NCBI GenBank assembly: GCA_032622095.1 | Contig: CP136063.1 | Coordinates: 7,853,814 to 7,917,813, forward strand | Length of the DNA stretch: 64,000 bases | Direction of reading: 5' to 3' | Source of the DNA: Siphonodentalium dalli | Taxonomy: Eukaryota; Mollusca; Scaphopoda; Gadilida; Siphonodentaliidae | Shown here: piece by piece, positions 1 through 64,000 of the stretch | Position numbering within the stretch: position 1 is the stretch's first letter | How the letters are laid out: each line of letters opens with the position of its first letter | Program-made: the position numbers and the translations under genes | The notes under the pieces: generated by a model | Database searches by the model: none | What the model was told of the DNA's origin: nothing | Seen by the model: the letters and a program-made list of their open reading frames with translations, nothing else

Positions 1-230
1 CAGACAAGGATGGATAACTCTATAATCAGGGTACGCAATTTTGAATGTCTTCTGGGCCAGAAAGAATTCCCGATAATGAAAAATAATAGATTTCTAAAAT
101 CGATATCTAACAAATCTGAGCTTTGATGGGTGACTTCCTCGACTCGAATCAAATATTTTTGACCCCCGAAGCCATTGAAATAGTAATTGAGATGAGTTTT
201 ATCGGATTGAGTACCTTTAATATTTCCATA
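1..230. repeat. Dispersed repeat fragment, partner at 29.3-29.55 kb
   Basis: Bases about 100-225 match 29421-29548 in the same orientation, sharing GAGCTTTGATGG, TCCTCGACTCGAATCAAATA and CGGATTGAGTACCTTTAAT. Bases 1-63 match 29262-29335 in inverted orientation (the TCTGGGCCAGAAA and ATAACTCTATAATCAGG blocks). Two copies with one arm flipped suggest an interspersed element with rearranged ends. No coding potential is visible and the family is unknown to me. Confidence 0.6.
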
Positions 231-1324
231 CATCATGCCCACATATATTATAAAAGAATAGTACTATTATTATGCTCGTAGTAGTTAATACCACCTTACC
301 GTCAATATTCTAGCATGGTTAATTTCAAAATCACAACGTTAATTGTTATTACTATTTGTGTGTACTGTATATGTACATCAGTCACCAATTGAGAAACTTA
401 AGCACAGTCTGGTTGAATATCTACAATATATGGTGGATTATTCTCACATCCAAGCTGTTGGTGTCATTCGTGTTATTTTGCATGCGAAGTGGTAGACCCC
501 CCCCCCCCCAATAGCTTATCAATACCAATCAGGACAGTGGGTGTTTTTCCTCAATTAATTGAATTTCTTGTATACGTTCGCCTCCAGCATCACTTACTGC
601 TCACCGATGAACATACAATGTTTAGGATGAGTTCAGCACTGATTGTGTGTATTTTGATAAGTACGCCGCCAGTGGTCCTTAAGTATGTTTAGTGCAAACC
701 TAAACTGTTGTTCTAAGAAAGTACATTAGTCAGTTTCGATTACCAGTCACGTCAATGTTTCTGAATAAAACAAAAATCAAAAACTGAGTTTCCAAAAATC
801 ACATTCTTTAGCAACATTGAAAGAGGATTTAGACGATGTGTATAATTATATTGTTGCCACTAATTTTCTTACAAAACAATATAATTCTTTGAACTTGACC
901 ACGTGTCACTGTGGCTAAGTGGACGATTGCTAATGTGTTTCTCCCATTTTGAATATTTGAGCGCTTTCGTCTAATCGTACTGTATCAGGGAATCTAAGTA
1001 GGTTGTTTTAATGTGACAATTTATTGTGGGTATATACTGACATGCAGGTACATGCAAATAATGCCATGACCTCTCAAGATTCAGGCCAGATCTTTGCCAA
1101 ACCAACAGGTGACACATCTGATTATCAGCAAAACCAGATTATCTGACTACATGAAGCCAAACGTACCCATTATAAGTGGCTATTCGACTGTGTCCAGTAC
1201 GTTCCAACAAATAGGTCATAGCCGTGGGTTTATTACACATTTGTTCGACTGCTTCTGCATAACACAGATGTTGGTATTATAAACACCTCTCATCATTTCG
1301 ACTAAGAAACAGCATGATATAAGG
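231..1324. other. No gene seen
   Basis: Short stop-rich frames only. There is a C run at 499-508. I see no splice-flanked exon, RNA gene or repeat structure I can support. Confidence 0.5.
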
Positions 1325-1515
1325 TATGGGTATCATTATTTCTTACATTATTTAACAATTTTTTAATAATTTGTTCTTACATTCTTTATCAATTTTTTAT
1401 AATTTGTTCTTATATTTCTTAATGTTTTTATCATTTTTGTTATCATTATTTCTTACATACTTTAACAATTTTGTATCATTCTTTTTATTAAATTTCTTAC
1501 ATTTTTTAACAATTA
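1325..1515. repeat. AT-rich degenerate tandem repeat
   Basis: The phrases TTTCTTACAT, TTTAACAATTTT and ATAATTTGTTCTTA recur four or five times with drifting spacing of roughly 40-50 bp. Low-complexity, non-coding. Confidence 0.5.
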
Positions 1516-1539
1516 GGAAAAATAATTAAACATTTGTCA

Positions 1540-1615
1540 GCCCAATGCATTTTATTATATATGCGAGGCGACCTATGGTCGATTCGCATTTATAAGAGAA
1601 TGCATTGGCACAGGG
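1540..1615. repeat. Palindromic MITE-like hairpin, single copy
   Basis: A near-perfect palindrome of about 70 bp opens with CCCAATGCATT and closes with AATGCATTGGCACAGG around a centre GGCGACCTATGGTCG. The same hairpin occurs twice at 25729-25921. The left arm here has lost a few bases (TTTTATTATAT for TTCTCTTATATAT), so this copy is older. Confidence 0.7.
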
Positions 1616-2060
1616 TTTTTGCATTGCTGGACTGCCGTTTGTAAATCATATGCATACACCCTCTTCAAGAATGTTTATTATAACAGCATAGTAACAGCTT
1701 TTCAACAACAAACAAATGTTAACCAGTCCATTTTATGTGTGTGAATATCTGCTTATTCATATCCCTGACTGGGTTTTTGTGATAGACGGAATGTTTGTTT
1801 GGTGTTGCCATTGTCAGCATCGTTCTTGTCGGTACTTTAATCGTGGAATACCCAAACCAACGCATTTCTAGCCGACGAAATGAAATGTGACCGTATAAGT
1901 AACACTAATCCAATTGGTGTTGACAACAAGCTGAACCAACTGCCATGGAACATAAATTGACATGTCTATTTTAACAGGAAAAGGAGTGATCATCTCGAAT
2001 CACTAAGCTCCTGAATATTATTGGCAGAGAAAATAACCAAATGAGAGTACCAGTCAAAAA

Positions 2061-2125
2061 TCTTGAGCGGAGGTGAACCTCAAGAGGCAAACTCCTGAGC
2101 GGAGATGACACTCAAGAGGCAAAAG
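2061..2125. repeat. Two-copy 32-bp tandem repeat
   Basis: GAGCGGAGGTGA...CTCAAGAGGCAAA starting at 2065 is followed by GAGCGGAGATGA...CTCAAGAGGCAAA starting at 2097. Non-coding. Confidence 0.6.
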
Positions 2126-2257
2126 GATGGTATGGTTTTCCTGATATATTTTGTGCCAGACAAAGCATGCTTAACAACATTGAGAGTAGCTTGAAAAATT
2201 AATACCTAATGTTTTGTTGAGTAAGTTAAGATAACAGTTTACATTGTTTACATATTT

Positions 2258-2519
2258 TAAATATGGCTGTATAGTTTCGCTTCGTCGTAAATGTTGCGGT
2301 CAGTTGACTATGTGTACAACATTCGCAACACTCTTAAGCTAACTTTTTCATATTTTCAACTGATGGGCAAATCCTTTAAAATATGTAAACTGTTATATTA
2401 TTTTTGATAAATATGGCTGTATAGTTTCGCTTGGTCGGGGTCGTAAATGTTGCGGTCAGTTGACTATGTGTACAGCATTCGCAACACTTTTAAGTTAACT
2501 TTTTCATATTTTCAATTGA
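2258..2519. repeat. Two-copy tandem duplication, 150-bp period
   Basis: TAAATATGGCTGTATAGTTT recurs about 150 bp apart (2258, 2408). Each copy runs on through a block with TGTTGCGGTCAGTTGACTAT and CATTCGCAACAC to TTTTCATATTTTCAA. TAACAGTTTACA before copy 1 is inverted as TGTAAACTGTTA between the copies. Non-coding. Confidence 0.7.
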
Positions 2520-2839
2520 CGGAAGTGAAAAAAAAACTCAAAGTGGGAGCGAAACGTCTTCTAAATCCACCAGTATTGCGCGCGAATCACAATTGCACCT
2601 ATTCATTTCGCAATAGAGTTAATTTGTGACGTCACAGAGTCCAGATAAAAAAGTCATATTGCACAATTGTGAGTCCAATATGACATTCGGGAGTCCAATA
2701 TGACTTTTTCCCGGATTATCACGTGGCAGTTTTGCCCAATTAGAAATAGCGTTAGTTAAGGGATGGATAACAATAAAACTTATTTGTTATCATATCTTTC
2801 ACAAATTACAATCATTCATTTGTGAAAAATATATACCTA

Positions 2840-3150
2840 TAACATATCAAGGCAGGGACGTTGTTATATTGAACTTTTGTGTGGGGTGTCCACCATAGTT
2901 TGCAAGCAGGGACGTACACATGTTCTCAGTTATAGGAGAGGGTGATCATACAATAATTTCAAATTGAACAGACCTTCTTATAATAAAATATCGAGGCAGG
3001 TGCGTGGCTACAACGGTTGTTTGGTGAGGGGAGTTTCCACCATGATATCGAAACAAGGACGTGATACAGGTTCCCAGAGGATGGGTAGTCATCCAATAAC
3101 TGATCTGCCTTCTTATAACATATCGAGACAGTGACTCGGACAGAGGGGGT
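2840..3150. repeat. Degenerate tandem repeat, about 130-150 bp period
   Basis: ATATCAAGGCAGGGACG (about 2845), ATATCGAGGCAGGTGCG (about 2988) and ATATCGAGACAGTGAC (about 3119) mark three decayed units. Each also contains a 'TTCTTATAA' block and a 'TCCACCAT' block. Confidence 0.45.
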
Positions 3151-4144
3151 CTGTTGGGTTATTGGGTATACATCCTATAAGTGCTCCACTTGAACCCAAA
3201 CCCAAATGTATATGAATTACACATTTGCTATACCGAAGAATAACAGTAAGTCAATATAACTAATAGAGGTTAAATGCATTATCGTTGATTATTCTAAGCA
3301 CATATGACATGTCAATGTTGGCTATACAATACCGCAAGTCTCATTCAATGTGGCTACTCCGTGTGTGTCAATCACCAACGTTTATCAGAGACGCTGTGAG
3401 ACATATGGTTTTGTGGTGACTCATTACATAAAAACATATTTGCAGCTCCCCAATTGGGTTATGTTATCCCAACTAGTACCTCACATACGACCAGGGGAGG
3501 AACACAATCCACTGGGCCGACCATGTGTTAGAAAATATTGATATCTGAACCTGCAAATTGCAAATACTAACGTTAGCAGTTTTTGACTGGCTACGGGTGA
3601 GGGACCAGCAAAATAATTTGAACTCTTAACATGAAACTTGCAAATCCTAGCTTCTGGACTGGCATTAAGTTTCCCAAGTGTTCGCAATTTTCAACCTGAC
3701 GCCCCTGATGTTGCCAAAGTTCTAACTGATTGACTTTTCAGTCCAAACTTCTGACCAAAGTAGTACAATATGAAAACGTTGGTACAAAACCGACACATTT
3801 CCCACTAAACATTAGTAGCAATCAAACTACAAGAACTATTTCAACCTATTGTTGTTGTGAAATTTCCAACTAGTGTTGTGTCAGGTATGACATTTCCAAC
3901 AGTTGCTATTGAACATGTTGACCAACGTTGTGGGGTGTGACATTTTCACAAGGGGGATAAACGAATCGACCCCTAGTCGCCACATCCCTGCATACCATAG
4001 ATGGATATATGCTCCGGTTTAAAGGTATAACAAACAACACTGAAAATCAAAACTTCGTGTTGGAAACCCAATGAGAAGACTTTCTAGTCAGGTTTGTTAA
4101 CGTTGTGACTTTCAATGACCGTTCGTAGTACTCGATAATTATTT
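3151..4144. other. No gene; possible decayed hAT-type terminus at 3973-3990
   Basis: No exon is supportable. CTAGTCGCCACATCCCTG at 3973-3990 resembles the right terminal repeat of the hAT-like element ending at 23374, and nearby TTTCCAAC phrases recall its interior. I could not find the left end or a target duplication. Confidence 0.3.
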
Positions 4145-7100
4145 TGTGTGATTGTGAGTAGTTACAAAGAACATCTACTATTTGTGATACTGAGATGTTA
4201 GTAGTTACAAAGAACATCGACTATCTGTTATACTGAGATGTTAGTAGTTACAAAGAACATCGACTATCTGTGATACTGAGATGTCAGTAGTTACAAAGAA
4301 CATCTACTATTTGTGATTGTGATATGTTAGTAGTTACAAAGAACATCTACTATTTGTGATGGTGAGATGTTAGTAGTTACAAAGAACATATGTTATTTGT
4401 GATTGGGAGATGTTAGTAGTTACACAGAACATCTACTATTTGTTATGGTGAGATGTTAGTTGTTATAAAGAACATCTATTATTTGTGATTGGAAGATGTT
4501 AGTAGTTACACAGAACATCTACTATGTGTTATGGTGAGATGTTAGTAGTTACAAAGAACATCTACTATTTGTTATGGTAAGATCTTAGTAGTTACAAAGA
4601 ACATCTATTACTTGTGATTGGGAGATGTTAGTCGTTACCAAGAACATCTACTATTTGTGATTGCGAGATGTTAGTAGTTACAACGAACATCTACTGTTTG
4701 TGATTGTGAGATGTTAGTCGTTACAAAGAACATCTACTGTTTGTCATGGTGAGATGTTGGTAGTTACAAGGAACATCTACTATTTGTTATGGTGAGATGT
4801 TAGTAGTTACAAAGAACATCTACTATTTGTGATTGTGATATGTTAGTAGTTACAAGGAACATCTAATATGTGTAATGGTGAGATGTTAGTCGTTACAAAG
4901 AACATCTACTGTTTGTTATGGTGAGATGTTAGTCGTTACAAATAACATCTAATAATTGTGATGGTGAGATTTAGTCGCTACAAGGAACATCTGCTATTTG
5001 TTATGGTGATATGTTAGTCGTTACAAAGAACATCTACTATTTGTTATCGTGAGATGTTAGTAGTTATAAAGAACATCTACTGTTTGTTATGGTGAGATGT
5101 TAGTCGTTACAAAGAACATCTAATATTTGTGATGGTGAGATGTTAGTAGTTACAAAGAACATCTACTATTTGTTATGGTGAGATGTTAGTTGTTATAAAG
5201 AACATATATTATTTGTGATTAGAAGATGTTAGTAGTTACAAAGAACATCTACTATTTGTTATGGTGAGATGTTAGTAGTTACAAAGAACATCTACTATTT
5301 GTTATGGTAAGATCTTAGTAGTTACAAAGAACATCTATTACTTGTGATTGGGAGATGTTGGTAGTTACAAAGAACATCTACTATTTGTGATTGTGATATA
5401 TTAGTAGTTACAAAGAACATCTACTATTTGTTATGGTGAGATGTTAGTTGTTATAAAGAACATATATTATTTGTGATTAGAAGATGTTAGTAGTTACAAA
5501 GAACATCTACTATTTGTTATGGTGAGATGTTAGTAGTTACAAAGAACATCTACTATTTGTTATGGTAAGATCTTAGTAGTTACAAAGAACATCTATTACT
5601 TGTGATTGGGAGATGTTGGTAGTTACAAAGAACATCTACTATTTGTGATTGTGATATATTAGTAGTTACAAAGAACATCTACTATTTGTGATGGTGAGAT
5701 GTTAGTAGTTACAAAGAACATATGTTATTTGTGATTGGGAGATGTTAGTAGTTACAAAGAACATCTACTATTTGTTATGGTGAGATGTTAGTTGTTATAA
5801 AGAACATCTATTATTTGTGATTAGAAGATGTTAGTAGTTACAAAGAACATCTACTATTTGTTATGGTGAGATGTTAGTAGTTACAAAGAACATCTACTAT
5901 TTGTTATGGTAAGATCTTAGTAGTTACAAAGAACATCTATTACTTGTGATTGGGAGATGTTAGTAGTTACAAAGAACATCTACTATTTGTGATTGGGAGA
6001 TGTTAGTCGTTACAAAGTACATCTACTATTTGTGATGGTGAGATGTTAGTCGTTACAAAGAACATATACTATTTGTGATTGGGATATGTTAGTCGTTACA
6101 AAGAACATCTACTATTTGTGATTGTGAGATCTTAGTCGTTACAAAGAACATCTACTATTTGTCATGGTGAGATGTTAGTCGTTACAAAGAACATCTACTG
6201 TTTGTTATGGTGAGATGTTAGTCGTTACAAATAACATCTAATATTTGTGATGGTGATATTTTAGTCGCTACAAGGAACATCTGCTATTTGTTATGGTGAT
6301 ATGTTAGTCGTTACAAAGAACATATACTATTTGTTATCGTGAGATGTTAGTAGTTATAAAGAGCATCTACTGTTTGTTATGGTGAGATGTTAGTCGTTAC
6401 AAAGAACATCTAATATTTGTGATGGTTTGATGTTAGTCGCTACAAAGAATATGTAATATGTGTGATGGTGAGATGTTAGTCGTTACAAAGAACATTTACT
6501 ATTTGTTATGGTGATATGTTAGTAGTTACAAAGAACATCTATTATTTGTGATTGTGAGATGTTAGTAGTTACAAAGAACATCTACTATTTGTTATGGTTA
6601 GATGTTAGTAGTTACAAAGAACATTTACTATTTGTGATTGTGAGATGCTAGTTGTTACAAACAGCATCAAATATGTGTAATAGTGAAATGTTAGTCATTG
6701 CAAAGAACATCTACTATTTGTAATTGGGAGATGTTAGTCGTTGCAAAGAACATCTACTATTTGTTATGGTGAGATGTTAGTCGTTACAAAGTACATCTAT
6801 TATTTGTTATGGTGAGATGTTAGTCGTTACAAAGAACACCTAATACGTGTGATGGTGAGATGTTAGTCGTTACAAATAACATCTAATAATTGTGATGGTG
6901 AGATTTAGTCGCTACAAGGAACATCTGCTATTTGTTATGGTGATATGTTAGTCGTTACAAAGAACATCTACTATTTGTTATCGTGAGATGTTAGTAGTTA
7001 TAAAGAACATCTACTGTTTGTTATGGTGAGATGTTAGTCGTTACAAAGAACATCTAATATTTGTGATGGTGAGATGTTAGTAGTTACAAAGAACATCTAC

Positions 7101-10100
7101 TATTTGTTATGGTGAGATGTTAGTTGTTATAAAGAACATATATTATTTGTGATTAGAAGATGTTAGTAGTTACAAAGAACATCTACTATTTGTTATGGTG
7201 AGATGTTAGTAGTTACAAAGAACATCTACTATTTGTTATGGTAAGATCTTAGTAGTTACAAAGAACATCTATTACTTGTGATTGGGAGATGTTGGTAGTT
7301 ACAAAGAACATCTACTATTTGTGATTGTGATATATTAGTAGTTACAAAGAACATCTACTATTTGTTATGGTGAGATGTTAGTTGTTATAAAGAACATATA
7401 TTATTTGTGATTAGAAGATGTTAGTAGTTACAAAGAACATCTACTATTTGTTATGGTGAGATGTTAGTAGTTACAAAGAACATCTACTATTTGTTATGGT
7501 AAGATCTTAGTAGTTACAAAGAACATCTATTACTTGTGATTGGGAGATGTTGGTAGTTACAAAGAACATCTACTATTTGTGATTGTGATATATTAGTAGT
7601 TACAAAGAACATCTACTATTTGTGATGGTGAGATGTTAGTAGTTACAAAGAACATATGTTATTTGTGATTGGGAGATGTTAGTAGTTACAAAGAACATCT
7701 ACTATTTGTTATGGTGAGATGTTAGTTGTTATAAAGAACATCTATTATTTGTGATTAGAAGATGTTAGTAGTTACAAAGAACATCTACTATTTGTTATGG
7801 TGAGATGTTAGTAGTTACAAAGTACATCTACTATTTGTTATGGTAAGATCTTAGTAGTTACAAAGAACATCTATTACTTGTGATTGGGAGATGTTAGTAG
7901 TTACAAAGAACATCTACTATTTGTGATTGGGAGATGTTAGTCGTTACAAAGTACATCTACTATTTGTGATGGTGAGATGTTAGTCGTTACAAAGAACATA
8001 TACTATTTGTGATTGGGATATGTTAGTCGTTACAAAGAACATCTACTATTTGTGATTTCGAGATGTTAGTAGTCACAAAGAACATCTACTATTTGTGATT
8101 GTGAGATCTTAGTCGTTACAAAGAATATCTACTATTTGTCATGGTGAGATGTTAGTCGTTACAAAGAACATCTACTGTTTGTTATGGTGAGATGTTAGTC
8201 GTTACAAATAACATCTAATATTTGTGATGGTGATATTTTAGTCGCTACAAGGAACATCTGCTATTTGTTATGGTGATATGTTAGTCGTTACAAAGAACAT
8301 ATACTATTTGTTATCGTGAGATGTTAGTAGTTATAAAGAGCATCTACTGTTTGTTATGGTGAGATGTTAGTCGTTACAAAGAACATCTAATATTTGTGAT
8401 GGTTTGATGTTAGTCGCTACAAAGAATATGTAATATGTGTGATGGTGAGATGTTAGTCGTTACAAAGAACATTTACTATTTGTTATGGTGATATGTTAGT
8501 AGTTACAAAGAACATCTATTATTTGTGATTGTGAGATGTTAGTAGTTACAAAGAACATCTACTATTTGTTATGGTTAGATGTTAGTAGTTACAAAGAACA
8601 TTTACTATTTGTGATTGTGAGATGCTAGTTGTTACAAACAGCATCAAATATGTGTAATAGTGAAATGTTAGTCATTGCAAAGAACATCTACTATTTGTAA
8701 TTGGGAGATGTTAGTCGTTGCAAAGAACATCTACTATTTGTTATGGTGAGATGTTAGTCGTTACAAAGTACATCTATTATTTGTTATGGTGAGATGTTAG
8801 TCGTTACAAAGAACACCTAATACGTGTGATGGTGAGATGTTAGTCGTTACAAATAACATCTAATAATTGTGATGGTGAGATTTAGTCGCTACAAGGAACA
8901 TCTGCTATTTGTTATGGTGATATGTTAGTCGTTACAAAGAACATCTACTATTTGTTATCGTGAGATGTTAGTAGTTATAAAGAACATCTACTGTTTGTTA
9001 TGGTGAGATGTTAGTCGTTACAAAGAACATCTAATATTTGTGATGGTGAGATGTTAGTAGTTACAAAGAACATCTACTATTTGTTATGGTGAGATGTTAG
9101 TTGTTATAAAGAACATATATTATTTGTGATTAGAAGATGTTAGTAGTTACAAAGAACATCTACTATTTGTTATGGTGAGATGTTAGTAGTTACAAAGAAC
9201 ATCTACTATTTGTTATGGTAAGATCTTAGTAGTTACAAAGAACATCTATTACTTGTGATTGGGAGATGTTGGTAGTTACAAAGAACATCTACTATTTGTG
9301 ATTGTGATATATTAGTAGTTACAAAGAACATCTACTATTTGTTATGGTGAGATGTTAGTTGTTATAAAGAACATATATTATTTGTGATTAGAAGATGTTA
9401 GTAGTTACAAAGAACATCTACTATTTGTTATGGTGAGATGTTAGTAGTTACAAAGAACATCTACTATTTGTTATGGTAAGATCTTAGTAGTTACAAAGAA
9501 CATCTATTACTTGTGATTGGGAGATGTTGGTAGTTACAAAGAACATCTACTATTTGTGATTGTGATATATTAGTAGTTACAAAGAACATCTACTATTTGT
9601 GATGGTGAGATGTTAGTAGTTACAAAGAACATATGTTATTTGTGATTGGGAGATGTTAGTAGTTACAAAGAACATCTACTATTTGTTATGGTGAGATGTT
9701 AGTTGTTATAAAGAACATCTATTATTTGTGATTAGAAGATGTTAGTAGTTACAAAGAACATCTACTATTTGTTATGGTGAGATGTTAGTAGTTACAAAGA
9801 ACATCTACTATTTGTTATGGTAAGATCTTAGTAGTTACAAAGAACATCTATTACTTGTGATTGGGAGATGTTAGTAGTTACAAAGAACATCTACTATTTG
9901 TGATTGGGAGATGTTAGTCGTTACAAAGTACATCTACTATTTGTGATGGTGAGATGTTAGTCGTTACAAAGAACATATACTATTTGTGATTGGGATATGT
10001 TAGTCGTTACAAAGAACATCTACTATTTGTGATTTCGAGATGTTAGTAGTCACAAAGATCATCTACTATTTGTGATTGTGAGATCTTAGTCGTTACAAAG

Positions 10101-12182
10101 AACATCTACTATTTGTCATGGTGAGATGTTAGTCGTTACAAAGAACATCTACTGTTTGTTATGGTGAGATGTTAGTCGTTACAAATAACATCTAATATTT
10201 GTGATGGTGATATTTTAGTCGCTACAAGGAACATCTGCTATTTGTTATGGTGATATGTTAGTCGTTACAAAGAACATATACTATTTGTTATCGTGAGATG
10301 TTAGTAGTTATAAAGAGCATCTACTGTTTGTTATGGTGAGATGTTAGTCGTTACAAAGAACATCTAATATTTGTGATGGTTTGATGTTAGTCGCTACAAA
10401 GAATATGTAATATGTGTGATGGTGAGATGTTAGTCGTTACAAAGAACATTTACTATTTGTTATGGTGATATGTTAGTAGTTACAAAGAACATCTATTATT
10501 TGTGATTGTGAGATGTTAGTAGTTACAAAGAACATCTACTATTTGTTATGGTTAGATGTTAGTAGTTACAAAGAACATTTACTATTTGTGATTGTGAGAT
10601 GCTAGTTGTTACAAACAGCATCAAATATGTGTAATAGTGAAATGTTAGTCATTGCAAAGAACATCTACTATTTGTAATTGGGAGATGTTAGTCGTTGCAA
10701 AGAACATCTACTATTTGTTATGGTGAGATGTTAGTCGTTACAAAGTACATCTATTATTTGTTATGGTGAGATGTTAGTCGTTACAAAGAACACCTAATAC
10801 GTGTGATGGTGAGATGTTAGTCGTTACAAAAAACATCTACTGTTTGTGATTGTGAGATGTTAGTAGTTACAAAGAACATCTACTATTTGTGATGGTGAGA
10901 AGTTAGTCGTTACAAAGAATATCTACTATTTGTAATTGTGATATGCTAGTAGTTACAAAGAACATCCACTATTTGTATTTGTGAAATGTTAGTTGTTACA
11001 AAGAACATCTAATATTTGTGATTGTGAGATGTTAGTAGTTACAAATAGTATCAGATATGTGAGCCGATGAGATGTTAGTCGTTACAAACAACATCTACTA
11101 TTTGTGATTGTGATATGTTAGTAGTTACAATGAACATCTATTATTTGTGATTGTGAGATGGTAGTCGTTACAAAGAACATCTAATATGTTTGATGGTGAG
11201 ATGTTAGTCGTTACAAAGAACATCTACTCTTTGAGATTGTGAGATGTTATTCGTTACAAAGAACATTTACTATTTGTTATGGTGAGTTGTTAGTAGTTAC
11301 AAAGAACATCTATTATTTGTGATTGGGAGATGTTTGTAGTTACAAAGAACATCTACTATTTGTTATGGTGAGATGTCAGTAGTTACAAAGAACATTTACT
11401 ATTTGTGATTGTGAGATGCTAGTCGTTACAAAGAGCTTCAAATATGTGTGATGGTGAAATGTTAGTCGTTACAAAGAACATCTAATATTTGTGATGGTGA
11501 GATGTTAGTAGTTACAAAGAACATCTACTATTTGTGATGGTGAGATGTTGGTAGTTACAAAGAACATCTACTATTTGTAATTGTGAGATGTTAGTCGTTA
11601 CAAAGAGCATGTAATATTTGTTATTGTGAGATGTTAGTAGTTACAAAGAACATCTACTATTTGTTATGGTGAGATGTTAGTCGTTACAAAGAACATATAT
11701 TATTTGTTATTGTGAGATGTTAGTCGTTACAAAAAGCATATAATATTTGTTATGGTGAGATGTTAGTAGTTACAAAGAACATTTACTATTTGTGATTGTG
11801 AAATGTTAGTCGTTACAAAGAACATCTTCTTTTTGTGATTGTGATATGTTAGTCGCTACAAAGAACATCTAATATTTGTGATTGTGAGTTGTTAGTAGTT
11901 ACAAAGAGAACATCTACTATTTGTGATTGGGAGATGTCAGTCGTTACAAAGAACATCTCTTATTTGTGAATGTGAGTTGTTAGTAGTTAAAAAGAACATC
12001 TACTATTTGAGATTGGGAGATGTTAGTCGTTACAAAGAACATCTATTATTTGTGATTGTGAGATGTTAGTAGTTACAAAGAGCATCTACTGTTTGTGATT
12101 ATGAGATGTTATTAGATACAAAGAGCATCTGATATTTGTGATTGTGAAATGTTAGTCGTTACAAAGAACATCTACTATTTGC
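4145..12182. repeat. 43-bp satellite array with higher-order repeats (about 8 kb)
   Basis: About 187 monomers of 43 bp, typical start AGATGTTAGTAGTTACAAAG followed by AACATCTACTATTTG and a variable TGATTGTG or TTATGGTG tail. Each monomer contains a 7-bp inverted repeat, AGATGTT ... AACATCT, separated by 13 nt, so single strands can form a hairpin in every unit. Variant monomers recur in fixed order: the marker AATAATTGTG lies at 4951, 6885 and 8862. That gives higher-order units of 1934 and 1977 bp, i.e. 45 and 46 monomers less 1 bp; a third near-complete copy runs to about 10.84 kb. The last 1.3 kb is unphased and more divergent. No reading frame survives. Confidence 0.95.
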
Positions 12183-12389
12183 TAATTATGTTTATATTGC
12201 AAGTTCGTAGCGGAATGAGAAATTTATATTTCTTACAATAATGAAGAATCTAACAAAGAACATTGTTCATAGTATTACCCCTTGATGTGACCAAAATGTC
12301 ATACCATGCAACTCTTAGATGGTTGGCAATATGGCTGCCGAAGTGAAAATATAGTATGTGTGCAATAATATCTTCCCAACTCGACCCAG

Positions 12390-13240
12390 CTTATTGCTTG
12401 ATTTAAACTAGTAATATCCAAGACAAACTTGTAGTATACAATATCATAATACTTCTACATTAAATCAGGCAATTAAACTAATACCAATTCTGGTATAACA
12501 CATTACTAAACTAAACTGATACCAATTTTGGTATAACATATTACTAATCTAAACTAAACTAATACCAATTCTGGTATAACATATTACTAATCTAATATAT
12601 CATAATAATTCGATATTAAATCAGCAACTAAACTAATACCAATGCTGGTATAACAGATTACTAATCTAAACTAAACTAATACCAATTCTGGTATAAAAGA
12701 TTACTAATCTAAACTAAACTAGTACCAATTCTGGTATAACATATTACTAATCTAAACTAAACTAATACCAATTTTGGTATAACATATTACTAATCTAATA
12801 TATCATAATACTTCTATATTAAATCAGCAACTAAACTAATACCAATTCTGGTATAACATATTACTAATCTAATATATCATAATAATTCGATATTAAATCA
12901 GCAACTAAACTAATACCAATTCTGGTATAACAGATTACTAATCTAAACTAAACTAATACCAATTCTGGTATAACATATTACTAATCTAAACTAAACTAAT
13001 AACAATTATGGTATAACATATTACTAATCTAAACTAAACTAATACCAATTCTGGTATAACATATTACTAATCTAAACAAACTTGTACCAATTCTGGTATA
13101 ACATATTACTAATCTAAACTAAACTAGTACCAATTATGGTATAAGAGATTACTAATCTAAACTAAACTAATACCAATTCTGGTATAACAGATTACTAAAC
13201 TAAACTAATACCAATTATGTTATAAGAGATTACTAATCTG
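12390..13240. repeat. Second satellite, 38-43 bp period, palindromic core
   Basis: About 18 units of ATACCAATTCTGGTATAAC followed by ATATTACTAATCTAAACTAA. The core is an inverted repeat (ATACCA - 4 nt - TGGTAT). Some units carry instead a longer spacer with ATATATCATAATAATTCGAT and AAATCAGCAACTAAAC. Non-coding and very AT-rich. Confidence 0.9.
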
Positions 13241-14119
13241 TTTGAACAAAGAGGTAACTTCATCTAATAAATTAACTCTCTGTTGTAGAAACAGTTATAT
13301 TTTGTCAGGGAAACCCTATCATTTACTATTGAACAGTGCTATCCCACAGCAAACATGTATTTATACAGTTGCGACAAGGGACTCGTCCGAGTATCCAGTG
13401 AGGAGCCGATATACTTAGTCGGTATTTAAACTACTCACAATGCTCTCTATTCGGATTCCTTCTGAGGATGGGTAATCAATGACTTGCAACCGGAGACAAT
13501 AATTACGTTAGTGTATTGAACCTAATTTACTTTGGAATTCATTTAATATGTCAATTTATCAACAATTATTATCACTATGACTTGCAGGTGTGTGGAGGTA
13601 ATTAAATAAGATGTCGTAATTAAATGTTATGTAACACTTTTTACTGTTAGACGCGGTGTGGTTAATCAAAAAGGTCAATACCCTGGCTCGCTCCATACTC
13701 CATACGTGGGAAAGCGACCCCGGGGTGAAATGGTCCAGGCCATTTCATCACGGGCCGTTGGTCCCACAAAGAATATATTGTATTAACCTGTTTGAGATAT
13801 ACCATATACGTGGTCCAATCGAAATGCGATACGGTTGGAGCAAGGGCGTTGGCTAGATAGATAAATATATATTGAACGAGGACAGTCTCACTCTATCTGC
13901 ACACTCGTCGTATGCACTCTCGTTACCATACACGCATAGTGTAAATATGTATTATATATTGATCCGTAACTGCCTGTTGACTTGTTTATACTTGTGTAAA
14001 TATTATTGTGTCTGAGAGTTCCGACTTAGTGACAGGAACCTGGGAGTACTATAGTTAACAGACAAAAGGCGTCATGTAAAATTTGCTCAACGAGGCAATG
14101 TTATATGGGTTAAACTCAC
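13241..14119. other. No gene seen
   Basis: Unique-looking sequence downstream of the MAM exon on the minus strand. The next exon of that gene would be expected here or further left, but I find no convincing splice-flanked frame with domain similarity. If the gene continues, it does so across the satellite arrays or outside the window. Confidence 0.4.
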
Positions 14120-14383
14120 CAAATAATTGTTACTTGCAGCGATGTCGATATTGGCCTCGTACCATGTGTTACCCCGATTTCCAGTCTCTTGCCAGACCAT
14201 GGCCGGTGAATTAGATCCTCGATATATGATCGATACCGCGAGGTTTCCCATAGTGCTTCCGTACATGTGATACCAGAACGTGAAGCAACTGGGTCCAGTC
14301 GTTATAAATGGAATACTGATCGATGCCGTTTCTCCGGCGATGACTGGATACGATGTTTCAAAATAGATATAATTCCCGTTTCC
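14120..14383 (-). pseudogene. MAM-domain exon with apparent 1-nt frameshift
   Basis: Read on the minus strand, an acceptor (CACTTTTCAG) precedes the exon and a donor (GTGAGT) follows it. The encoded peptide has the MAM signature: GNGNYIYFETSYP at the start, then AGETASISIPF, CFTFWYHMYGSTMG, and WQETGN..NTWYEANI near the end. MAM domains are extracellular adhesion/oligomerisation modules. The first half (to about residue 13) and the rest lie in different frames: an extra base near plus position 14340-14341 breaks the reading. This could be a real mutation, a rare allele or a sequencing error. The start phase (1) matches the EGF exons upstream. The N-terminal strand of the MAM fold (before the GNGNY motif) is missing and should be in an unseen exon between 14.4 and 18.9 kb. 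Confidence 0.75.
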
Positions 14384-15181
14384 TGAAAAGTGTTAGGATA
14401 TAACAAGCGTATATCGTTTATGCTAACCAAGAGTAGAATATTAACTAGGAACTGGTTTAAAGGTGAGCCCAGTATTGTTTATGTTGTTATTCGAGCCGAA
14501 TTGGTTGGGCTTATGGCCACTATTACGAAATAAATTATATAATTAAACCCCGAGGATTACCTGTGGTTGGTCCATTGCAATTTATTATAGCTCATTCACA
14601 CTACTGTCCTCTGACCTCGCTAATACATACAGTGTACACGTACTTCACATATTATATAACAAACTGAGCGATGGAAGATTCGTTTTGTTTTCTTTTGAAA
14701 CAAACGTTGTAAAATTGATGTTGTATTCTGTGTAAAACCCCTGTCAGACTCAGGCCGGCGCTTGCGTTGCGCTGAAAAGGTACCAACAATTGAGTAACAC
14801 GCAGGAGGAGCGCGGAAACTGTCCAAAATTGTCTAACTGTTAAAACAAAGTAAGCTCATATTGCGTTCCTACTTTGTCAAGTCTCACGCTCTTAGTGCGC
14901 TCAAGTCGCTGTCATTTTGTTGCTAGTACGTGCTAATAAGTTTGCATAACGTTCTCTGCGCGGGCGCGGAGAGTATAGATAGCGCCTCCTGCGTTCTCCA
15001 GTCATTGTCAATTTTTAGGTTGTGGGGAAAATACCCAACAATCCGCAATAGATTAGCTGTCCGATTAAACCACTGTCACACTCAAAGCGCACTAAGGTAT
15101 CCAAGAACCTATTGGTGACGCAGTTGAAACTGGCTAGGACGGGAGAGGGTCACCGTGATCGCCCCAAAGCGCCCGAGCGTC

Positions 15182-15213
15182 GCGCTTGTTTTGTGCATGC
15201 ACAAAACAAGCGC
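15182..15213. repeat. Perfect 32-bp palindrome
   Basis: GCGCTTGTTTTGTGCA followed by its exact complement. A 31-bp version with one T missing lies at 15547-15577. Both sit inside the inverted-repeat transposon and could extrude as hairpins. Confidence 0.9.
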
Positions 15214-15272
15214 AGAGGTACGGCGCTCTGATCAGGCGCAGTACCGTTGCCACGACAGCGCAAATCGAACGA

Positions 15273-15592
15273 CATGAGCGCCCCGTTGACGTAGCAAGGA
15301 CGGATACAAGCTACTCGTGGTCGCAGCAAGAATTCATCTGCAACTGCAGTAAGCTTATTACGCCTTGGTCAGAACGCAGAGCATCTGCGCTTGTTTTGTA
15401 CATGCGGCGCTCTGACATCGCAAAGCGAGCAACATGAGCGCCCCGTTGACGTAGCAAGGACGGATACAAGCTACTCGTGGTCGCAGCAAGAATTCATCTT
15501 CAACTGCAGTAAGCTTACTACGTTTTGGCCAGAACGCAGAGCCTCTGCGCTTGTTTGTGCATGCACAAAACAAGCGCGGCGCTCTGGTGCCT
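15273..15592. repeat. Two-copy 160-bp tandem repeat inside the transposon
   Basis: CATGAGCGCCCCGTTGACGT occurs at 15273 and again at 15433. Each copy continues through AGCTACTCGTGGTCGCAGCA and AACTGCAGTAAGCTTA. Open frames here are by-products of GC-rich sequence. Confidence 0.85.
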
Positions 15593-15740
15593 ATGGGCGC
15601 CCATGGGGACCCTCGCCCGTCGTAGCCAGTGTCCACTGCGTCAACAATCGGTTCTTGGAGACCTTACTGCATTTTAGGTGGGCGCTTTGATACTTTTGCA
15701 GCGCTATGCAAGCGCCGGCCTGAGTGTGACAGGGGCTTTA

Positions 15741-17000
15741 GATGTATCGCGAGTTATGCATAACTAATACCAGTTGGGAAATCGCCCATCTTTACGCACA
15801 AAACACTGGCGATTGATTAGCAACTGACCAACGAGCCCAAATACATGACTTACATTACCCGCTTTTTTGGCATTTGCCTCGATCACAAATTTGCGTTCTG
15901 TGAGATTAGAATAACGACATTATGCGCCGTACATGTGACACTGCAATCAGCCGCGTGTCACATATATACTTACATAGTTGACAAAGAGCACGGGTAACTA
16001 TGAATCCGTCCGATTTACCACCTTTCGGAAAACCACCAAATGTAGCCGAATTATAAGCAATTATATAGATGTTGAAATAGATGGATCGGAAAATAATTCG
16101 CAGTTTAAATAATACTAAACACACCCGGCTCCAGCTCTAATGTTAGTTACCATCATATCGGCACGCCAGAAATAATCTTTCTCATTTGCCATTCGCGATA
16201 ACAGTTGCATGTCCAGTATGTACTTATATACTTATAAGTAGTATATACTTATGTGAAGTCTACTCGAATGAAAATATATTACACCCACTTCAAAATCAAC
16301 GAGTAAAATGTAACCGAATATTACTAATTCATGCCGCGATCACGATTATACTTACCATTTTGCAATGTGTGATCCGCGCTCGGACCGGTGCCAGTTGACA
16401 CTGTCGGGCCTAAATGCCGTAAGAAATGCCGGGCCGAACTTTGGGTCCACATACACAAATCTACCTCAAAATCACAGTCCACAACCACCACTGAAAGTAA
16501 TGAACATTATCATTATAAACAAGTCATTTGAGAAACCCCATGTGAGCATCAATGGATATGTGGTGCTGCTAATATGATCAGAATGCTGATGGGTCTTGCT
16601 GAATTATTATGAATTATCACGCTGGTAGGATAATAAAGTGATGCTGTTAATAATGAAAGTGTCAATGACACTGTAACTCAACATGGACATGGGATAATGT
16701 CATACATTACGATAAATTGAGCAATAAGGAGCGCGGACAGTTTACATGTTAAAGAAACCATAAGTCAACACGAAGAGCCATATGAAGTTCGGGATCAATT
16801 GGATAAATACGTATTTATGATACAAATAGTAGAATCCAAGATGGCTGCCGGCACGCAGCCATGTTTTTGATCGAATATAATTTAAATTTGATAACTGAGC
16901 CGCTGCCTTCAGCAATGAAATCCAATACAACCGTTGGTGTCCTTTTTTTTAACAAACTTCAGAAAAAATAGTAAGCTCCCATCTAGAGTTATCCTAGAAG
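15741..17000. other. Putative intron sequence, no supported exon
   Basis: Lies between the MAM exon and the truncated EGF exon of the minus-strand gene. Two strong minus-strand GTAAGT donors (near 15853 and 15975) occur with short open frames, but phases or acceptors do not fit (see rejected items). The missing MAM N-terminal half should be encoded in this stretch or between 14.4 and 14.7 kb. Confidence 0.35.
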
Positions 17001-17019
17001 GTCCGTATGCAGTTTGGTG

Positions 17020-17245
17020 ACCCGGACTCTAACCCGTTGATAACTATAATTATAACCCAAACAATAACCCTATCCACCACCCTATGCATATTCACAGTCC
17101 CCGTATTATACATGACCCAAACCAAAACAATAGACCGAACCCTGACAGAAATCATAGCCCTAGTCACAATCCTAGTCCTATCTCTACATTAACCGTTACC
17201 ATAAACCATAACCGCACACCTAACCTGAACCTAACCCTAAACAAT
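17020..17245. repeat. Degenerate telomere-like C-rich stretch
   Basis: Phrases such as ATAACCCTAT, ATAGCCCTAG and AACCTAACCCTAAAC recur over about 220 bp, recalling interrupted CCCTAA telomere repeats. No uninterrupted run of three units exists, so an old interstitial array is only one reading; simple AC-rich drift is another. Confidence 0.3.
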
Positions 17246-17259
17246 TACCCTCCCTAAGA

Positions 17260-17800
17260 CAACGATAAACTCGTGGCAATTTACAATGTCTGCAAGCCAG
17301 CCCCGTGGGCAACATAACATTATGTGATTGTTGCCTGATTTGGGGTTCCGGAGGAGCATGTAAGGACTCATCCAGACTTCGCGTTGACTTGGCCCTACAC
17401 TGATATAAATTGCTTAGTTAGAGTGACTAACTTTCGTTAACCAAACTCTTATCCTCCGATTATCAGACATATTTTAGTCAAACTGACTATGTTTCGGCTT
17501 AGTCCTTTTGGTGATTCATATTAAAAAGGACACACCCTTATCGTGTTATACTTGATTTGACATGAAGTGACAACGGTGTGCTGATATGATTGAACTGGAC
17601 GTTTGGTGGCGGTAATATAATTACCATTTCCGATACACGAGTTAGTGACGCTGCAGCGCCTACCCAAAACAGGGCATGTTAGTTCGTTTTCAGTGTCGGA
17701 ATATGACATCGAATCGGTCCCGTGTGATGAATATATATGTTGTTGAAATACGTTTGTTACTTGTAGATTTACCCGAACCATGCCTCGACATTGGGTCAAA
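17260..17800 (-). repeat. Truncated copy of the EGF duplicon (no exon left)
   Basis: Aligns by eye with the exon-flanking part of the duplicons: GGCAATTTACAATGTCTG, GGGGTTCCGGAGGA, GACTCATCCA, the TTAGTCAAACTGACT blocks, and TTCAGTGTCGGAA...GACAT also seen at 19459-19482. No EGF coding sequence remains. A 92-aa minus-strand frame here is not conserved. Confidence 0.6.
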
Positions 17801-18539
17801 AAATTATAAAAAGGCCAAAACGCTAAATTTAAAGGCTCGTCACTCCGTTATTTTACAAAGAATGTTTAAATCGTGTACAGTTGTGTGATAAGCTTGTGTG
17901 TTGATATTATATTCTAGATTTCCTCGGGTTACGACAAACAAATGTGGTCCCACTGGTCACTTCCCCAGACCAACAATATCGAGCGGACACTAGTAACATT
18001 TGGAAGGAACCTGGCGCTCTTTTAACGAGCGCATTGAACTAGGCAAAACAAAACGATTGTATGGTTCCGCTAACGGAGCGAAAAAATTAGGGTGGGAATT
18101 TTTTTTTTTATTTAAATTTATTTTGATATTTGTATCCAGCTGCAGAAATATTGAACTACCTCGACAGAAGTGACATAAAATGCCAACTCGTTTTGTGGGG
18201 AAAGTATTACTTGAACAACACAGTGGATATATACATTAATATTGAATAAAAGATCAACCTTGCTTTATGCTTAATTGTGTATTTTATTATTTACAAACTG
18301 CATTTTCATGATTTTGGTGTCACTAACATTTTATAAGAATTTTGCCCATAATACCGCCAATATACCGGCACGGTATTGTGACGACTACATCCCATTGTCT
18401 GGAGGTAGCCAGTACACCCCACCATGCCTGGTTTTTGGAAACAGTAGCCATACCCTAACATGTGTGGTGATAACATCTTTATATATACAGATACACATCC
18501 ACCATGGCTGTTGATAGTGTTCCTATCTTCCATATCTTA

Positions 18540-19560
18540 CACATGTATTTCGTCAACGTTTTGTGTGTGCTTGTTTTCAACCACATTATAGCGAAGTGCG
18601 TTGATGTGTGAATTACACCTTTGAGCGAACTTGTCGATGGTTGGCGTTGATCGGGTGTGCCTGTGCCATGATGTTTGGATGAGTGCTGGTGTTTCATGAC
18701 GACGGGACTTATTACTTACGTTGTCTTCTGTTATACTTTTATTATAAAATAAACTTGGTATGCCATACTCCCGTAGCTCTAGGAAATACACTTGTATGTT
18801 ACAATCAATGTTATAAATCTCCCGGCCACAATATATAGAAACGTTCCCAGGTAATGAACTGGTGAGTCATGAATTCTACGAGCGTACGGCCACAGTACAT
18901 CTTAATGAAATGATCTACATCAGTTCACGTACCTACTGCACATGTGTACGAATTTACCGCATCAGTACAAATTGCTCCGTTCTGGCAAGGAGTTGATTCA
19001 CATTCGTCAATGTCTGAAATGGTAAACAACTGACTGCATAGATTATCGCAGAATTTAAAGAACCATTCGTGGCTCCATAGCATCAGTTACAACAACAAAA
19101 ACAGTCAATTTGTACTTTAAATCGAACAATCAATGCTAACTACATGGCAATTTACAATGACTGCAGTTGGGCGACATAACCTTATGTGTTTCCTGCATGA
19201 CTGGGGTTCCGGAGGATGTGCATGTATGGACCTCATCCAAACTTCATGTTGAGTGCCCATACACAGACATAAATTGCTTAGTTAGAGTGGCTAACTTGTG
19301 TTAACCAAACTCTGGTCCTCCGATTGTCTGACTTATGTTAGTCAAAATGACTCAGTTTCGGCTCAATCATTTTGGTGATTCCTATCAAGTAGGATATTAT
19401 CTCATGCATTGACAACGGTGCTGGTGGCGGTAATATAACTACAGGGGATTTTAGTTCGTTTTCAGTGTCGGAAGATGACATGGAATCGATGACCAGATAT
19501 GCAGTTGAAATACGTTTGTTAATTTTAGCGTTTATGCATATCCCGAAGCTAGGCTCAAAA
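18540..19560 (-). repeat. Most divergent EGF duplicon copy
   Basis: Contains the flank shared with every other unit: GTGTGCTTGTTTTCAACCAC..., then GTTTCATGACGACGGGACTT, then TAGGAAATACAC, the shortened EGF exon at 18933-19013, and the CATAGCATCAGTTACAAC flank. More differences than between other units imply it separated first. Confidence 0.65.
18933..19013 (-). CDS. EGF exon with 33-bp in-frame deletion
   Basis: Acceptor CCATTTCAG and donor GTACGTG are intact and the phase is 1-1, but the exon is 81 bp instead of the 114 bp of its eight relatives. The peptide starts [13 protein letters not shown] and then runs NSYTCAVG: the segment holding cysteines 5 and 6 is gone. A calcium-binding EGF needs three disulfides, so this copy cannot fold normally, although it would keep the frame if spliced in. 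Its 5' flank (GACTGCATAGATTAT) resembles the class C flank, so it may be the last readable class C exon. Confidence 0.7.
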
Positions 19561-20405
19561 TTGACTGGACCTGAGCACTCCCGTCTAACACGAACAGCAG
19601 GAGCGATAATTAACTTGCATCTTAAATAAATGCGATTATTATTTATTTTTTTACATATATAGATTGGAAATACTCACAAATCTTGCAGTCAAAGCCCAAG
19701 ATACATGATCAGTGCTAACAGAAGACCGCTATTACATACATGTAACTTACAATACACATCCCACGCACAAATCTTGCCGCTTACCCACATGTACTGTGCA
19801 AAATATAGGCTCAATATTCACATGTAACTCCAACATCCGTAAACCAAAACCTTACAGGAACATTTCAACCCAAACATGACACTATTGCCAATCCTAAAGC
19901 AACAAACTCATCCTATAGTACTATCACAAATAATTCATATATGCCCTATATATCGGAATCTATAATTCAAACTAACCACATTTCCAACATCAGTTCGTAC
20001 TTCCATCACTATTAAAGCAATCATAAGTTGTAAAAACTTGTGCACCAACCCCTTTTGTATATTATGCAAATAAATATGTTTCAAGTGACTACTAAAGAAG
20101 GCGAAACAATGCATGGAACCCATATGCCAGGCACAAAATCTACACAACCACTCCCACACATATACGTTTATAACCACGTTCCACCAGGGATAATGGAAAC
20201 TAATTTCCGACATAATTGCTCCCTTTGGAAGAACTATTAAATTTTACCTCACGTGCCAACATTACATTTTAATCAACATTCAATTAATGATTATTGCATA
20301 AATCATATCACCCATGTTCTCTCCACTAATAGTTTGTCCAGATGCTGTATATTCTACACAGAAGGAGGCGATCACAAAGAAATCCCTAAATAGCCCGGAC
20401 GAATA
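19561..20405. other. No gene seen
   Basis: Intron sequence of the presumed EGF/MAM gene. At 20385-20402 a short AATAGCCCGGACGAA piece looks like the decayed 3' end of another Helitron-like element. Confidence 0.4.
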
Positions 20406-20427
20406 TCTCATATATATTTTGAAGACC

Positions 20428-20461
<34 letters not shown>

Positions 20462-20961
20462 CTTAATACAAATCTACGATTCTCGACCGATCGGGACGAA
20501 ACTTGGTACGTGTGTGTAGTTTGACCAGGCGGTGGTCGTTGTCGTACTGGCGAGCCCGTGCGACGCCCGTGCGGCGCATGCGCATACGAGATATCGGAAA
20601 CGGGTGGAGCTATCGACTTGAAAGTTGCTATGTGAATGTATCTTGCCCCGGATACGAATTTTATCGGGTCGCTGAGCCCGTGCGACGCCAGCTTCGCGCA
20701 TGCGCAGACGAGATCTCGGAAACGGGTGGAGCCATCGACTTGAAATTTGGTATGTGAATGTATCTTGCCCCGGATACGAATTTTATCGGCGGGTCGCCGA
20801 GCCCGTGCGACACCAGCTTCGCGCATGCGCAGACCAGATCTCGGAAACGGGTAGAGCTATCGACTTGAAATTTGGTTTTTGAATAGTCCGGACAACGTTG
20901 GGCTCATCGACTTGAAATTTGGTTTTTGAATAGCCCGAACAACATCGGGCTCATCGGCTAG
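20406..20961 (+). mobile_element. Helitron-like non-autonomous element, copy 1
   Basis: Starts TCTCATATATATTTTGAAGA, followed by a GTCT microsatellite (about 20437-20461), a conserved block (CGACCGATCGGGACGAAACT), and about 2.5 internal tandem units of roughly 120 bp marked by GCGCATGCGCAGA, ATCTCGGAAACGGGT and TTGCCCCGGATACGAA. It ends with a stem-loop (GCCCGAACAACATCGGGC), then TCATCGG and CTAG followed by T. A 5' TC, a 3' hairpin and CTAG are Helitron hallmarks; this layout matches molluscan pearl/HINE elements. Confidence 0.7.
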
Positions 20962-21472
20962 TCTCATATATATTTTGAAGACCTCTGTCTGTATGTTTGT
21001 TTGTCTGTCTGTCTGTCTGTCTGTCATTGATACAAATCTACGATTCTCGACCGATCGGGACGAAACTTGGTACGTGTGTGTAGTTTGTGTGCGGCGCCCG
21101 TGCAGCGCATGCGCAGACGAGATCTCGGAAACGGGTGGAGCTATCGACTTTAAATTTGCTATGTGAATGTATCTTGCCCCGGATGCGAATTTTATCGGGT
21201 CGCCGAGCCCGTGCGACGCCAGCTTCGCGCATGCGCAGAGGAGATCTCGGAAACGGGTGGAGCTATCGACTTGAAATTTGCTATGTGAATGTATCTTGCC
21301 CCGGATACGAAATTTATCGGGTCGCCGAGCCCGTGCGACGCCAGTTTCGCGCATGCGCAGACCAGATCTCGGAAACGGGTGGAGCTATCGACTTGAAATT
21401 AGGTTTTTGAATAGCTATCGACTTGAAATTTGGTTTTTGAATAGCCCGGACAACGTCGGGCTCATCGGCTAG
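20962..21472 (+). mobile_element. Helitron-like element, copy 2, abutting copy 1
   Basis: Begins TCTCATATATATTTTGAAGA directly after the CTAG of copy 1. It has its own GTCT tract (21002-21024) and 120-bp internal units, and ends GCCCGGACAACGTCGGGC-TCATCGG-CTAG. Head-to-tail abutting insertion is typical of Helitrons. Confidence 0.7.
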
Positions 21473-22165
21473 TCTATTATATATTTTGGAAGATCTGTCT
21501 GTCTGTCTGTCTGTCTGTGTGTGTGTTCGCGATGAACTCGAAAACGGCCGATTTCGATGAAACTTGGTATGTGGGGGTATTTTCGGCCGGGGGGTGGCAT
21601 GGGCCTATTAATTTGTCCGTGCGACGTGACCTTCACCTTGAAATCGGGTAATTTCAAGGTCAAACGCCCGAATATCAAGGGATTTCGATGAAACTTGGTA
21701 TGTGGAGGTACATAAGGCCGGGGAGTGGCATAAACCTATTAATTTTTCCGTGCGACGTGACCTTCACCTTGAAATCGGGTAATTTCAAGGTCAAACGCCC
21801 GAATATCTCGGGATTTCGATGAAACTTGGTACGGGGGGTACTTTCGTATGGGGAGTCTCATAAGCATATTCATTTTCCCGTGCGACGTGACCTTGACCTT
21901 GAAATCGGGTCAATTCAAGGTCATATCGCCAATTTTGATGGGATTTCGACGAAATTTGATACGTGGGGTTACTTTTGTCCACTGAGTGTTTGGGACGGGT
22001 CGAGTCGTGACCCCGACCTGACCTTGACCTTCAAAATGATCAATTCAAGGTCAAATCGGGTAAAACCGGATGGATTTCGACGGGCACGTTTGTCGGGTAC
22101 TTTTGTCAGGGCAGTGTTTTGGACTGGTCAAATCGTTACCCCACTTGACCTTCAAATTATCCTTC
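21473..22165 (+). mobile_element. Related Helitron-like element, 3' end missing
   Basis: Starts TCTATTATATATTTTGGAAG right after copy 2 with a GTCT/GTGT tract, then carries a different internal repeat of about 130 bp: GATTTCGATGAAACTTGGTA, GTGCGACGTGACCTTCACCT and TCAAGGTCAAACGCCCGAAT. Several units are present, increasingly diverged toward 22.1 kb. I see no terminal hairpin plus CTAG. Confidence 0.55.
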
Positions 22166-22281
22166 AATCAAGCGGAACCCCCACAGCCTTATCTTACCTA
22201 AAGCTAAACGTCTTGCCCCCTCCAGGAGATATGTCGCATAATTACCTATGCATCCACTAGAACCCCAACTAGATTCACACC

Positions 22282-23374
22282 CAGGGATGTGGCTAGAGGG
22301 GGGGTGTGTGGGGGTGTCTCATCCCCACCCCCCCCCCCCCAAGCAGAGAGCTATATTTTCAATAGTTGGAAATTTCATACCTGCCACAACGAAATTTCAC
22401 ACCAACAATAGGTTGAAAATGTACTTGTAGTTTGATTATAGAACAATTTATTGGGGGGAATTTATTGTTTTTCGACCAATATTTGCATATGTTCCTATTT
22501 TTGGTCAAAAATTTTGACAGAAATGGTCATCAGTTGGAAATTTTCCAACCTTAGGGGGGTGAAAGGTCGGAAATTTCCAACACTTGGAAAGCTTGTGTCC
22601 TGGTCTCTCCCCCGTGGCCAGTCAAAAACTTCTAGTTAATTTAAGAAAACAATATTGTCATACAAATTGGTCAACATTGTCATTGGAATTTTAATCAGTT
22701 TGAAAATTTCCAACCTAAGTGGGGGTGTAGGGTTTGAAATTTCCAACAGTAGGAAGGCTTGAGGCTAGTCTAGATGTTAGGATTTTGCGATTTTCTTGTT
22801 CAGATTTCAAATTTTTCGCACACCGGGCCGAACCATGGTCGGCCCGGTGTGTCATTGCCCCATCCACATGGCCAATACAAAACTGCTAATTAGTTTAGCA
22901 AAACAATATTTTACTACATTAGGTCAAACTTGTAGACATAAATGGTCATCAGTTGAAGAATTTTCCAACCTGAGGGGGAGTATGAGGTTTGAAATTTCCA
23001 ACACTAGGAAGGCTTCAGTTGAGGCCAGTCTAGATGCTAGGATTTGCGATTTTCTTGTATAGTTTTCAAAATTTTCTCACACCGGGCCGAACAACCATGG
23101 TCGGCCCGGTGTTTCCTGGTCTGCTGTCGGTAGCTGTGTGCATTTGTCTGGAATATAGGAATTTAGGCCTGAGCGTGAGGTACAAGGGGGGGTGGTGCAA
23201 ATGGAATTATGCAAAAAGTTGTGTTGGTGTGATTCCGACTTAAGGGGGGGTGCAAATGGAATTATGCAAAAAGTTGTGTTGGTGTGAGTCCGACTCAAGG
23301 GGGCGGGGTGCAGTTAGAAATTCCCAAGGTGGACGCCCCCCCCCCCCAGCGGAGACCCTCTAGCCACATCCCTG
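22282..23374. mobile_element. hAT-like non-autonomous transposon with 8-bp target duplication
   Basis: Terminal inverted repeat of 19 bp: CAGGGATGTGGCTAGAGGG at 22282-22300 and its exact complement at 23356-23374. It is flanked by a perfect 8-bp duplication, TTCACACC, at 22274-22281 and 23375-23382. An 8-bp duplication with a CAGGG-type end is diagnostic of the hAT superfamily. The 1093-bp interior has no transposase; it holds C/G runs and about three diverged tandem units of roughly 250 bp with TTTCCAAC and the palindrome CACCGGGCCGA-CATGG-TCGGCCCGGTG (about 22820 and 23080). Confidence 0.9.
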
Positions 23375-23382
23375 TTCACACC

Positions 23383-24000
23383 GCTTGATTCAAGGACAGT
23401 ATCACAATATTCATATCAGCTAAAACATGGAACATAGATCTGAATAACAGACGATCGGCCCTTCAATGACCTCACGTCCAACCGCAAGCACCGATCGGCA
23501 TACAATGAAGCATCACATCCAACTATGGTCGTGGGGCATTACCAGAATAGAGGAGCCAATCCCGATGTGTATTACCAAAGTACATAATTTATTATGTACC
23601 CCACATAGTATATAAGGCACCACGATTCACTGACAAAGCGTGCTTACTCAGATCATCTCGGGCGTCTATATCTACATAAGGCATCACCTCTGTTACTCAG
23701 GTCGCTGGTCCGCTACATGTGTATACATCACTTGTGTATTATCAGATGACTAAAGACCTACTAGTATATACCAACCTATGTGTTTGCTTTTCATAACATT
23801 TGGTCATCTTATAAACCTCAACATTTCCAGCTTTTTATGCGCACACATAACGCAGCGCGAGATATTTTGAAGTGACCATAAACTGCAATCGCCACTTTCT
23901 CGGAAAACAGAAAAACGGAGTTGGCACGTTGTGATTCTAGCACATTGTGATTTTCGAGTGTCGGCCAACATAACGTCGCTGGTGATGATCTTCCAGTGAG
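23383..24000. other. No gene; partial duplicon from about 23800
   Basis: From about 23800 (ATAAACCTCAACATTTCCAG, CACATAACGCAGCGC, AACAGAAAAACGGAGTTGGC) it matches the segment at 27037, 31998 and 43015, so the class A duplicon extends left to here. Nothing coding. Confidence 0.45.
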
Positions 24001-24537
24001 TGTGATTATTTATTTGCAGTATTTTGACAACTTACACTTGAACTTATGTTAACGTTGTGTGTGTGCTTGAATCGCGTTGGTGTGTGAATTGTATCTCTGA
24101 GCGAACTTGTCGATAGTTGATGTTGATCGGATGTGCCTGTGCCAGAAAATAAAATGTACTTGTTATGCCATACTCTCGTAACTCTACAGGAAATACACAT
24201 GTATATTATACTCTGTTCCTATCAATGTAATAAATCTCCCTGCCATACAATATAGAAACGTTCCCAGGTATTGAACTGGTGTGGCATGAACTCTACGAAC
24301 GTACTACCACAGTACATAATAATGAAATTATCTACATCAGCACACATAGTACAGTGATGTGTCCTACGCTTGTAGCTATAGGAAATACACACGTATATTA
24401 CATGCTCAGTTCTATCAATGTTATAAATCTCCCTGCCACGAAATACAGATACGTTCCCAGTTATTGAACTGGTGGGGCAAGCACTATACTAACGTACGGT
24501 AACAGGACATAATAATGATCTACATCAGCACACATAC

Positions 24538-24651
24538 CTACTGCACAGTCGACTCCAGTGTATCCGGATGCACAAACACATGTGTAGGAATTAACCGCGT
24601 CAGTACAAGTTCCTCCGTTCTGGCAAGGAGTTGATTGACATTCGTCAATGT
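24538..24651 (-). CDS. Calcium-binding EGF exon, class A (most 3' intact copy)
   Basis: 114 bp, phase 1-1, acceptor CCTTTCAG, donor GTATGTG. The peptide is [39 protein letters not shown], with six cysteines at normal EGF spacing. The D-I-D-E start and the C-x-D-x4-Y-x-C motif are the calcium-binding signature. From known consensus sequences it carries an O-glucose site (CQSTPC), an O-fucose site (QNGGTC) and an O-GlcNAc site ([10 protein letters not shown]), as in Notch-type repeats. Followed in transcription order by the deleted EGF exon at 18.9 kb. Role inferred: extracellular protein-protein contact module. Confidence 0.88.
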
Positions 24652-25367
24652 CTGAAAGGGTAAACAACTGTTCTACAGATAATATCACATAATATACTGA
24701 TGAACTCGTGGTCCCATTGTATCAATGTATTTTAAATTTGAAGATTAAATGCAAAACTCATGGCGATTTACAATGCCTGCTTCAACCCCCTTGGGCGACA
24801 TAACCCAATGTGATTGTGGCATGGCTGGGGTTCCAGAGAAGGTACACATATGGACTCATCCATAGGGCACGTTTTATGTAGGAACATAAGATTTATTCAA
24901 AAAAAGAATAACCTCACCAACCAGGTTAAACGAAATACAAACAGAAATATATACAAAAGGAATAACTCTATTGTATGGCGATGTTAACGTTTTTTGCGTG
25001 ATTTGTTTAGCCAGAGTGTAGCGAAGAGCGTGCATGTGCGAATTATACCTTTGATCAAACATGTCGATGGTTGACGTTGATTGGTGTGCCTGTGCAAAAA
25101 TGTTCTGGTGTTTCATGACGGCGGGACTTATTATTTACGTTGTCTTCTGGTTCTGTTATACTTTGATTGTAAAATTTATTTGGTATGCCATACTCTCGTA
25201 GCTCTAGGAAATACACATGTATATTACATGCTATGTTCCTATCAATGTATAATCTCCCTGCCACAAAATATAGAAACATTCCCAGGTATTGAACTGATGG
25301 GGCATGATCTCTACGAACGTACGGCCACAGTATACTATAATGAAATGATCTACACCACATCACGTAC

Positions 25368-25481
25368 CTGCTGCACAGTCGATGCCAGTGTATCCGGATG
25401 TACAAGCACATATGTAAGAATTAACCACGTCAGCACAATTTCCTCCGTTCTGGCAAGGAGTTGATCCACATTCGTCAATGT
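25368..25481 (-). CDS. Calcium-binding EGF exon, class B
   Basis: 114 bp, phase 1-1, acceptor CCTTTCAG, donor GTACGTG. Starts [20 protein letters not shown] and continues [19 protein letters not shown]. Six cysteines and the calcium-binding residues are intact. The O-glucose consensus (CGSTPC) is present, but N replaces S/T before cysteine 3, so there is no O-fucose site. Lies 830 bp upstream, in gene orientation, of the class A exon at 24.5 kb. Confidence 0.88.
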
Positions 25482-25570
25482 CTGAAAGGGTGAACAACTG
25501 TCTGCAAATAATATCACATAATATACAGATGAATTCGTGGTCTCATAGCATCAGTTACAACAATAGTATT

Positions 25571-25973
25571 TTAAATCGAACATGCAATGTTACTTTACCC
25601 AACAGAACGCCCAGAAACGCCCTAACAGCCTAAATTATCTTCGGTCTGTCTCAATAAAACCATGGAAATATGGGTATCATTGGAACCGGCTCATTGAGCA
25701 CATTGTGATAGTTACAGTTATGCCCTGTGCCAATGCATTCTCTTATATATGCGAGTCGACCATAGGTCGCCTCGCATATATAAGAGAATGCATTGGCCTA
25801 AAAAAAACTTTTTTTTAACACTTTTTACCATTTTTTCTTTAATATGTGTTAAGCCAATGCATTCTCTTATATATGCGAGGCGACCTATGGTCGACTCGCA
25901 TATATAAGAGAATGCATTGGCACAGGACCGTTCTGTTGGGTAAAGGGTTAAATCGAACATGCAATGTTACTTT
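25571..25973. mobile_element. Inverted-repeat element in a 26-bp direct repeat
   Basis: TTAAATCGAACATGCAATGT-TACTTT occurs at 25571-25596 and again at 25948-25973; unoccupied duplicons have it once. Between them lies an element with 16-bp inverted ends (TTTACCCAACAGAACG at 25594, complement ending 25944). It holds two palindromes of 69 bp (25729-25797, 25853-25921) that begin GCCAATGCATTCTCTTATAT and are mutually inverted around an A/T-rich spacer. No coding sequence. A 26-bp duplication is much longer than ordinary DNA transposons leave. Confidence 0.75.
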
Positions 25974-27190
25974 CATGGAAATTTACAATCTCTGCAGCCA
26001 GACCCTTGGGGGACATAACCTTATGAAATTGTAGTATGTAGTTCCAGGGAAGGCACACATTTGGAGTCATCCATACTTCGTGTTGAATGGCCCTACACAG
26101 ACATAAATTGCTTATTTAGCGAGACCATTTGTTGCTAGCCATTCTCAGATTAAATGACTTGCTATTATGTTAGTCACACTGTGTTTCGACTCAGTCATTC
26201 TGGAGATTCCTATCAAGTAGGACATGCCTATATCAAATGTTAATGTGGTTTGGTATGAATCGGCCACACAAATGTCAGCAGTGATTATTACATACTTTAC
26301 AGATGCATTCGTGGTCCCATAGCATCAGTTACAACAACAGATAACATGTATTTTAAAGTGAACTTTCAATGCAAAATTCATGGTAATTTACAAAGCCTGA
26401 ATCCAGACCCTTGGGCGACATAACCTTATCTAATTGTAGGCTGACTGGGGTTCCAGAGGAGGCACACCTTTGGACTCATCCATACTTTGTGTTGAGTGGC
26501 CCTACGCTGACATAAATATCTCAGTTAGAGTGACTAACTCTTGTTTATCAAACTCTTATAGACGATTAACTGACTTATGTTAGTCAAACTGACTTTGTTT
26601 CGGTGAATCCTATCATGTAGGACATCCTCTAATTGTGGTTTTGACATCAGTTGACCACGGTGTGTCGATATGAGCGAACTGGAAGTTTGGTGTCGGTGAT
26701 AATATTAATAACTCCGATAAATCAAAAACAATTTGTGTCCGTTTTGGTGGAGTTGCAGCGACAAGAACGGCCAAACCAGTATGCAAACTTTAATGGCCCG
26801 CAACTCTTGCATGTGTGCCCGGTTACCAGAATGCCTGATGCAGTGCCAGGCGCATAACATGATAGTCTTAATTTGCGTAAACATTGTATAGAGATACAGA
26901 TAAATAAATCAAAATAAAACAAATTGACCAATTTTCTCCCACCCAGTGTTCTAACTCCAATCTCCAATGTCCCCAAAAGGATACCGGTTTTGGGGATTTT
27001 ACTCGATGTTTTGTGTATTCTATGTGGTTTGGTAATTTTATAAACCTCAACATTTCCAGCATTTCATGCGCGCACATAACCCCGCGCAAGATATTTCAAA
27101 ATGATCAAAAACTTCAATCGCCACTTTGTCGGAAAACAGAAAACGGAGTTGGCACATTGTGATTCTCGAACGTCTGCCAACATAAGTGAT
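25974..27190 (-). repeat. Duplicon intron, class C position with exon lost
   Basis: Matches the class C segments of other units (GATTATTACATACTTT-AC-AGATGCATTCGTGGTCCCAT at about 26283), but the EGF exon stub seen at 31183, 42196 and 45380 is gone here. A minus-strand frame around 26880-27060 (FWGHWRLELEHW) is repeated at 31.9 and 42.95 kb because the DNA is duplicated; the frames break differently, so I do not call it coding. Confidence 0.55.
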
Positions 27191-27204
27191 GAAAGCATTG
27201 TCGT

Positions 27205-27390
27205 GAAACTGCATCATACATTCTGATTTATGTAGTCTGACTGTAGCATGCATTCTGATTTATGTCGTGTGACTGCATCATACATTCTGATTTATGTCCT
27301 GTGGCTACACCATGCATTCTGATTTATGTCGTTTGTCTGCGGCGTGCATTCTGATTTATGTCGTTTGTCTGCGGCATGCATTCTGAGTTC
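27205..27390. repeat. 32-bp minisatellite in the duplicon (about 6 copies)
   Basis: GCATTCTGATTTATGTCGTG plus TGACTGCACCA, imperfect units. The same array sits at 32186-32335 (about 5 units) and 43174-43386 (about 7 units), so copy number varied after the unit duplicated. Confidence 0.85.
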
Positions 27391-27495
27391 CCTCGTCGCT
27401 AGGGATGATCTGCCACTGAGTGTGATGCTTTGTGCTATGCAGTATGTTGACAACATACACTTGTGTTTATATTAACGTGTTCTGTGCTTGTTTTC

Positions 27496-27614
27496 AGCCG
27501 GATTATAGCGAAGAGCGTTGGTGCGTGAATCATACCTTTGAGCAAACTTGTCGCTGGTTGACGTGGTGTGCCTGCATGTGCCAGAATTTTTGGATGTGTG
27601 CTGGTGTTTCATGA
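27496..27614 (+). other. Recurrent cysteine-rich plus-strand frame (uncertain exon)
   Basis: After a TTGTTTTCAG acceptor-like run the plus strand reads PDYSEERWCVNHTFEQTCRW, then LTWCACMCQNFW and a stop. The equivalent place in class B segments (28319, 41259, about 25000) reads PECSEERAC-NYTFEQTCRW. It recurs beside every EGF exon but on the opposite strand. Several copies have early stops (18.6, 32.4 and 43.5 kb) or an indel (44.3 kb). I know no family with this pattern. It may be intron sequence whose frame is open by chance. Confidence 0.25.
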
Positions 27615-27864
27615 TGACTGGACTTATTATTTACGTTGCCTTCTGATTCTGCTATAATTTGATTGTAAAATATGCTTGTTGTGCCGTAATTTTGTAGCTC
27701 TAGGAAATACACACGTATATTACATGCTCAGTTCTATCAACGTTATAAATCTCACTGCCACACAATATAGAAACGTGTCCAGGTATTGAACTGACGGGGC
27801 ATGCACTCTACGAACGTACGATCACAGTAAATAACAATGCAATGAACTACGTCAGCTCACATAC

Positions 27865-27978
27865 CTACTGCACAGTCGGCTCCATTGTATCCGGACGTAC
27901 AAGCACATGTGTAGGAATTAACCACGTCAGTACAATTTCCCCTGTTCTGGCACGGAGATGAGTCACATTCGTCAATGT
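27865..27978 (-). CDS. Calcium-binding EGF exon, class A (lost sugar sites)
   Basis: 114 bp, phase 1-1, donor GTATGTG. Starts [20 protein letters not shown] and continues [19 protein letters not shown]. Six cysteines and calcium-binding residues are kept and the O-glucose motif (CDSSPC) is present. The O-fucose position has N instead of T, and the O-GlcNAc threonine in CTSGYNG is N. The middle of the exon (VVNS, CTSGY) looks class B while the ends look class A, so gene conversion between the neighbouring exons is possible. Confidence 0.87.
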
Positions 27979-28318
27979 CTGAAAGGGTAAACAACTGTCT
28001 GCAGATAATATTACATAATATACAGATGAATTCGTGCTCCCATTGCATCAATCACAACATGTATTTTAAATTGAAGATTCAATGCAAAACCCATGCTGAT
28101 ATGGCGATTTACAATGCCTGCTGCAACCTCCTTGGCCGACATAACCCTATATGACTGTGGCCTGACTGGGGTTCCAGAGAACGTACACATATGGACTCAT
28201 CCATACTACACGTTTTGTGAATGAAAAAAAAAATAACCTCACCAACCGGGTGAAATGAAATACAAGAGGAATAACTCTATTGTATGGCGATGTTAACGTT
28301 TTTGTGTGATTTTTTCAG

Positions 28319-28420
28319 CCAGAGTGTAGTGAAGAGCGTGCATGTCTGAATTATACCTTTGAGCAAACATGTCGATGGTTGGCGTTGATCGGGTGTGCCT
28401 GTGCCAAAATGTTTGGATGA
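28319..28420 (+). other. Recurrent cysteine-rich plus-strand frame, class B version
   Basis: TGATTTTTTCAG precedes a 33-codon frame PECSEERACLNYTFEQTCRW, then LALIGCACAKMFG and TGA. Six cysteines in 33 residues. At 41259 the frame is nearly identical but loses the stop; at about 25000 it shifts after the tryptophan; at 44.3 kb a 4-bp indel breaks it. Listed as a candidate only. Confidence 0.25.
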
Positions 28421-28688
28421 GTTCTGGTGTTTCATGACGACGGGACTTATTATTTACGTTGTCTTCTTATTCTGTTATACTTTGATTGTAAAATGTACTT
28501 GGTATGCCATACTCTCGTAGCTCTAGAAAATACACATGTATATTACATGCCCTGTTCATATCGATGTATAATCTCCCTGCCACAAAATATAGAAACGTTC
28601 CCAGGTATTCAACTGATGGAGCATGAACTCTACGAACGTACGGCCACAGTACATACTATAATGAAATTATCTACATCACCTCACGTAC

Positions 28689-28802
28689 CCGCTGAGCAGT
28701 CGATGCCAGTGTATCCGGATGTACAACCACACATGTAAGCATTAACCACGTCAGCACAAATTCCTCCGTTCTGGCAAGGAGTTGATTCACATTCGTCAAT
28801 GT
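28689..28802 (-). CDS. Calcium-binding EGF exon, class B
   Basis: 114 bp, phase 1-1, acceptor TCCTTTCAG, donor GTACGTG. Starts [20 protein letters not shown] and continues [19 protein letters not shown]. All six cysteines and the calcium-binding signature are present. It has O-glucose (CESTPC) and O-GlcNAc (CTSGYTG) consensus but isoleucine at the O-fucose position. Its 5' intron is interrupted 37 bp from the exon by a 1.94-kb insertion. 824 bp from the class A exon at 27.9 kb. Confidence 0.88.
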
Positions 28803-28838
28803 CTGAAAGGATAAACAACTGTCTGCAAATAATAGCAC

Positions 28839-30776
28839 TTAAAACCCACCGGCGTGTTATCCCTTTGTCCGGACAGGGCTCTTATCTGGCAGAACGCTCA
28901 AGCGTTTTGATCGCATGAACATTATTTTAACGCCAACAGTCATTCTTTTTTAAGAATGCCCGTGGGCATTATTTTTTAAGAATGCCCGGCATTATTTTTT
29001 ACGAATACACGAGGGATTAAATCGGCTGAGGGACGTCATAGAGTGGCTCCTCCCCAATCATGTAAGTTGAGTCAATATAGCGTGTCGGCAAGCTGCATTA
29101 AATATCGGAACACTTAAAGGTACTCAATCAGATCAGGCCCTTATACATTACTATTTCTTTGGCTTCGGGGATAAAAAAAAATTGATTCGAGACGAGTAAC
29201 CTATCTATCAACGCTCATAGTGATCAGATTGTTTTTTGATGTTTTGTTATTTCTATTGTTTCTGGCCCAGAAACACGCCGTCAAAAGGATGGTCTCATTG
29301 CGTTATTAATACACTTGATTTTAGAGTTATCCAGCTTCGCCTGTTTGAATAAGTGTTTCTGTGAAAATTATACATCTCGAGAAAATTACAAACTTAGGGG
29401 CAATAATTGCAAACTTTAAAAATTAATATCTAATAACTCTTGAGCTTTGATGGATGGGTTCCTCGACTCGAATCAAATATTTTGTTTACCCCTGAAGTCA
29501 CAGAAATAGTAATTTAGGGGTGCTTAATCGGATTGAGTACCTTTAATTTGCTGAGCTAATTAAAACTCACAAATATTTAGCGATTTTGATTTTATATTGC
29601 CACGCCAAAAAATAAAATAAAATTTTTTCAAACTTTGATACAAAAACACCAACAGCTCTTTGGACTATTTAGAAAAGTCCGCAGACAGGCTAAAACACAT
29701 ATAGATAACATCTAAATACGTCCCTAAGTCGGTCAAATGAACACAAAACCGTTTAACACAGATTTTAACTATACGTTACTTATTGAACGAGAAAGTGCTC
29801 ACATGGTTATTTTTAATACAATGGGGAAGCACAGAAAAAATATAACATTTCCAGTATCAAATTGAAACAGAATAGCGTATACCCATGTGTATAGACATGT
29901 CATGCATATCTACTCTGGCTTCGCCAAGATATCATACTCCACTAGTTCAAAACATGATAACTTTCTGTTGCTCTGACAGGGAAGTTTTATAACATTGAAA
30001 AAAAATGCAGTTAACATAATGCTCGGTTATAACTGTTCCGTAATAACATTGTATTTTATAGCAGGTAAAGGTCCTAACTCGAGTTTGCATGGTTTGGGGG
30101 ACTTTAATTTAATTAATCGATTGTACTATGCGTCGCTTGGAAAGTTGGAATTTCATTGATGTTGGCTCACAAAGCTACACAAATCTTGCAACCTCGAGCT
30201 GGGAATTTATATTCAAGGAACAAGTATTAACACAGAAATATATTCCCTGCATGGTTTGTTCAATCTTCAACCCCATCAGAAGATAATAGAAAAGGCTCCC
30301 AGGGTTTGAACATATGGGAAATGATATATACGGGGGTACGGGAGCCTGCTAAATTATTATGGAATGTTAACGTATTTGATGTCGAATTAGATGGGGCATC
30401 TTTAAATCAAGAAAGAAATATAGTAAGATATTGCTCACATACACTGTCCGAATCCAAAGCGCAACGACAAACTTTGGAAGAAATGTCCCTCAACTGGCGA
30501 GTCCTAATTCGAATTAAATAATAATTGAAATGTGTTGCTTTTCATCGTGGACAACACGGACATCACAAACTGTCCGTGCTGAACTGTGGGCGTGTACTCA
30601 GGTAATCAAGGCAGAGCTTTGGTCCAGATACAATTGATAGTTGGCTCCAACGACAATTCAATGAGTGGGATTTAAGTCAGATAATATTCTCAGCGTCGGG
30701 AATTCGGTAAAGAATAGACTCGGGCAAGCCCTCGTCTATTCTTTTACCGAATTCCCTCTGCTTCGAACATTATCCT
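28839..30776. mobile_element. Unclassified 1.94-kb insertion in the duplicon
   Basis: The duplicon reads AATAATAGCAC up to about 28838 and resumes ATAATATACAGATGAATTCG at about 30777; copies elsewhere (41780, 25510) have these adjacent. The left end has a short repeat (AAGAATGCCCG...GGCATTATTTTTTA, twice); the right end has a strong stem-loop (30697-30753, GGGAATTCGGTAAAGAATAG and its complement). Bases 29262-29548 match the repeat at the window start. A 71-codon frame (30306-30521, with SHTLSESKAQRQTLEEMSLN) has no recognisable domain. No matching terminal repeats. Confidence 0.6.
30697..30753. repeat. Stem-loop at the right end of the insertion
   Basis: Arms of about 22 bp (GGGAATTCGGTAAAGAATAG on the left, complement on the right with one extra T) around a 14-nt loop. 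Could be a subterminal structure of the inserted element or a hairpin MITE. Confidence 0.75.
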
Positions 30777-31182
30777 TTACATAATATACAGATGAATTCG
30801 TGGTCTCATAGCATCAGTTACAACAACAATATTTTATATCGAACACTCAGTGGTAACTTCATAGCAATTTACGATGTCTGCAGCCAGACCTTTGTGGGAC
30901 ACAATATTATGTAAGTGTAGCCTGACTGGGGTTCCAGGGGAGACACAACTTTGGACTCATCCATACTTCGTGTTCACTGGTCCAACACAGATATAAATTG
31001 CTTAGTTAGCAAAACCATTTTGTGTTAATCAAACACTTATCCTCCGATTAACTGACTTACTATTATGTTAATCAAACTATTTTTCGGGTCAGTCATTTTG
31101 GAGATTCCTATCAAGTAGGACATGCCTATATCGATTGTTTACTTGGTATGACATGAGTTGGCCACAGTGTGCCAATATGAGC

Positions 31183-31201
31183 GATTCACATTCGTCAGTG
31201 T
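31183..31201 (-). pseudogene. Relic class C EGF exon (19 bp left)
   Basis: On the minus strand CCTTTCAG is followed by ACACTGACGAATGTGAATC, i.e. the DxDECES start of an EGF exon. The sequence then diverges with no cysteine pattern and no donor. Corresponding stubs lie at 42196-42214 and 45380-45396 with the acceptor AG also lost. Confidence 0.7.
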
Positions 31202-32185
31202 CTGAAAGGGTAAACAACTGTCAGCAGTGAGTATTACATACTTTAAAGATGCATTCGTGGTCCCATAACATCAGTTGCAACAACAGTTAACATGTAATTT
31301 AAGGTGAACATTCAATGCTAAATTCATGGAAATTTACAAAGCCTTGAGCCAGACCCTTGGGCGACACAACCTTATGTAATTGTAGCCTGACCGGGGTTCC
31401 AGAGGAGGTACACATTTGGACTCATCCAACATTCGTGTTGAGTGGCCTTACACTGACATAAATTTCTCAGTTAGAGTGACAAACGTTTGTTTGTCAAACT
31501 CTTACAGACGATTACCTGACTTATGTTAGTCAAACTGACTGTGTTTCGGCTAGTCATTTCGGTGACTACTATCATGTAGGACATGCCCTAAATGTGGTTT
31601 TGACACCAGTTGGCCACGGTGTGTCGAGATGATTGAACTGGAAGTTTGGTGTAATTTGATATAATTAATAACTCCGATATATCAAAAACAATTTGTGTCC
31701 GTTTTGGTGGAGATGCAGCGACAAGAACGGCCATACCAGTATGCAAACTTTAATGGCCCGCAACTCTTGCATGTCTGCCCGGTTACCATACTGTATGATG
31801 CCGTGTCAGGCGCATAACATGCTTGTCTTCACTTGGGTAAACAGTGTATAGAGATACAGATATATAAATCAAAATAAAACAAATTGACAAATATTCCCCC
31901 ACCCAGTGTTCTAACTCCAATCTCCAATGTCCCCAAAAGGATACCGGTTTTGGGAATTTCTTCGATGTGTTGTGTATTCTATGTGGTTTTGGTAATCTTA
32001 TAAACCTCAAAATTTCCAGCCTTTCATCCGCGCACATAACCCCGCGCAAGATATTTCAAAATGATCAAACACTTCAATCGCCACTTTCTCGGAAAACAGA
32101 AAAACGGAGTTAGCACATTGTGATTCTCGCACATTGTGATTCTCGAACGTCTGCCAACATCAGTTATGAAAGCACTGTCGTGCAA

Positions 32186-32335
32186 CTGCATCATACATTC
32201 TGATTCATGTCGAGTGACTGCACCACGCATTCTGATTTATGTAGTCTCACTGTAGCATGCATTCTTATTTGTGTCGTTTGTCTGGGGCATGCATTCTGAT
32301 TTACGTCGTTTGAATGCGGCATCATTCTGAGTTCC
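32186..32335. repeat. 32-bp minisatellite in the duplicon (about 5 copies)
   Basis: Same GCATTCTGATTTATGTCG unit as at 27205 and 43174, in the corresponding place of the unit. Confidence 0.8.
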
Positions 32336-32809
32336 CTCGTCGCTAGGGATGATCTGCCACTGAGTGTGATGCTTTGTGCTATGCATTATGTTGACAACTT
32401 ACACTTTTGTTAATATTAACGTGTTTTGTGTGCAGTTTTCAGCCAGATTATAGCGAAGAGCGTTGATGTGTGAATCAAAACTTTGAGCAAACTTGTCGAT
32501 GTTTGACGTTGATTGGTGTGCCTGTGCCAGAATGTTTGGATGTGTGCTGGTGTGTCATGATGACAAGACTTATTATTTACTTGCCTTCTGATTCTGCTAT
32601 ACTTTGATTGTAAATTGTGCTTGGTGTGTCATACGTTTGTAGCTCTAGGAAATACACACGTATATTACATGCTCAGTTCTATCAATGTTATAAATCTCCC
32701 TGCCACAAATTATAGAAACGTTCACTGGTATTAAGCTGGAGGGGCAAGCACTCTACGAACGTACGGTAACATGACATTACAATGCAATGATCTACATCAG
32801 CTCACATAC

Positions 32810-32923
32810 CTACTGCACAGTCGGCTCCAGTATATCCGTATGCACAAGCACATGTATAGGAGTTAACCGCGTCAGTACAAGTTCCTCCGTTCTGGCAAGG
32901 AGTTGAGTCACATTCGTCAATGT
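32810..32923 (-). CDS. Calcium-binding EGF exon, class A
   Basis: 114 bp, phase 1-1, acceptor CCTTTCAG, donor GTATGTG. Starts [20 protein letters not shown] and continues [19 protein letters not shown]. Complete calcium-binding EGF with O-glucose (CDSTPC), O-fucose (QNGGTC) and O-GlcNAc ([10 protein letters not shown]) consensus sites. Its class B partner is the exon at 41641; an 8-kb insertion now separates them, and without it the gap would be about 860 bp as in the other pairs. Confidence 0.88.
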
Positions 32924-33083
32924 CTGAAAGGGTAAACAACTGTCTGCAGATAATATCACATAATATACAGATGAATTCGTGGTCCCATTGCATCAATCAC
33001 AACATGTATTTTAAATTGATGATTCAATGCAAAACCCATGGCGATTAACAATGTCTGCTGCAACCCCCTTGGGTGACATTATA

Positions 33084-35152
33084 CAGTTGTCGCCCGTTGT
33101 CGAGGGAGACATTGAGATTTGTCACCCGCTCGAGAACGGAATGTCTCCCGAGGAGCGAAGCTCCGATGGAGACATTCCGTTCTCGAGCGGGTGACAAATC
33201 TCAATGTCTCCCGAGAAGAAGGGCAGCAACTGCTTTGTTATCCGATTATACCACAGAAAATATCTTTGCCATCCACACGCACGGTGTTGCACTGAGTCAC
33301 GAGTGCTTTATTTCCCGATTATGAATATTTTCAGTAACTACTTATCGTCCCATAGGATTTCAGTTCCATAAACTATAGTCAAGCTGTTAAGCGTTTGTAA
33401 TCCGCGTTTATTTACGATCATTTTGGTGGTCAAATCGTCAATATCGGTCCATGCAATGTAAACCAATAAGCCATATAGGTATGTTCTCGTCTTCTGCAAT
33501 ATGGCATATTGAATGTCGTCTTGTGCGCGCAATTTACTCGCGATGTTCATTTGATAACGGTTTTCCCCGAAATCTATTGGGAAGTTGTCAATTTAATTAA
33601 TGTACATTCATATGTGTCAGTTCTCATGGCGATCCTCACATAAAATACTTTTATGATCACATTGCAGACATTGCGGAGGATAAGCGAACAGTACCATTCA
33701 TTCGCGACAAGCGTATGCATTACGCTGTCTACCAGCGAACATTTATAACCAACCAACCTCAAGGGATCCTCTCTTTCAATCTTGCATCATAATGTCGACA
33801 TGAACAAATTGAATCACCGAGATGTTTCGATGTAAAAAAGTAAATAATAACGCTTGTCCGATAAAAGTATCAACTTAAAAGTTCGAATATTAGTGTTCAC
33901 CAAATATATGCAAATTAGCAAACACCACAACTGGTGTGTTTTAAGAATCCGTGGGGTATATAAGATCTATGATTTTTTAGTACATGTACGGCGTTATGAT
34001 GTGGAATAGATGAGTTGCTGCTGTGTGTCTTTGGAGATATTCTTGCAATATAACATCAGGCGGGCGACAAAAACAATGTCTCCCGGGTCAGCGGGCGACA
34101 GTGTGATTTGTTACCCTCCTCCCAATTTTCCACCCTTCTGATTGGCCCATTTCCTACCACGTGCCGGGCGACAAATCACACTGTCGCCCGCTGAGCCGGG
34201 AGACATTGTTTTTGTCGCCCGCCTGATGTTATAATACAAGAATATCTACAAACACACACTGCAGTAACTCATCTATTTCACATCACTATAATGTACTAAA
34301 AATCATAGATCTTAAATACCCCACGGATTCGCAAAACACACCAGTTGTGGTGTTTGCTAATTTGCATATATTTAGTGAACACTAATATTCGAACTTTTAA
34401 GTTAATACTTTTATCGGACAAGCGTTATTATGTACTTTTTACATCGAAACTATCTCGGTGATTCAATATGTTCATGTCGACATTATGGTGCAAGATCGAA
34501 AGAGTGGATCTCTTCAGGTTGGTTGGTGGTAGACAACGTAATGCATACGTTTGTCGCGAATGAATGGTACTGTACCCTTATCCATGATATCAGACCTCTC
34601 CGCGATGTCTGCAATGTGATCATAGAAGTATTTTGTTTGAGGATCGCCATGTACTTGGGAGCACTGACACATATGAATGTACATTAATGAAATCAACAAC
34701 TTCCCAATAGCTTTCGGAGAAGACCGTTATGAAGGCGACATTGAATATTCCACATTGCGGAAGGCGATAACATACCTATATGGCTTATTGGTTTACATTG
34801 CATGGACCGATATTGACGATTTAACCACCAAAATGATCGTAAATAAACGCTGATTATCAAACGCTTAACGGCTTGACTGTCGTTTATGGAACAGAACGAT
34901 AAGTGGTTACTGAAAATATACATAATCGGGAAAGAAAAGCACTCGTGACTCAGTGCAACATCGTGCGTGTGGATGGCAAGGATTTTTCTCTGTGGTATAA
35001 TCGGATAACAAAACAGTTGTTGCCCTTCTTCTCGGGAGACATCGAGATTTGTCACCCGGTCGAGAACTGAATGTGCTGTGCTCCTCGGGAGACATTCCGT
35101 TCTCGACCGGGTGACAAATCTCAATGTATCCCTCGACATCGGGCAACAACTG
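33084..35152. mobile_element. Complete 2.07-kb palindromic element
   Basis: The left half (33084 to about 34140) is repeated inverted in the right half: landmarks GAGTGCTTT, GTTTACATTGCATGGACCGA, ATTCATATGTGTCAG and GACAAGCGTTATTA appear in both, mirrored about 34.13 kb. Each terminus is itself a 149-bp palindrome (33084-33232, 35014-35152) built on GAGACATTGAGATTTGTCAC and CTCGAGAACGGAATGTCTCC. The centre is a third palindrome (34049-34233, GGCGGGCGACAAAAACAATG arms). TATA follows the right end as it precedes the left. Short frames in it are mirror copies, not genes. Confidence 0.8.
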
Positions 35153-35156
35153 TATA

Positions 35157-35995
35157 TTGTCGCCCGGCAAGTGACAGTACATGGGCCAATCAAAAGAGTG
35201 GAAAATAGGGAGGAGGATAACAAAACCCTTTGTTACCCTCCTCCCTATTTTACATCTATCTGATTGGCACATGTTCTGTCACGTGGCGGGCGACAAATCA
35301 CACTGTCGCCCGCTGACATTGTTTTTGTCGCCCGCCTGATGTTATATTGCAAGAATACATCTAAGTACACACACACTGCAGTACCTCAGCTATTTCACAA
35401 CACTACGACGTTCTAAAGTCATATTATATACCCACGGATTGGCAAACAACACCAGTTGTGGTGTTTGCTAATTTTCATATTTTTAGTGAACACTAATATT
35501 CGAACTTTTAAGTTGATACTTTTATCGGACAAGCGTTATTATGTACCTTTTACATTTGTTGGTTGGTTATACAGGCTTGCTAGTGGACAACGTAATGCAT
35601 ACGTTTGTCGCGAATGGTCCTGTACGCTTATACATCATATCATACATCTCCGCGATGTCTGCAATGTGATTATAGAAGTATTTTGTGTGGGGGTCGCCAT
35701 GTACTTGGAAGCATTGACATATATGAATGTACATTAATGAAATCGACAATTATCCAATAACTTTCGGGGCAAGATCGTAATGAAGTGAACATCGCGAGTA
35801 AATTCCGCGCACAAGACGACATTGAATATGCTCAATTGCAGAAGGGGGTAGTATATATATGGCTTATTGGTTTACATTGCATGGACCGATATTGACGATT
35901 TAACCATAAACGATGATTATCAAACACTTAACTGCTTGAATATCGATTATAGAACAGAAATCCTATAGGACGATACGAAGTTACTGACAATATAT
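35157..35995. mobile_element. Second, partial copy of the palindromic element
   Basis: From TTGTCGCCCGG through the GTCGCCCGCCTGATGTTATA block it repeats 34190-34920 in the same orientation (e.g. TTAAGTTGATACTTTTATCG, GTAATGCATACGTTTGTCGC, TTACATTGCATGGACCGATA). It is cut at about 35995 and its end resumes at about 40800 (AATCGGGAAAGAAAGCACTC). Confidence 0.75.
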
Positions 35996-36062
35996 AACAA
36001 GAAAACTAAGATGCATGCATCAGATCGCCAGTGAATTATTTATCATAGAATTCTTGTAGCTA

Positions 36063-36447
36063 TCGATTATACATTTTGGAATATCTGTCTGTATGTATGT
36101 GTGTATGAATGCATGTATGTATGTGTGTTACAGACTCGCACACTGCTCGACCGATCCGACTCGGATTTGGTATTTAACGTGTCAACCTGACCTCGCTTAT
36201 AGGCATGTTTCTGGACCTTGACCGATCCGACTAAAATTTGTGTGTAGGACTACTTCGATCCCGGGAGCAACATGGACGGGTCCAATTTCACGTGCGACCG
36301 TGTCATCGAACGTGCTGATATAGGCATGTTTCTGGACCAATTGAAAAATAGTTTGTCCAGATGCTGTATATAGCGGGTACTGCCCAGATGAAGGCGATCA
36401 CAAAGAAATCCCTAAATAGCCCGAACGAAGTCGAGTATATCAGCTAG
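36063..36447 (+). mobile_element. Helitron-like element, short copy
   Basis: TCGATTATACATTTTGGAAT followed by a GTATGT-rich tract, a CTCGACCGATCCGACTCGGA block, and a 3' end AATAGCCCGAACGAAGTCGA then TATATCAGCTAG-T. Same plan as 20406-21472 but lacking the 120-bp internal tandem units. Confidence 0.6.
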
Positions 36448-37492
36448 TCTACTATATCATTTGAAAACTCCGTATATATATATGTGTGTGGGGGTGTGTG
36501 GGTGTGTGTGTGTGTATGTGTGTGTGTGTGTGCTGGGGTGTGTGTGTGTCTGTGTGTGTGTGGGGGTGGGTGGGTGGGTACTTCATAGAATCGAAAACGG
36601 CTGGTCGGATCGAGCTCAAATTTCCTATCTAAGGGTAAAAACCCACGGGAATGGTCAACGTCGCATTTTGGACAATATCTGAGCACTCATTCTCCACTCC
36701 CAATCATCAAAATCACCGCAAACGGCACATCGGGGGTTAAGGCAGGCACGATCTTTATATTGACCATATTTGGAGTTGTTAACCGACTAACGCTCTTTAT
36801 TGTCATCGGCGTTGCTAAACGGTCGCATGTGCCTACGAAACTACGGACGAAAAACGCGAAATGCATTTATCTTGATTAAAAAGGCAGAATTAACTCATCG
36901 GAAAACAAAACATGCGTGTTGTGTGATTCTTATGTCTGTCGTTCCTAGGAACGGGGGAAATTTTCAATCATGCATCTTTTAGGAACGGGTACTGCGTGTT
37001 GTGTGAAAACAAAATGCGTGATGTGTGATTCGTATGTCTGTCGTTCCTAGGAACGGGGGACATTTTCATCGGGTCAGTTTTTCCACCCGATGTACCTTAA
37101 ATCATACCTCTTTTAGGGACGGGTACTGCGTGTTATGTGATTCTTATGTCTTCTTCACCTTGAAACGGGTACCCACAAATTATATATATGTGTGTGTCCT
37201 TTATAGACTCGAACCGATTGAGCTCAAACTTGCTACCTACGGGAAGTGTCATGGACGGGTTAAATTGTGACCTCGACCTGACCTTGACCTTGAAAATGAT
37301 CAATTTAAGGTCAAAATCTGGAAAAATGCACAATTAAGTCAAGTTATAAACAAAAAAATAATATTAACTCATTGAAAAACAAAACATTAAATTAAAAAAT
37401 TAATCATAAAAATTAACTAAAAAAAATAATTAATTTTTTTTTAAATTGTCATGTTTCTGACGAACGCCGCCAGTGGCGGGCTAACCTGCTAG
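36448..37492 (+). mobile_element. Helitron-like element with GT microsatellite
   Basis: Starts TCTACTATATCATTTGAAAA immediately after the CTAG of the preceding copy. It has a TATATA then (GT)n/GGGTGG tract at 36475-36580, TAGAATCGAAAACGG, two copies of a GATTCGTATGTCTGTCGTTC block (36927, 37026), and CCTTGACCTTGAAAATGATC. It ends with a GCCGCCAGTGGCGGGC stem-loop, TAACCTG and CTAG. Non-coding. Confidence 0.6.
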
Positions 37493-38697
37493 TATTATCT
37501 AGTTCTAGATTTAGATACTAACTTTATACCTGTATATTGTACAAATAAATGTTTGACAAATGTATCTATATCAATATTACCATAAGGGTCATTAAAAATT
37601 ATATACGACGAAACAAAATTTTGAAGGGTGCATGTGATTGTGAGGATTAATAGGATCATAGGTAAATTTAATTCATGGATGCTTGTTAATTTTCATTGGA
37701 CTACATGTATCAGGTAAATTTTTATATTTCAAATGATGACAGGAATGTGGAAAGTTGAACTACCCAAGTAATACTGGCTATCCGCACGAAGAGATATACA
37801 TGTATATAAAAAGCAAAATAGAAGATGGCTGCTGGCGACCATGTTTTCCAAAAAATTCAAATCATTCGATAGCTCCCATCTAGTGGTCACCTCGAAGATC
37901 AATATGAAGCTGGGTGACTATCATTTGAGAGATGTGGTCTGTAGAGGTGCTAAAGAAAAGAATTCAGTCATACAAAGAGTAAGATACAAAATTGCTGTCT
38001 GTGGTCATGTTTAAAAAAAAATAGATCACTCTCATCCTTGTTATCCAGAAGATCATTGTGGAATCTGGTGGCGATCGGACAATATATTTCGTATGTAGGA
38101 TCAACCAAATTATTTAGCCATAAAAATGGTAAAACTCAAGATCACCGCTGGCAGATATTTTTTCACAAGGAAATTTTGAGAAAAAAATATGGCTCCCATC
38201 TAGTGGTGACCCAAAATATCCACATGAGAAACAGTTCTCCAATAAATGCTGGCTGCAGGGTGCGCCAATTGATTCAAATTTGAAATTTGGCAGGGTGTAC
38301 TGCTGGTGGCCATGTTTTCCCCGCAAATTTGATAGACTAATGAACAAAACCACTGAATCCGTTGAATCAATATACATATACACATATATATATGCATTGT
38401 TATCCACACAACTGGTATATAAAGGTACTGAAAATAACTATATTATACTAGTATACACAAAATAAACCATATATTATGGCAATGGGTTCTAATATCCGAA
38501 CATAACAGCTGAGAACTTGGTGTGAATTGAATAGTAGTGGGGTCTCAAGAATATCTATTCCTCCACGTTAGAAACATGCCATTAAATAGCATAAGTATAA
38601 TCTAGCTCGAAGACAGAAGTGATCCATCAAACCGCTCTTAATTCAACCAGGTCATCACACCCCATGTATAGTCATCACATGATGATCTAGGTGGAAT
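37493..38697. other. No gene seen
   Basis: AT-rich sequence inside the fold-back insertion. The phrase GGCTCCCATCTAGTGG with CCATGTTTTCC recurs loosely at about 37870 and 38195, hinting at an old tandem repeat of about 320 bp. Nothing coding. Confidence 0.4.
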
Positions 38698-39883
38698 CGG
38701 GCTTCTCAAAGTACCACCGGTACCAAACATGCCGTTACCGGTGTCGATACTTTGCTAGTACCGTGGTTCCTGTACCGGTACTGTCAAGCCATTTTATAGT
38801 TCTAGGAATATCTAGAGGTAATACGGTGCTGAAAATTTCAAGTCACGAACTCTATTATTAACATGAACTAATGATAATTTGATATCAGAGTAAAGAAACT
38901 ATTTCGGGATATTAGATATCATTTTGGAATATACTAACAAACTTTCACGTAGAGTTTAGTGATGCGCAAATGAAAACATAAACAATTCAATCAACCAAAA
39001 TAGAACTATTCGTTGCACACGTTTTGTGGTTTTAACTTATTGTTCTTCTGTGTGTGATAAACTGATAGAAAGTAACGCGACGCACGTCGGTGGTTTTCAC
39101 TTCACAATATTCAATCAGATTAAATGTATTTGCAAAGTCGCTTGGTTGGCCATTTTGAATCTAAACAATAATGAGGCAAGTTAGGCGACAATTTCTCTCC
39201 ACGAGTTCCTATACCAAACATGAACTATCATGTCTATTCAGCAAATTACATGTACACTGTGCACGGTTCGTGGATATTTGTTCCCGATTTTATTATATAA
39301 CTGGAGGTTCCATGGCATGAGACCAATTTAAATTCAAAATGGTCTACCTAGCTTATATATGCAAACTGATACGACATGTGAACAGGTACGTGTGTATGTG
39401 ATTAATCAAAACGTGGGGGCCATACGTGTGGGTGATGTCGTTGGTGAATAAATGATAAGAAATTGTAACTGGGTTTAGTGTATAATTGCCACAACTGGGC
39501 TAAAATAAAGGCAAACACATAGGTTGCAATCACAAGTTCCCAACACAAAACAATCTTTGAAGATTAAAACAATATCACAAGGCCGTGCTTTCAAAGAATT
39601 GGAATTCAACCATTGAAGAGTGATAATAGACACATACAAACCAGGAACCACGCTTCCGTGACCGACCTCTCACGCCATGCATACAATCACGATCGATGTG
39701 CATCGCGTGTAGTTTAAAGAGCGAAACTTGATACTACTGTATTTTGCCAGACAGCCTGCTGATCTAAGAACTTGCATATATGCAACCACAGTACCGAGTA
39801 CCAGCGGATCTGCACACCAGCACCGTTACCGCAAAAAATGCCCGAGTACGCGGTACCGGTACTGTGTACCGTTGAGAAGCCTT
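38698..39883. mobile_element. hAT-like non-autonomous transposon with 8-bp target duplication
   Basis: Perfect flanking duplication GGTGGAAT at 38690-38697 and 39884-39891. Inverted ends: GGGCTTCTCAAAGTACC (left) against GGCTTCTCAACGGTAC read inward from the right; both continue into GTACCGGTACC-rich subterminal repeats (38715-38790, 39785-39870). 1186 bp, no transposase frame. Nested within the fold-back insertion, so it is one of the latest events here. Confidence 0.85.
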
Positions 39884-39891
39884 GGTGGAAT

Positions 39892-40790
39892 TGTTGTATA
39901 AAAAACAGCACTACATGTAAATATAAAATAAAACAGTGCTACATCTTATTACATATTATTTCCACATATAATCAGTGACTACGGGAAGTCTAACAAAATA
40001 AGTTTCTGTGACACTCGATCCGAAGAGGGGGATAATTTCATCTGTTACAGTCAATGGAGCGATTATGAATCTGGAAAGCTGAAATTTCTAAGTGATACTA
40101 GATATGGACATGACGAGTATAGTGTGGTTCAGAACGAAAAAGTTGAATAAAATCAACACATTTGTAAATTTAAAAACAATTCAAACGTTATTGTATTCCA
40201 TGTCCCAGCCCGGACATATACACAAATTTCAATAATATTCATTGAGAAACAACGGACCAAACGCCATATAACACCCCGTATACATCTTTTATTCAGAGCC
40301 GGCCTTTTATTCCGAGTTGGCACAAGTCGATTGGGGCGAGTTAGCCCTGGGGCGAGTACGCCGATTCCGGCACCTTCTATAATTTACAGCAGGTATACGT
40401 TTACGCTGGTTTACGCGTAATTTAATTTAGAAAGTTCCACAATTAGTATCGTAAATAGAGCGACTGTATTTGACAGAGACTGCCTCTGTTATTGGTTATC
40501 ATGTTGTTATAATTAAAAAACGACAAATGCACATGCCGTTCAAACGTAGTAGTCTATTTTCCCCATGTTAAAGGACGTCCGCAAATAACAAATAACGCTA
40601 ACCTACTGCAGATGTTTTACACGACAAGTGTTAACATATTTGGGCTGAATTCATCTGATATGGTATGATTCCTCAAAATAAACAACAAACCATCGTTACT
40701 TGGAAATGTAGTTTGGGCTAACATTTACACAAATCCTCCAGCTCCTCTATCCTGACACACACGTCAGATGAAAAACAGCCATTAGATAAC
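39892..40790. other. No gene seen
   Basis: Unique-looking non-coding sequence between the hAT-like element and the right end of the fold-back insertion. Confidence 0.4.
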
Positions 40791-40899
40791 CGCCCAAATT
40801 GGGCGAAATAATAATCGGGAAAGAAAGCACTCGTGACTCAGTGCAACATCGTGCGTGTGGATGGCAAGGATTGTTTTCTGTAGTAATCGGATAACAAAA

Positions 40900-41048
40900 C
40901 AGTTGTTGCCCTTCTTCGTGGAAGACATTGAGATTTGTCACCCGGTCGAGAACGGAATGTCTCCCTCGGAGCTGCGCTCCTCGGGAGACATTCCGTTCTC
41001 GAGCGGGTGACAAATCTCAATGTCTCCCTCGACAGCGGGCGATAACTG
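40900..41048. repeat. 149-bp terminal palindrome (right end of the fold-back)
   Basis: CAGTTGTTGCCCTTCTTCGT ... CCCTCGACAGCGGGCGATAACTG folds on itself around GGAGCTGCGCTCC. Same module as 33084-33232, 35014-35152 and 54349-54499. The outer side abuts TATA, the inner side abuts CGGATAACAAAA. Confidence 0.85.
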
Positions 41049-41640
41049 TATAATGTGATTGTGGCCTGACTGGGGTTCCAGAGAAGGTACACATATGGAC
41101 TCATCCATATTGCACGTTTTATGTAGGAACATAAGATTTATTTTAAAAAAAGAATAACCTCACCAACCGGGTGAAATGAAATACAAACATAAATATATAC
41201 AAGAGGTATAACTCTATTGTATGCCGATGTTAACGTTTTTTGTGTAATTTTTTTCAGCCAGAGTGTAGTGAAGAACGTGCATGTGCGAATTATACCTTTG
41301 AGCAAACATGTCGATGGTTGGCGTTGATCGGGTGTGTCTGTGCCCAAATGTTTGGAATCGGAATTTGGATGAGTTCTGTTGTTTTACGACGACGGGACTT
41401 ATTGTTTACGTTGTCTTCTGATTCGGTTATACTTTGATTGTAAAGTGTACTTCGTATGCCATACTCTCGTAGCTCTAGAAAATACACATGTATATTACAT
41501 GCTCTGTTCCTATCGATGTATAATCTCCCTGCCACAAAATATAGAAACGTTCCCAGGTATTGAACTGATGGAGCATGAACTCTATGAACGTACGGCCACA
41601 GTACATACTATAATTAAATTATCTACATCACCTCACGTAC

Positions 41641-41754
41641 CTGCTGTGCAGTCGGTGCCAGTGTATCCTGATGTACAACCACATATGTAAGAATTAACCA
41701 CGTCAGCACAAATTCCTCCGTTCTGGCAAGGAGTTGATTCACATTCGTCAATGT
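41641..41754 (-). CDS. Calcium-binding EGF exon, class B
   Basis: 114 bp, phase 1-1, acceptor CCTTTCAG, donor GTACGTG. Starts [20 protein letters not shown] and continues [19 protein letters not shown]. Six cysteines, calcium-binding residues, O-glucose (CESTPC) and O-GlcNAc (CTSGYTG) consensus; isoleucine blocks the O-fucose site. Partner class A exon is at 32810, across the 8-kb insertion. Confidence 0.88.
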
Positions 41755-42195
41755 CTGAAAGGGTAAACAACTGTCTGCAAATAATATCACATAATATACA
41801 GATGAATACGTGGTCCCATAGCATCAGTTACAGCAACACTATTTTATATCGAACACTCAGTGGTAACTTCATAGCAATTTACGTTGTCTGCAGCCAGACC
41901 TTTGGGGACACAATCTTATGTAATTGTAGCCTGACTGGGGTTCCAGGGGAGGCACAACTTTGGACTCATCCATACTTCGTGTTGACTGGCCCAACACAGA
42001 TATAAATTGCTTAGTCAGCGAAACCATTTTGTTTAGTCAAACTCTTAACCTCCGATTAAGTTAACAGACTTACTATTATGTTAATCAAACTATTTTTCGG
42101 ATCAATCATTTTGGAGATTCCTATCAAGTAGGACATGCCGATATCGATTGTTTACTTGTTTTGACATGAGTTGGCCACAGTGTGCCGATGTGAGC

Positions 42196-42214
42196 GATTC
42201 ACATTAGTCAATGT
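42196..42214 (-). pseudogene. Relic class C EGF exon, acceptor lost
   Basis: On the minus strand the acceptor AG has become AT (TTTCATACATTGAC), and the codon after D is TAA. Only about 19 bp of exon are recognisable. Same stub as 31183-31201 and 45380-45396. Confidence 0.65.
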
Positions 42215-43173
42215 ATGAAAGGGTACAACAACTGTCAGCAGTGATAATTACATACTTTAAAGATGCATTCGTGGTCCCATAGCATCAGTTACAACAACAG
42301 TTAACATGTAATTTAAGGTCAACATTCAATGCTAAATTGATGGCAATTTACAAAGCCTGGAGCCAGACCCTTGGGCGACACAACCTTATGTAATTGTAGC
42401 CTGACTGGGGTTCCAGGGGAGGTACACCTTTGGACTTATCCAACCTTCGTGTTGAGTAGCCCTTCGCTGACATAATTTTCTCAGTTAGAGTGACAAACTT
42501 TTGTTTGTCAAACTCTTATAGACGATTATCTGACTTAATATGTTAGTCAAACTGACTTTGTTTCGGCTGGTCATTTCGGTGACTCCTATCATGTAGGACA
42601 TGCCATAGTTGTAGTTTTGACATCAGTTGACCACGGTGTGTCGATATGAGCGAACTGGAAGCTTGGTGTCGGTAATATAATTAATAACTCCGATAAATCA
42701 AAAACAATTTGTGCCCGTGTTAGTGGAGATGCGTCGACATGAATGGCCAGACCAGTATGCAAACTGTAAGTGCCCGCAACTCTTGCAGGTCTGCTCGGTT
42801 ACCAGAATGTATGATGCAGTGTCAGGCGCATAACATGATTGTCTTCACTTTGGTAAACAGTGTATAGAGATACAGATATATAAATCAAAATAAAACAAAT
42901 TGACCAATTCCCTCCCCCACCCAGTGTTCTAACTCCAATCTCCAATGTCCCCAAAAGGATACCGGTTTTGTGGATTTACTCGATGTGTTGTGTATTCTAT
43001 GTGGATTGGTAATCTTATAAACCTCAACATTTGCGAGATATTTCAAAATGATCAAAAACTTCAATCGGAAAACAGAACAAACGGAGTTGGCACATTGTGA
43101 TTCTCGCACGTGATTCTCGCACATTGTGATTCTCGAACGTCTGCCAACATAAGTTATGAAAGCATTGTCGTGA

Positions 43174-43386
43174 AACTGCATCATACATTCTGAATTATGT
43201 CGAGTGACTGCATCACGCATTCTGATTTATGTCGAGTGACTGCACCACGCATTCTGATTTATGTCGAGTGACTGCACCACGCATTCTGATTTATGTCGTG
43301 TGACTGCACCAGGCATTTTGATTTATGTCGTGTGACTGCGGCATGCATTCTGATTTACGTCGTTTGTCTGCGGCATGCATTCTGAG
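43174..43386. repeat. 32-bp minisatellite in the duplicon (about 7 copies)
   Basis: Units of GCATTCTGATTTATGTCGAG plus TGACTGCACCAC; the middle three are almost identical. It has the largest copy number of the three corresponding arrays. Confidence 0.85.
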
Positions 43387-43859
43387 TTCCCTCGTCGCTA
43401 TGGATGATATGCCACTGAGTGTGATGCTTTGTGCTGTGCAGTATGTTGACAACTTACACTTGTGTTTATATTAACGTGTTCTGTGTTTGTTTTCAGCCAG
43501 ATTATAGCGAAGAGCGTTGATGTGTGAATCATACCTTTGAGCAAACTTGTCGCTGGTTGACGTGGTGTGCCTGTGCCAGAATGTTTGGATGTGTGCTGGT
43601 GTTTCATGATGACGGGACTTCTTATTTACGTTGCCTTCTGATTCTGCTATAATTTGATTGTAAAATGTGCTTGGTGTGCCATACTTTGGTAGCTCTAGGA
43701 AATACACACGTGTATTACATGCTCAGTTCTGTCAACGTTATAAATCTCCCTGCCACAAAATATAGAAACATTCACTGGTATTGAACTGGTGGGGAAAGCA
43801 CTCTACGAACGTACGATCACAGTAAATAACAATGCAATGAACTACGTCAGCTCACATAC

Positions 43860-43973
43860 CTACTGCACAGTCGGCTCCAGTGTATCCGTATGCACAAGTA
43901 CATGTGTAGGAATTAACCATGTCAGTACAAGTTCCTCCGTTCTGGCACGGAGTTGAGTCACATTCGTCAATGT
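43860..43973 (-). CDS. Calcium-binding EGF exon, class A
   Basis: 114 bp, phase 1-1, acceptor CCTTTCAG, donor GTATGTG. Starts [20 protein letters not shown] and continues [19 protein letters not shown]. Full calcium-binding EGF with O-glucose, O-fucose (QNGGTC) and O-GlcNAc consensus. Differs from the class A exon at 32810 by only two residues (M for A, T for A), so these two separated recently or were homogenised. Confidence 0.88.
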
Positions 43974-44662
43974 CTGAAAGGGTAAACAACTGTCTGCAGA
44001 TAATATCACACAATATACAGATGAATTCGTGGTCCCATTGCTTCCATCACAACAGGTATCTTAAATTGAAGATTCTATGCAAAACCCATGGCGATTTACA
44101 ATGCCTGCTGCAACCCCCTTGGACGACATAACACTATGTGATTGTGGCCTGACTGGGGTTCCAGAGAAGGTACACATATGGACTCATCCATACTGCATGT
44201 TTTATGTAGGAACATAAGATTAAAAAATTTTTAAAGTAACTTCACCAACCGGGTGAAATGAAATACGTTTTTGTGTGATTATTTTCAGCCAGAGTGTAGT
44301 GAAGAGCGAGCGTGCATGTGTGAATTATACCTTTGAGCAAACATATCGATGGTTGACGTTGAACTGGTGTGCCTGTGCCAAAATGTTTGGATGAGTTCTG
44401 GTGTTTCATGACGACGGGACTTATTATTTACGTTGTCTTCTGATTCGGTTATACTTTGATTGTAAACTGTACTTGGTATGCCATACTCTCGTAGCTTTAG
44501 AAAATACACATGTATATTACATGCTCTGTTCCTATCAATGTATAATCTCCCTGCCACAAAATATAGAAACGTTCCCAGGTATCCAACTGATGGAGCATGA
44601 ACTCTATGAACGTACGGCTACTGTACCTACTATAATGCAATTATCTACATCACCTCACGTAC

Positions 44663-44776
44663 CTGCTGTGCAGTCGGTGCCAGTGTATCCGCTTGTACAA
44701 GAACATATGTAAGCATTAACCACGTCAGCACAAATTCCGCCGTTCTGGCAAGGAGTTGATTCACATTCGTCAATTT
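44663..44776 (-). CDS. Calcium-binding EGF exon, class B (first EGF of the chain)
   Basis: 114 bp, phase 1-1, acceptor CCTTTCAG, donor GTACGTG. Starts [20 protein letters not shown] (the usual first D is E) and continues [19 protein letters not shown]. Six cysteines intact; O-glucose and O-GlcNAc consensus present, O-fucose site absent. Its 5' intron begins with class C-type sequence (GACTGCATCGATTATTACGT), and the class B flank reappears 210 bp further at 44985, so a C segment has been fused or converted here. It is the closest EGF exon to the signal-anchor exon. Confidence 0.87.
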
Positions 44777-45379
44777 CTGAAAGGGTAAACAACTGACTGC
44801 ATCGATTATTACGTACTATAAAGATGCATTCGTGGTCCCATAGCATCAGTTACAACAACAGTAAACATATAATTTACGGTCAACATTCATTGCTAAATTC
44901 ATGGCAATTTACAAAGCCTGGAGCCAGACCCTTGGCGACATCACCTTATGTAATTGTAGCCTGTCGGAGGTTCCATGTGAGGCAGATAAATTCGTGGTCC
45001 CATAGCATCAGTTACAACAACAATATTTTATATCGAACACTCAGTGATAACTTCATAGCAATATACGATGTCTGCAGCCAGACCTTTGTGGGACACAATC
45101 TTATGTAATTGTAGCCTGACTGGGGTTCCAGGGGAGGCACAACTTTGGACTCATCCATACTTCGTGTTCACTGGCTAACACAAATATAAATTGCTTAGTT
45201 AGCAAAACCATTTTGTGTTAATCAAACACTTATCCTCCGATTAAGTTAACTGACTTACTATTATGTTAATCAAACTGTTTTTCGGGTCAGTCATTTTGGA
45301 GACCTATCAAGTAGGACATGCCTATATCGATTGTTTACGTAATTTGACATGAATTGGCCACAGTGTGTCGATATGAGCG

Positions 45380-45396
45380 ATTCACATTCGTCAATA
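45380..45396 (-). pseudogene. Relic class C EGF exon, acceptor lost
   Basis: GATTCACATTCGTCAATAT on the plus strand equals the ATATTGACGAATGTGAATC exon start on the minus strand; the acceptor AG is changed (TATCATAT). The rest of the exon is missing. Confidence 0.6.
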
Positions 45397-45575
45397 TATG
45401 ATAGGGTAAACAACTGTCAGTAGTGATTATTACATAATTTAAAGATGCATTCGTGGTCCCATATCATCAGTTACAACAACAGTTAACATGTAATTTAAGG
45501 TCAACATTCAATGCTAAATTCATGGCAATTTACAAAGCCTGAAGCCAGACCCTTGGGCAACATAACCTTAAATCA

Positions 45576-46536
45576 TTTCCGCCCAGCTATCCACTTTTTC
45601 GGACTTTTTTTGCCTAATTTCGAGGCATTTTGGACTTTTCGACCCAAATGTTTTTCGGCCCAAATTTTCCTTATTTTTTCTTAGTATGTTCCCTGGTCAT
45701 TTCCACATTTTCTAAAAAAAATCGGACCGAGAACAGGTTTGACACTTTTTCGGAAGACTTTTACGAACTCGACCCAAAAAATTTCGACCCAAAATTTCTC
45801 GCCCAGCTCGACACTTGAGAATTTGGGGTCATTTGCCACATTTTCCAAAAAAAATTGGACAGTGAAACATGTCCGTATGTGCTTCACTTGCGTTTTATAG
45901 CTGAAAACGCATTGATGCGATCTGTCACCCGTCCTGACGGGCTTATATTCCGGCGTATATATGCCGCTATAATGACAATATAATGATTACATGTGAAATC
46001 GGGCCATATCTACCATAACTGGGACCCTTTGGATACGATATTAGTGCCAGCTTTCTGTGGGATACAATGAAACACAACCTCCCCCAGCAGGCGAAGAAAA
46101 TGCATTTGCGTGAATGATATGTTACTTTAAAGCCGATTTTCCGTTAGAAACCACCGATTTGACATTGATGTTATGCCTAGATGGATAGCTGAGATATTAA
46201 ACTACTTTAAAAGTGCAGTTATAATTTGCCCGCCAGTTTGGTACCAACATGCGCATTTTCGGCTATTGGCTGAAGGACTACTAGCCTATTTAAAGTCTTG
46301 AACACAATATGAACTGACGCTATATGCTCTCTATATTAACTAAAAGTGTGAACGGATGGTAGTGCTATCAGGGAATACATAATTTGTATGGGTGGCTTGT
46401 GTCTGTCGCTTTACACAAAGTGGCTTATAAACAGGAAAGACGAATTTGCTATGTTCTGGGGACCCCTACCCAATTGAAGTGTTAAAGTTTAACAAACCAC
46501 GAACTGAATGGATTTTTTTCAATATTGACTGAGTAT
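45576..46536. other. Spacer; small tandem repeat at 45590-45880
   Basis: The duplicon stops at ATAACCTTA (45569). Then a two-unit repeat with TTTCGACCCAAA, GTCATTTCCACATTTTCTAA (about 45697) and GTCATTTGCCACATTTTCCA (about 45828), period about 130 bp. The rest shows no gene. Confidence 0.45.
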
Positions 46537-49500
46537 GTCAGAATCAGAATCAGAATAGTTTATTTCATGACAAATCATATATAGTATCTAGTTAATAAAA
46601 AAGTAAATATAACAAAAATAGACAAGTCATGTGGAGGCGACATGACCTATCGGGTCGTCTTCCTGTCGCCACCCTAAAATTAAAGATATTGTTATTGATT
46701 CTTTTGATAATAATAAATCCGGTCATGACATGTGAGAGCTGGTTACATCGTCGTTTATCCATTTGTTCAGGATTAAGTTAAATATTTCGTCTAGATTAGA
46801 ATTTGTCGGTTTACTACAGCATTCAATTTATTTAATGGTGCAAGTGGACTGTTTGATATTTCGTTTATATCATCGAACTTTTTCCATAAGTGAATTCTTT
46901 GATTAAATTTGCAAGATAATATTAAAATGTTATACTGAAAGTCCACATGCACATATATCATTAGCATAACAAGTATATATATGGTATATTTCAATGTATT
47001 AGTAAATATATAAAATCGATATATATTTTCCATATATATATTTCCACCGTAATAGCACTGAACTAGGCACCTGTCAGAACGTGCGACGTGAATGAGACAA
47101 CAGTACTAGGTTATTGAATTAAAATAAGATGAGAGTTAGTAAGAAATCAAAAATCTGAAATCATATCGCAAATAAGTGAGGTACGACTTATATTGACGTA
47201 TTCAATTTTCCGTTTAGTACCAAAATACAGAGTGAGCTGTGTTAATGTTGAACAATCTGTACAAAATCTGTTTGTACATTTAACAGTCAGTGAATAATTC
47301 CCAATACTTGTCTTAGAAATGTGGTTCACAAAGGCCGACTTAGGTCGAATATTTTGGGTAGCCTTATTAAGATTATTCCAGATTTTCGGAAAAACATGGA
47401 GAGATAATTTTTCTGTGAATTTAATTCGTGATTTTGTTTCTCGAATTTTGCCTGTTGATCTGGTATTCATACTCGGGTGTATGTATATGCTAAAGCTGTT
47501 ATTAAATGACTTGGGGAGGTTGGTATTCATCCAGTTGTGCATATAAAGGCATATACGTTGCATGTAAAGGTCTTGTAATTTCAAGATGTTGTTAGTTTTA
47601 AATAAAGGTTCAGTATGGCTATTGTAGCGTTTTTTGTTAATGGCTCGGATAGCTTTTTTCTGTAAAACAACAACTTGGTTGTGGGTACCGGCATTGCCCC
47701 ATAGCTCAATTCCATAGAGAATATGGGAGTGTACAGCATACGGAGACAGTCAAACGAAAGGAAATTTTTTACTCGATTTATAGCACATAAGGAGTTACTA
47801 ATTTTTGCACAAACAGCTTTCACGTGGTGTTCGAATGATAGGTGTTCATCAATGTGTATTCCAAGAAACTTAAATGATTTTTCCTGACAGTCTACTCCAA
47901 TTCTTATAATTTGCTCTCCATTTATAGTTAGTGTGTGATTTCCAACTATATATGGGCCATTTTTAGGTTGTATCAGCATATATTTGGGTTTTTTAGTGTT
48001 TAGTGATAGTCTATTAGTTCGACACCATTTACTTAGTTTTGCAAGTTCATTGTTAAAGTTGTCATACAAATAATCAAGGTTATGGTTTGAGGAGTACACA
48101 GTGGTGTCATCTGCAAAAGATAACAATGACAAGGCAGTAGATTTGTGCATATCGTTTACATAAATCAAAAAGAGAATCGGCCCAGCCACAGATCCCTGGG
48201 GGACTCCACATGTAATGGGAAGTTTAGATGAAACCCTACCTTCTAGATCCACAAATTGAAATCTATTATTCAAATAATTTCTAAACCAATGATTGGCTTT
48301 GCCTCTTATTCCATAGGTTTCAAGTTTTTTTAATAGAATTTTGTGGTTTATTGTATCAAAAGCTTTGGAGAAGTCGATAAAAGCAGAGAGTGTACAATCT
48401 TTTGTTTTCTTATCATTATTTAAACCCACGTCGTTAATTAACTTCAGTATCGGGTGAATTGTGGAGTGTTCTTTACGAAATCCATATTGATTGTGATAGA
48501 GGGCATCATGCTTGTTAATAAATTCGACAAGTCTTAAACAGACAATTTTTTCTAAGATTTTTGAAAATGTAGGAAGGATACTAATAGGGCGATAATTTTC
48601 TAACAGTTTTGGATCTCCAGATTTAAATAAAGGGATGACCCGTGCTATCTTCATGTTGTCAGGAATAATTCCAGTTTCCATAGATAGATTAATAATATAG
48701 CTTAGAGGTTTGGAAATTTCATTGATGACACTCTTCATTAGTGAAGAAGTAAGACCATCACAGTCTGTGCTATGTTTTACTTTACAAGAAGAGACGATTC
48801 TTTGTAATTCTTCTGGTGTAGTAGGGCGGAATAAAAGTGTTTCATTACATGGTGTAGGTATGTATGAAGAAAAATGTTCCCCTGTACTTTGTATTTTTTC
48901 AGATTCAATGGCTCCAATGTTAGAAAAATAGTTATTAAATGCTTCTGCAGCATCTTTACGATCTGATTTGTCAATGCCATCTATATTAAATGACAAAGGA
49001 TATTCCATTTTTTTAGATCTCTTTTGGATTATCTCTGAAATTAGTTTCCATGTGTTTTTCATGTCATATTTGTATTCATTAATCATATGTTTATAATGAA
49101 AGGTTTTACTTGCTCGTTTAATTCTATTAAAGTATTTACAAAATTCTTTATATTTAGTTACATTCACTTCACATGGTTCCTTTAATTTTATATGAAAGAG
49201 CTTAGCTTTGTGTTCTGAAGATTTAATAAGTCCTTTGGTAATCCATGGTTTCTGTTTAATATATTTTGTTCTGAGCTTTTTTAGCGGAAAAGCTATTTCA
49301 AAGGCGTTCAAGTAGATTTCCATGAATGAATTATATGATTCATGTGGGCAGCTTTGCCCAACGACATTATTATAGTTCGCGGATACTAACAGTCTTTTAA
49401 AACAAGATATATTTTCATCACTAAATTTACGATGGTATTGTATCTCGGGTCTCTTTTCGTGATATTTCACTTTTTGTTTACTCTTGAAACAGAGAAAAGA

Positions 49501-49900
49501 ACCGAAGTGGTCCGCTAAGTCAGTCAGTACTATGCCAGTTTCATAATCAACTGAGTGGTCATTAATCAAGATTTGATCGATCAGAGTAGCAGTAAATTCT
49601 GTAACTCTAGTTGGTTTAATTATTGTTGGTAAGAAACTAGAAGCAAAGATATAATTGATAAAATTATTCGTTTGTTCATGTCTACCATACTTTAATAAGT
49701 CAATGTTGAAATCACCCATTAAAATTGTTTTTTTATGATCAAACTGAACCATTTTTTCATTCATAAGTTTAATACATTTGTCCAAGTCTGCATTTGGTGC
49801 TGTGTTTGGCCTATAAATCTTCCCGAGAATAAACGACTTGACAAAATTGTACTGATTATAATTTATTTGCCGAAAAAGTAGGGAGCTACAGGCTCCCTAA
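46537..49900 (-). mobile_element. 5'-truncated non-LTR retrotransposon (LINE, CR1/L2/Jockey-like)
   Basis: One element on the minus strand: the C-terminal part of an AP endonuclease, a reverse transcriptase, a C-terminal tail, a 3' UTR with GGTGGCGACAGGAAGACGAC, and a short tandem tail (TTCTGA repeated three times after AATAAACTA, at 46537-46556). A microsatellite-like tail rather than poly-A fits CR1/L2-type elements. The coding frame runs upstream to about 49885 (GKIYRPNTAPNAD precedes the first Met), where a stop and a hairpin occur, so ORF1 and the endonuclease N-terminus are missing. Sits in the presumed first large intron of the EGF gene in the same orientation. Confidence 0.85.
47147..49785 (-). 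pseudogene. Endonuclease/reverse transcriptase ORF2, frameshifted
   Basis: The first 734 codons (49785 to 47581) hold endonuclease motifs (MGDFNIDLL at 23-31, LIDQIL at 68-73, TDLADHFGSFL at 88-98) and the reverse transcriptase: NYRPISILPTFSKILEK near 397, motif A AFIDFSKAFDTIN at 468-480, motif B GVPQGSVAGPILFLIYVNDM at 527-546, catalytic FADD at 557-560. Around plus 47721-47737 the frame shifts; the family motif HILYGIELWGNAG and the C-terminal part (LQDLYMQRICLYMHNWMN...) continue in another frame to 47147. A deletion of several bases fits, because a few residues before HILYG are also missing. Inactive copy. I infer reverse transcription of its own RNA as the ancestral role. Confidence 0.9.
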
Positions 49901-49990
49901 AATCGATATTAGAAGTTAGATGTATTATAATTTATATTGACAATTACAATACTGAATACAAATACAATACACTTATTGAAGTTTATGACG

Positions 49991-50111
49991 GACGGAAGTT
50001 AGAGAGTAGGTTGGTAGACTCCCAGTGAATGTTGGGTTTTTAGTGCCGCCGACGGTAGTTAGAGAGTAGATTGGTAAACTCACCAGTAACTGTTGGGTTG
50101 TTAGTCCCGCC
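49991..50111. repeat. Two-copy 60-bp tandem duplication at the exon end
   Basis: GACGGAAGTTAGAGAGTAGG (49991) and GACGGTAGTTAGAGAGTAGA (50051) start two copies that both end with GTTGGG...AGT-CCGCCGACGG. The right copy holds the 3' end of the signal-anchor exon and its donor GTGAGT. In the left copy the donor reads GGGAGT on the minus strand, so it cannot be used. Confidence 0.85.
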
Positions 50112-50242
50112 GACGGATGAGATGCTGCTCCATGTCAAAAACACAGCGGTCGCGATAACCGCAAGAACTATTATAAGAGCAGACACAGCAAACGCGATCC
50201 TCAATGCCTTCCTTTTTCGGTTAGTGTTGCTTTGTGGCATTG
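50084..50242 (-). CDS. Signal-anchor (type II membrane) exon, likely start of the gene
   Basis: Begins at ATG (50240) and ends at a strong donor GTGAGT (phase 1, ACT-G). 52 codons: a short tail with RKRK (residues 8-11), then one hydrophobic helix of about 22 residues (IAFAVSALIIVLAVIATAVF, 15-34), then a Ser/Gly/Asn/Thr-rich stalk. Positive charges before the helix predict N-in/C-out topology. The final G plus the AC or AA opening of an EGF exon gives D/E-I-D-E-C, so splicing to the EGF chain is in frame. CCTTTGCCTTAG just before the ATG is a possible acceptor, so a 5' UTR exon may lie further up. Linkage to the EGF exons is inferred from strand, order and phase. Confidence 0.6.
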
Positions 50243-51816
50243 CTAAGGCAAAGGGATGGATCCTACAAATATATACATAGCATCACAATGAATTGATCAG
50301 GGGTCAATACTATGATAATTTTACAAATTGTAAAATTTTATAAAGGTGTTATTATTAACAATTGTACGTAACAACAATACTTCGTTGTACTGATGGCCCG
50401 GGATAATTGTGAAAACCAAAATTGGTCAAACGGAATATTACCCGAAAACCTTAATATGAATGATAGTGCACGAGCTTCAGTATGGAGCACGCGATCGCAT
50501 GGGGCCTGTAATCAGCGCTGTGTGGGTTGTGATGTGGTGTCAGTTGAAGAGAAGTTTTACCTACAAGTTAACGATTAGCGCATTGAAACTAAAAATACAA
50601 TCATGTTTTCAGATCTTATTGAGATATGATATAAGAAACATCAAATTTCAACAGTCCACACAATGACAAATGAGTATTGTATGTGTCACTTCCAATAAGT
50701 AACACTGTGACGCAGTAATGTTATCACCCAGCCACCGCCTCCCAATCATCGGCCCTAATTTATTTGTCTGGAGTGAACTGTTTGAAAGTCATACTACAGG
50801 CTGTGGCGTTGAGTTTTAAAACGCTATACAAATAAATCCATTTACCGCCTACCAAGTTGAAAATGCGGGTGGTTCGTGGTTCAACTCACTCAATAATGCT
50901 ATATCGGTACCATACTGTTGCGTGACTTTAATACTGTGCCAAAGAAAAATCATAAACGCCACAGGGGACAACGTATTCCCTCTTATTGACCATTATTTTA
51001 TACAAATGGCTCACTGATGGATGTTCACCCATTCGCCTCCATTGTCAGCACGTCAATTGGGAAAAATCGATATTCGGCCACATGGAAAGTAAGCTTTTTT
51101 TTTGCAGTTACTACACTATTTAAATTTACGATATTGTGAAACAACAATGTAATGTCGAATTGTTCCTCCCAGTTACATCTAACTGTAATACGGTGATGAG
51201 CTCCTGACAACTCTCCCTGTTGTGTTTATGGATCGGCTAATTGTTACTCGCCATTTGACAGTTTTGCACATTTAATAAAAGTTGTAGTTGCAAGTAATCG
51301 CTCGATTTTGTGGATTCTTACTACCAACTGGGTCCGATAGTACTCGGACACGCATGCGGTGGTGACATTGCACAAAAAAAGACTCTGATTACTATTGTAA
51401 ACATGTTTCCTAATATTGACCCCTGGTCGTAGTATATCACGTTTCCCTGAAGAGGTCAGTTCGCTGGATCAATCCAACCACCGCGGCATAGAATTTGATC
51501 GTGCAATTTGACCACTTCAACGGACACGATGCGATCATGCGCAGCGACCAACTGGGTGAAGACAATTTCGCTTCAATTTTGTACTACAATTCTGTACTCT
51601 ACCGCCATCGAAGTCTTTACCATAACTAATTCATCTTAGTTGTTATTACTACGAACTATTTGTATGCTATTGGCGCAGAATGTTCGCATAATGCAGGAGG
51701 AATTATAAAACCAAAACGCAAAGGCCAGCCAGGATCTAACCAGTCCACCACATCCAGCTAAAGATATGGCCATATATAGCGCTGATGTCAACCAAGATAG
51801 CCTCGTTGAGAATATT
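50243..51816. other. No gene seen upstream of the signal-anchor exon
   Basis: The promoter or a 5' UTR exon of the minus-strand gene should lie here or further right. I see no CpG-rich stretch or convincing core promoter. Short frames only. Confidence 0.4.
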
Positions 51817-51993
51817 AAGCAATTATTTCATGTGTCTTTTGGGAACAGTCAACATTGTTGTCCCGAGGTATCAGGAATGACTATCGAACTGTTTCCCAAG
51901 GCCGAAGGCCGAGGGCAACAGTTCGACAGTCATTCCTGATACCGAGGGACAACAATTTTGCCTGTTCCCAAAAGACACATGAAATAATTGCTT
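51817..51993. mobile_element. 177-bp fold-back element
   Basis: AAGCAATTATTTCATGTGTC at the left is matched by its complement at the right (to 51993). The arms continue through GGGAACAG, TTGTTGTCCC and TATCAGGAATGACT to a centre at about 51905 (CCAAGGCCGAAGGCC). About 80-bp arms with few mismatches. Different sequence from the GTCGCCC family but the same architecture, including CAACAGTTCG motifs. Confidence 0.8.
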
Positions 51994-52147
51994 TGTTACC
52001 CAATACATTTACTTGTATATAATCAGGTCATTGCTAATTAATCTCACTCTTTAATAGTGACAGTGACAATGCAGAAATCCGGTATTATTAAAAAACGAAA
52101 CAGGAAATTTCAGGAAATAGCCGAAACGTTACGGAAATTGCAAACCA

Positions 52148-52310
52148 TGTAACAGTTAGTTCGGGCCAGTCAACAGCTCGCTCGGAGCCGGTCAACAGTT
52201 CGCTCGGGTCGGGCAACAGTTCAATCGTGACGTCACGAAAGCTGACCGTGATTGCAAACCGGGCAACAATTCATTCAGGGCGGGCAATAGTTCGTTGTGG
52301 CGTTACGAAC
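52148..52310. repeat. Degenerate short tandem repeat with GGGCAACAGTTCG
   Basis: About six units of roughly 24 bp: GTCAACAGCTCGCTCGGAGC, GTCAACAGTTCGCTCGGGTC, GGGCAACAGTTCAATCGTG, GGGCAACAATTCATTCAGGGC, GGGCAATAGTTCGTTGTGGC. Shares GGGCAACAGTTCG with the centre of the neighbouring fold-back element, so both may be parts of one element reaching to TATTGGGTAACAATCAC near 52372. Confidence 0.55.
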
Positions 52311-52439
52311 GCGAATTTGGGGTTAACCAGTTAATTCTAAATCCAAATGATTTACGAAGTAAAACTCTACTATTGGGTAACAATCACTAATATTCCAGCC
52401 AAACGAAAACAAATAGTGACATACAGTGCGGTCGACTCA

Positions 52440-52718
52440 GGCAAGGAACAATCATCTGGAATAGTGTCTACTTGAGTGCAGATATTGCATTTGGGGACAA
52501 TGTTAGATCTCAGGTTTGCTTGGACCAAATCGGCGTGAAATTTGGTGAGTCACCTTTTGTGCCACACTATAGTCCGTGGTACAAATTTGGGCCACATTGG
52601 ATTCATGGTTAAAAAGTTATAAACGCGCCAAAAGCGTGACCGAGTTATACACACACACAGATACACAGATACACACACACACACACACATACAGACGACG
52701 GGTTTTATATATATAGAT
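52440..52718 (-). mobile_element. Possible Helitron-like 5' part, inverted
   Basis: On the minus strand: TCTATATATATAAAACCCGT at 52718 leftward, then a (GT)n tract (52650-52692 as AC on plus), then AACTCGGTCACGCTTTTGGC and ACCAAATTTCACGCCGATTT. The TATATA-microsatellite-'aaatttcacgccgatt' layout matches the 20.4-22.2 kb family. No hairpin plus CTAG end was found. Confidence 0.4.
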
Positions 52719-53168
52719 TACAAATATAACTCAACATTGTGATTCAAATGAAGCAATGAGCTAATTGTGGTGGAAATTATTAATAGTTATATTAGTTCAT
52801 CATACCAAAAGGGATAAACAGAAAATAATAGGTTAAGCCTCTCAAATGTATTAAAATCCATTGTTATCTTCATCCCATTTTCCTCTCTTCTGATTGGCTG
52901 AGGTTGCGTCACTTATTACCCTCGAGGTTAACATTTCGGCAGTTATGGCCGCTCGGCTGTTACCAGTAAACAAAGAACTACGAAGAACTCAACGCGCAGA
53001 GATTACATCACAGCTCTCTAATAATTTCTGAAAACCCGCATTTTATAAACCCCACTGTTTCGTAACAACCGCGAACTGTGGTGTTTGCTAATTTGCATAA
53101 TTGTCTTTAATTTGCAATTAAAGCACGCTATGTATAAATAGTGTTATCACGGACATAAATCCTAAGAA
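52719..53168. other. No gene seen
   Basis: Non-coding. CTCTTCTGATTGGCTGAGGTT at about 52872 and AACTGTGGTGTTTGCTAATTTGCATA at about 53074 echo phrases inside the 33-36 kb palindromic element (GTTGTGGTGTTTGCTAATTTGCAT), so this may be a decayed relative. Confidence 0.4.
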
Positions 53169-53681
53169 TGGCTGCGGACACACGTACCACAGTAGCGATG
53201 GCATAGTAGGTGTGACAATTAATTATGGTAGAGTTTGGTGACAATTGGTCAACATAATTTATGTGCCATAGGGGTTCGTGTCGCGCGCCGCATATTCGCA
53301 CAGTGAGTCGACTGACCAATTAACCCATTGAGTTTCACCAAGGTTGATCTCTACTCATTACGTTTAGCCACATTGTATTCTCTACGATACAAAAAATTGC
53401 ACGACCGATCGTCCAGAATTGTCTTGTGTGTTAGCATTACAAATATAACATTGCGTGTTGAGTAACGATCAACAGCGACAAGACATTCGGTTTGATAAAT
53501 CATTGAGATGTCAATCTCGACGCTGATAGAGCTTGGAAAAGACTCATTGTGTGAATGTGCGGCGGGCGACATGTCTCGCTATGGCACAGGAATATGACGA
53601 CCAATTGTCACCAAAATTGCACCATAATTAATTGTCACACCTACTATGCCATCGCTACTGTGATACGTGTGTCCGCAGCCA
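53169..53681. mobile_element. Inverted-repeat element, about 513 bp
   Basis: TGGCTGCGGACACACGTA at the left end is inverted at the right end (TACGTGTGTCCGCAGCCA). The arms extend about 150 bp each (GCGATGGCATAGTAGGTGTG, ACAATTAATTATGG, GACAATTGGTC; GTGCGGCGGGCGAC on the right). About 200 bp of unique sequence separates them. No transposase; the two small frames covering the arms are mirror images of each other. Confidence 0.8.
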
Positions 53682-53689
53682 ATGTTCGA

Positions 53690-53880
53690 TTTACAGTATT
53701 GCTATATTTTTATTATCTCATTGTAAATAAATTATATATGGCGTTATGTCCTATGTGTATATATTGCCATTTTTGTTGTTGATATATTGTTTTTGTGTTA
53801 TTTAATTGTATATGTATCAATGTTCTCCCATGAGGAGGAAATAAAGATATATATATATATATATATAAATATAAATATAA
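53690..53880 (+). mobile_element. Possible 3' tail of a LINE
   Basis: TCTCCCATGAGGAGGAAATA followed by AAGATATATAT... (TA microsatellite 53846-53880). A short CTCC/GAGGAG hairpin, AATAAAG and a simple-repeat tail are the usual 3' ends of CR1/L2-like elements. Only the last about 100-200 bp are present. Confidence 0.35.
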
Positions 53881-54348
53881 AATAGCCACTCTTTACTATT
53901 TATCAACCGATAATTTTCTTCGGTTAAACATTCCTCCGACTTCACAGGAATACCATTATGTTGCGTAACACTCTGTAACAGTTGTCAATTTCTTTTGGTA
54001 CCAAGTTTCACATTTTAGCGTTCTCGAAATTAACACGTGAACCTGCGTCATTACGCTCATTTATAACGACACCGAACATTTCGCCGCATGGCTACTCTAC
54101 TTCGAAATTGCTTTACTCCTCCTTCCGTGAACCGATTGTCACCGTGCGACCAGCAAATTAACCGGATAATAGCTCCGCAAATGATGGGTGTATCAATTGA
54201 TCCAAAATGTGAACGTTTTATTTTCTAAAAAGCGAGGATTCCAACATAAAATTAACTCTTCGAGCTGGATTAATGAATATACGCGCGTACATGTAATTAG
54301 GCATGCCATTAAGAAGGTTCGTGCGTACTCCTTTGCCAGATAACAAAA
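53881..54348. other. No gene seen
   Basis: AT-rich, non-coding; nothing recognised. Confidence 0.4.
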
Positions 54349-54499
54349 CAGTTGTCACCCTTGTTTTCGTGAGACACGGGGATTTGTCGCCGCTCTCGAC
54401 CTGGAATGTCACCCTCGGGCCTGGCGGCCATCGGGTGACATTCCAGGTCTCGAGCGGGCGACAGATCCCCGTGTCTCACTCAACCGCAGGCGACAACTG
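54349..54499. repeat. Solo terminal palindrome of the GTCGCCC fold-back family
   Basis: CAGTTGTCACCCTTGTTTTC ... GCAGGCGACAACTG, 151 bp, folding around GGGCCTGGCGGCC. The left side abuts GATAACAAAA (inner flank in the big element) and the right side abuts TATA (outer flank). So this is the right-hand terminal module alone, diverged from the 33-41 kb copies. Confidence 0.8.
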
Positions 54500-56970
54500 T
54501 ATATGGTTCGTATTGTATACTGTATATTGTTTGTCGTCGTCTCTTAATAATAGCTCAGATTACAATTAAGATATGTAAAATCTAATAATTTTCGCTTGGT
54601 AGATCCAGATAAATTATTTGTTGAAAATCTCTTGGCAATTTTAGCAATATTTATGCAAAATGTTCATCTTAAATGTATATTATCCGGTGCGTATTCCGAC
54701 ACATATTTCAGTGGAGCGGTATATAAATTGGGTTATCTAATGTTAAGGCATCTGTATGCCTATGGATTTGGAATGTTTACGTTTAGACATTATCAAAACT
54801 CTAGGGCTAACACCGGTTGCTTTGGATGCGACGCATGATATACATCGTTATTAATTAATTTCCCTGATAAGTATCAGTAACAGTAATTATGATATGAGAC
54901 ATAATGGGAATTATATTACTTGATATGGAGATGCCAGTGAAATGTAAACGAAGGAAGCGCCCCCATTCGTGAATTTTCAAAACAATTCAATTTTTATCAA
55001 TCAAATTGAAGGGAAAAATAGTTTTACTTTTTAACCAATGTATGCTATATTATTATAGCAACACGTATTTACTATCACATTATGAAAGAGATGTTCAAAT
55101 TACGTAAAAAGGTGGTTTAAAAAAATTAATATTTCATCTATGTCAATAAATACTTTGACAGGAACTATTAATACAACATACTGCATCAGATAGATTATGA
55201 AGCCAACTTGGGTATGCGCTCAGTCTATTATATGAAATGACTGTCTGCCAGAAAACAAATAATGCATTTTTCATTGAATATTTTAGTTTCGTGGCAGCCA
55301 CGCTCAGGAATACTTTTGATTGGGTAAAGGACCAACACAACATAACACAACATAAATATTATTCAACCACGTTTTCAATAATTTGGCAGACATATATACT
55401 CAATAATGATAAATCTGTTCAGACATTAGGTCATTTTTATGGTGATTTTCCTCAATACATAGTTCTGCAAATGGCTGCCACAAAACTAAAACAGACTGAG
55501 CGCATACTCTAACTCGGTTTATAGTCTAGATAATGCAGTGAGCTTTTTAAATATTTATTGTCAAACTATCTATCGACCTACATGAGAACAAATGTTGTTG
55601 TTTTAAGCATGTGATCACATTATCAGTTAATATCGGTTCCTGACAATTAATATTTAGATACTTAATTTCATCTTAGAATTATTGAGTTCGTTATTAATTC
55701 CCGGAAAACTCCCGATAACTTTTTGAACATTATTGTTATATCAACGGGAACGACTAACATCGTCACATCAATGAAGTACAAGAGAAAAGAAAACAAACTT
55801 ACCTAGTTTGAGTATTCATGTCGATTATATTCGGTAATTATGGTTTGAACTGACGCTCTGTATAATTTCTGTCGAAGTCATATGAATTTGGAAGGGCGGT
55901 AACGTCTCTGCATGGTGTTCGATACCTATTGGATAATCGATTATGGATGACCAACTACCACACTGTATTTGTTGATCTCATTGACAAGCTGATTTTGTGG
56001 TATCTACGTGTCTATATTTGCACTCGAGTGAAGTCCTTAGAACTACGTTACAGTAACGCGTTGATGAATTGCCCAGTTCCTAGGCTACATTCAAGCAGCT
56101 GTCAATATTCCTGGCAAGTTTTAATGAAATTCTTAATATAGGTTTTTTATTGCACAATTCTGAATGGCAAATGTTGTAACTACATACCAGTTATATCTCA
56201 TCGATTTTGTCATTGCACATTTGAGCAGAGAATTGGCACGAATTATTATGCAACCGATTCTTTCCAGAATTTTGAAGACTAATGTTTGTCAAATGGCGTT
56301 AACAGTGCCAATCCGTTACTGACCATTAGCCAACCCACTGTTAGAAATCGGATCGCAGTTTGGAAATCTCCTTTAAAAAAGCCAGTGATATGCCAATTAT
56401 ACACGATACTTCAATTATATCGACGCATTGGCATACATTACTGTGCAATTTTGTTTTGACATTGAATCAGTTTAATGCGTTTTAAACTAATTTAGTCCAC
56501 CATAAACCACGCTGACATCACGTGTCCGAATTCGTTACTAGAAATCTTTAAAAACTCACAGACTATGATATCAAAGGAATCTATGCTTATGCCTTGTATA
56601 TATGTGACTGATACTTATGGTCCATGGGGTACTGGATATTCGCTCAGTTAATGCCCCGTTCCCATCACGAAACGCAACGTGTTCCAGTTTTTGGTAGTGG
56701 TTCCTGGCATTTGAGACCGTGGTGAGAAATATATTGTTTTCCGCATAAAAGTCAAATGTCAAGAAACGTGTTCGTCGTGGGTTGGAATTCATTGCTATGT
56801 AGCACCGGTTGAACCACCCGCAAAATGTCGAGATACGGGTTCGTCGTGGGGTCGTAATCATATGCACCGACCGGTTGCACAACGTAATTAAGTTTTATTT
56901 CCTAAATCGTACCATAACATTACCATATCCATTACTGTATCGTATGTTTACACATTAACCTCGGCTCCTG
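54500..56970. other. No gene; inverted repeat at 55211-55511
   Basis: GGTATGCGCTCAGTCTATTA (about 55212) is inverted as AACAGACTGAGCGCATACTC at 55490-55509, and TTTTAGTTTCGTGGCAGCC (55281) as GGCTGCCACAAAACTAAAAC (55473), a small lopsided fold-back. A 67-bp duplication with GGGTTCGTCGTGGGG lies near 56750-56880. Frames here show no domains. Confidence 0.45.
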
Positions 56971-59900
56971 CTACATCTGTGACCGATGTTAAGGGTGGGT
57001 GGTTACATATGTGACCGATGTTAAGGGTGGGTGGTTACATATGTGACCGATGTTAAGGGTGGGTGGTTACATATGTGACCGATGTTAAGGGTGGGTGGTT
57101 ACATATGTGACCGATGTTAAGGGTGGGTGGTTACATATGTGACCGATGTTAAGGGTGGGTGGTTACATATGTGACCGATGTTAAGGGTGGGTGGTTACAT
57201 ATGTGACCGATGTTAAGGGTGGGTGGTTACATCTGTGACCGATGTTAAGGGTGGGTGGTTACATCTGTGACCGATGTTAAGGGTGGGTGGTTACATCTGT
57301 GACCGATGTTAAGGGTGGGTGGTTACATATGTGACCGATGTTAAGGGTGGGTGGTTACATATGTGACCGATGTTAAGGGTGGGTGGTTACATCTGTGACC
57401 GATGTTAAGGGTGGGTGGTTACATCTGTGACCGATGTTAAGGGTGGGTGGTTACATCTGTGACCGATGTTAAGGGTGGGTGGTTACATCTGTGACCGATG
57501 TTAAGGGTGGGTGGTTACATCTGTGACCGATGTTAAGGGTGGGTGGTTACATCTGTGACCGATGTTAAGGGTGGGTGGTTACATCTGTGACCGATGTTAA
57601 GGGTGGGTGGTTACATCTGTGACCGATGTTAAGGGTGGGTGGTTACATCTGTGACCGATGTTAAGGGTGCGTGGTTACATCTGTGACCGACGTTAAGGGT
57701 GGGTGGTTACATCTGTGACCGATGTTAAGGGTGGGTGGTTACATCTGTGACCGATGTTAAGGGTGGGTGGTTACATCTGTGACCGATGTTAAGGGTGGGT
57801 GGTTACATCTGTGACCGATGTTAAGGGTGGGTGGTTACATCTGTGACCGATGTTAAGGGTGGGTGGTTACATCTGTGACCGATGTTAAGGGTGGGTGGTT
57901 ACATCTGTGACCGATGTTAAGGGTGGGTGGTTACATCTGTGACCGATGTTAAGGGTGGGTGGTTACATCTGTGACCGATGTTAAGGGTGGGTGGTTACAT
58001 CTGTGACCGATGTTAAGGGTGGGTGGTTACATATGTGACCGATGTTAAGGGTGGGTGGTTACATATGTGACCGATGTTAAGGGTGGGTGGTTACATATGT
58101 GACCGATGTTAAGGGTGGGTGGTTACATATGTGACCGATGTTAAGGGTGGGTGGTTACATCTGTGACCGATGTTAAGGGTGGGTGGTTACATCTGTGACC
58201 GATGTTAAGGGTGGGTGGTTACATCTGTGACCGATGTTAAGGGTGGGTGGTTACATCTGTGACCGATGTTAAGGGTGGGTGGTTACATCTGTGACCGATG
58301 TTAAGGGTGGGTGGTTACATCTGTGACCGATGTTAAGGGTGGGTGGTTACATCTGTGACCGATGTTAAGGGTGGGTGGTTACATCTGTGACCGACGTTAA
58401 GGGTGGGTGGTTACATATGTGACCGATGTTAAGGGTGGGTGGTTACATATGTGACCGATGTTAAGGGTGGGTGGTTACATATGTGACCGATGTTAAGGGT
58501 GGGTGGTTACATATGTGACCGATGTTAAGGGTGGGTGGTTACATATGTGACCGATGTTAAGGGTGGGTGGTTACATATGTGACCGATGTTAAGGGTGGGT
58601 GGTTACATCTGTGACCGATGTTAAGGGTGGGTGGTTACATCTGTGACCGATGTTAAGGGTGGGTGGTTACATCTGTGACCGATGTTAAGGGTGCGTGGTT
58701 ACATCTGTGACCGATGTTAAGGGTGGGTGGTTACATCTGTGACCGATGTTAAGGGTGGGTGGTTACATCTGTGACCGATGTTAAGGGTGGGTGGTTACAT
58801 CTGTGACCGATGTTAAGGGTGGGTGGTTACATCTGTGACCGATGTTAAGGGTGGGTGGTTACATCTGTGACCGATGTTAAGGGTGGGTGGTTACATCTGT
58901 GACCGATGTTAAGGGTGGGTGGTTACATCTGTGACCGATGTTAAGGGTGGGTGGTTACATCTGTGACCGATGTTAAGGGTGGGTGGTTACATCTGTGACC
59001 GATGTTAAGGGTGGGTGGTTACATATGTGACCGATGTTAAGGGTGGGTGGTTACATATGTGACCGATGTTAAGGGTGGGTGGTTACATATGTGACCGATG
59101 TTAAGGGTGGGTGGTTACATATGTGACCGATGTTAAGGGTGGGTGGTTACATCTGTGACCGATGTTAAGGGTGGGTGGTTACATCTGTGACCGATGTTAA
59201 GGGTGGGTGGTTACATCTGTGACCGATGTTAAGGGTGGGTGGTTACATCTGTGACCGATGTTAAGGGTGGGTGGTTACATCTGTGACCGATGTTAAGGGT
59301 GGGTGGTTACATCTGTGACCGATGTTAAGGGTGGGTGGTTACATCTGTGACCGATGTTAAGGGTGGGTGGTTACATCTGTGACCGACGTTAAGGGTGGGT
59401 GGTTACATATGTGACCGATGTTAAGGGTGGGTGGTTACATATGTGACCGATGTTAAGGGTGGGTGGTTACATATGTGACCGATGTTAAGGGTGGGTGGTT
59501 ACATATGTGACCGATGTTAAGGGTGGGTGGTTACATATGTGACCGATGTTAAGGGTGGGTGGTTACATATGTGACCGATGTTAAGGGTGGGTGGTTACAT
59601 CTGTGACCGATGTTAAGGGTGGGTGGTTACATCTGTGACCGATGTTAAGGGTGGGTGGTTACATCTGTGACCGATGTTAAGGGTGGGTGGTTACATCTGT
59701 GACCGATGTTAAGGGTGGGTGGTTACATCTGTGACCGATGTTAAGGGTGGGTGGTTACATCTGTGACCGATGTTAAGGGTGGGTGGTTACATCTGTGACC
59801 GATGTTAAGGGTGGGTGGTTACATCTGTGACCGATGTTAAGGGTGGGTGGTTACATCTGTGACCGATGTTAAGGGTGGGTGGTTACATCTGTGACCGATG

Positions 59901-62900
59901 TTAAGGGTGGGTGGTTACATCTGTGACCGATGTTAAGGGTGGGTGGTTACATCTGTGACCGATGTTAAGGGTGGGTGGTTACATCTGTGACCGATGTTAA
60001 GGGTGGGTGGTTACATCTGTGACCGATGTTAAGGGTGGGTGGTTACATCTGTGACCGATGTTAAGGGTGGGTGGTTACATCTGTGACCGATGTTAAGGGT
60101 GGGTGGTTACATCTGTGACCGATGTTAAGGGTGGGTGGTTACATCTGTGACCGATGTTAAGGGTGGGTGGTTACATCTGTGACCGATGTTAAGGGTGGGT
60201 GGTTACATCTGTGTCCGATGTTAAGGGTGGGTGGTTACATCTGTGTCCGATGTTAAGGGTGTGTGGTTACATCTGTGTCCGATGTTAAGGGTGGGTGGTT
60301 ACATCTGTGTCCGATGTTAAGGGTGGGTGGTTACATCTGTGTCCGATGTTAAGGGTGGGTGGTTACGTCTGTGACCGATGTTAAGGGTGGGTGGTTACAT
60401 CTGTGACCGATGTTAAGGGTGGGTGGTTACATCTGTGACCGATGTTAAGGGTGGGTGGTTACATCTGTGACCGATGTTAAGGGTGGGTGGTTACATCTGT
60501 GACCGATGTTAAGGGTGGGTGGTTACATCTGTGACAGACGTTAAGGGTGGGTGGTTACATCTGTGACCAACGTTTAGTGTGGGTGGTTACATCTGTGACC
60601 AACGTTTAGTGTGGGTGGTTACATCTGTGACCAACGTTTAGTGTGGGTGGTTACATCTGTGACCAACGTTTAGTGTGGGTGGTTACATCTGTGACCAACG
60701 TTTAGTGTGGGTGGTTACATCTGTGACCAACGTTTATTGTGGGTGGTTACATCTGTGACCAACGTTTAGTGTGGGTGGTTACATCTGTGACCAACGTTTA
60801 GTGTGGGTGGTTACATCTGTGACCAACGTTTAGTGTGGGTGGTTACATCTGTGACCAACGTTTAGTGTGGGTGGTTACATCTGTGACCAACGTTTATTGT
60901 GGGTGGTTACATCTGTGACCAACGTTTAGTGTGGGTGGTTACATCTGTGACCAACGTTTAGTGTGGGTGGTTACATCTGTGACCGACGTTTAGTGTGGGT
61001 GGTTACATCTGTGACCAACGTTTAGTGTGGGTGGTTACATCTGTGACCAACGTTTATTGTGGGTGGTTACATCTGTGACCAACGTTTATTGTGGGTGGTT
61101 ACATCTGTGACCAACGTTTAGTGTGGGTGGTTACATCTGTGACCAACGTTTATTGTGGGTGGTTACATCTGTGACCAACGTTTAGTGTGGGTGGTTACAT
61201 CTGTGACCAACGTTTAGTGTGGGTGGTTACATCTGTGACCGACGTTTAGTGTGGGTGGTTACATCTGCGACCAACGTTTAGTGTGGGTGGTTACATCTGT
61301 GACCAACGTTTATTGTGGGTGGTTACATCTGTGACCAACGTTTATTGTGGGTGGTTACATCTGTGACCAACGTTTATTGTGGGTGGTTACATCTGTGACC
61401 GACGTTTAGTGTGGGTGGTTACATCTGTGACCGACGTTTAGTGTAGGTGGTTACATCTGTGACCGACGTTTAGTGTGGCTGGTTACATCTGTGACCGACG
61501 TTTAGTGTGGCTGGTTACATCTGTGACCGACGTTTAGTGTGGGTGGTTACATCTGTGACCGATGTTTAGTGTGGGTGGTTACATCTGTGACCGATGTTTA
61601 GTGTGGGTGGTTACATCTGTGACCGATGTTTAGTGTGGGTGGTTACATCTGTGACCGATGTTTAGTGTGGGTGGTTACATCTGTGACCGATGTTTAGTGT
61701 GGGTGGTTACATCTGTGACCGATGTTTAGTGTGGGTGGTTACATCTGTGACCGATGTTTAGTGTGGGTGGTTACATCTGTGACCGATGTTTAGTGTGGGT
61801 GGTTACATCTGTGACCGATGTTATTGGTGGGTGGTTACATCTGTGACCGATGTTAAGGGTGGGTGGTTACATCTGTGACCGATGTTAAGGGTGGGTGGTT
61901 ACATCTGTCACCGACGTTAAGGGTGGGTGGTTACATCTGTGACCGACGTTTAGTGTGGGTGGTTACATCTGTGACCGACGTTTAGTGTGGGTGGTTACAT
62001 CTGTGACCGACGTTTAGTGTGGGTGGTTACATCTGTGACCGACGTTTAGTGTGGGTGGTTACATCTGTGACCGACGTTTAGTGTGGGTGGTTACATCTGT
62101 CACCGATGTTAAGGGTGCGTGGTTACATCTGTCACCGATGTTAAGGGTGGGTGGTTACATCTGTGACCGATGTTAAGGGTGGGTGGTTACATCTGTGACC
62201 GATGTTAAGGGTGGGTGGTTACATCTGTGACCGATGTTAAGGGTGGGTGGTTACATCTGTGACCGATGTTAAGGGTGGGTGGTTACATCTGTGACCGATG
62301 TTAAGGGTGCGTGGCTACATCTGTGACCGATGTTAAGGGTGCGTGGCTACATCTGTGACCGATGTTAAGGGTGCGTGGCTACATCTGTGACCGATGTTAA
62401 GGGTGGGTGGTTACATCTGTGACCGATGTTAAGGGTGGGTGGTTACATCTGTGACCGATGTTAAGGGTGGGTGGTTACATGTCACCGATGTTAAGGGTGG
62501 GTGGTTACATCTGTGTCCGATGTTAAGGGTGGGTGGTTACATCTGTCACCGATGTTAAGGGTGGGTGGTTACATCTGTGACCGATGTTAAGGGTGGGTGG
62601 TTACATCTGTGACCGATGTTAAGGGTGGTGGTTACATATGTGTCCGATGTTAAGGGTGGGTGGTTACATCTGTGACCGATGTTAAGGGTGGGTGGTTACA
62701 TCTGTGACCGATGTTAAGGGTGGGTGGTTACATCTGTGACCGATGTTAAGGGTGGGTGGTTACATCTGTGACCGATGTTAAGGGTGGGTGGTTACATCTG
62801 TGACCAACTTTTAGTGTGGGTGGTTACATCTGTGACCGATGTTAAGGGTGGGTGGTTACATCTGTGACCGATGTTAAGGGTGGGTGGTTACATCTGTGAC

Positions 62901-63715
62901 CGATGTTAAGGGTGGGTGGTTACATCTGTGGCCGATGTTAAGGGTGGGTGGTTACATCTGTGACCGATGTTAAGGGTGGGTGGTTACATCTGTGACCGAT
63001 GTTAAGGGTGGGTGGTTACATCTGTGACCGATGTTAAGGGTGGGTGGTTACATCTGTGACCGATGTTAAGGGTGGGTGGTTACATCTGTGACCGATGTTA
63101 AGTGTGGGTGGTTACATCTGTGACCGATGTTAAGGGTGGGTGGTTACATCTGTGACCGATGTTAAGGGTGGGTGGTTACATCTGTGACCGATGTTAAGGG
63201 TGGGTGGTTACATCTGTGACCGATGTTAAGGGTGGGTGGTTACATCTGTGACCGATGTTAAGGGTGGGTGGTTACATCTGTGACCGATGTTAATGGTGGG
63301 TGGTTACATCTGTGACCGATGTTAAGGGTGGGTGGTTACATCTGTGACCGATGTTAAGGGTGGGTGGTTACATCTGTGACCGATGTTAAGGGTGGGTGGT
63401 TACATCTGTGACCGATGTTAAGGGTGGGTGGTTACATATGTGTCCGATGTTAAGGGTGCGTGGTTACATCTGTGACCGATGTTAAGGGTGCGTGGTTACA
63501 TCTGTGACCGATGTTAAGGGTGGGTGGTTACATATGTGTCCGATGTTAAGGGTGCGTGGTTACATCTGTGACCGATGTTAAGGGTGCGTGGTTACATCTG
63601 TGACCGATGTTAAGGGTGCGTGGTTACATCTGTCACCGATGTTAAGGGTGCGTGGTTACATCTGTCACCGATGTTAAGGGTGCGTGGTTACATCTGTCAC
63701 CGATGTTAAGGGTGG
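56970..63715. repeat. 32-bp satellite array, about 210 copies
   Basis: Unit GTGACCGATGTTAAGGGTGG plus GTGGTTACATCT, strictly 32 bp over most of 6.7 kb. Variants occur in blocks: CATAT versus CATCT, CCAACGTTTAGTG (about 60560-61370), CCGACGTTTAGTG, and GTGCGTGG toward the end. Markers repeat 992 bp apart (CCGACG at 58391 and 59383; the start of a CATAT run at 58031 and 59023), giving a 31-unit higher-order repeat. 32 bp is not a multiple of three and no long frame exists. Confidence 0.95.
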
Positions 63716-64000
63716 GTGTTGAGACTCGAATCCATCCCCGTGTCATAACATTACGCACTAATCTCTTACAGAAGCCAACCTCAGTAATTGCCAAGACGTA
63801 TGTGTGTAATTAATGGGCTGAAGTTCATTGAACAGGTGGGTGTAATCTTTCTTGCTGTACTGCGGGCGGGCAGCGTGATGCTTATGTAATAGCTACTTAC
63901 TCAGTGCAAGATGTTTGTATTTATATATTTATTAATTGTGTTTTTAATTAATATCATATTCGTATTATCCGGAAAATTTCAAATCGTGTTGATACTGAAT
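63716..64000. other. No gene seen
   Basis: Unique sequence after the satellite; nothing recognised. Confidence 0.4.

Follow-up and report, generated by a model that had tools for sequence, protein, structure and literature searches.

A minus-strand EGF-repeat gene region that probably grew by tandem copying of a C-B-A block, two domains per block

Introduction

The usual view is that EGF chains lengthen by single exons. The duplication of class 1-1 modules by intronic recombination is presented as established in the sections of PMC3927616 considered here. In the sections of PMC1553488 considered, domain repeats often grow by several domains at once, two being the commonest number overall and EGF domains more often being added singly, and recombination motifs flanking the duplicated part are suggested.

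The locus described here resembles the class 1-1 duplication of PMC3927616, so far as those sections describe it, in that phase 1 introns flank the modules, the repeats are in tandem and the breakpoints are intronic. It differs in its unit, which consists of two modules and a dead exon head, and in the presence of one intron segment at both array ends. The two-domain unit is also similar to the multi-domain expansion in the same sections of PMC1553488, whereas EGF there is mostly duplicated by one domain at a time. A third related system is the calcium-binding EGF repeats of Notch and Delta: by sequence, the best solved matches for four joined exons from this locus were Delta-like 1 (E 2.2e-58) and Notch1 (E 2.2e-51). 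In the literature on tandem EGF exon duplication and on MAM with EGF, we found no paper recognised as the present case, and absence from print is not claimed.

The locus is a clear further instance of established block-wise growth of domain repeats, and overturns nothing known. Since the introns are still 88-95% alike in the first three blocks, direct reading reveals the unit along with its edges and the dead exon head, so that the repeating unit is unusually legible for an ordinary mode of gene growth.

Results and Discussion

Two alternating classes of EGF exon

In the window, i.e. the whole 64,000-nucleotide stretch of DNA analyzed, repeat anatomy, exon classes, phases and open frames were read directly. 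A regular expression and an HMM built from these exons identified eight intact EGF exons on the minus strand, confirming the strict B-A-B-A-B-A-B-A alternation proposed by a sequence-only reading: B1 (44663-44776), A1 (43860-43973), B2 (41641-41754), A2 (32810-32923), B3 (28689-28802), A3 (27865-27978), B4 (25368-25481), and A4 (24538-24651), the higher coordinate being the first base of each. All measure 114 nt from a CAG acceptor to a GT donor, in phase 1-1; the donor is GTACGTG in the four B exons and GTATGTG in the four A exons. Two further regular-expression matches on the plus strand were not EGF-like.

Six cysteines in EGF spacing, an open frame and AG/GT splice sites were retained in all eight; four of them, when joined, gave profile matches above the cut-off to PF00008 (4e-32) and PF07645 (3.5e-16). 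For calcium-binding EGF, the patterns used were an acidic start ([DEN]-x-[DN]-[EQ]-C) and a hydroxylation site (C-x-[DN]-x4-[YF]-x-C), and both were found in 8/8 exons (B1 begins with E). On the predicted splice sites, every exon is a class 1-1 module.

In a tree of exons with trimmed flanks (691 columns), the A and B clades were separated at 100/100; this is the trimmed version, as some of the first A/B trees contained inserted sequence near B3 and A4. A was also parted from B in trees of the exon (99/98), the upstream intron (98/98) and the downstream intron (only 93/93). Clustering by neighbourhood, set beforehand as the outcome contrary to duplication in blocks, was rejected for each forced pairing of a B exon with its neighbouring A exon (AU p 5.1e-60, 8.2e-72, 6.1e-50 and 1.2e-4 for pairs 1 to 4, respectively).

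The repeating block

A block of ~3.0 kb with two intact EGF exons and a stub (C) is present in four tandem copies when insertions are subtracted. The sequence-only reading had described it as duplicated four times; four copies do stand, which corresponds to three duplications if these were single steps. The spacing from B to A was 803, 856, 824 and 830 bp (856 after the subtraction of a 7975-bp insertion), within the 803-860 bp claimed previously, and the lengths from A to A, obtained by arithmetic on coordinates with insertions subtracted (3075, 3009 and 2950 bp), agreed with the claimed 2.95-3.08 kb. Measured between C starts in the same manner, the units were 3182, 3039 and 3010 bp, the first containing an extra 154-bp tandem duplication.

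Pairwise identities among units 1-3 were much alike in all block pieces, introns included (0.88-0.95): 0.917-0.949 in the B piece, 0.900-0.931 in the A piece, 0.937-0.943 in the C piece, 0.911-0.918 in the intron from A to C, and 0.883-0.911 in the piece upstream of C. This similar identity, together with the separate A and B clades, supports the C-B-A DNA block, rather than a single exon, as the probable repeating unit. To that extent the earlier proposal of a duplicating block holds, but its three-exon composition is not supported, C being a truncated exon head. In turn, A and B are copies of a single ~800-bp monomer, so that the history has at least two levels.

Unit 4 was more diverged (0.836-0.843 in the C piece), and trees of the pieces mostly placed it apart (C at 99, B at 92). 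The A-piece tree deviated, grouping U1 with U3 (95) and, weakly, units 2 and 4 (79); these differences in topology suggest that sequence exchange between block copies is possible. The non-identity of the A-block and B-block trees could also be expected if single EGF exons had been duplicated one by one, with subsequent gene conversion among every second copy, and in the sections of PMC1553488 considered, EGF figures among the families in which duplication by single domains is most frequent. However, the introns, the C stub and the A-to-C stretch recur in the same order and with the same identity, which one-exon steps would not yield, and we regard this course as quite unlikely. An assembly artefact is more improbable still, to the point of being scarcely credible: between copies, the block pieces of units 1-4 are 5-16% diverged, and there are block-specific insertions, unlike one locus assembled twice.

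When open frames common to the three aligned blocks were sought, several stretches outside the EGF exons emerged (the longest of 105 codons, on the plus strand), with no clear codon-position pattern. Since the EGF exons do not show such a pattern either, the scan is weak for finding or excluding another coding "C".

The C stub

No coordinates had been given for C in the sequence-only reading, and C was taken here as the truncated EGF-like heads that begin at 45397, 42214 and 31201, together with their homologous counterpart around 26.3 kb. Of an EGF exon it retains the acceptor region and the initial 19 nt, beyond which lies intron-like sequence that recurs upstream in the block. On the minus strand, C1 (45379-45397) has CAT instead of CAG at the acceptor, as does C2 (42196-42214), which also has an in-frame TAA; C3 (31183-31201) has kept CAG and an open frame; in the C4 region (25974-26428), the acceptor and exon head are absent from the alignment. 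An acceptor with a stop-free head survives in one of the four copies, C3. The GTAAAC site of C1-C3 breaks phase 1-1 in all three, and its use in C3 would give a 59-nt exon. None of C1-C3 combines an acceptor, an open frame, six cysteines and an in-phase donor, and C4 is headless.

The case for C as a real coding exon, by which each block would give three protein parts, would center on C3 with its acceptor and open frame. C1 and C3 are open for ~38-40 codons from the head, and C3 contains two other GTs, at 12 and 36 nt, that keep phase; these would add 4 or 12 residues and no EGF. Against this, C1 and C2 carry a mutated acceptor AG, C2 contains a stop, the head of C4 is lost, the GTAAAC donor is phase-breaking in 3/3, and the open stretches over C1 and C3, the two copies scanned, matched no Pfam family at E ≤ 1. 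We consider a coding C to be very unlikely. With damaged acceptors, a stop, a lost head and a phase-breaking donor among the stubs, each block most likely contributes two EGF domains to the protein, and not three at a time as had been proposed. For annotation, C3 is a caution: a sequence resembling the head of an EGF exon, even one with a good acceptor, may be no exon. The locus also illustrates that a dead stub need not prevent a block from adding two domains in frame.

Array edges, the 62-bp segment and insertions

By self-BLAST and edge comparison, the whole array, from first to last unit homology, extends over 17260-45570 on the minus strand and is broken by insertions. It starts at 45570, a position that corresponds within the unit to 42388 and 31374 (U1-U3), and is preceded by unlike sequence; the 5' edge thus does not differ among the three copies compared, in line with the common unit boundaries expected from the earlier reading. 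Homology ends at 17260, inside the same segment as the 5' edge. The range of 24000-45575 assigned previously does hold the block copies, but the array runs on to a ninth EGF exon at 19013 and then to ~17260.

This older ninth exon (D5; 18933-19013, minus strand) has a 33-nt deletion and four of the six cysteines; its acceptor is as in the other EGF exons, its donor is GTACGTG, and with splice sites and phase kept it would add a frame-neutral 81 nt.

A 62-bp segment lies at the 5' edge (45509-45570) and, with no EGF exon following, at the 3' edge (17260-17322), both on the minus strand. Searching the window with its profile gave 15 matches at E 1 or better, all within the array and all in minus-strand orientation. 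One match precedes each intact EGF exon, except for B1, which is preceded by two; others precede the ninth exon and each of the four C places, and the last is at the array end. Because the segment was delimited by the overlap between the ends of the array, its presence at both is by construction; the observation proper is that the ends overlap in unit phase, for which chance is perhaps one in ten by a rough estimate. The 5' edge common to U1-U3 and the 62-bp likeness of the array ends are features expected of tandem block duplication by unequal recombination, and the distribution of the segment and the edges are consistent with growth by recombination between segment copies.

Each of the three unit-specific insertions is confined to one block. 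That of 7975 bp (33079-41053), in block 2 between B2 and A2, has inverted ends of ~246 bp; no transposase was seen in seven open stretches, covering part of the insertion, that were scanned with Pfam. One of ~1.94 kb (28843-30777, ends from BLAST only) lies between C3 and B3, and one of 351 bp (25597-25947), flanked by identical 26-bp direct repeats, between C4 and B4.

Constraint on the EGF exons

When neutral evolution was simulated on the flank tree (total length 0.72, compared with 0.46 for exons), a mean of 0.59 of the eight exons stayed intact, and all eight did so in 0 of 4000 runs; the same was true in 0 of 3000 runs under each of three other settings, half branch lengths included. This result is carried by the cysteines: an open frame alone was retained in 8/8 in 4-17% of runs and splice sites alone in 5.5-23%, neither of which is striking by itself. 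The pooled pN/pS values of 0.62 within A, 0.93 within B, and 0.66 between A and B indicate that overall constraint looks weak, and a third-position excess was absent from the aligned exons. The EGF scaffold is kept while other residues vary.

The weak constraint, with pN/pS near 1 within B, bears on whether the array is a decaying pseudogene or a non-coding repeat that merely bears EGF-like exons. The dead C copies, the loss of two cysteines from the ninth exon, and the satellites and reverse-transcriptase element nearby point in the same direction. On the other hand, eight of eight exons are intact against the 0.59 expected under neutrality, and the flanking exons are in phase; we judge either of these to be unlikely.

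Predicted surrounding gene and product

A predicted upstream exon (50084-50240, minus strand) begins at an ATG (MPQS...) and ends in a phase 1 donor; it encodes a basic stretch that, read by eye, precedes a long hydrophobic segment, an order considered here with a view to a possible type II membrane protein (uncleaved N-terminal anchor, N-terminus inside). Two MAM exons are predicted downstream on the same strand. Exon 1 (16356-16490, phase 1-1) scored 22.1 bits with PF00629, below the cut-off of 26.4, and exon 2 (14120-14382) 61.9 bits (E 8.6e-17) against the same cut-off; together they cover profile positions 1-134 of 158. A pattern search on the minus strand found no third MAM exon. The upstream exon, the eight EGF exons and the two MAM exons, joined with the ninth EGF exon omitted, gave 489 stop-free codons. 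Three sets of selected open stretches (8, 10 and 9) scanned with Pfam yielded MAM and EGF, and otherwise only matches below the cut-off. From these exons, the predicted product is anchored in the membrane and carries eight EGF domains of calcium-binding type along with a MAM domain; it may act in adhesion.

Consensus patterns for O-glycosylation were taken from the sections of PMC8950332 considered, that for O-GlcNAc being used in a widened form. As in the Notch/Delta repeats, the O-glucose pattern was found in 8/8 EGF exons and the O-GlcNAc pattern in 7/8. In contrast to Notch/Delta, the O-fucose pattern (C2-x4-[ST]-C3) was limited to three of the eight, all of class A (A1, A2 and A4; 3/4 A and 0/4 B), and a MAM domain and an N-terminal hydrophobic segment are predicted here.

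Proposed history

Taken together, we consider it highly probable that this part of a minus-strand EGF-repeat gene grew by tandem copying of the C-B-A block, two domains per block; splicing, recombination and function enter this account as inferences. The host gene would be eukaryotic and probably invertebrate; long tandem satellites, EGF exons of spliced appearance and a reverse-transcriptase frame in the window indicate a eukaryote. An ancestral monomer of ~800 bp, consisting of an intron segment and one phase 1-1 EGF exon, would have given rise to the A class, the B class and a truncated C copy, and the resulting ~3.0-kb block would then have been copied in tandem to the four standing copies, most likely via unequal recombination between like intron segments. 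Because every EGF exon is in phase 1-1, each block would add two 38-residue EGF domains with the frame intact, the C stub most likely staying within an intron under the predicted splicing. Later insertions would have split three blocks. The EGF exons could be joined in frame to the predicted exon with the hydrophobic segment upstream and to the predicted MAM exons downstream.

A more specific proposal, which as a whole we hold to be doubtful, is that the 62-bp segment was the recombination substrate that set the edges and the block size, and that the B-A pair was kept because only A can carry O-fucose. If the former were true, the locus would be a concrete case of the intron recombination motif suggested in the sections of PMC1553488 considered; if the latter, each block would gain one fucosylatable and one plain EGF.

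Other elements of the window

RNA-family and tRNA searches of the window found nothing. The window also contains a reverse-transcriptase frame and two tandem satellites, with periods of 43 bp (4153-12181) and 32 bp (56972-63718).

Exons flanking the EGF array

On the minus strand, 5' of the tandem array of EGF exon blocks, a predicted exon (window 50084-50240) combined an ATG, a basic stretch, a hydrophobic segment and a phase 1 donor, and may be the initial coding exon of the gene to which the EGF exons belong. A pair of predicted MAM exons was located 3' of the array (window 14120-16490, minus strand); their joint reading gave most of a MAM domain, and their phase matched that of the EGF exons.

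Insertions and repeats

The 7975-bp insertion (window 33079-41053) had inverted ends with ~93% identity (BLAST) and contained more palindromes; a related inverted piece was found at window 54339-54503. The 351-bp insertion, together with its flanking direct repeats, occupied window 25571-25973; these repeats (26 bp, identical) were lengthy for a target-site duplication. Between the array and the upstream exon lay a reverse-transcriptase frame (window 47150-49785, minus strand; PF00078 match, 2.6e-39).

Two long satellites were detected, with a 43-bp unit (window 4153-12181; ~187 copies) and a 32-bp unit (window 56972-63718; ~211 copies, 98% matches). The A-to-C intron, from an A exon to the next C region (a truncated EGF exon head or the place homologous to it), carried a 32-bp minisatellite in three blocks: window 27199-27386, 32176-32330 and 43175-43385 (5.9, 4.9 and 6.6 copies, respectively).
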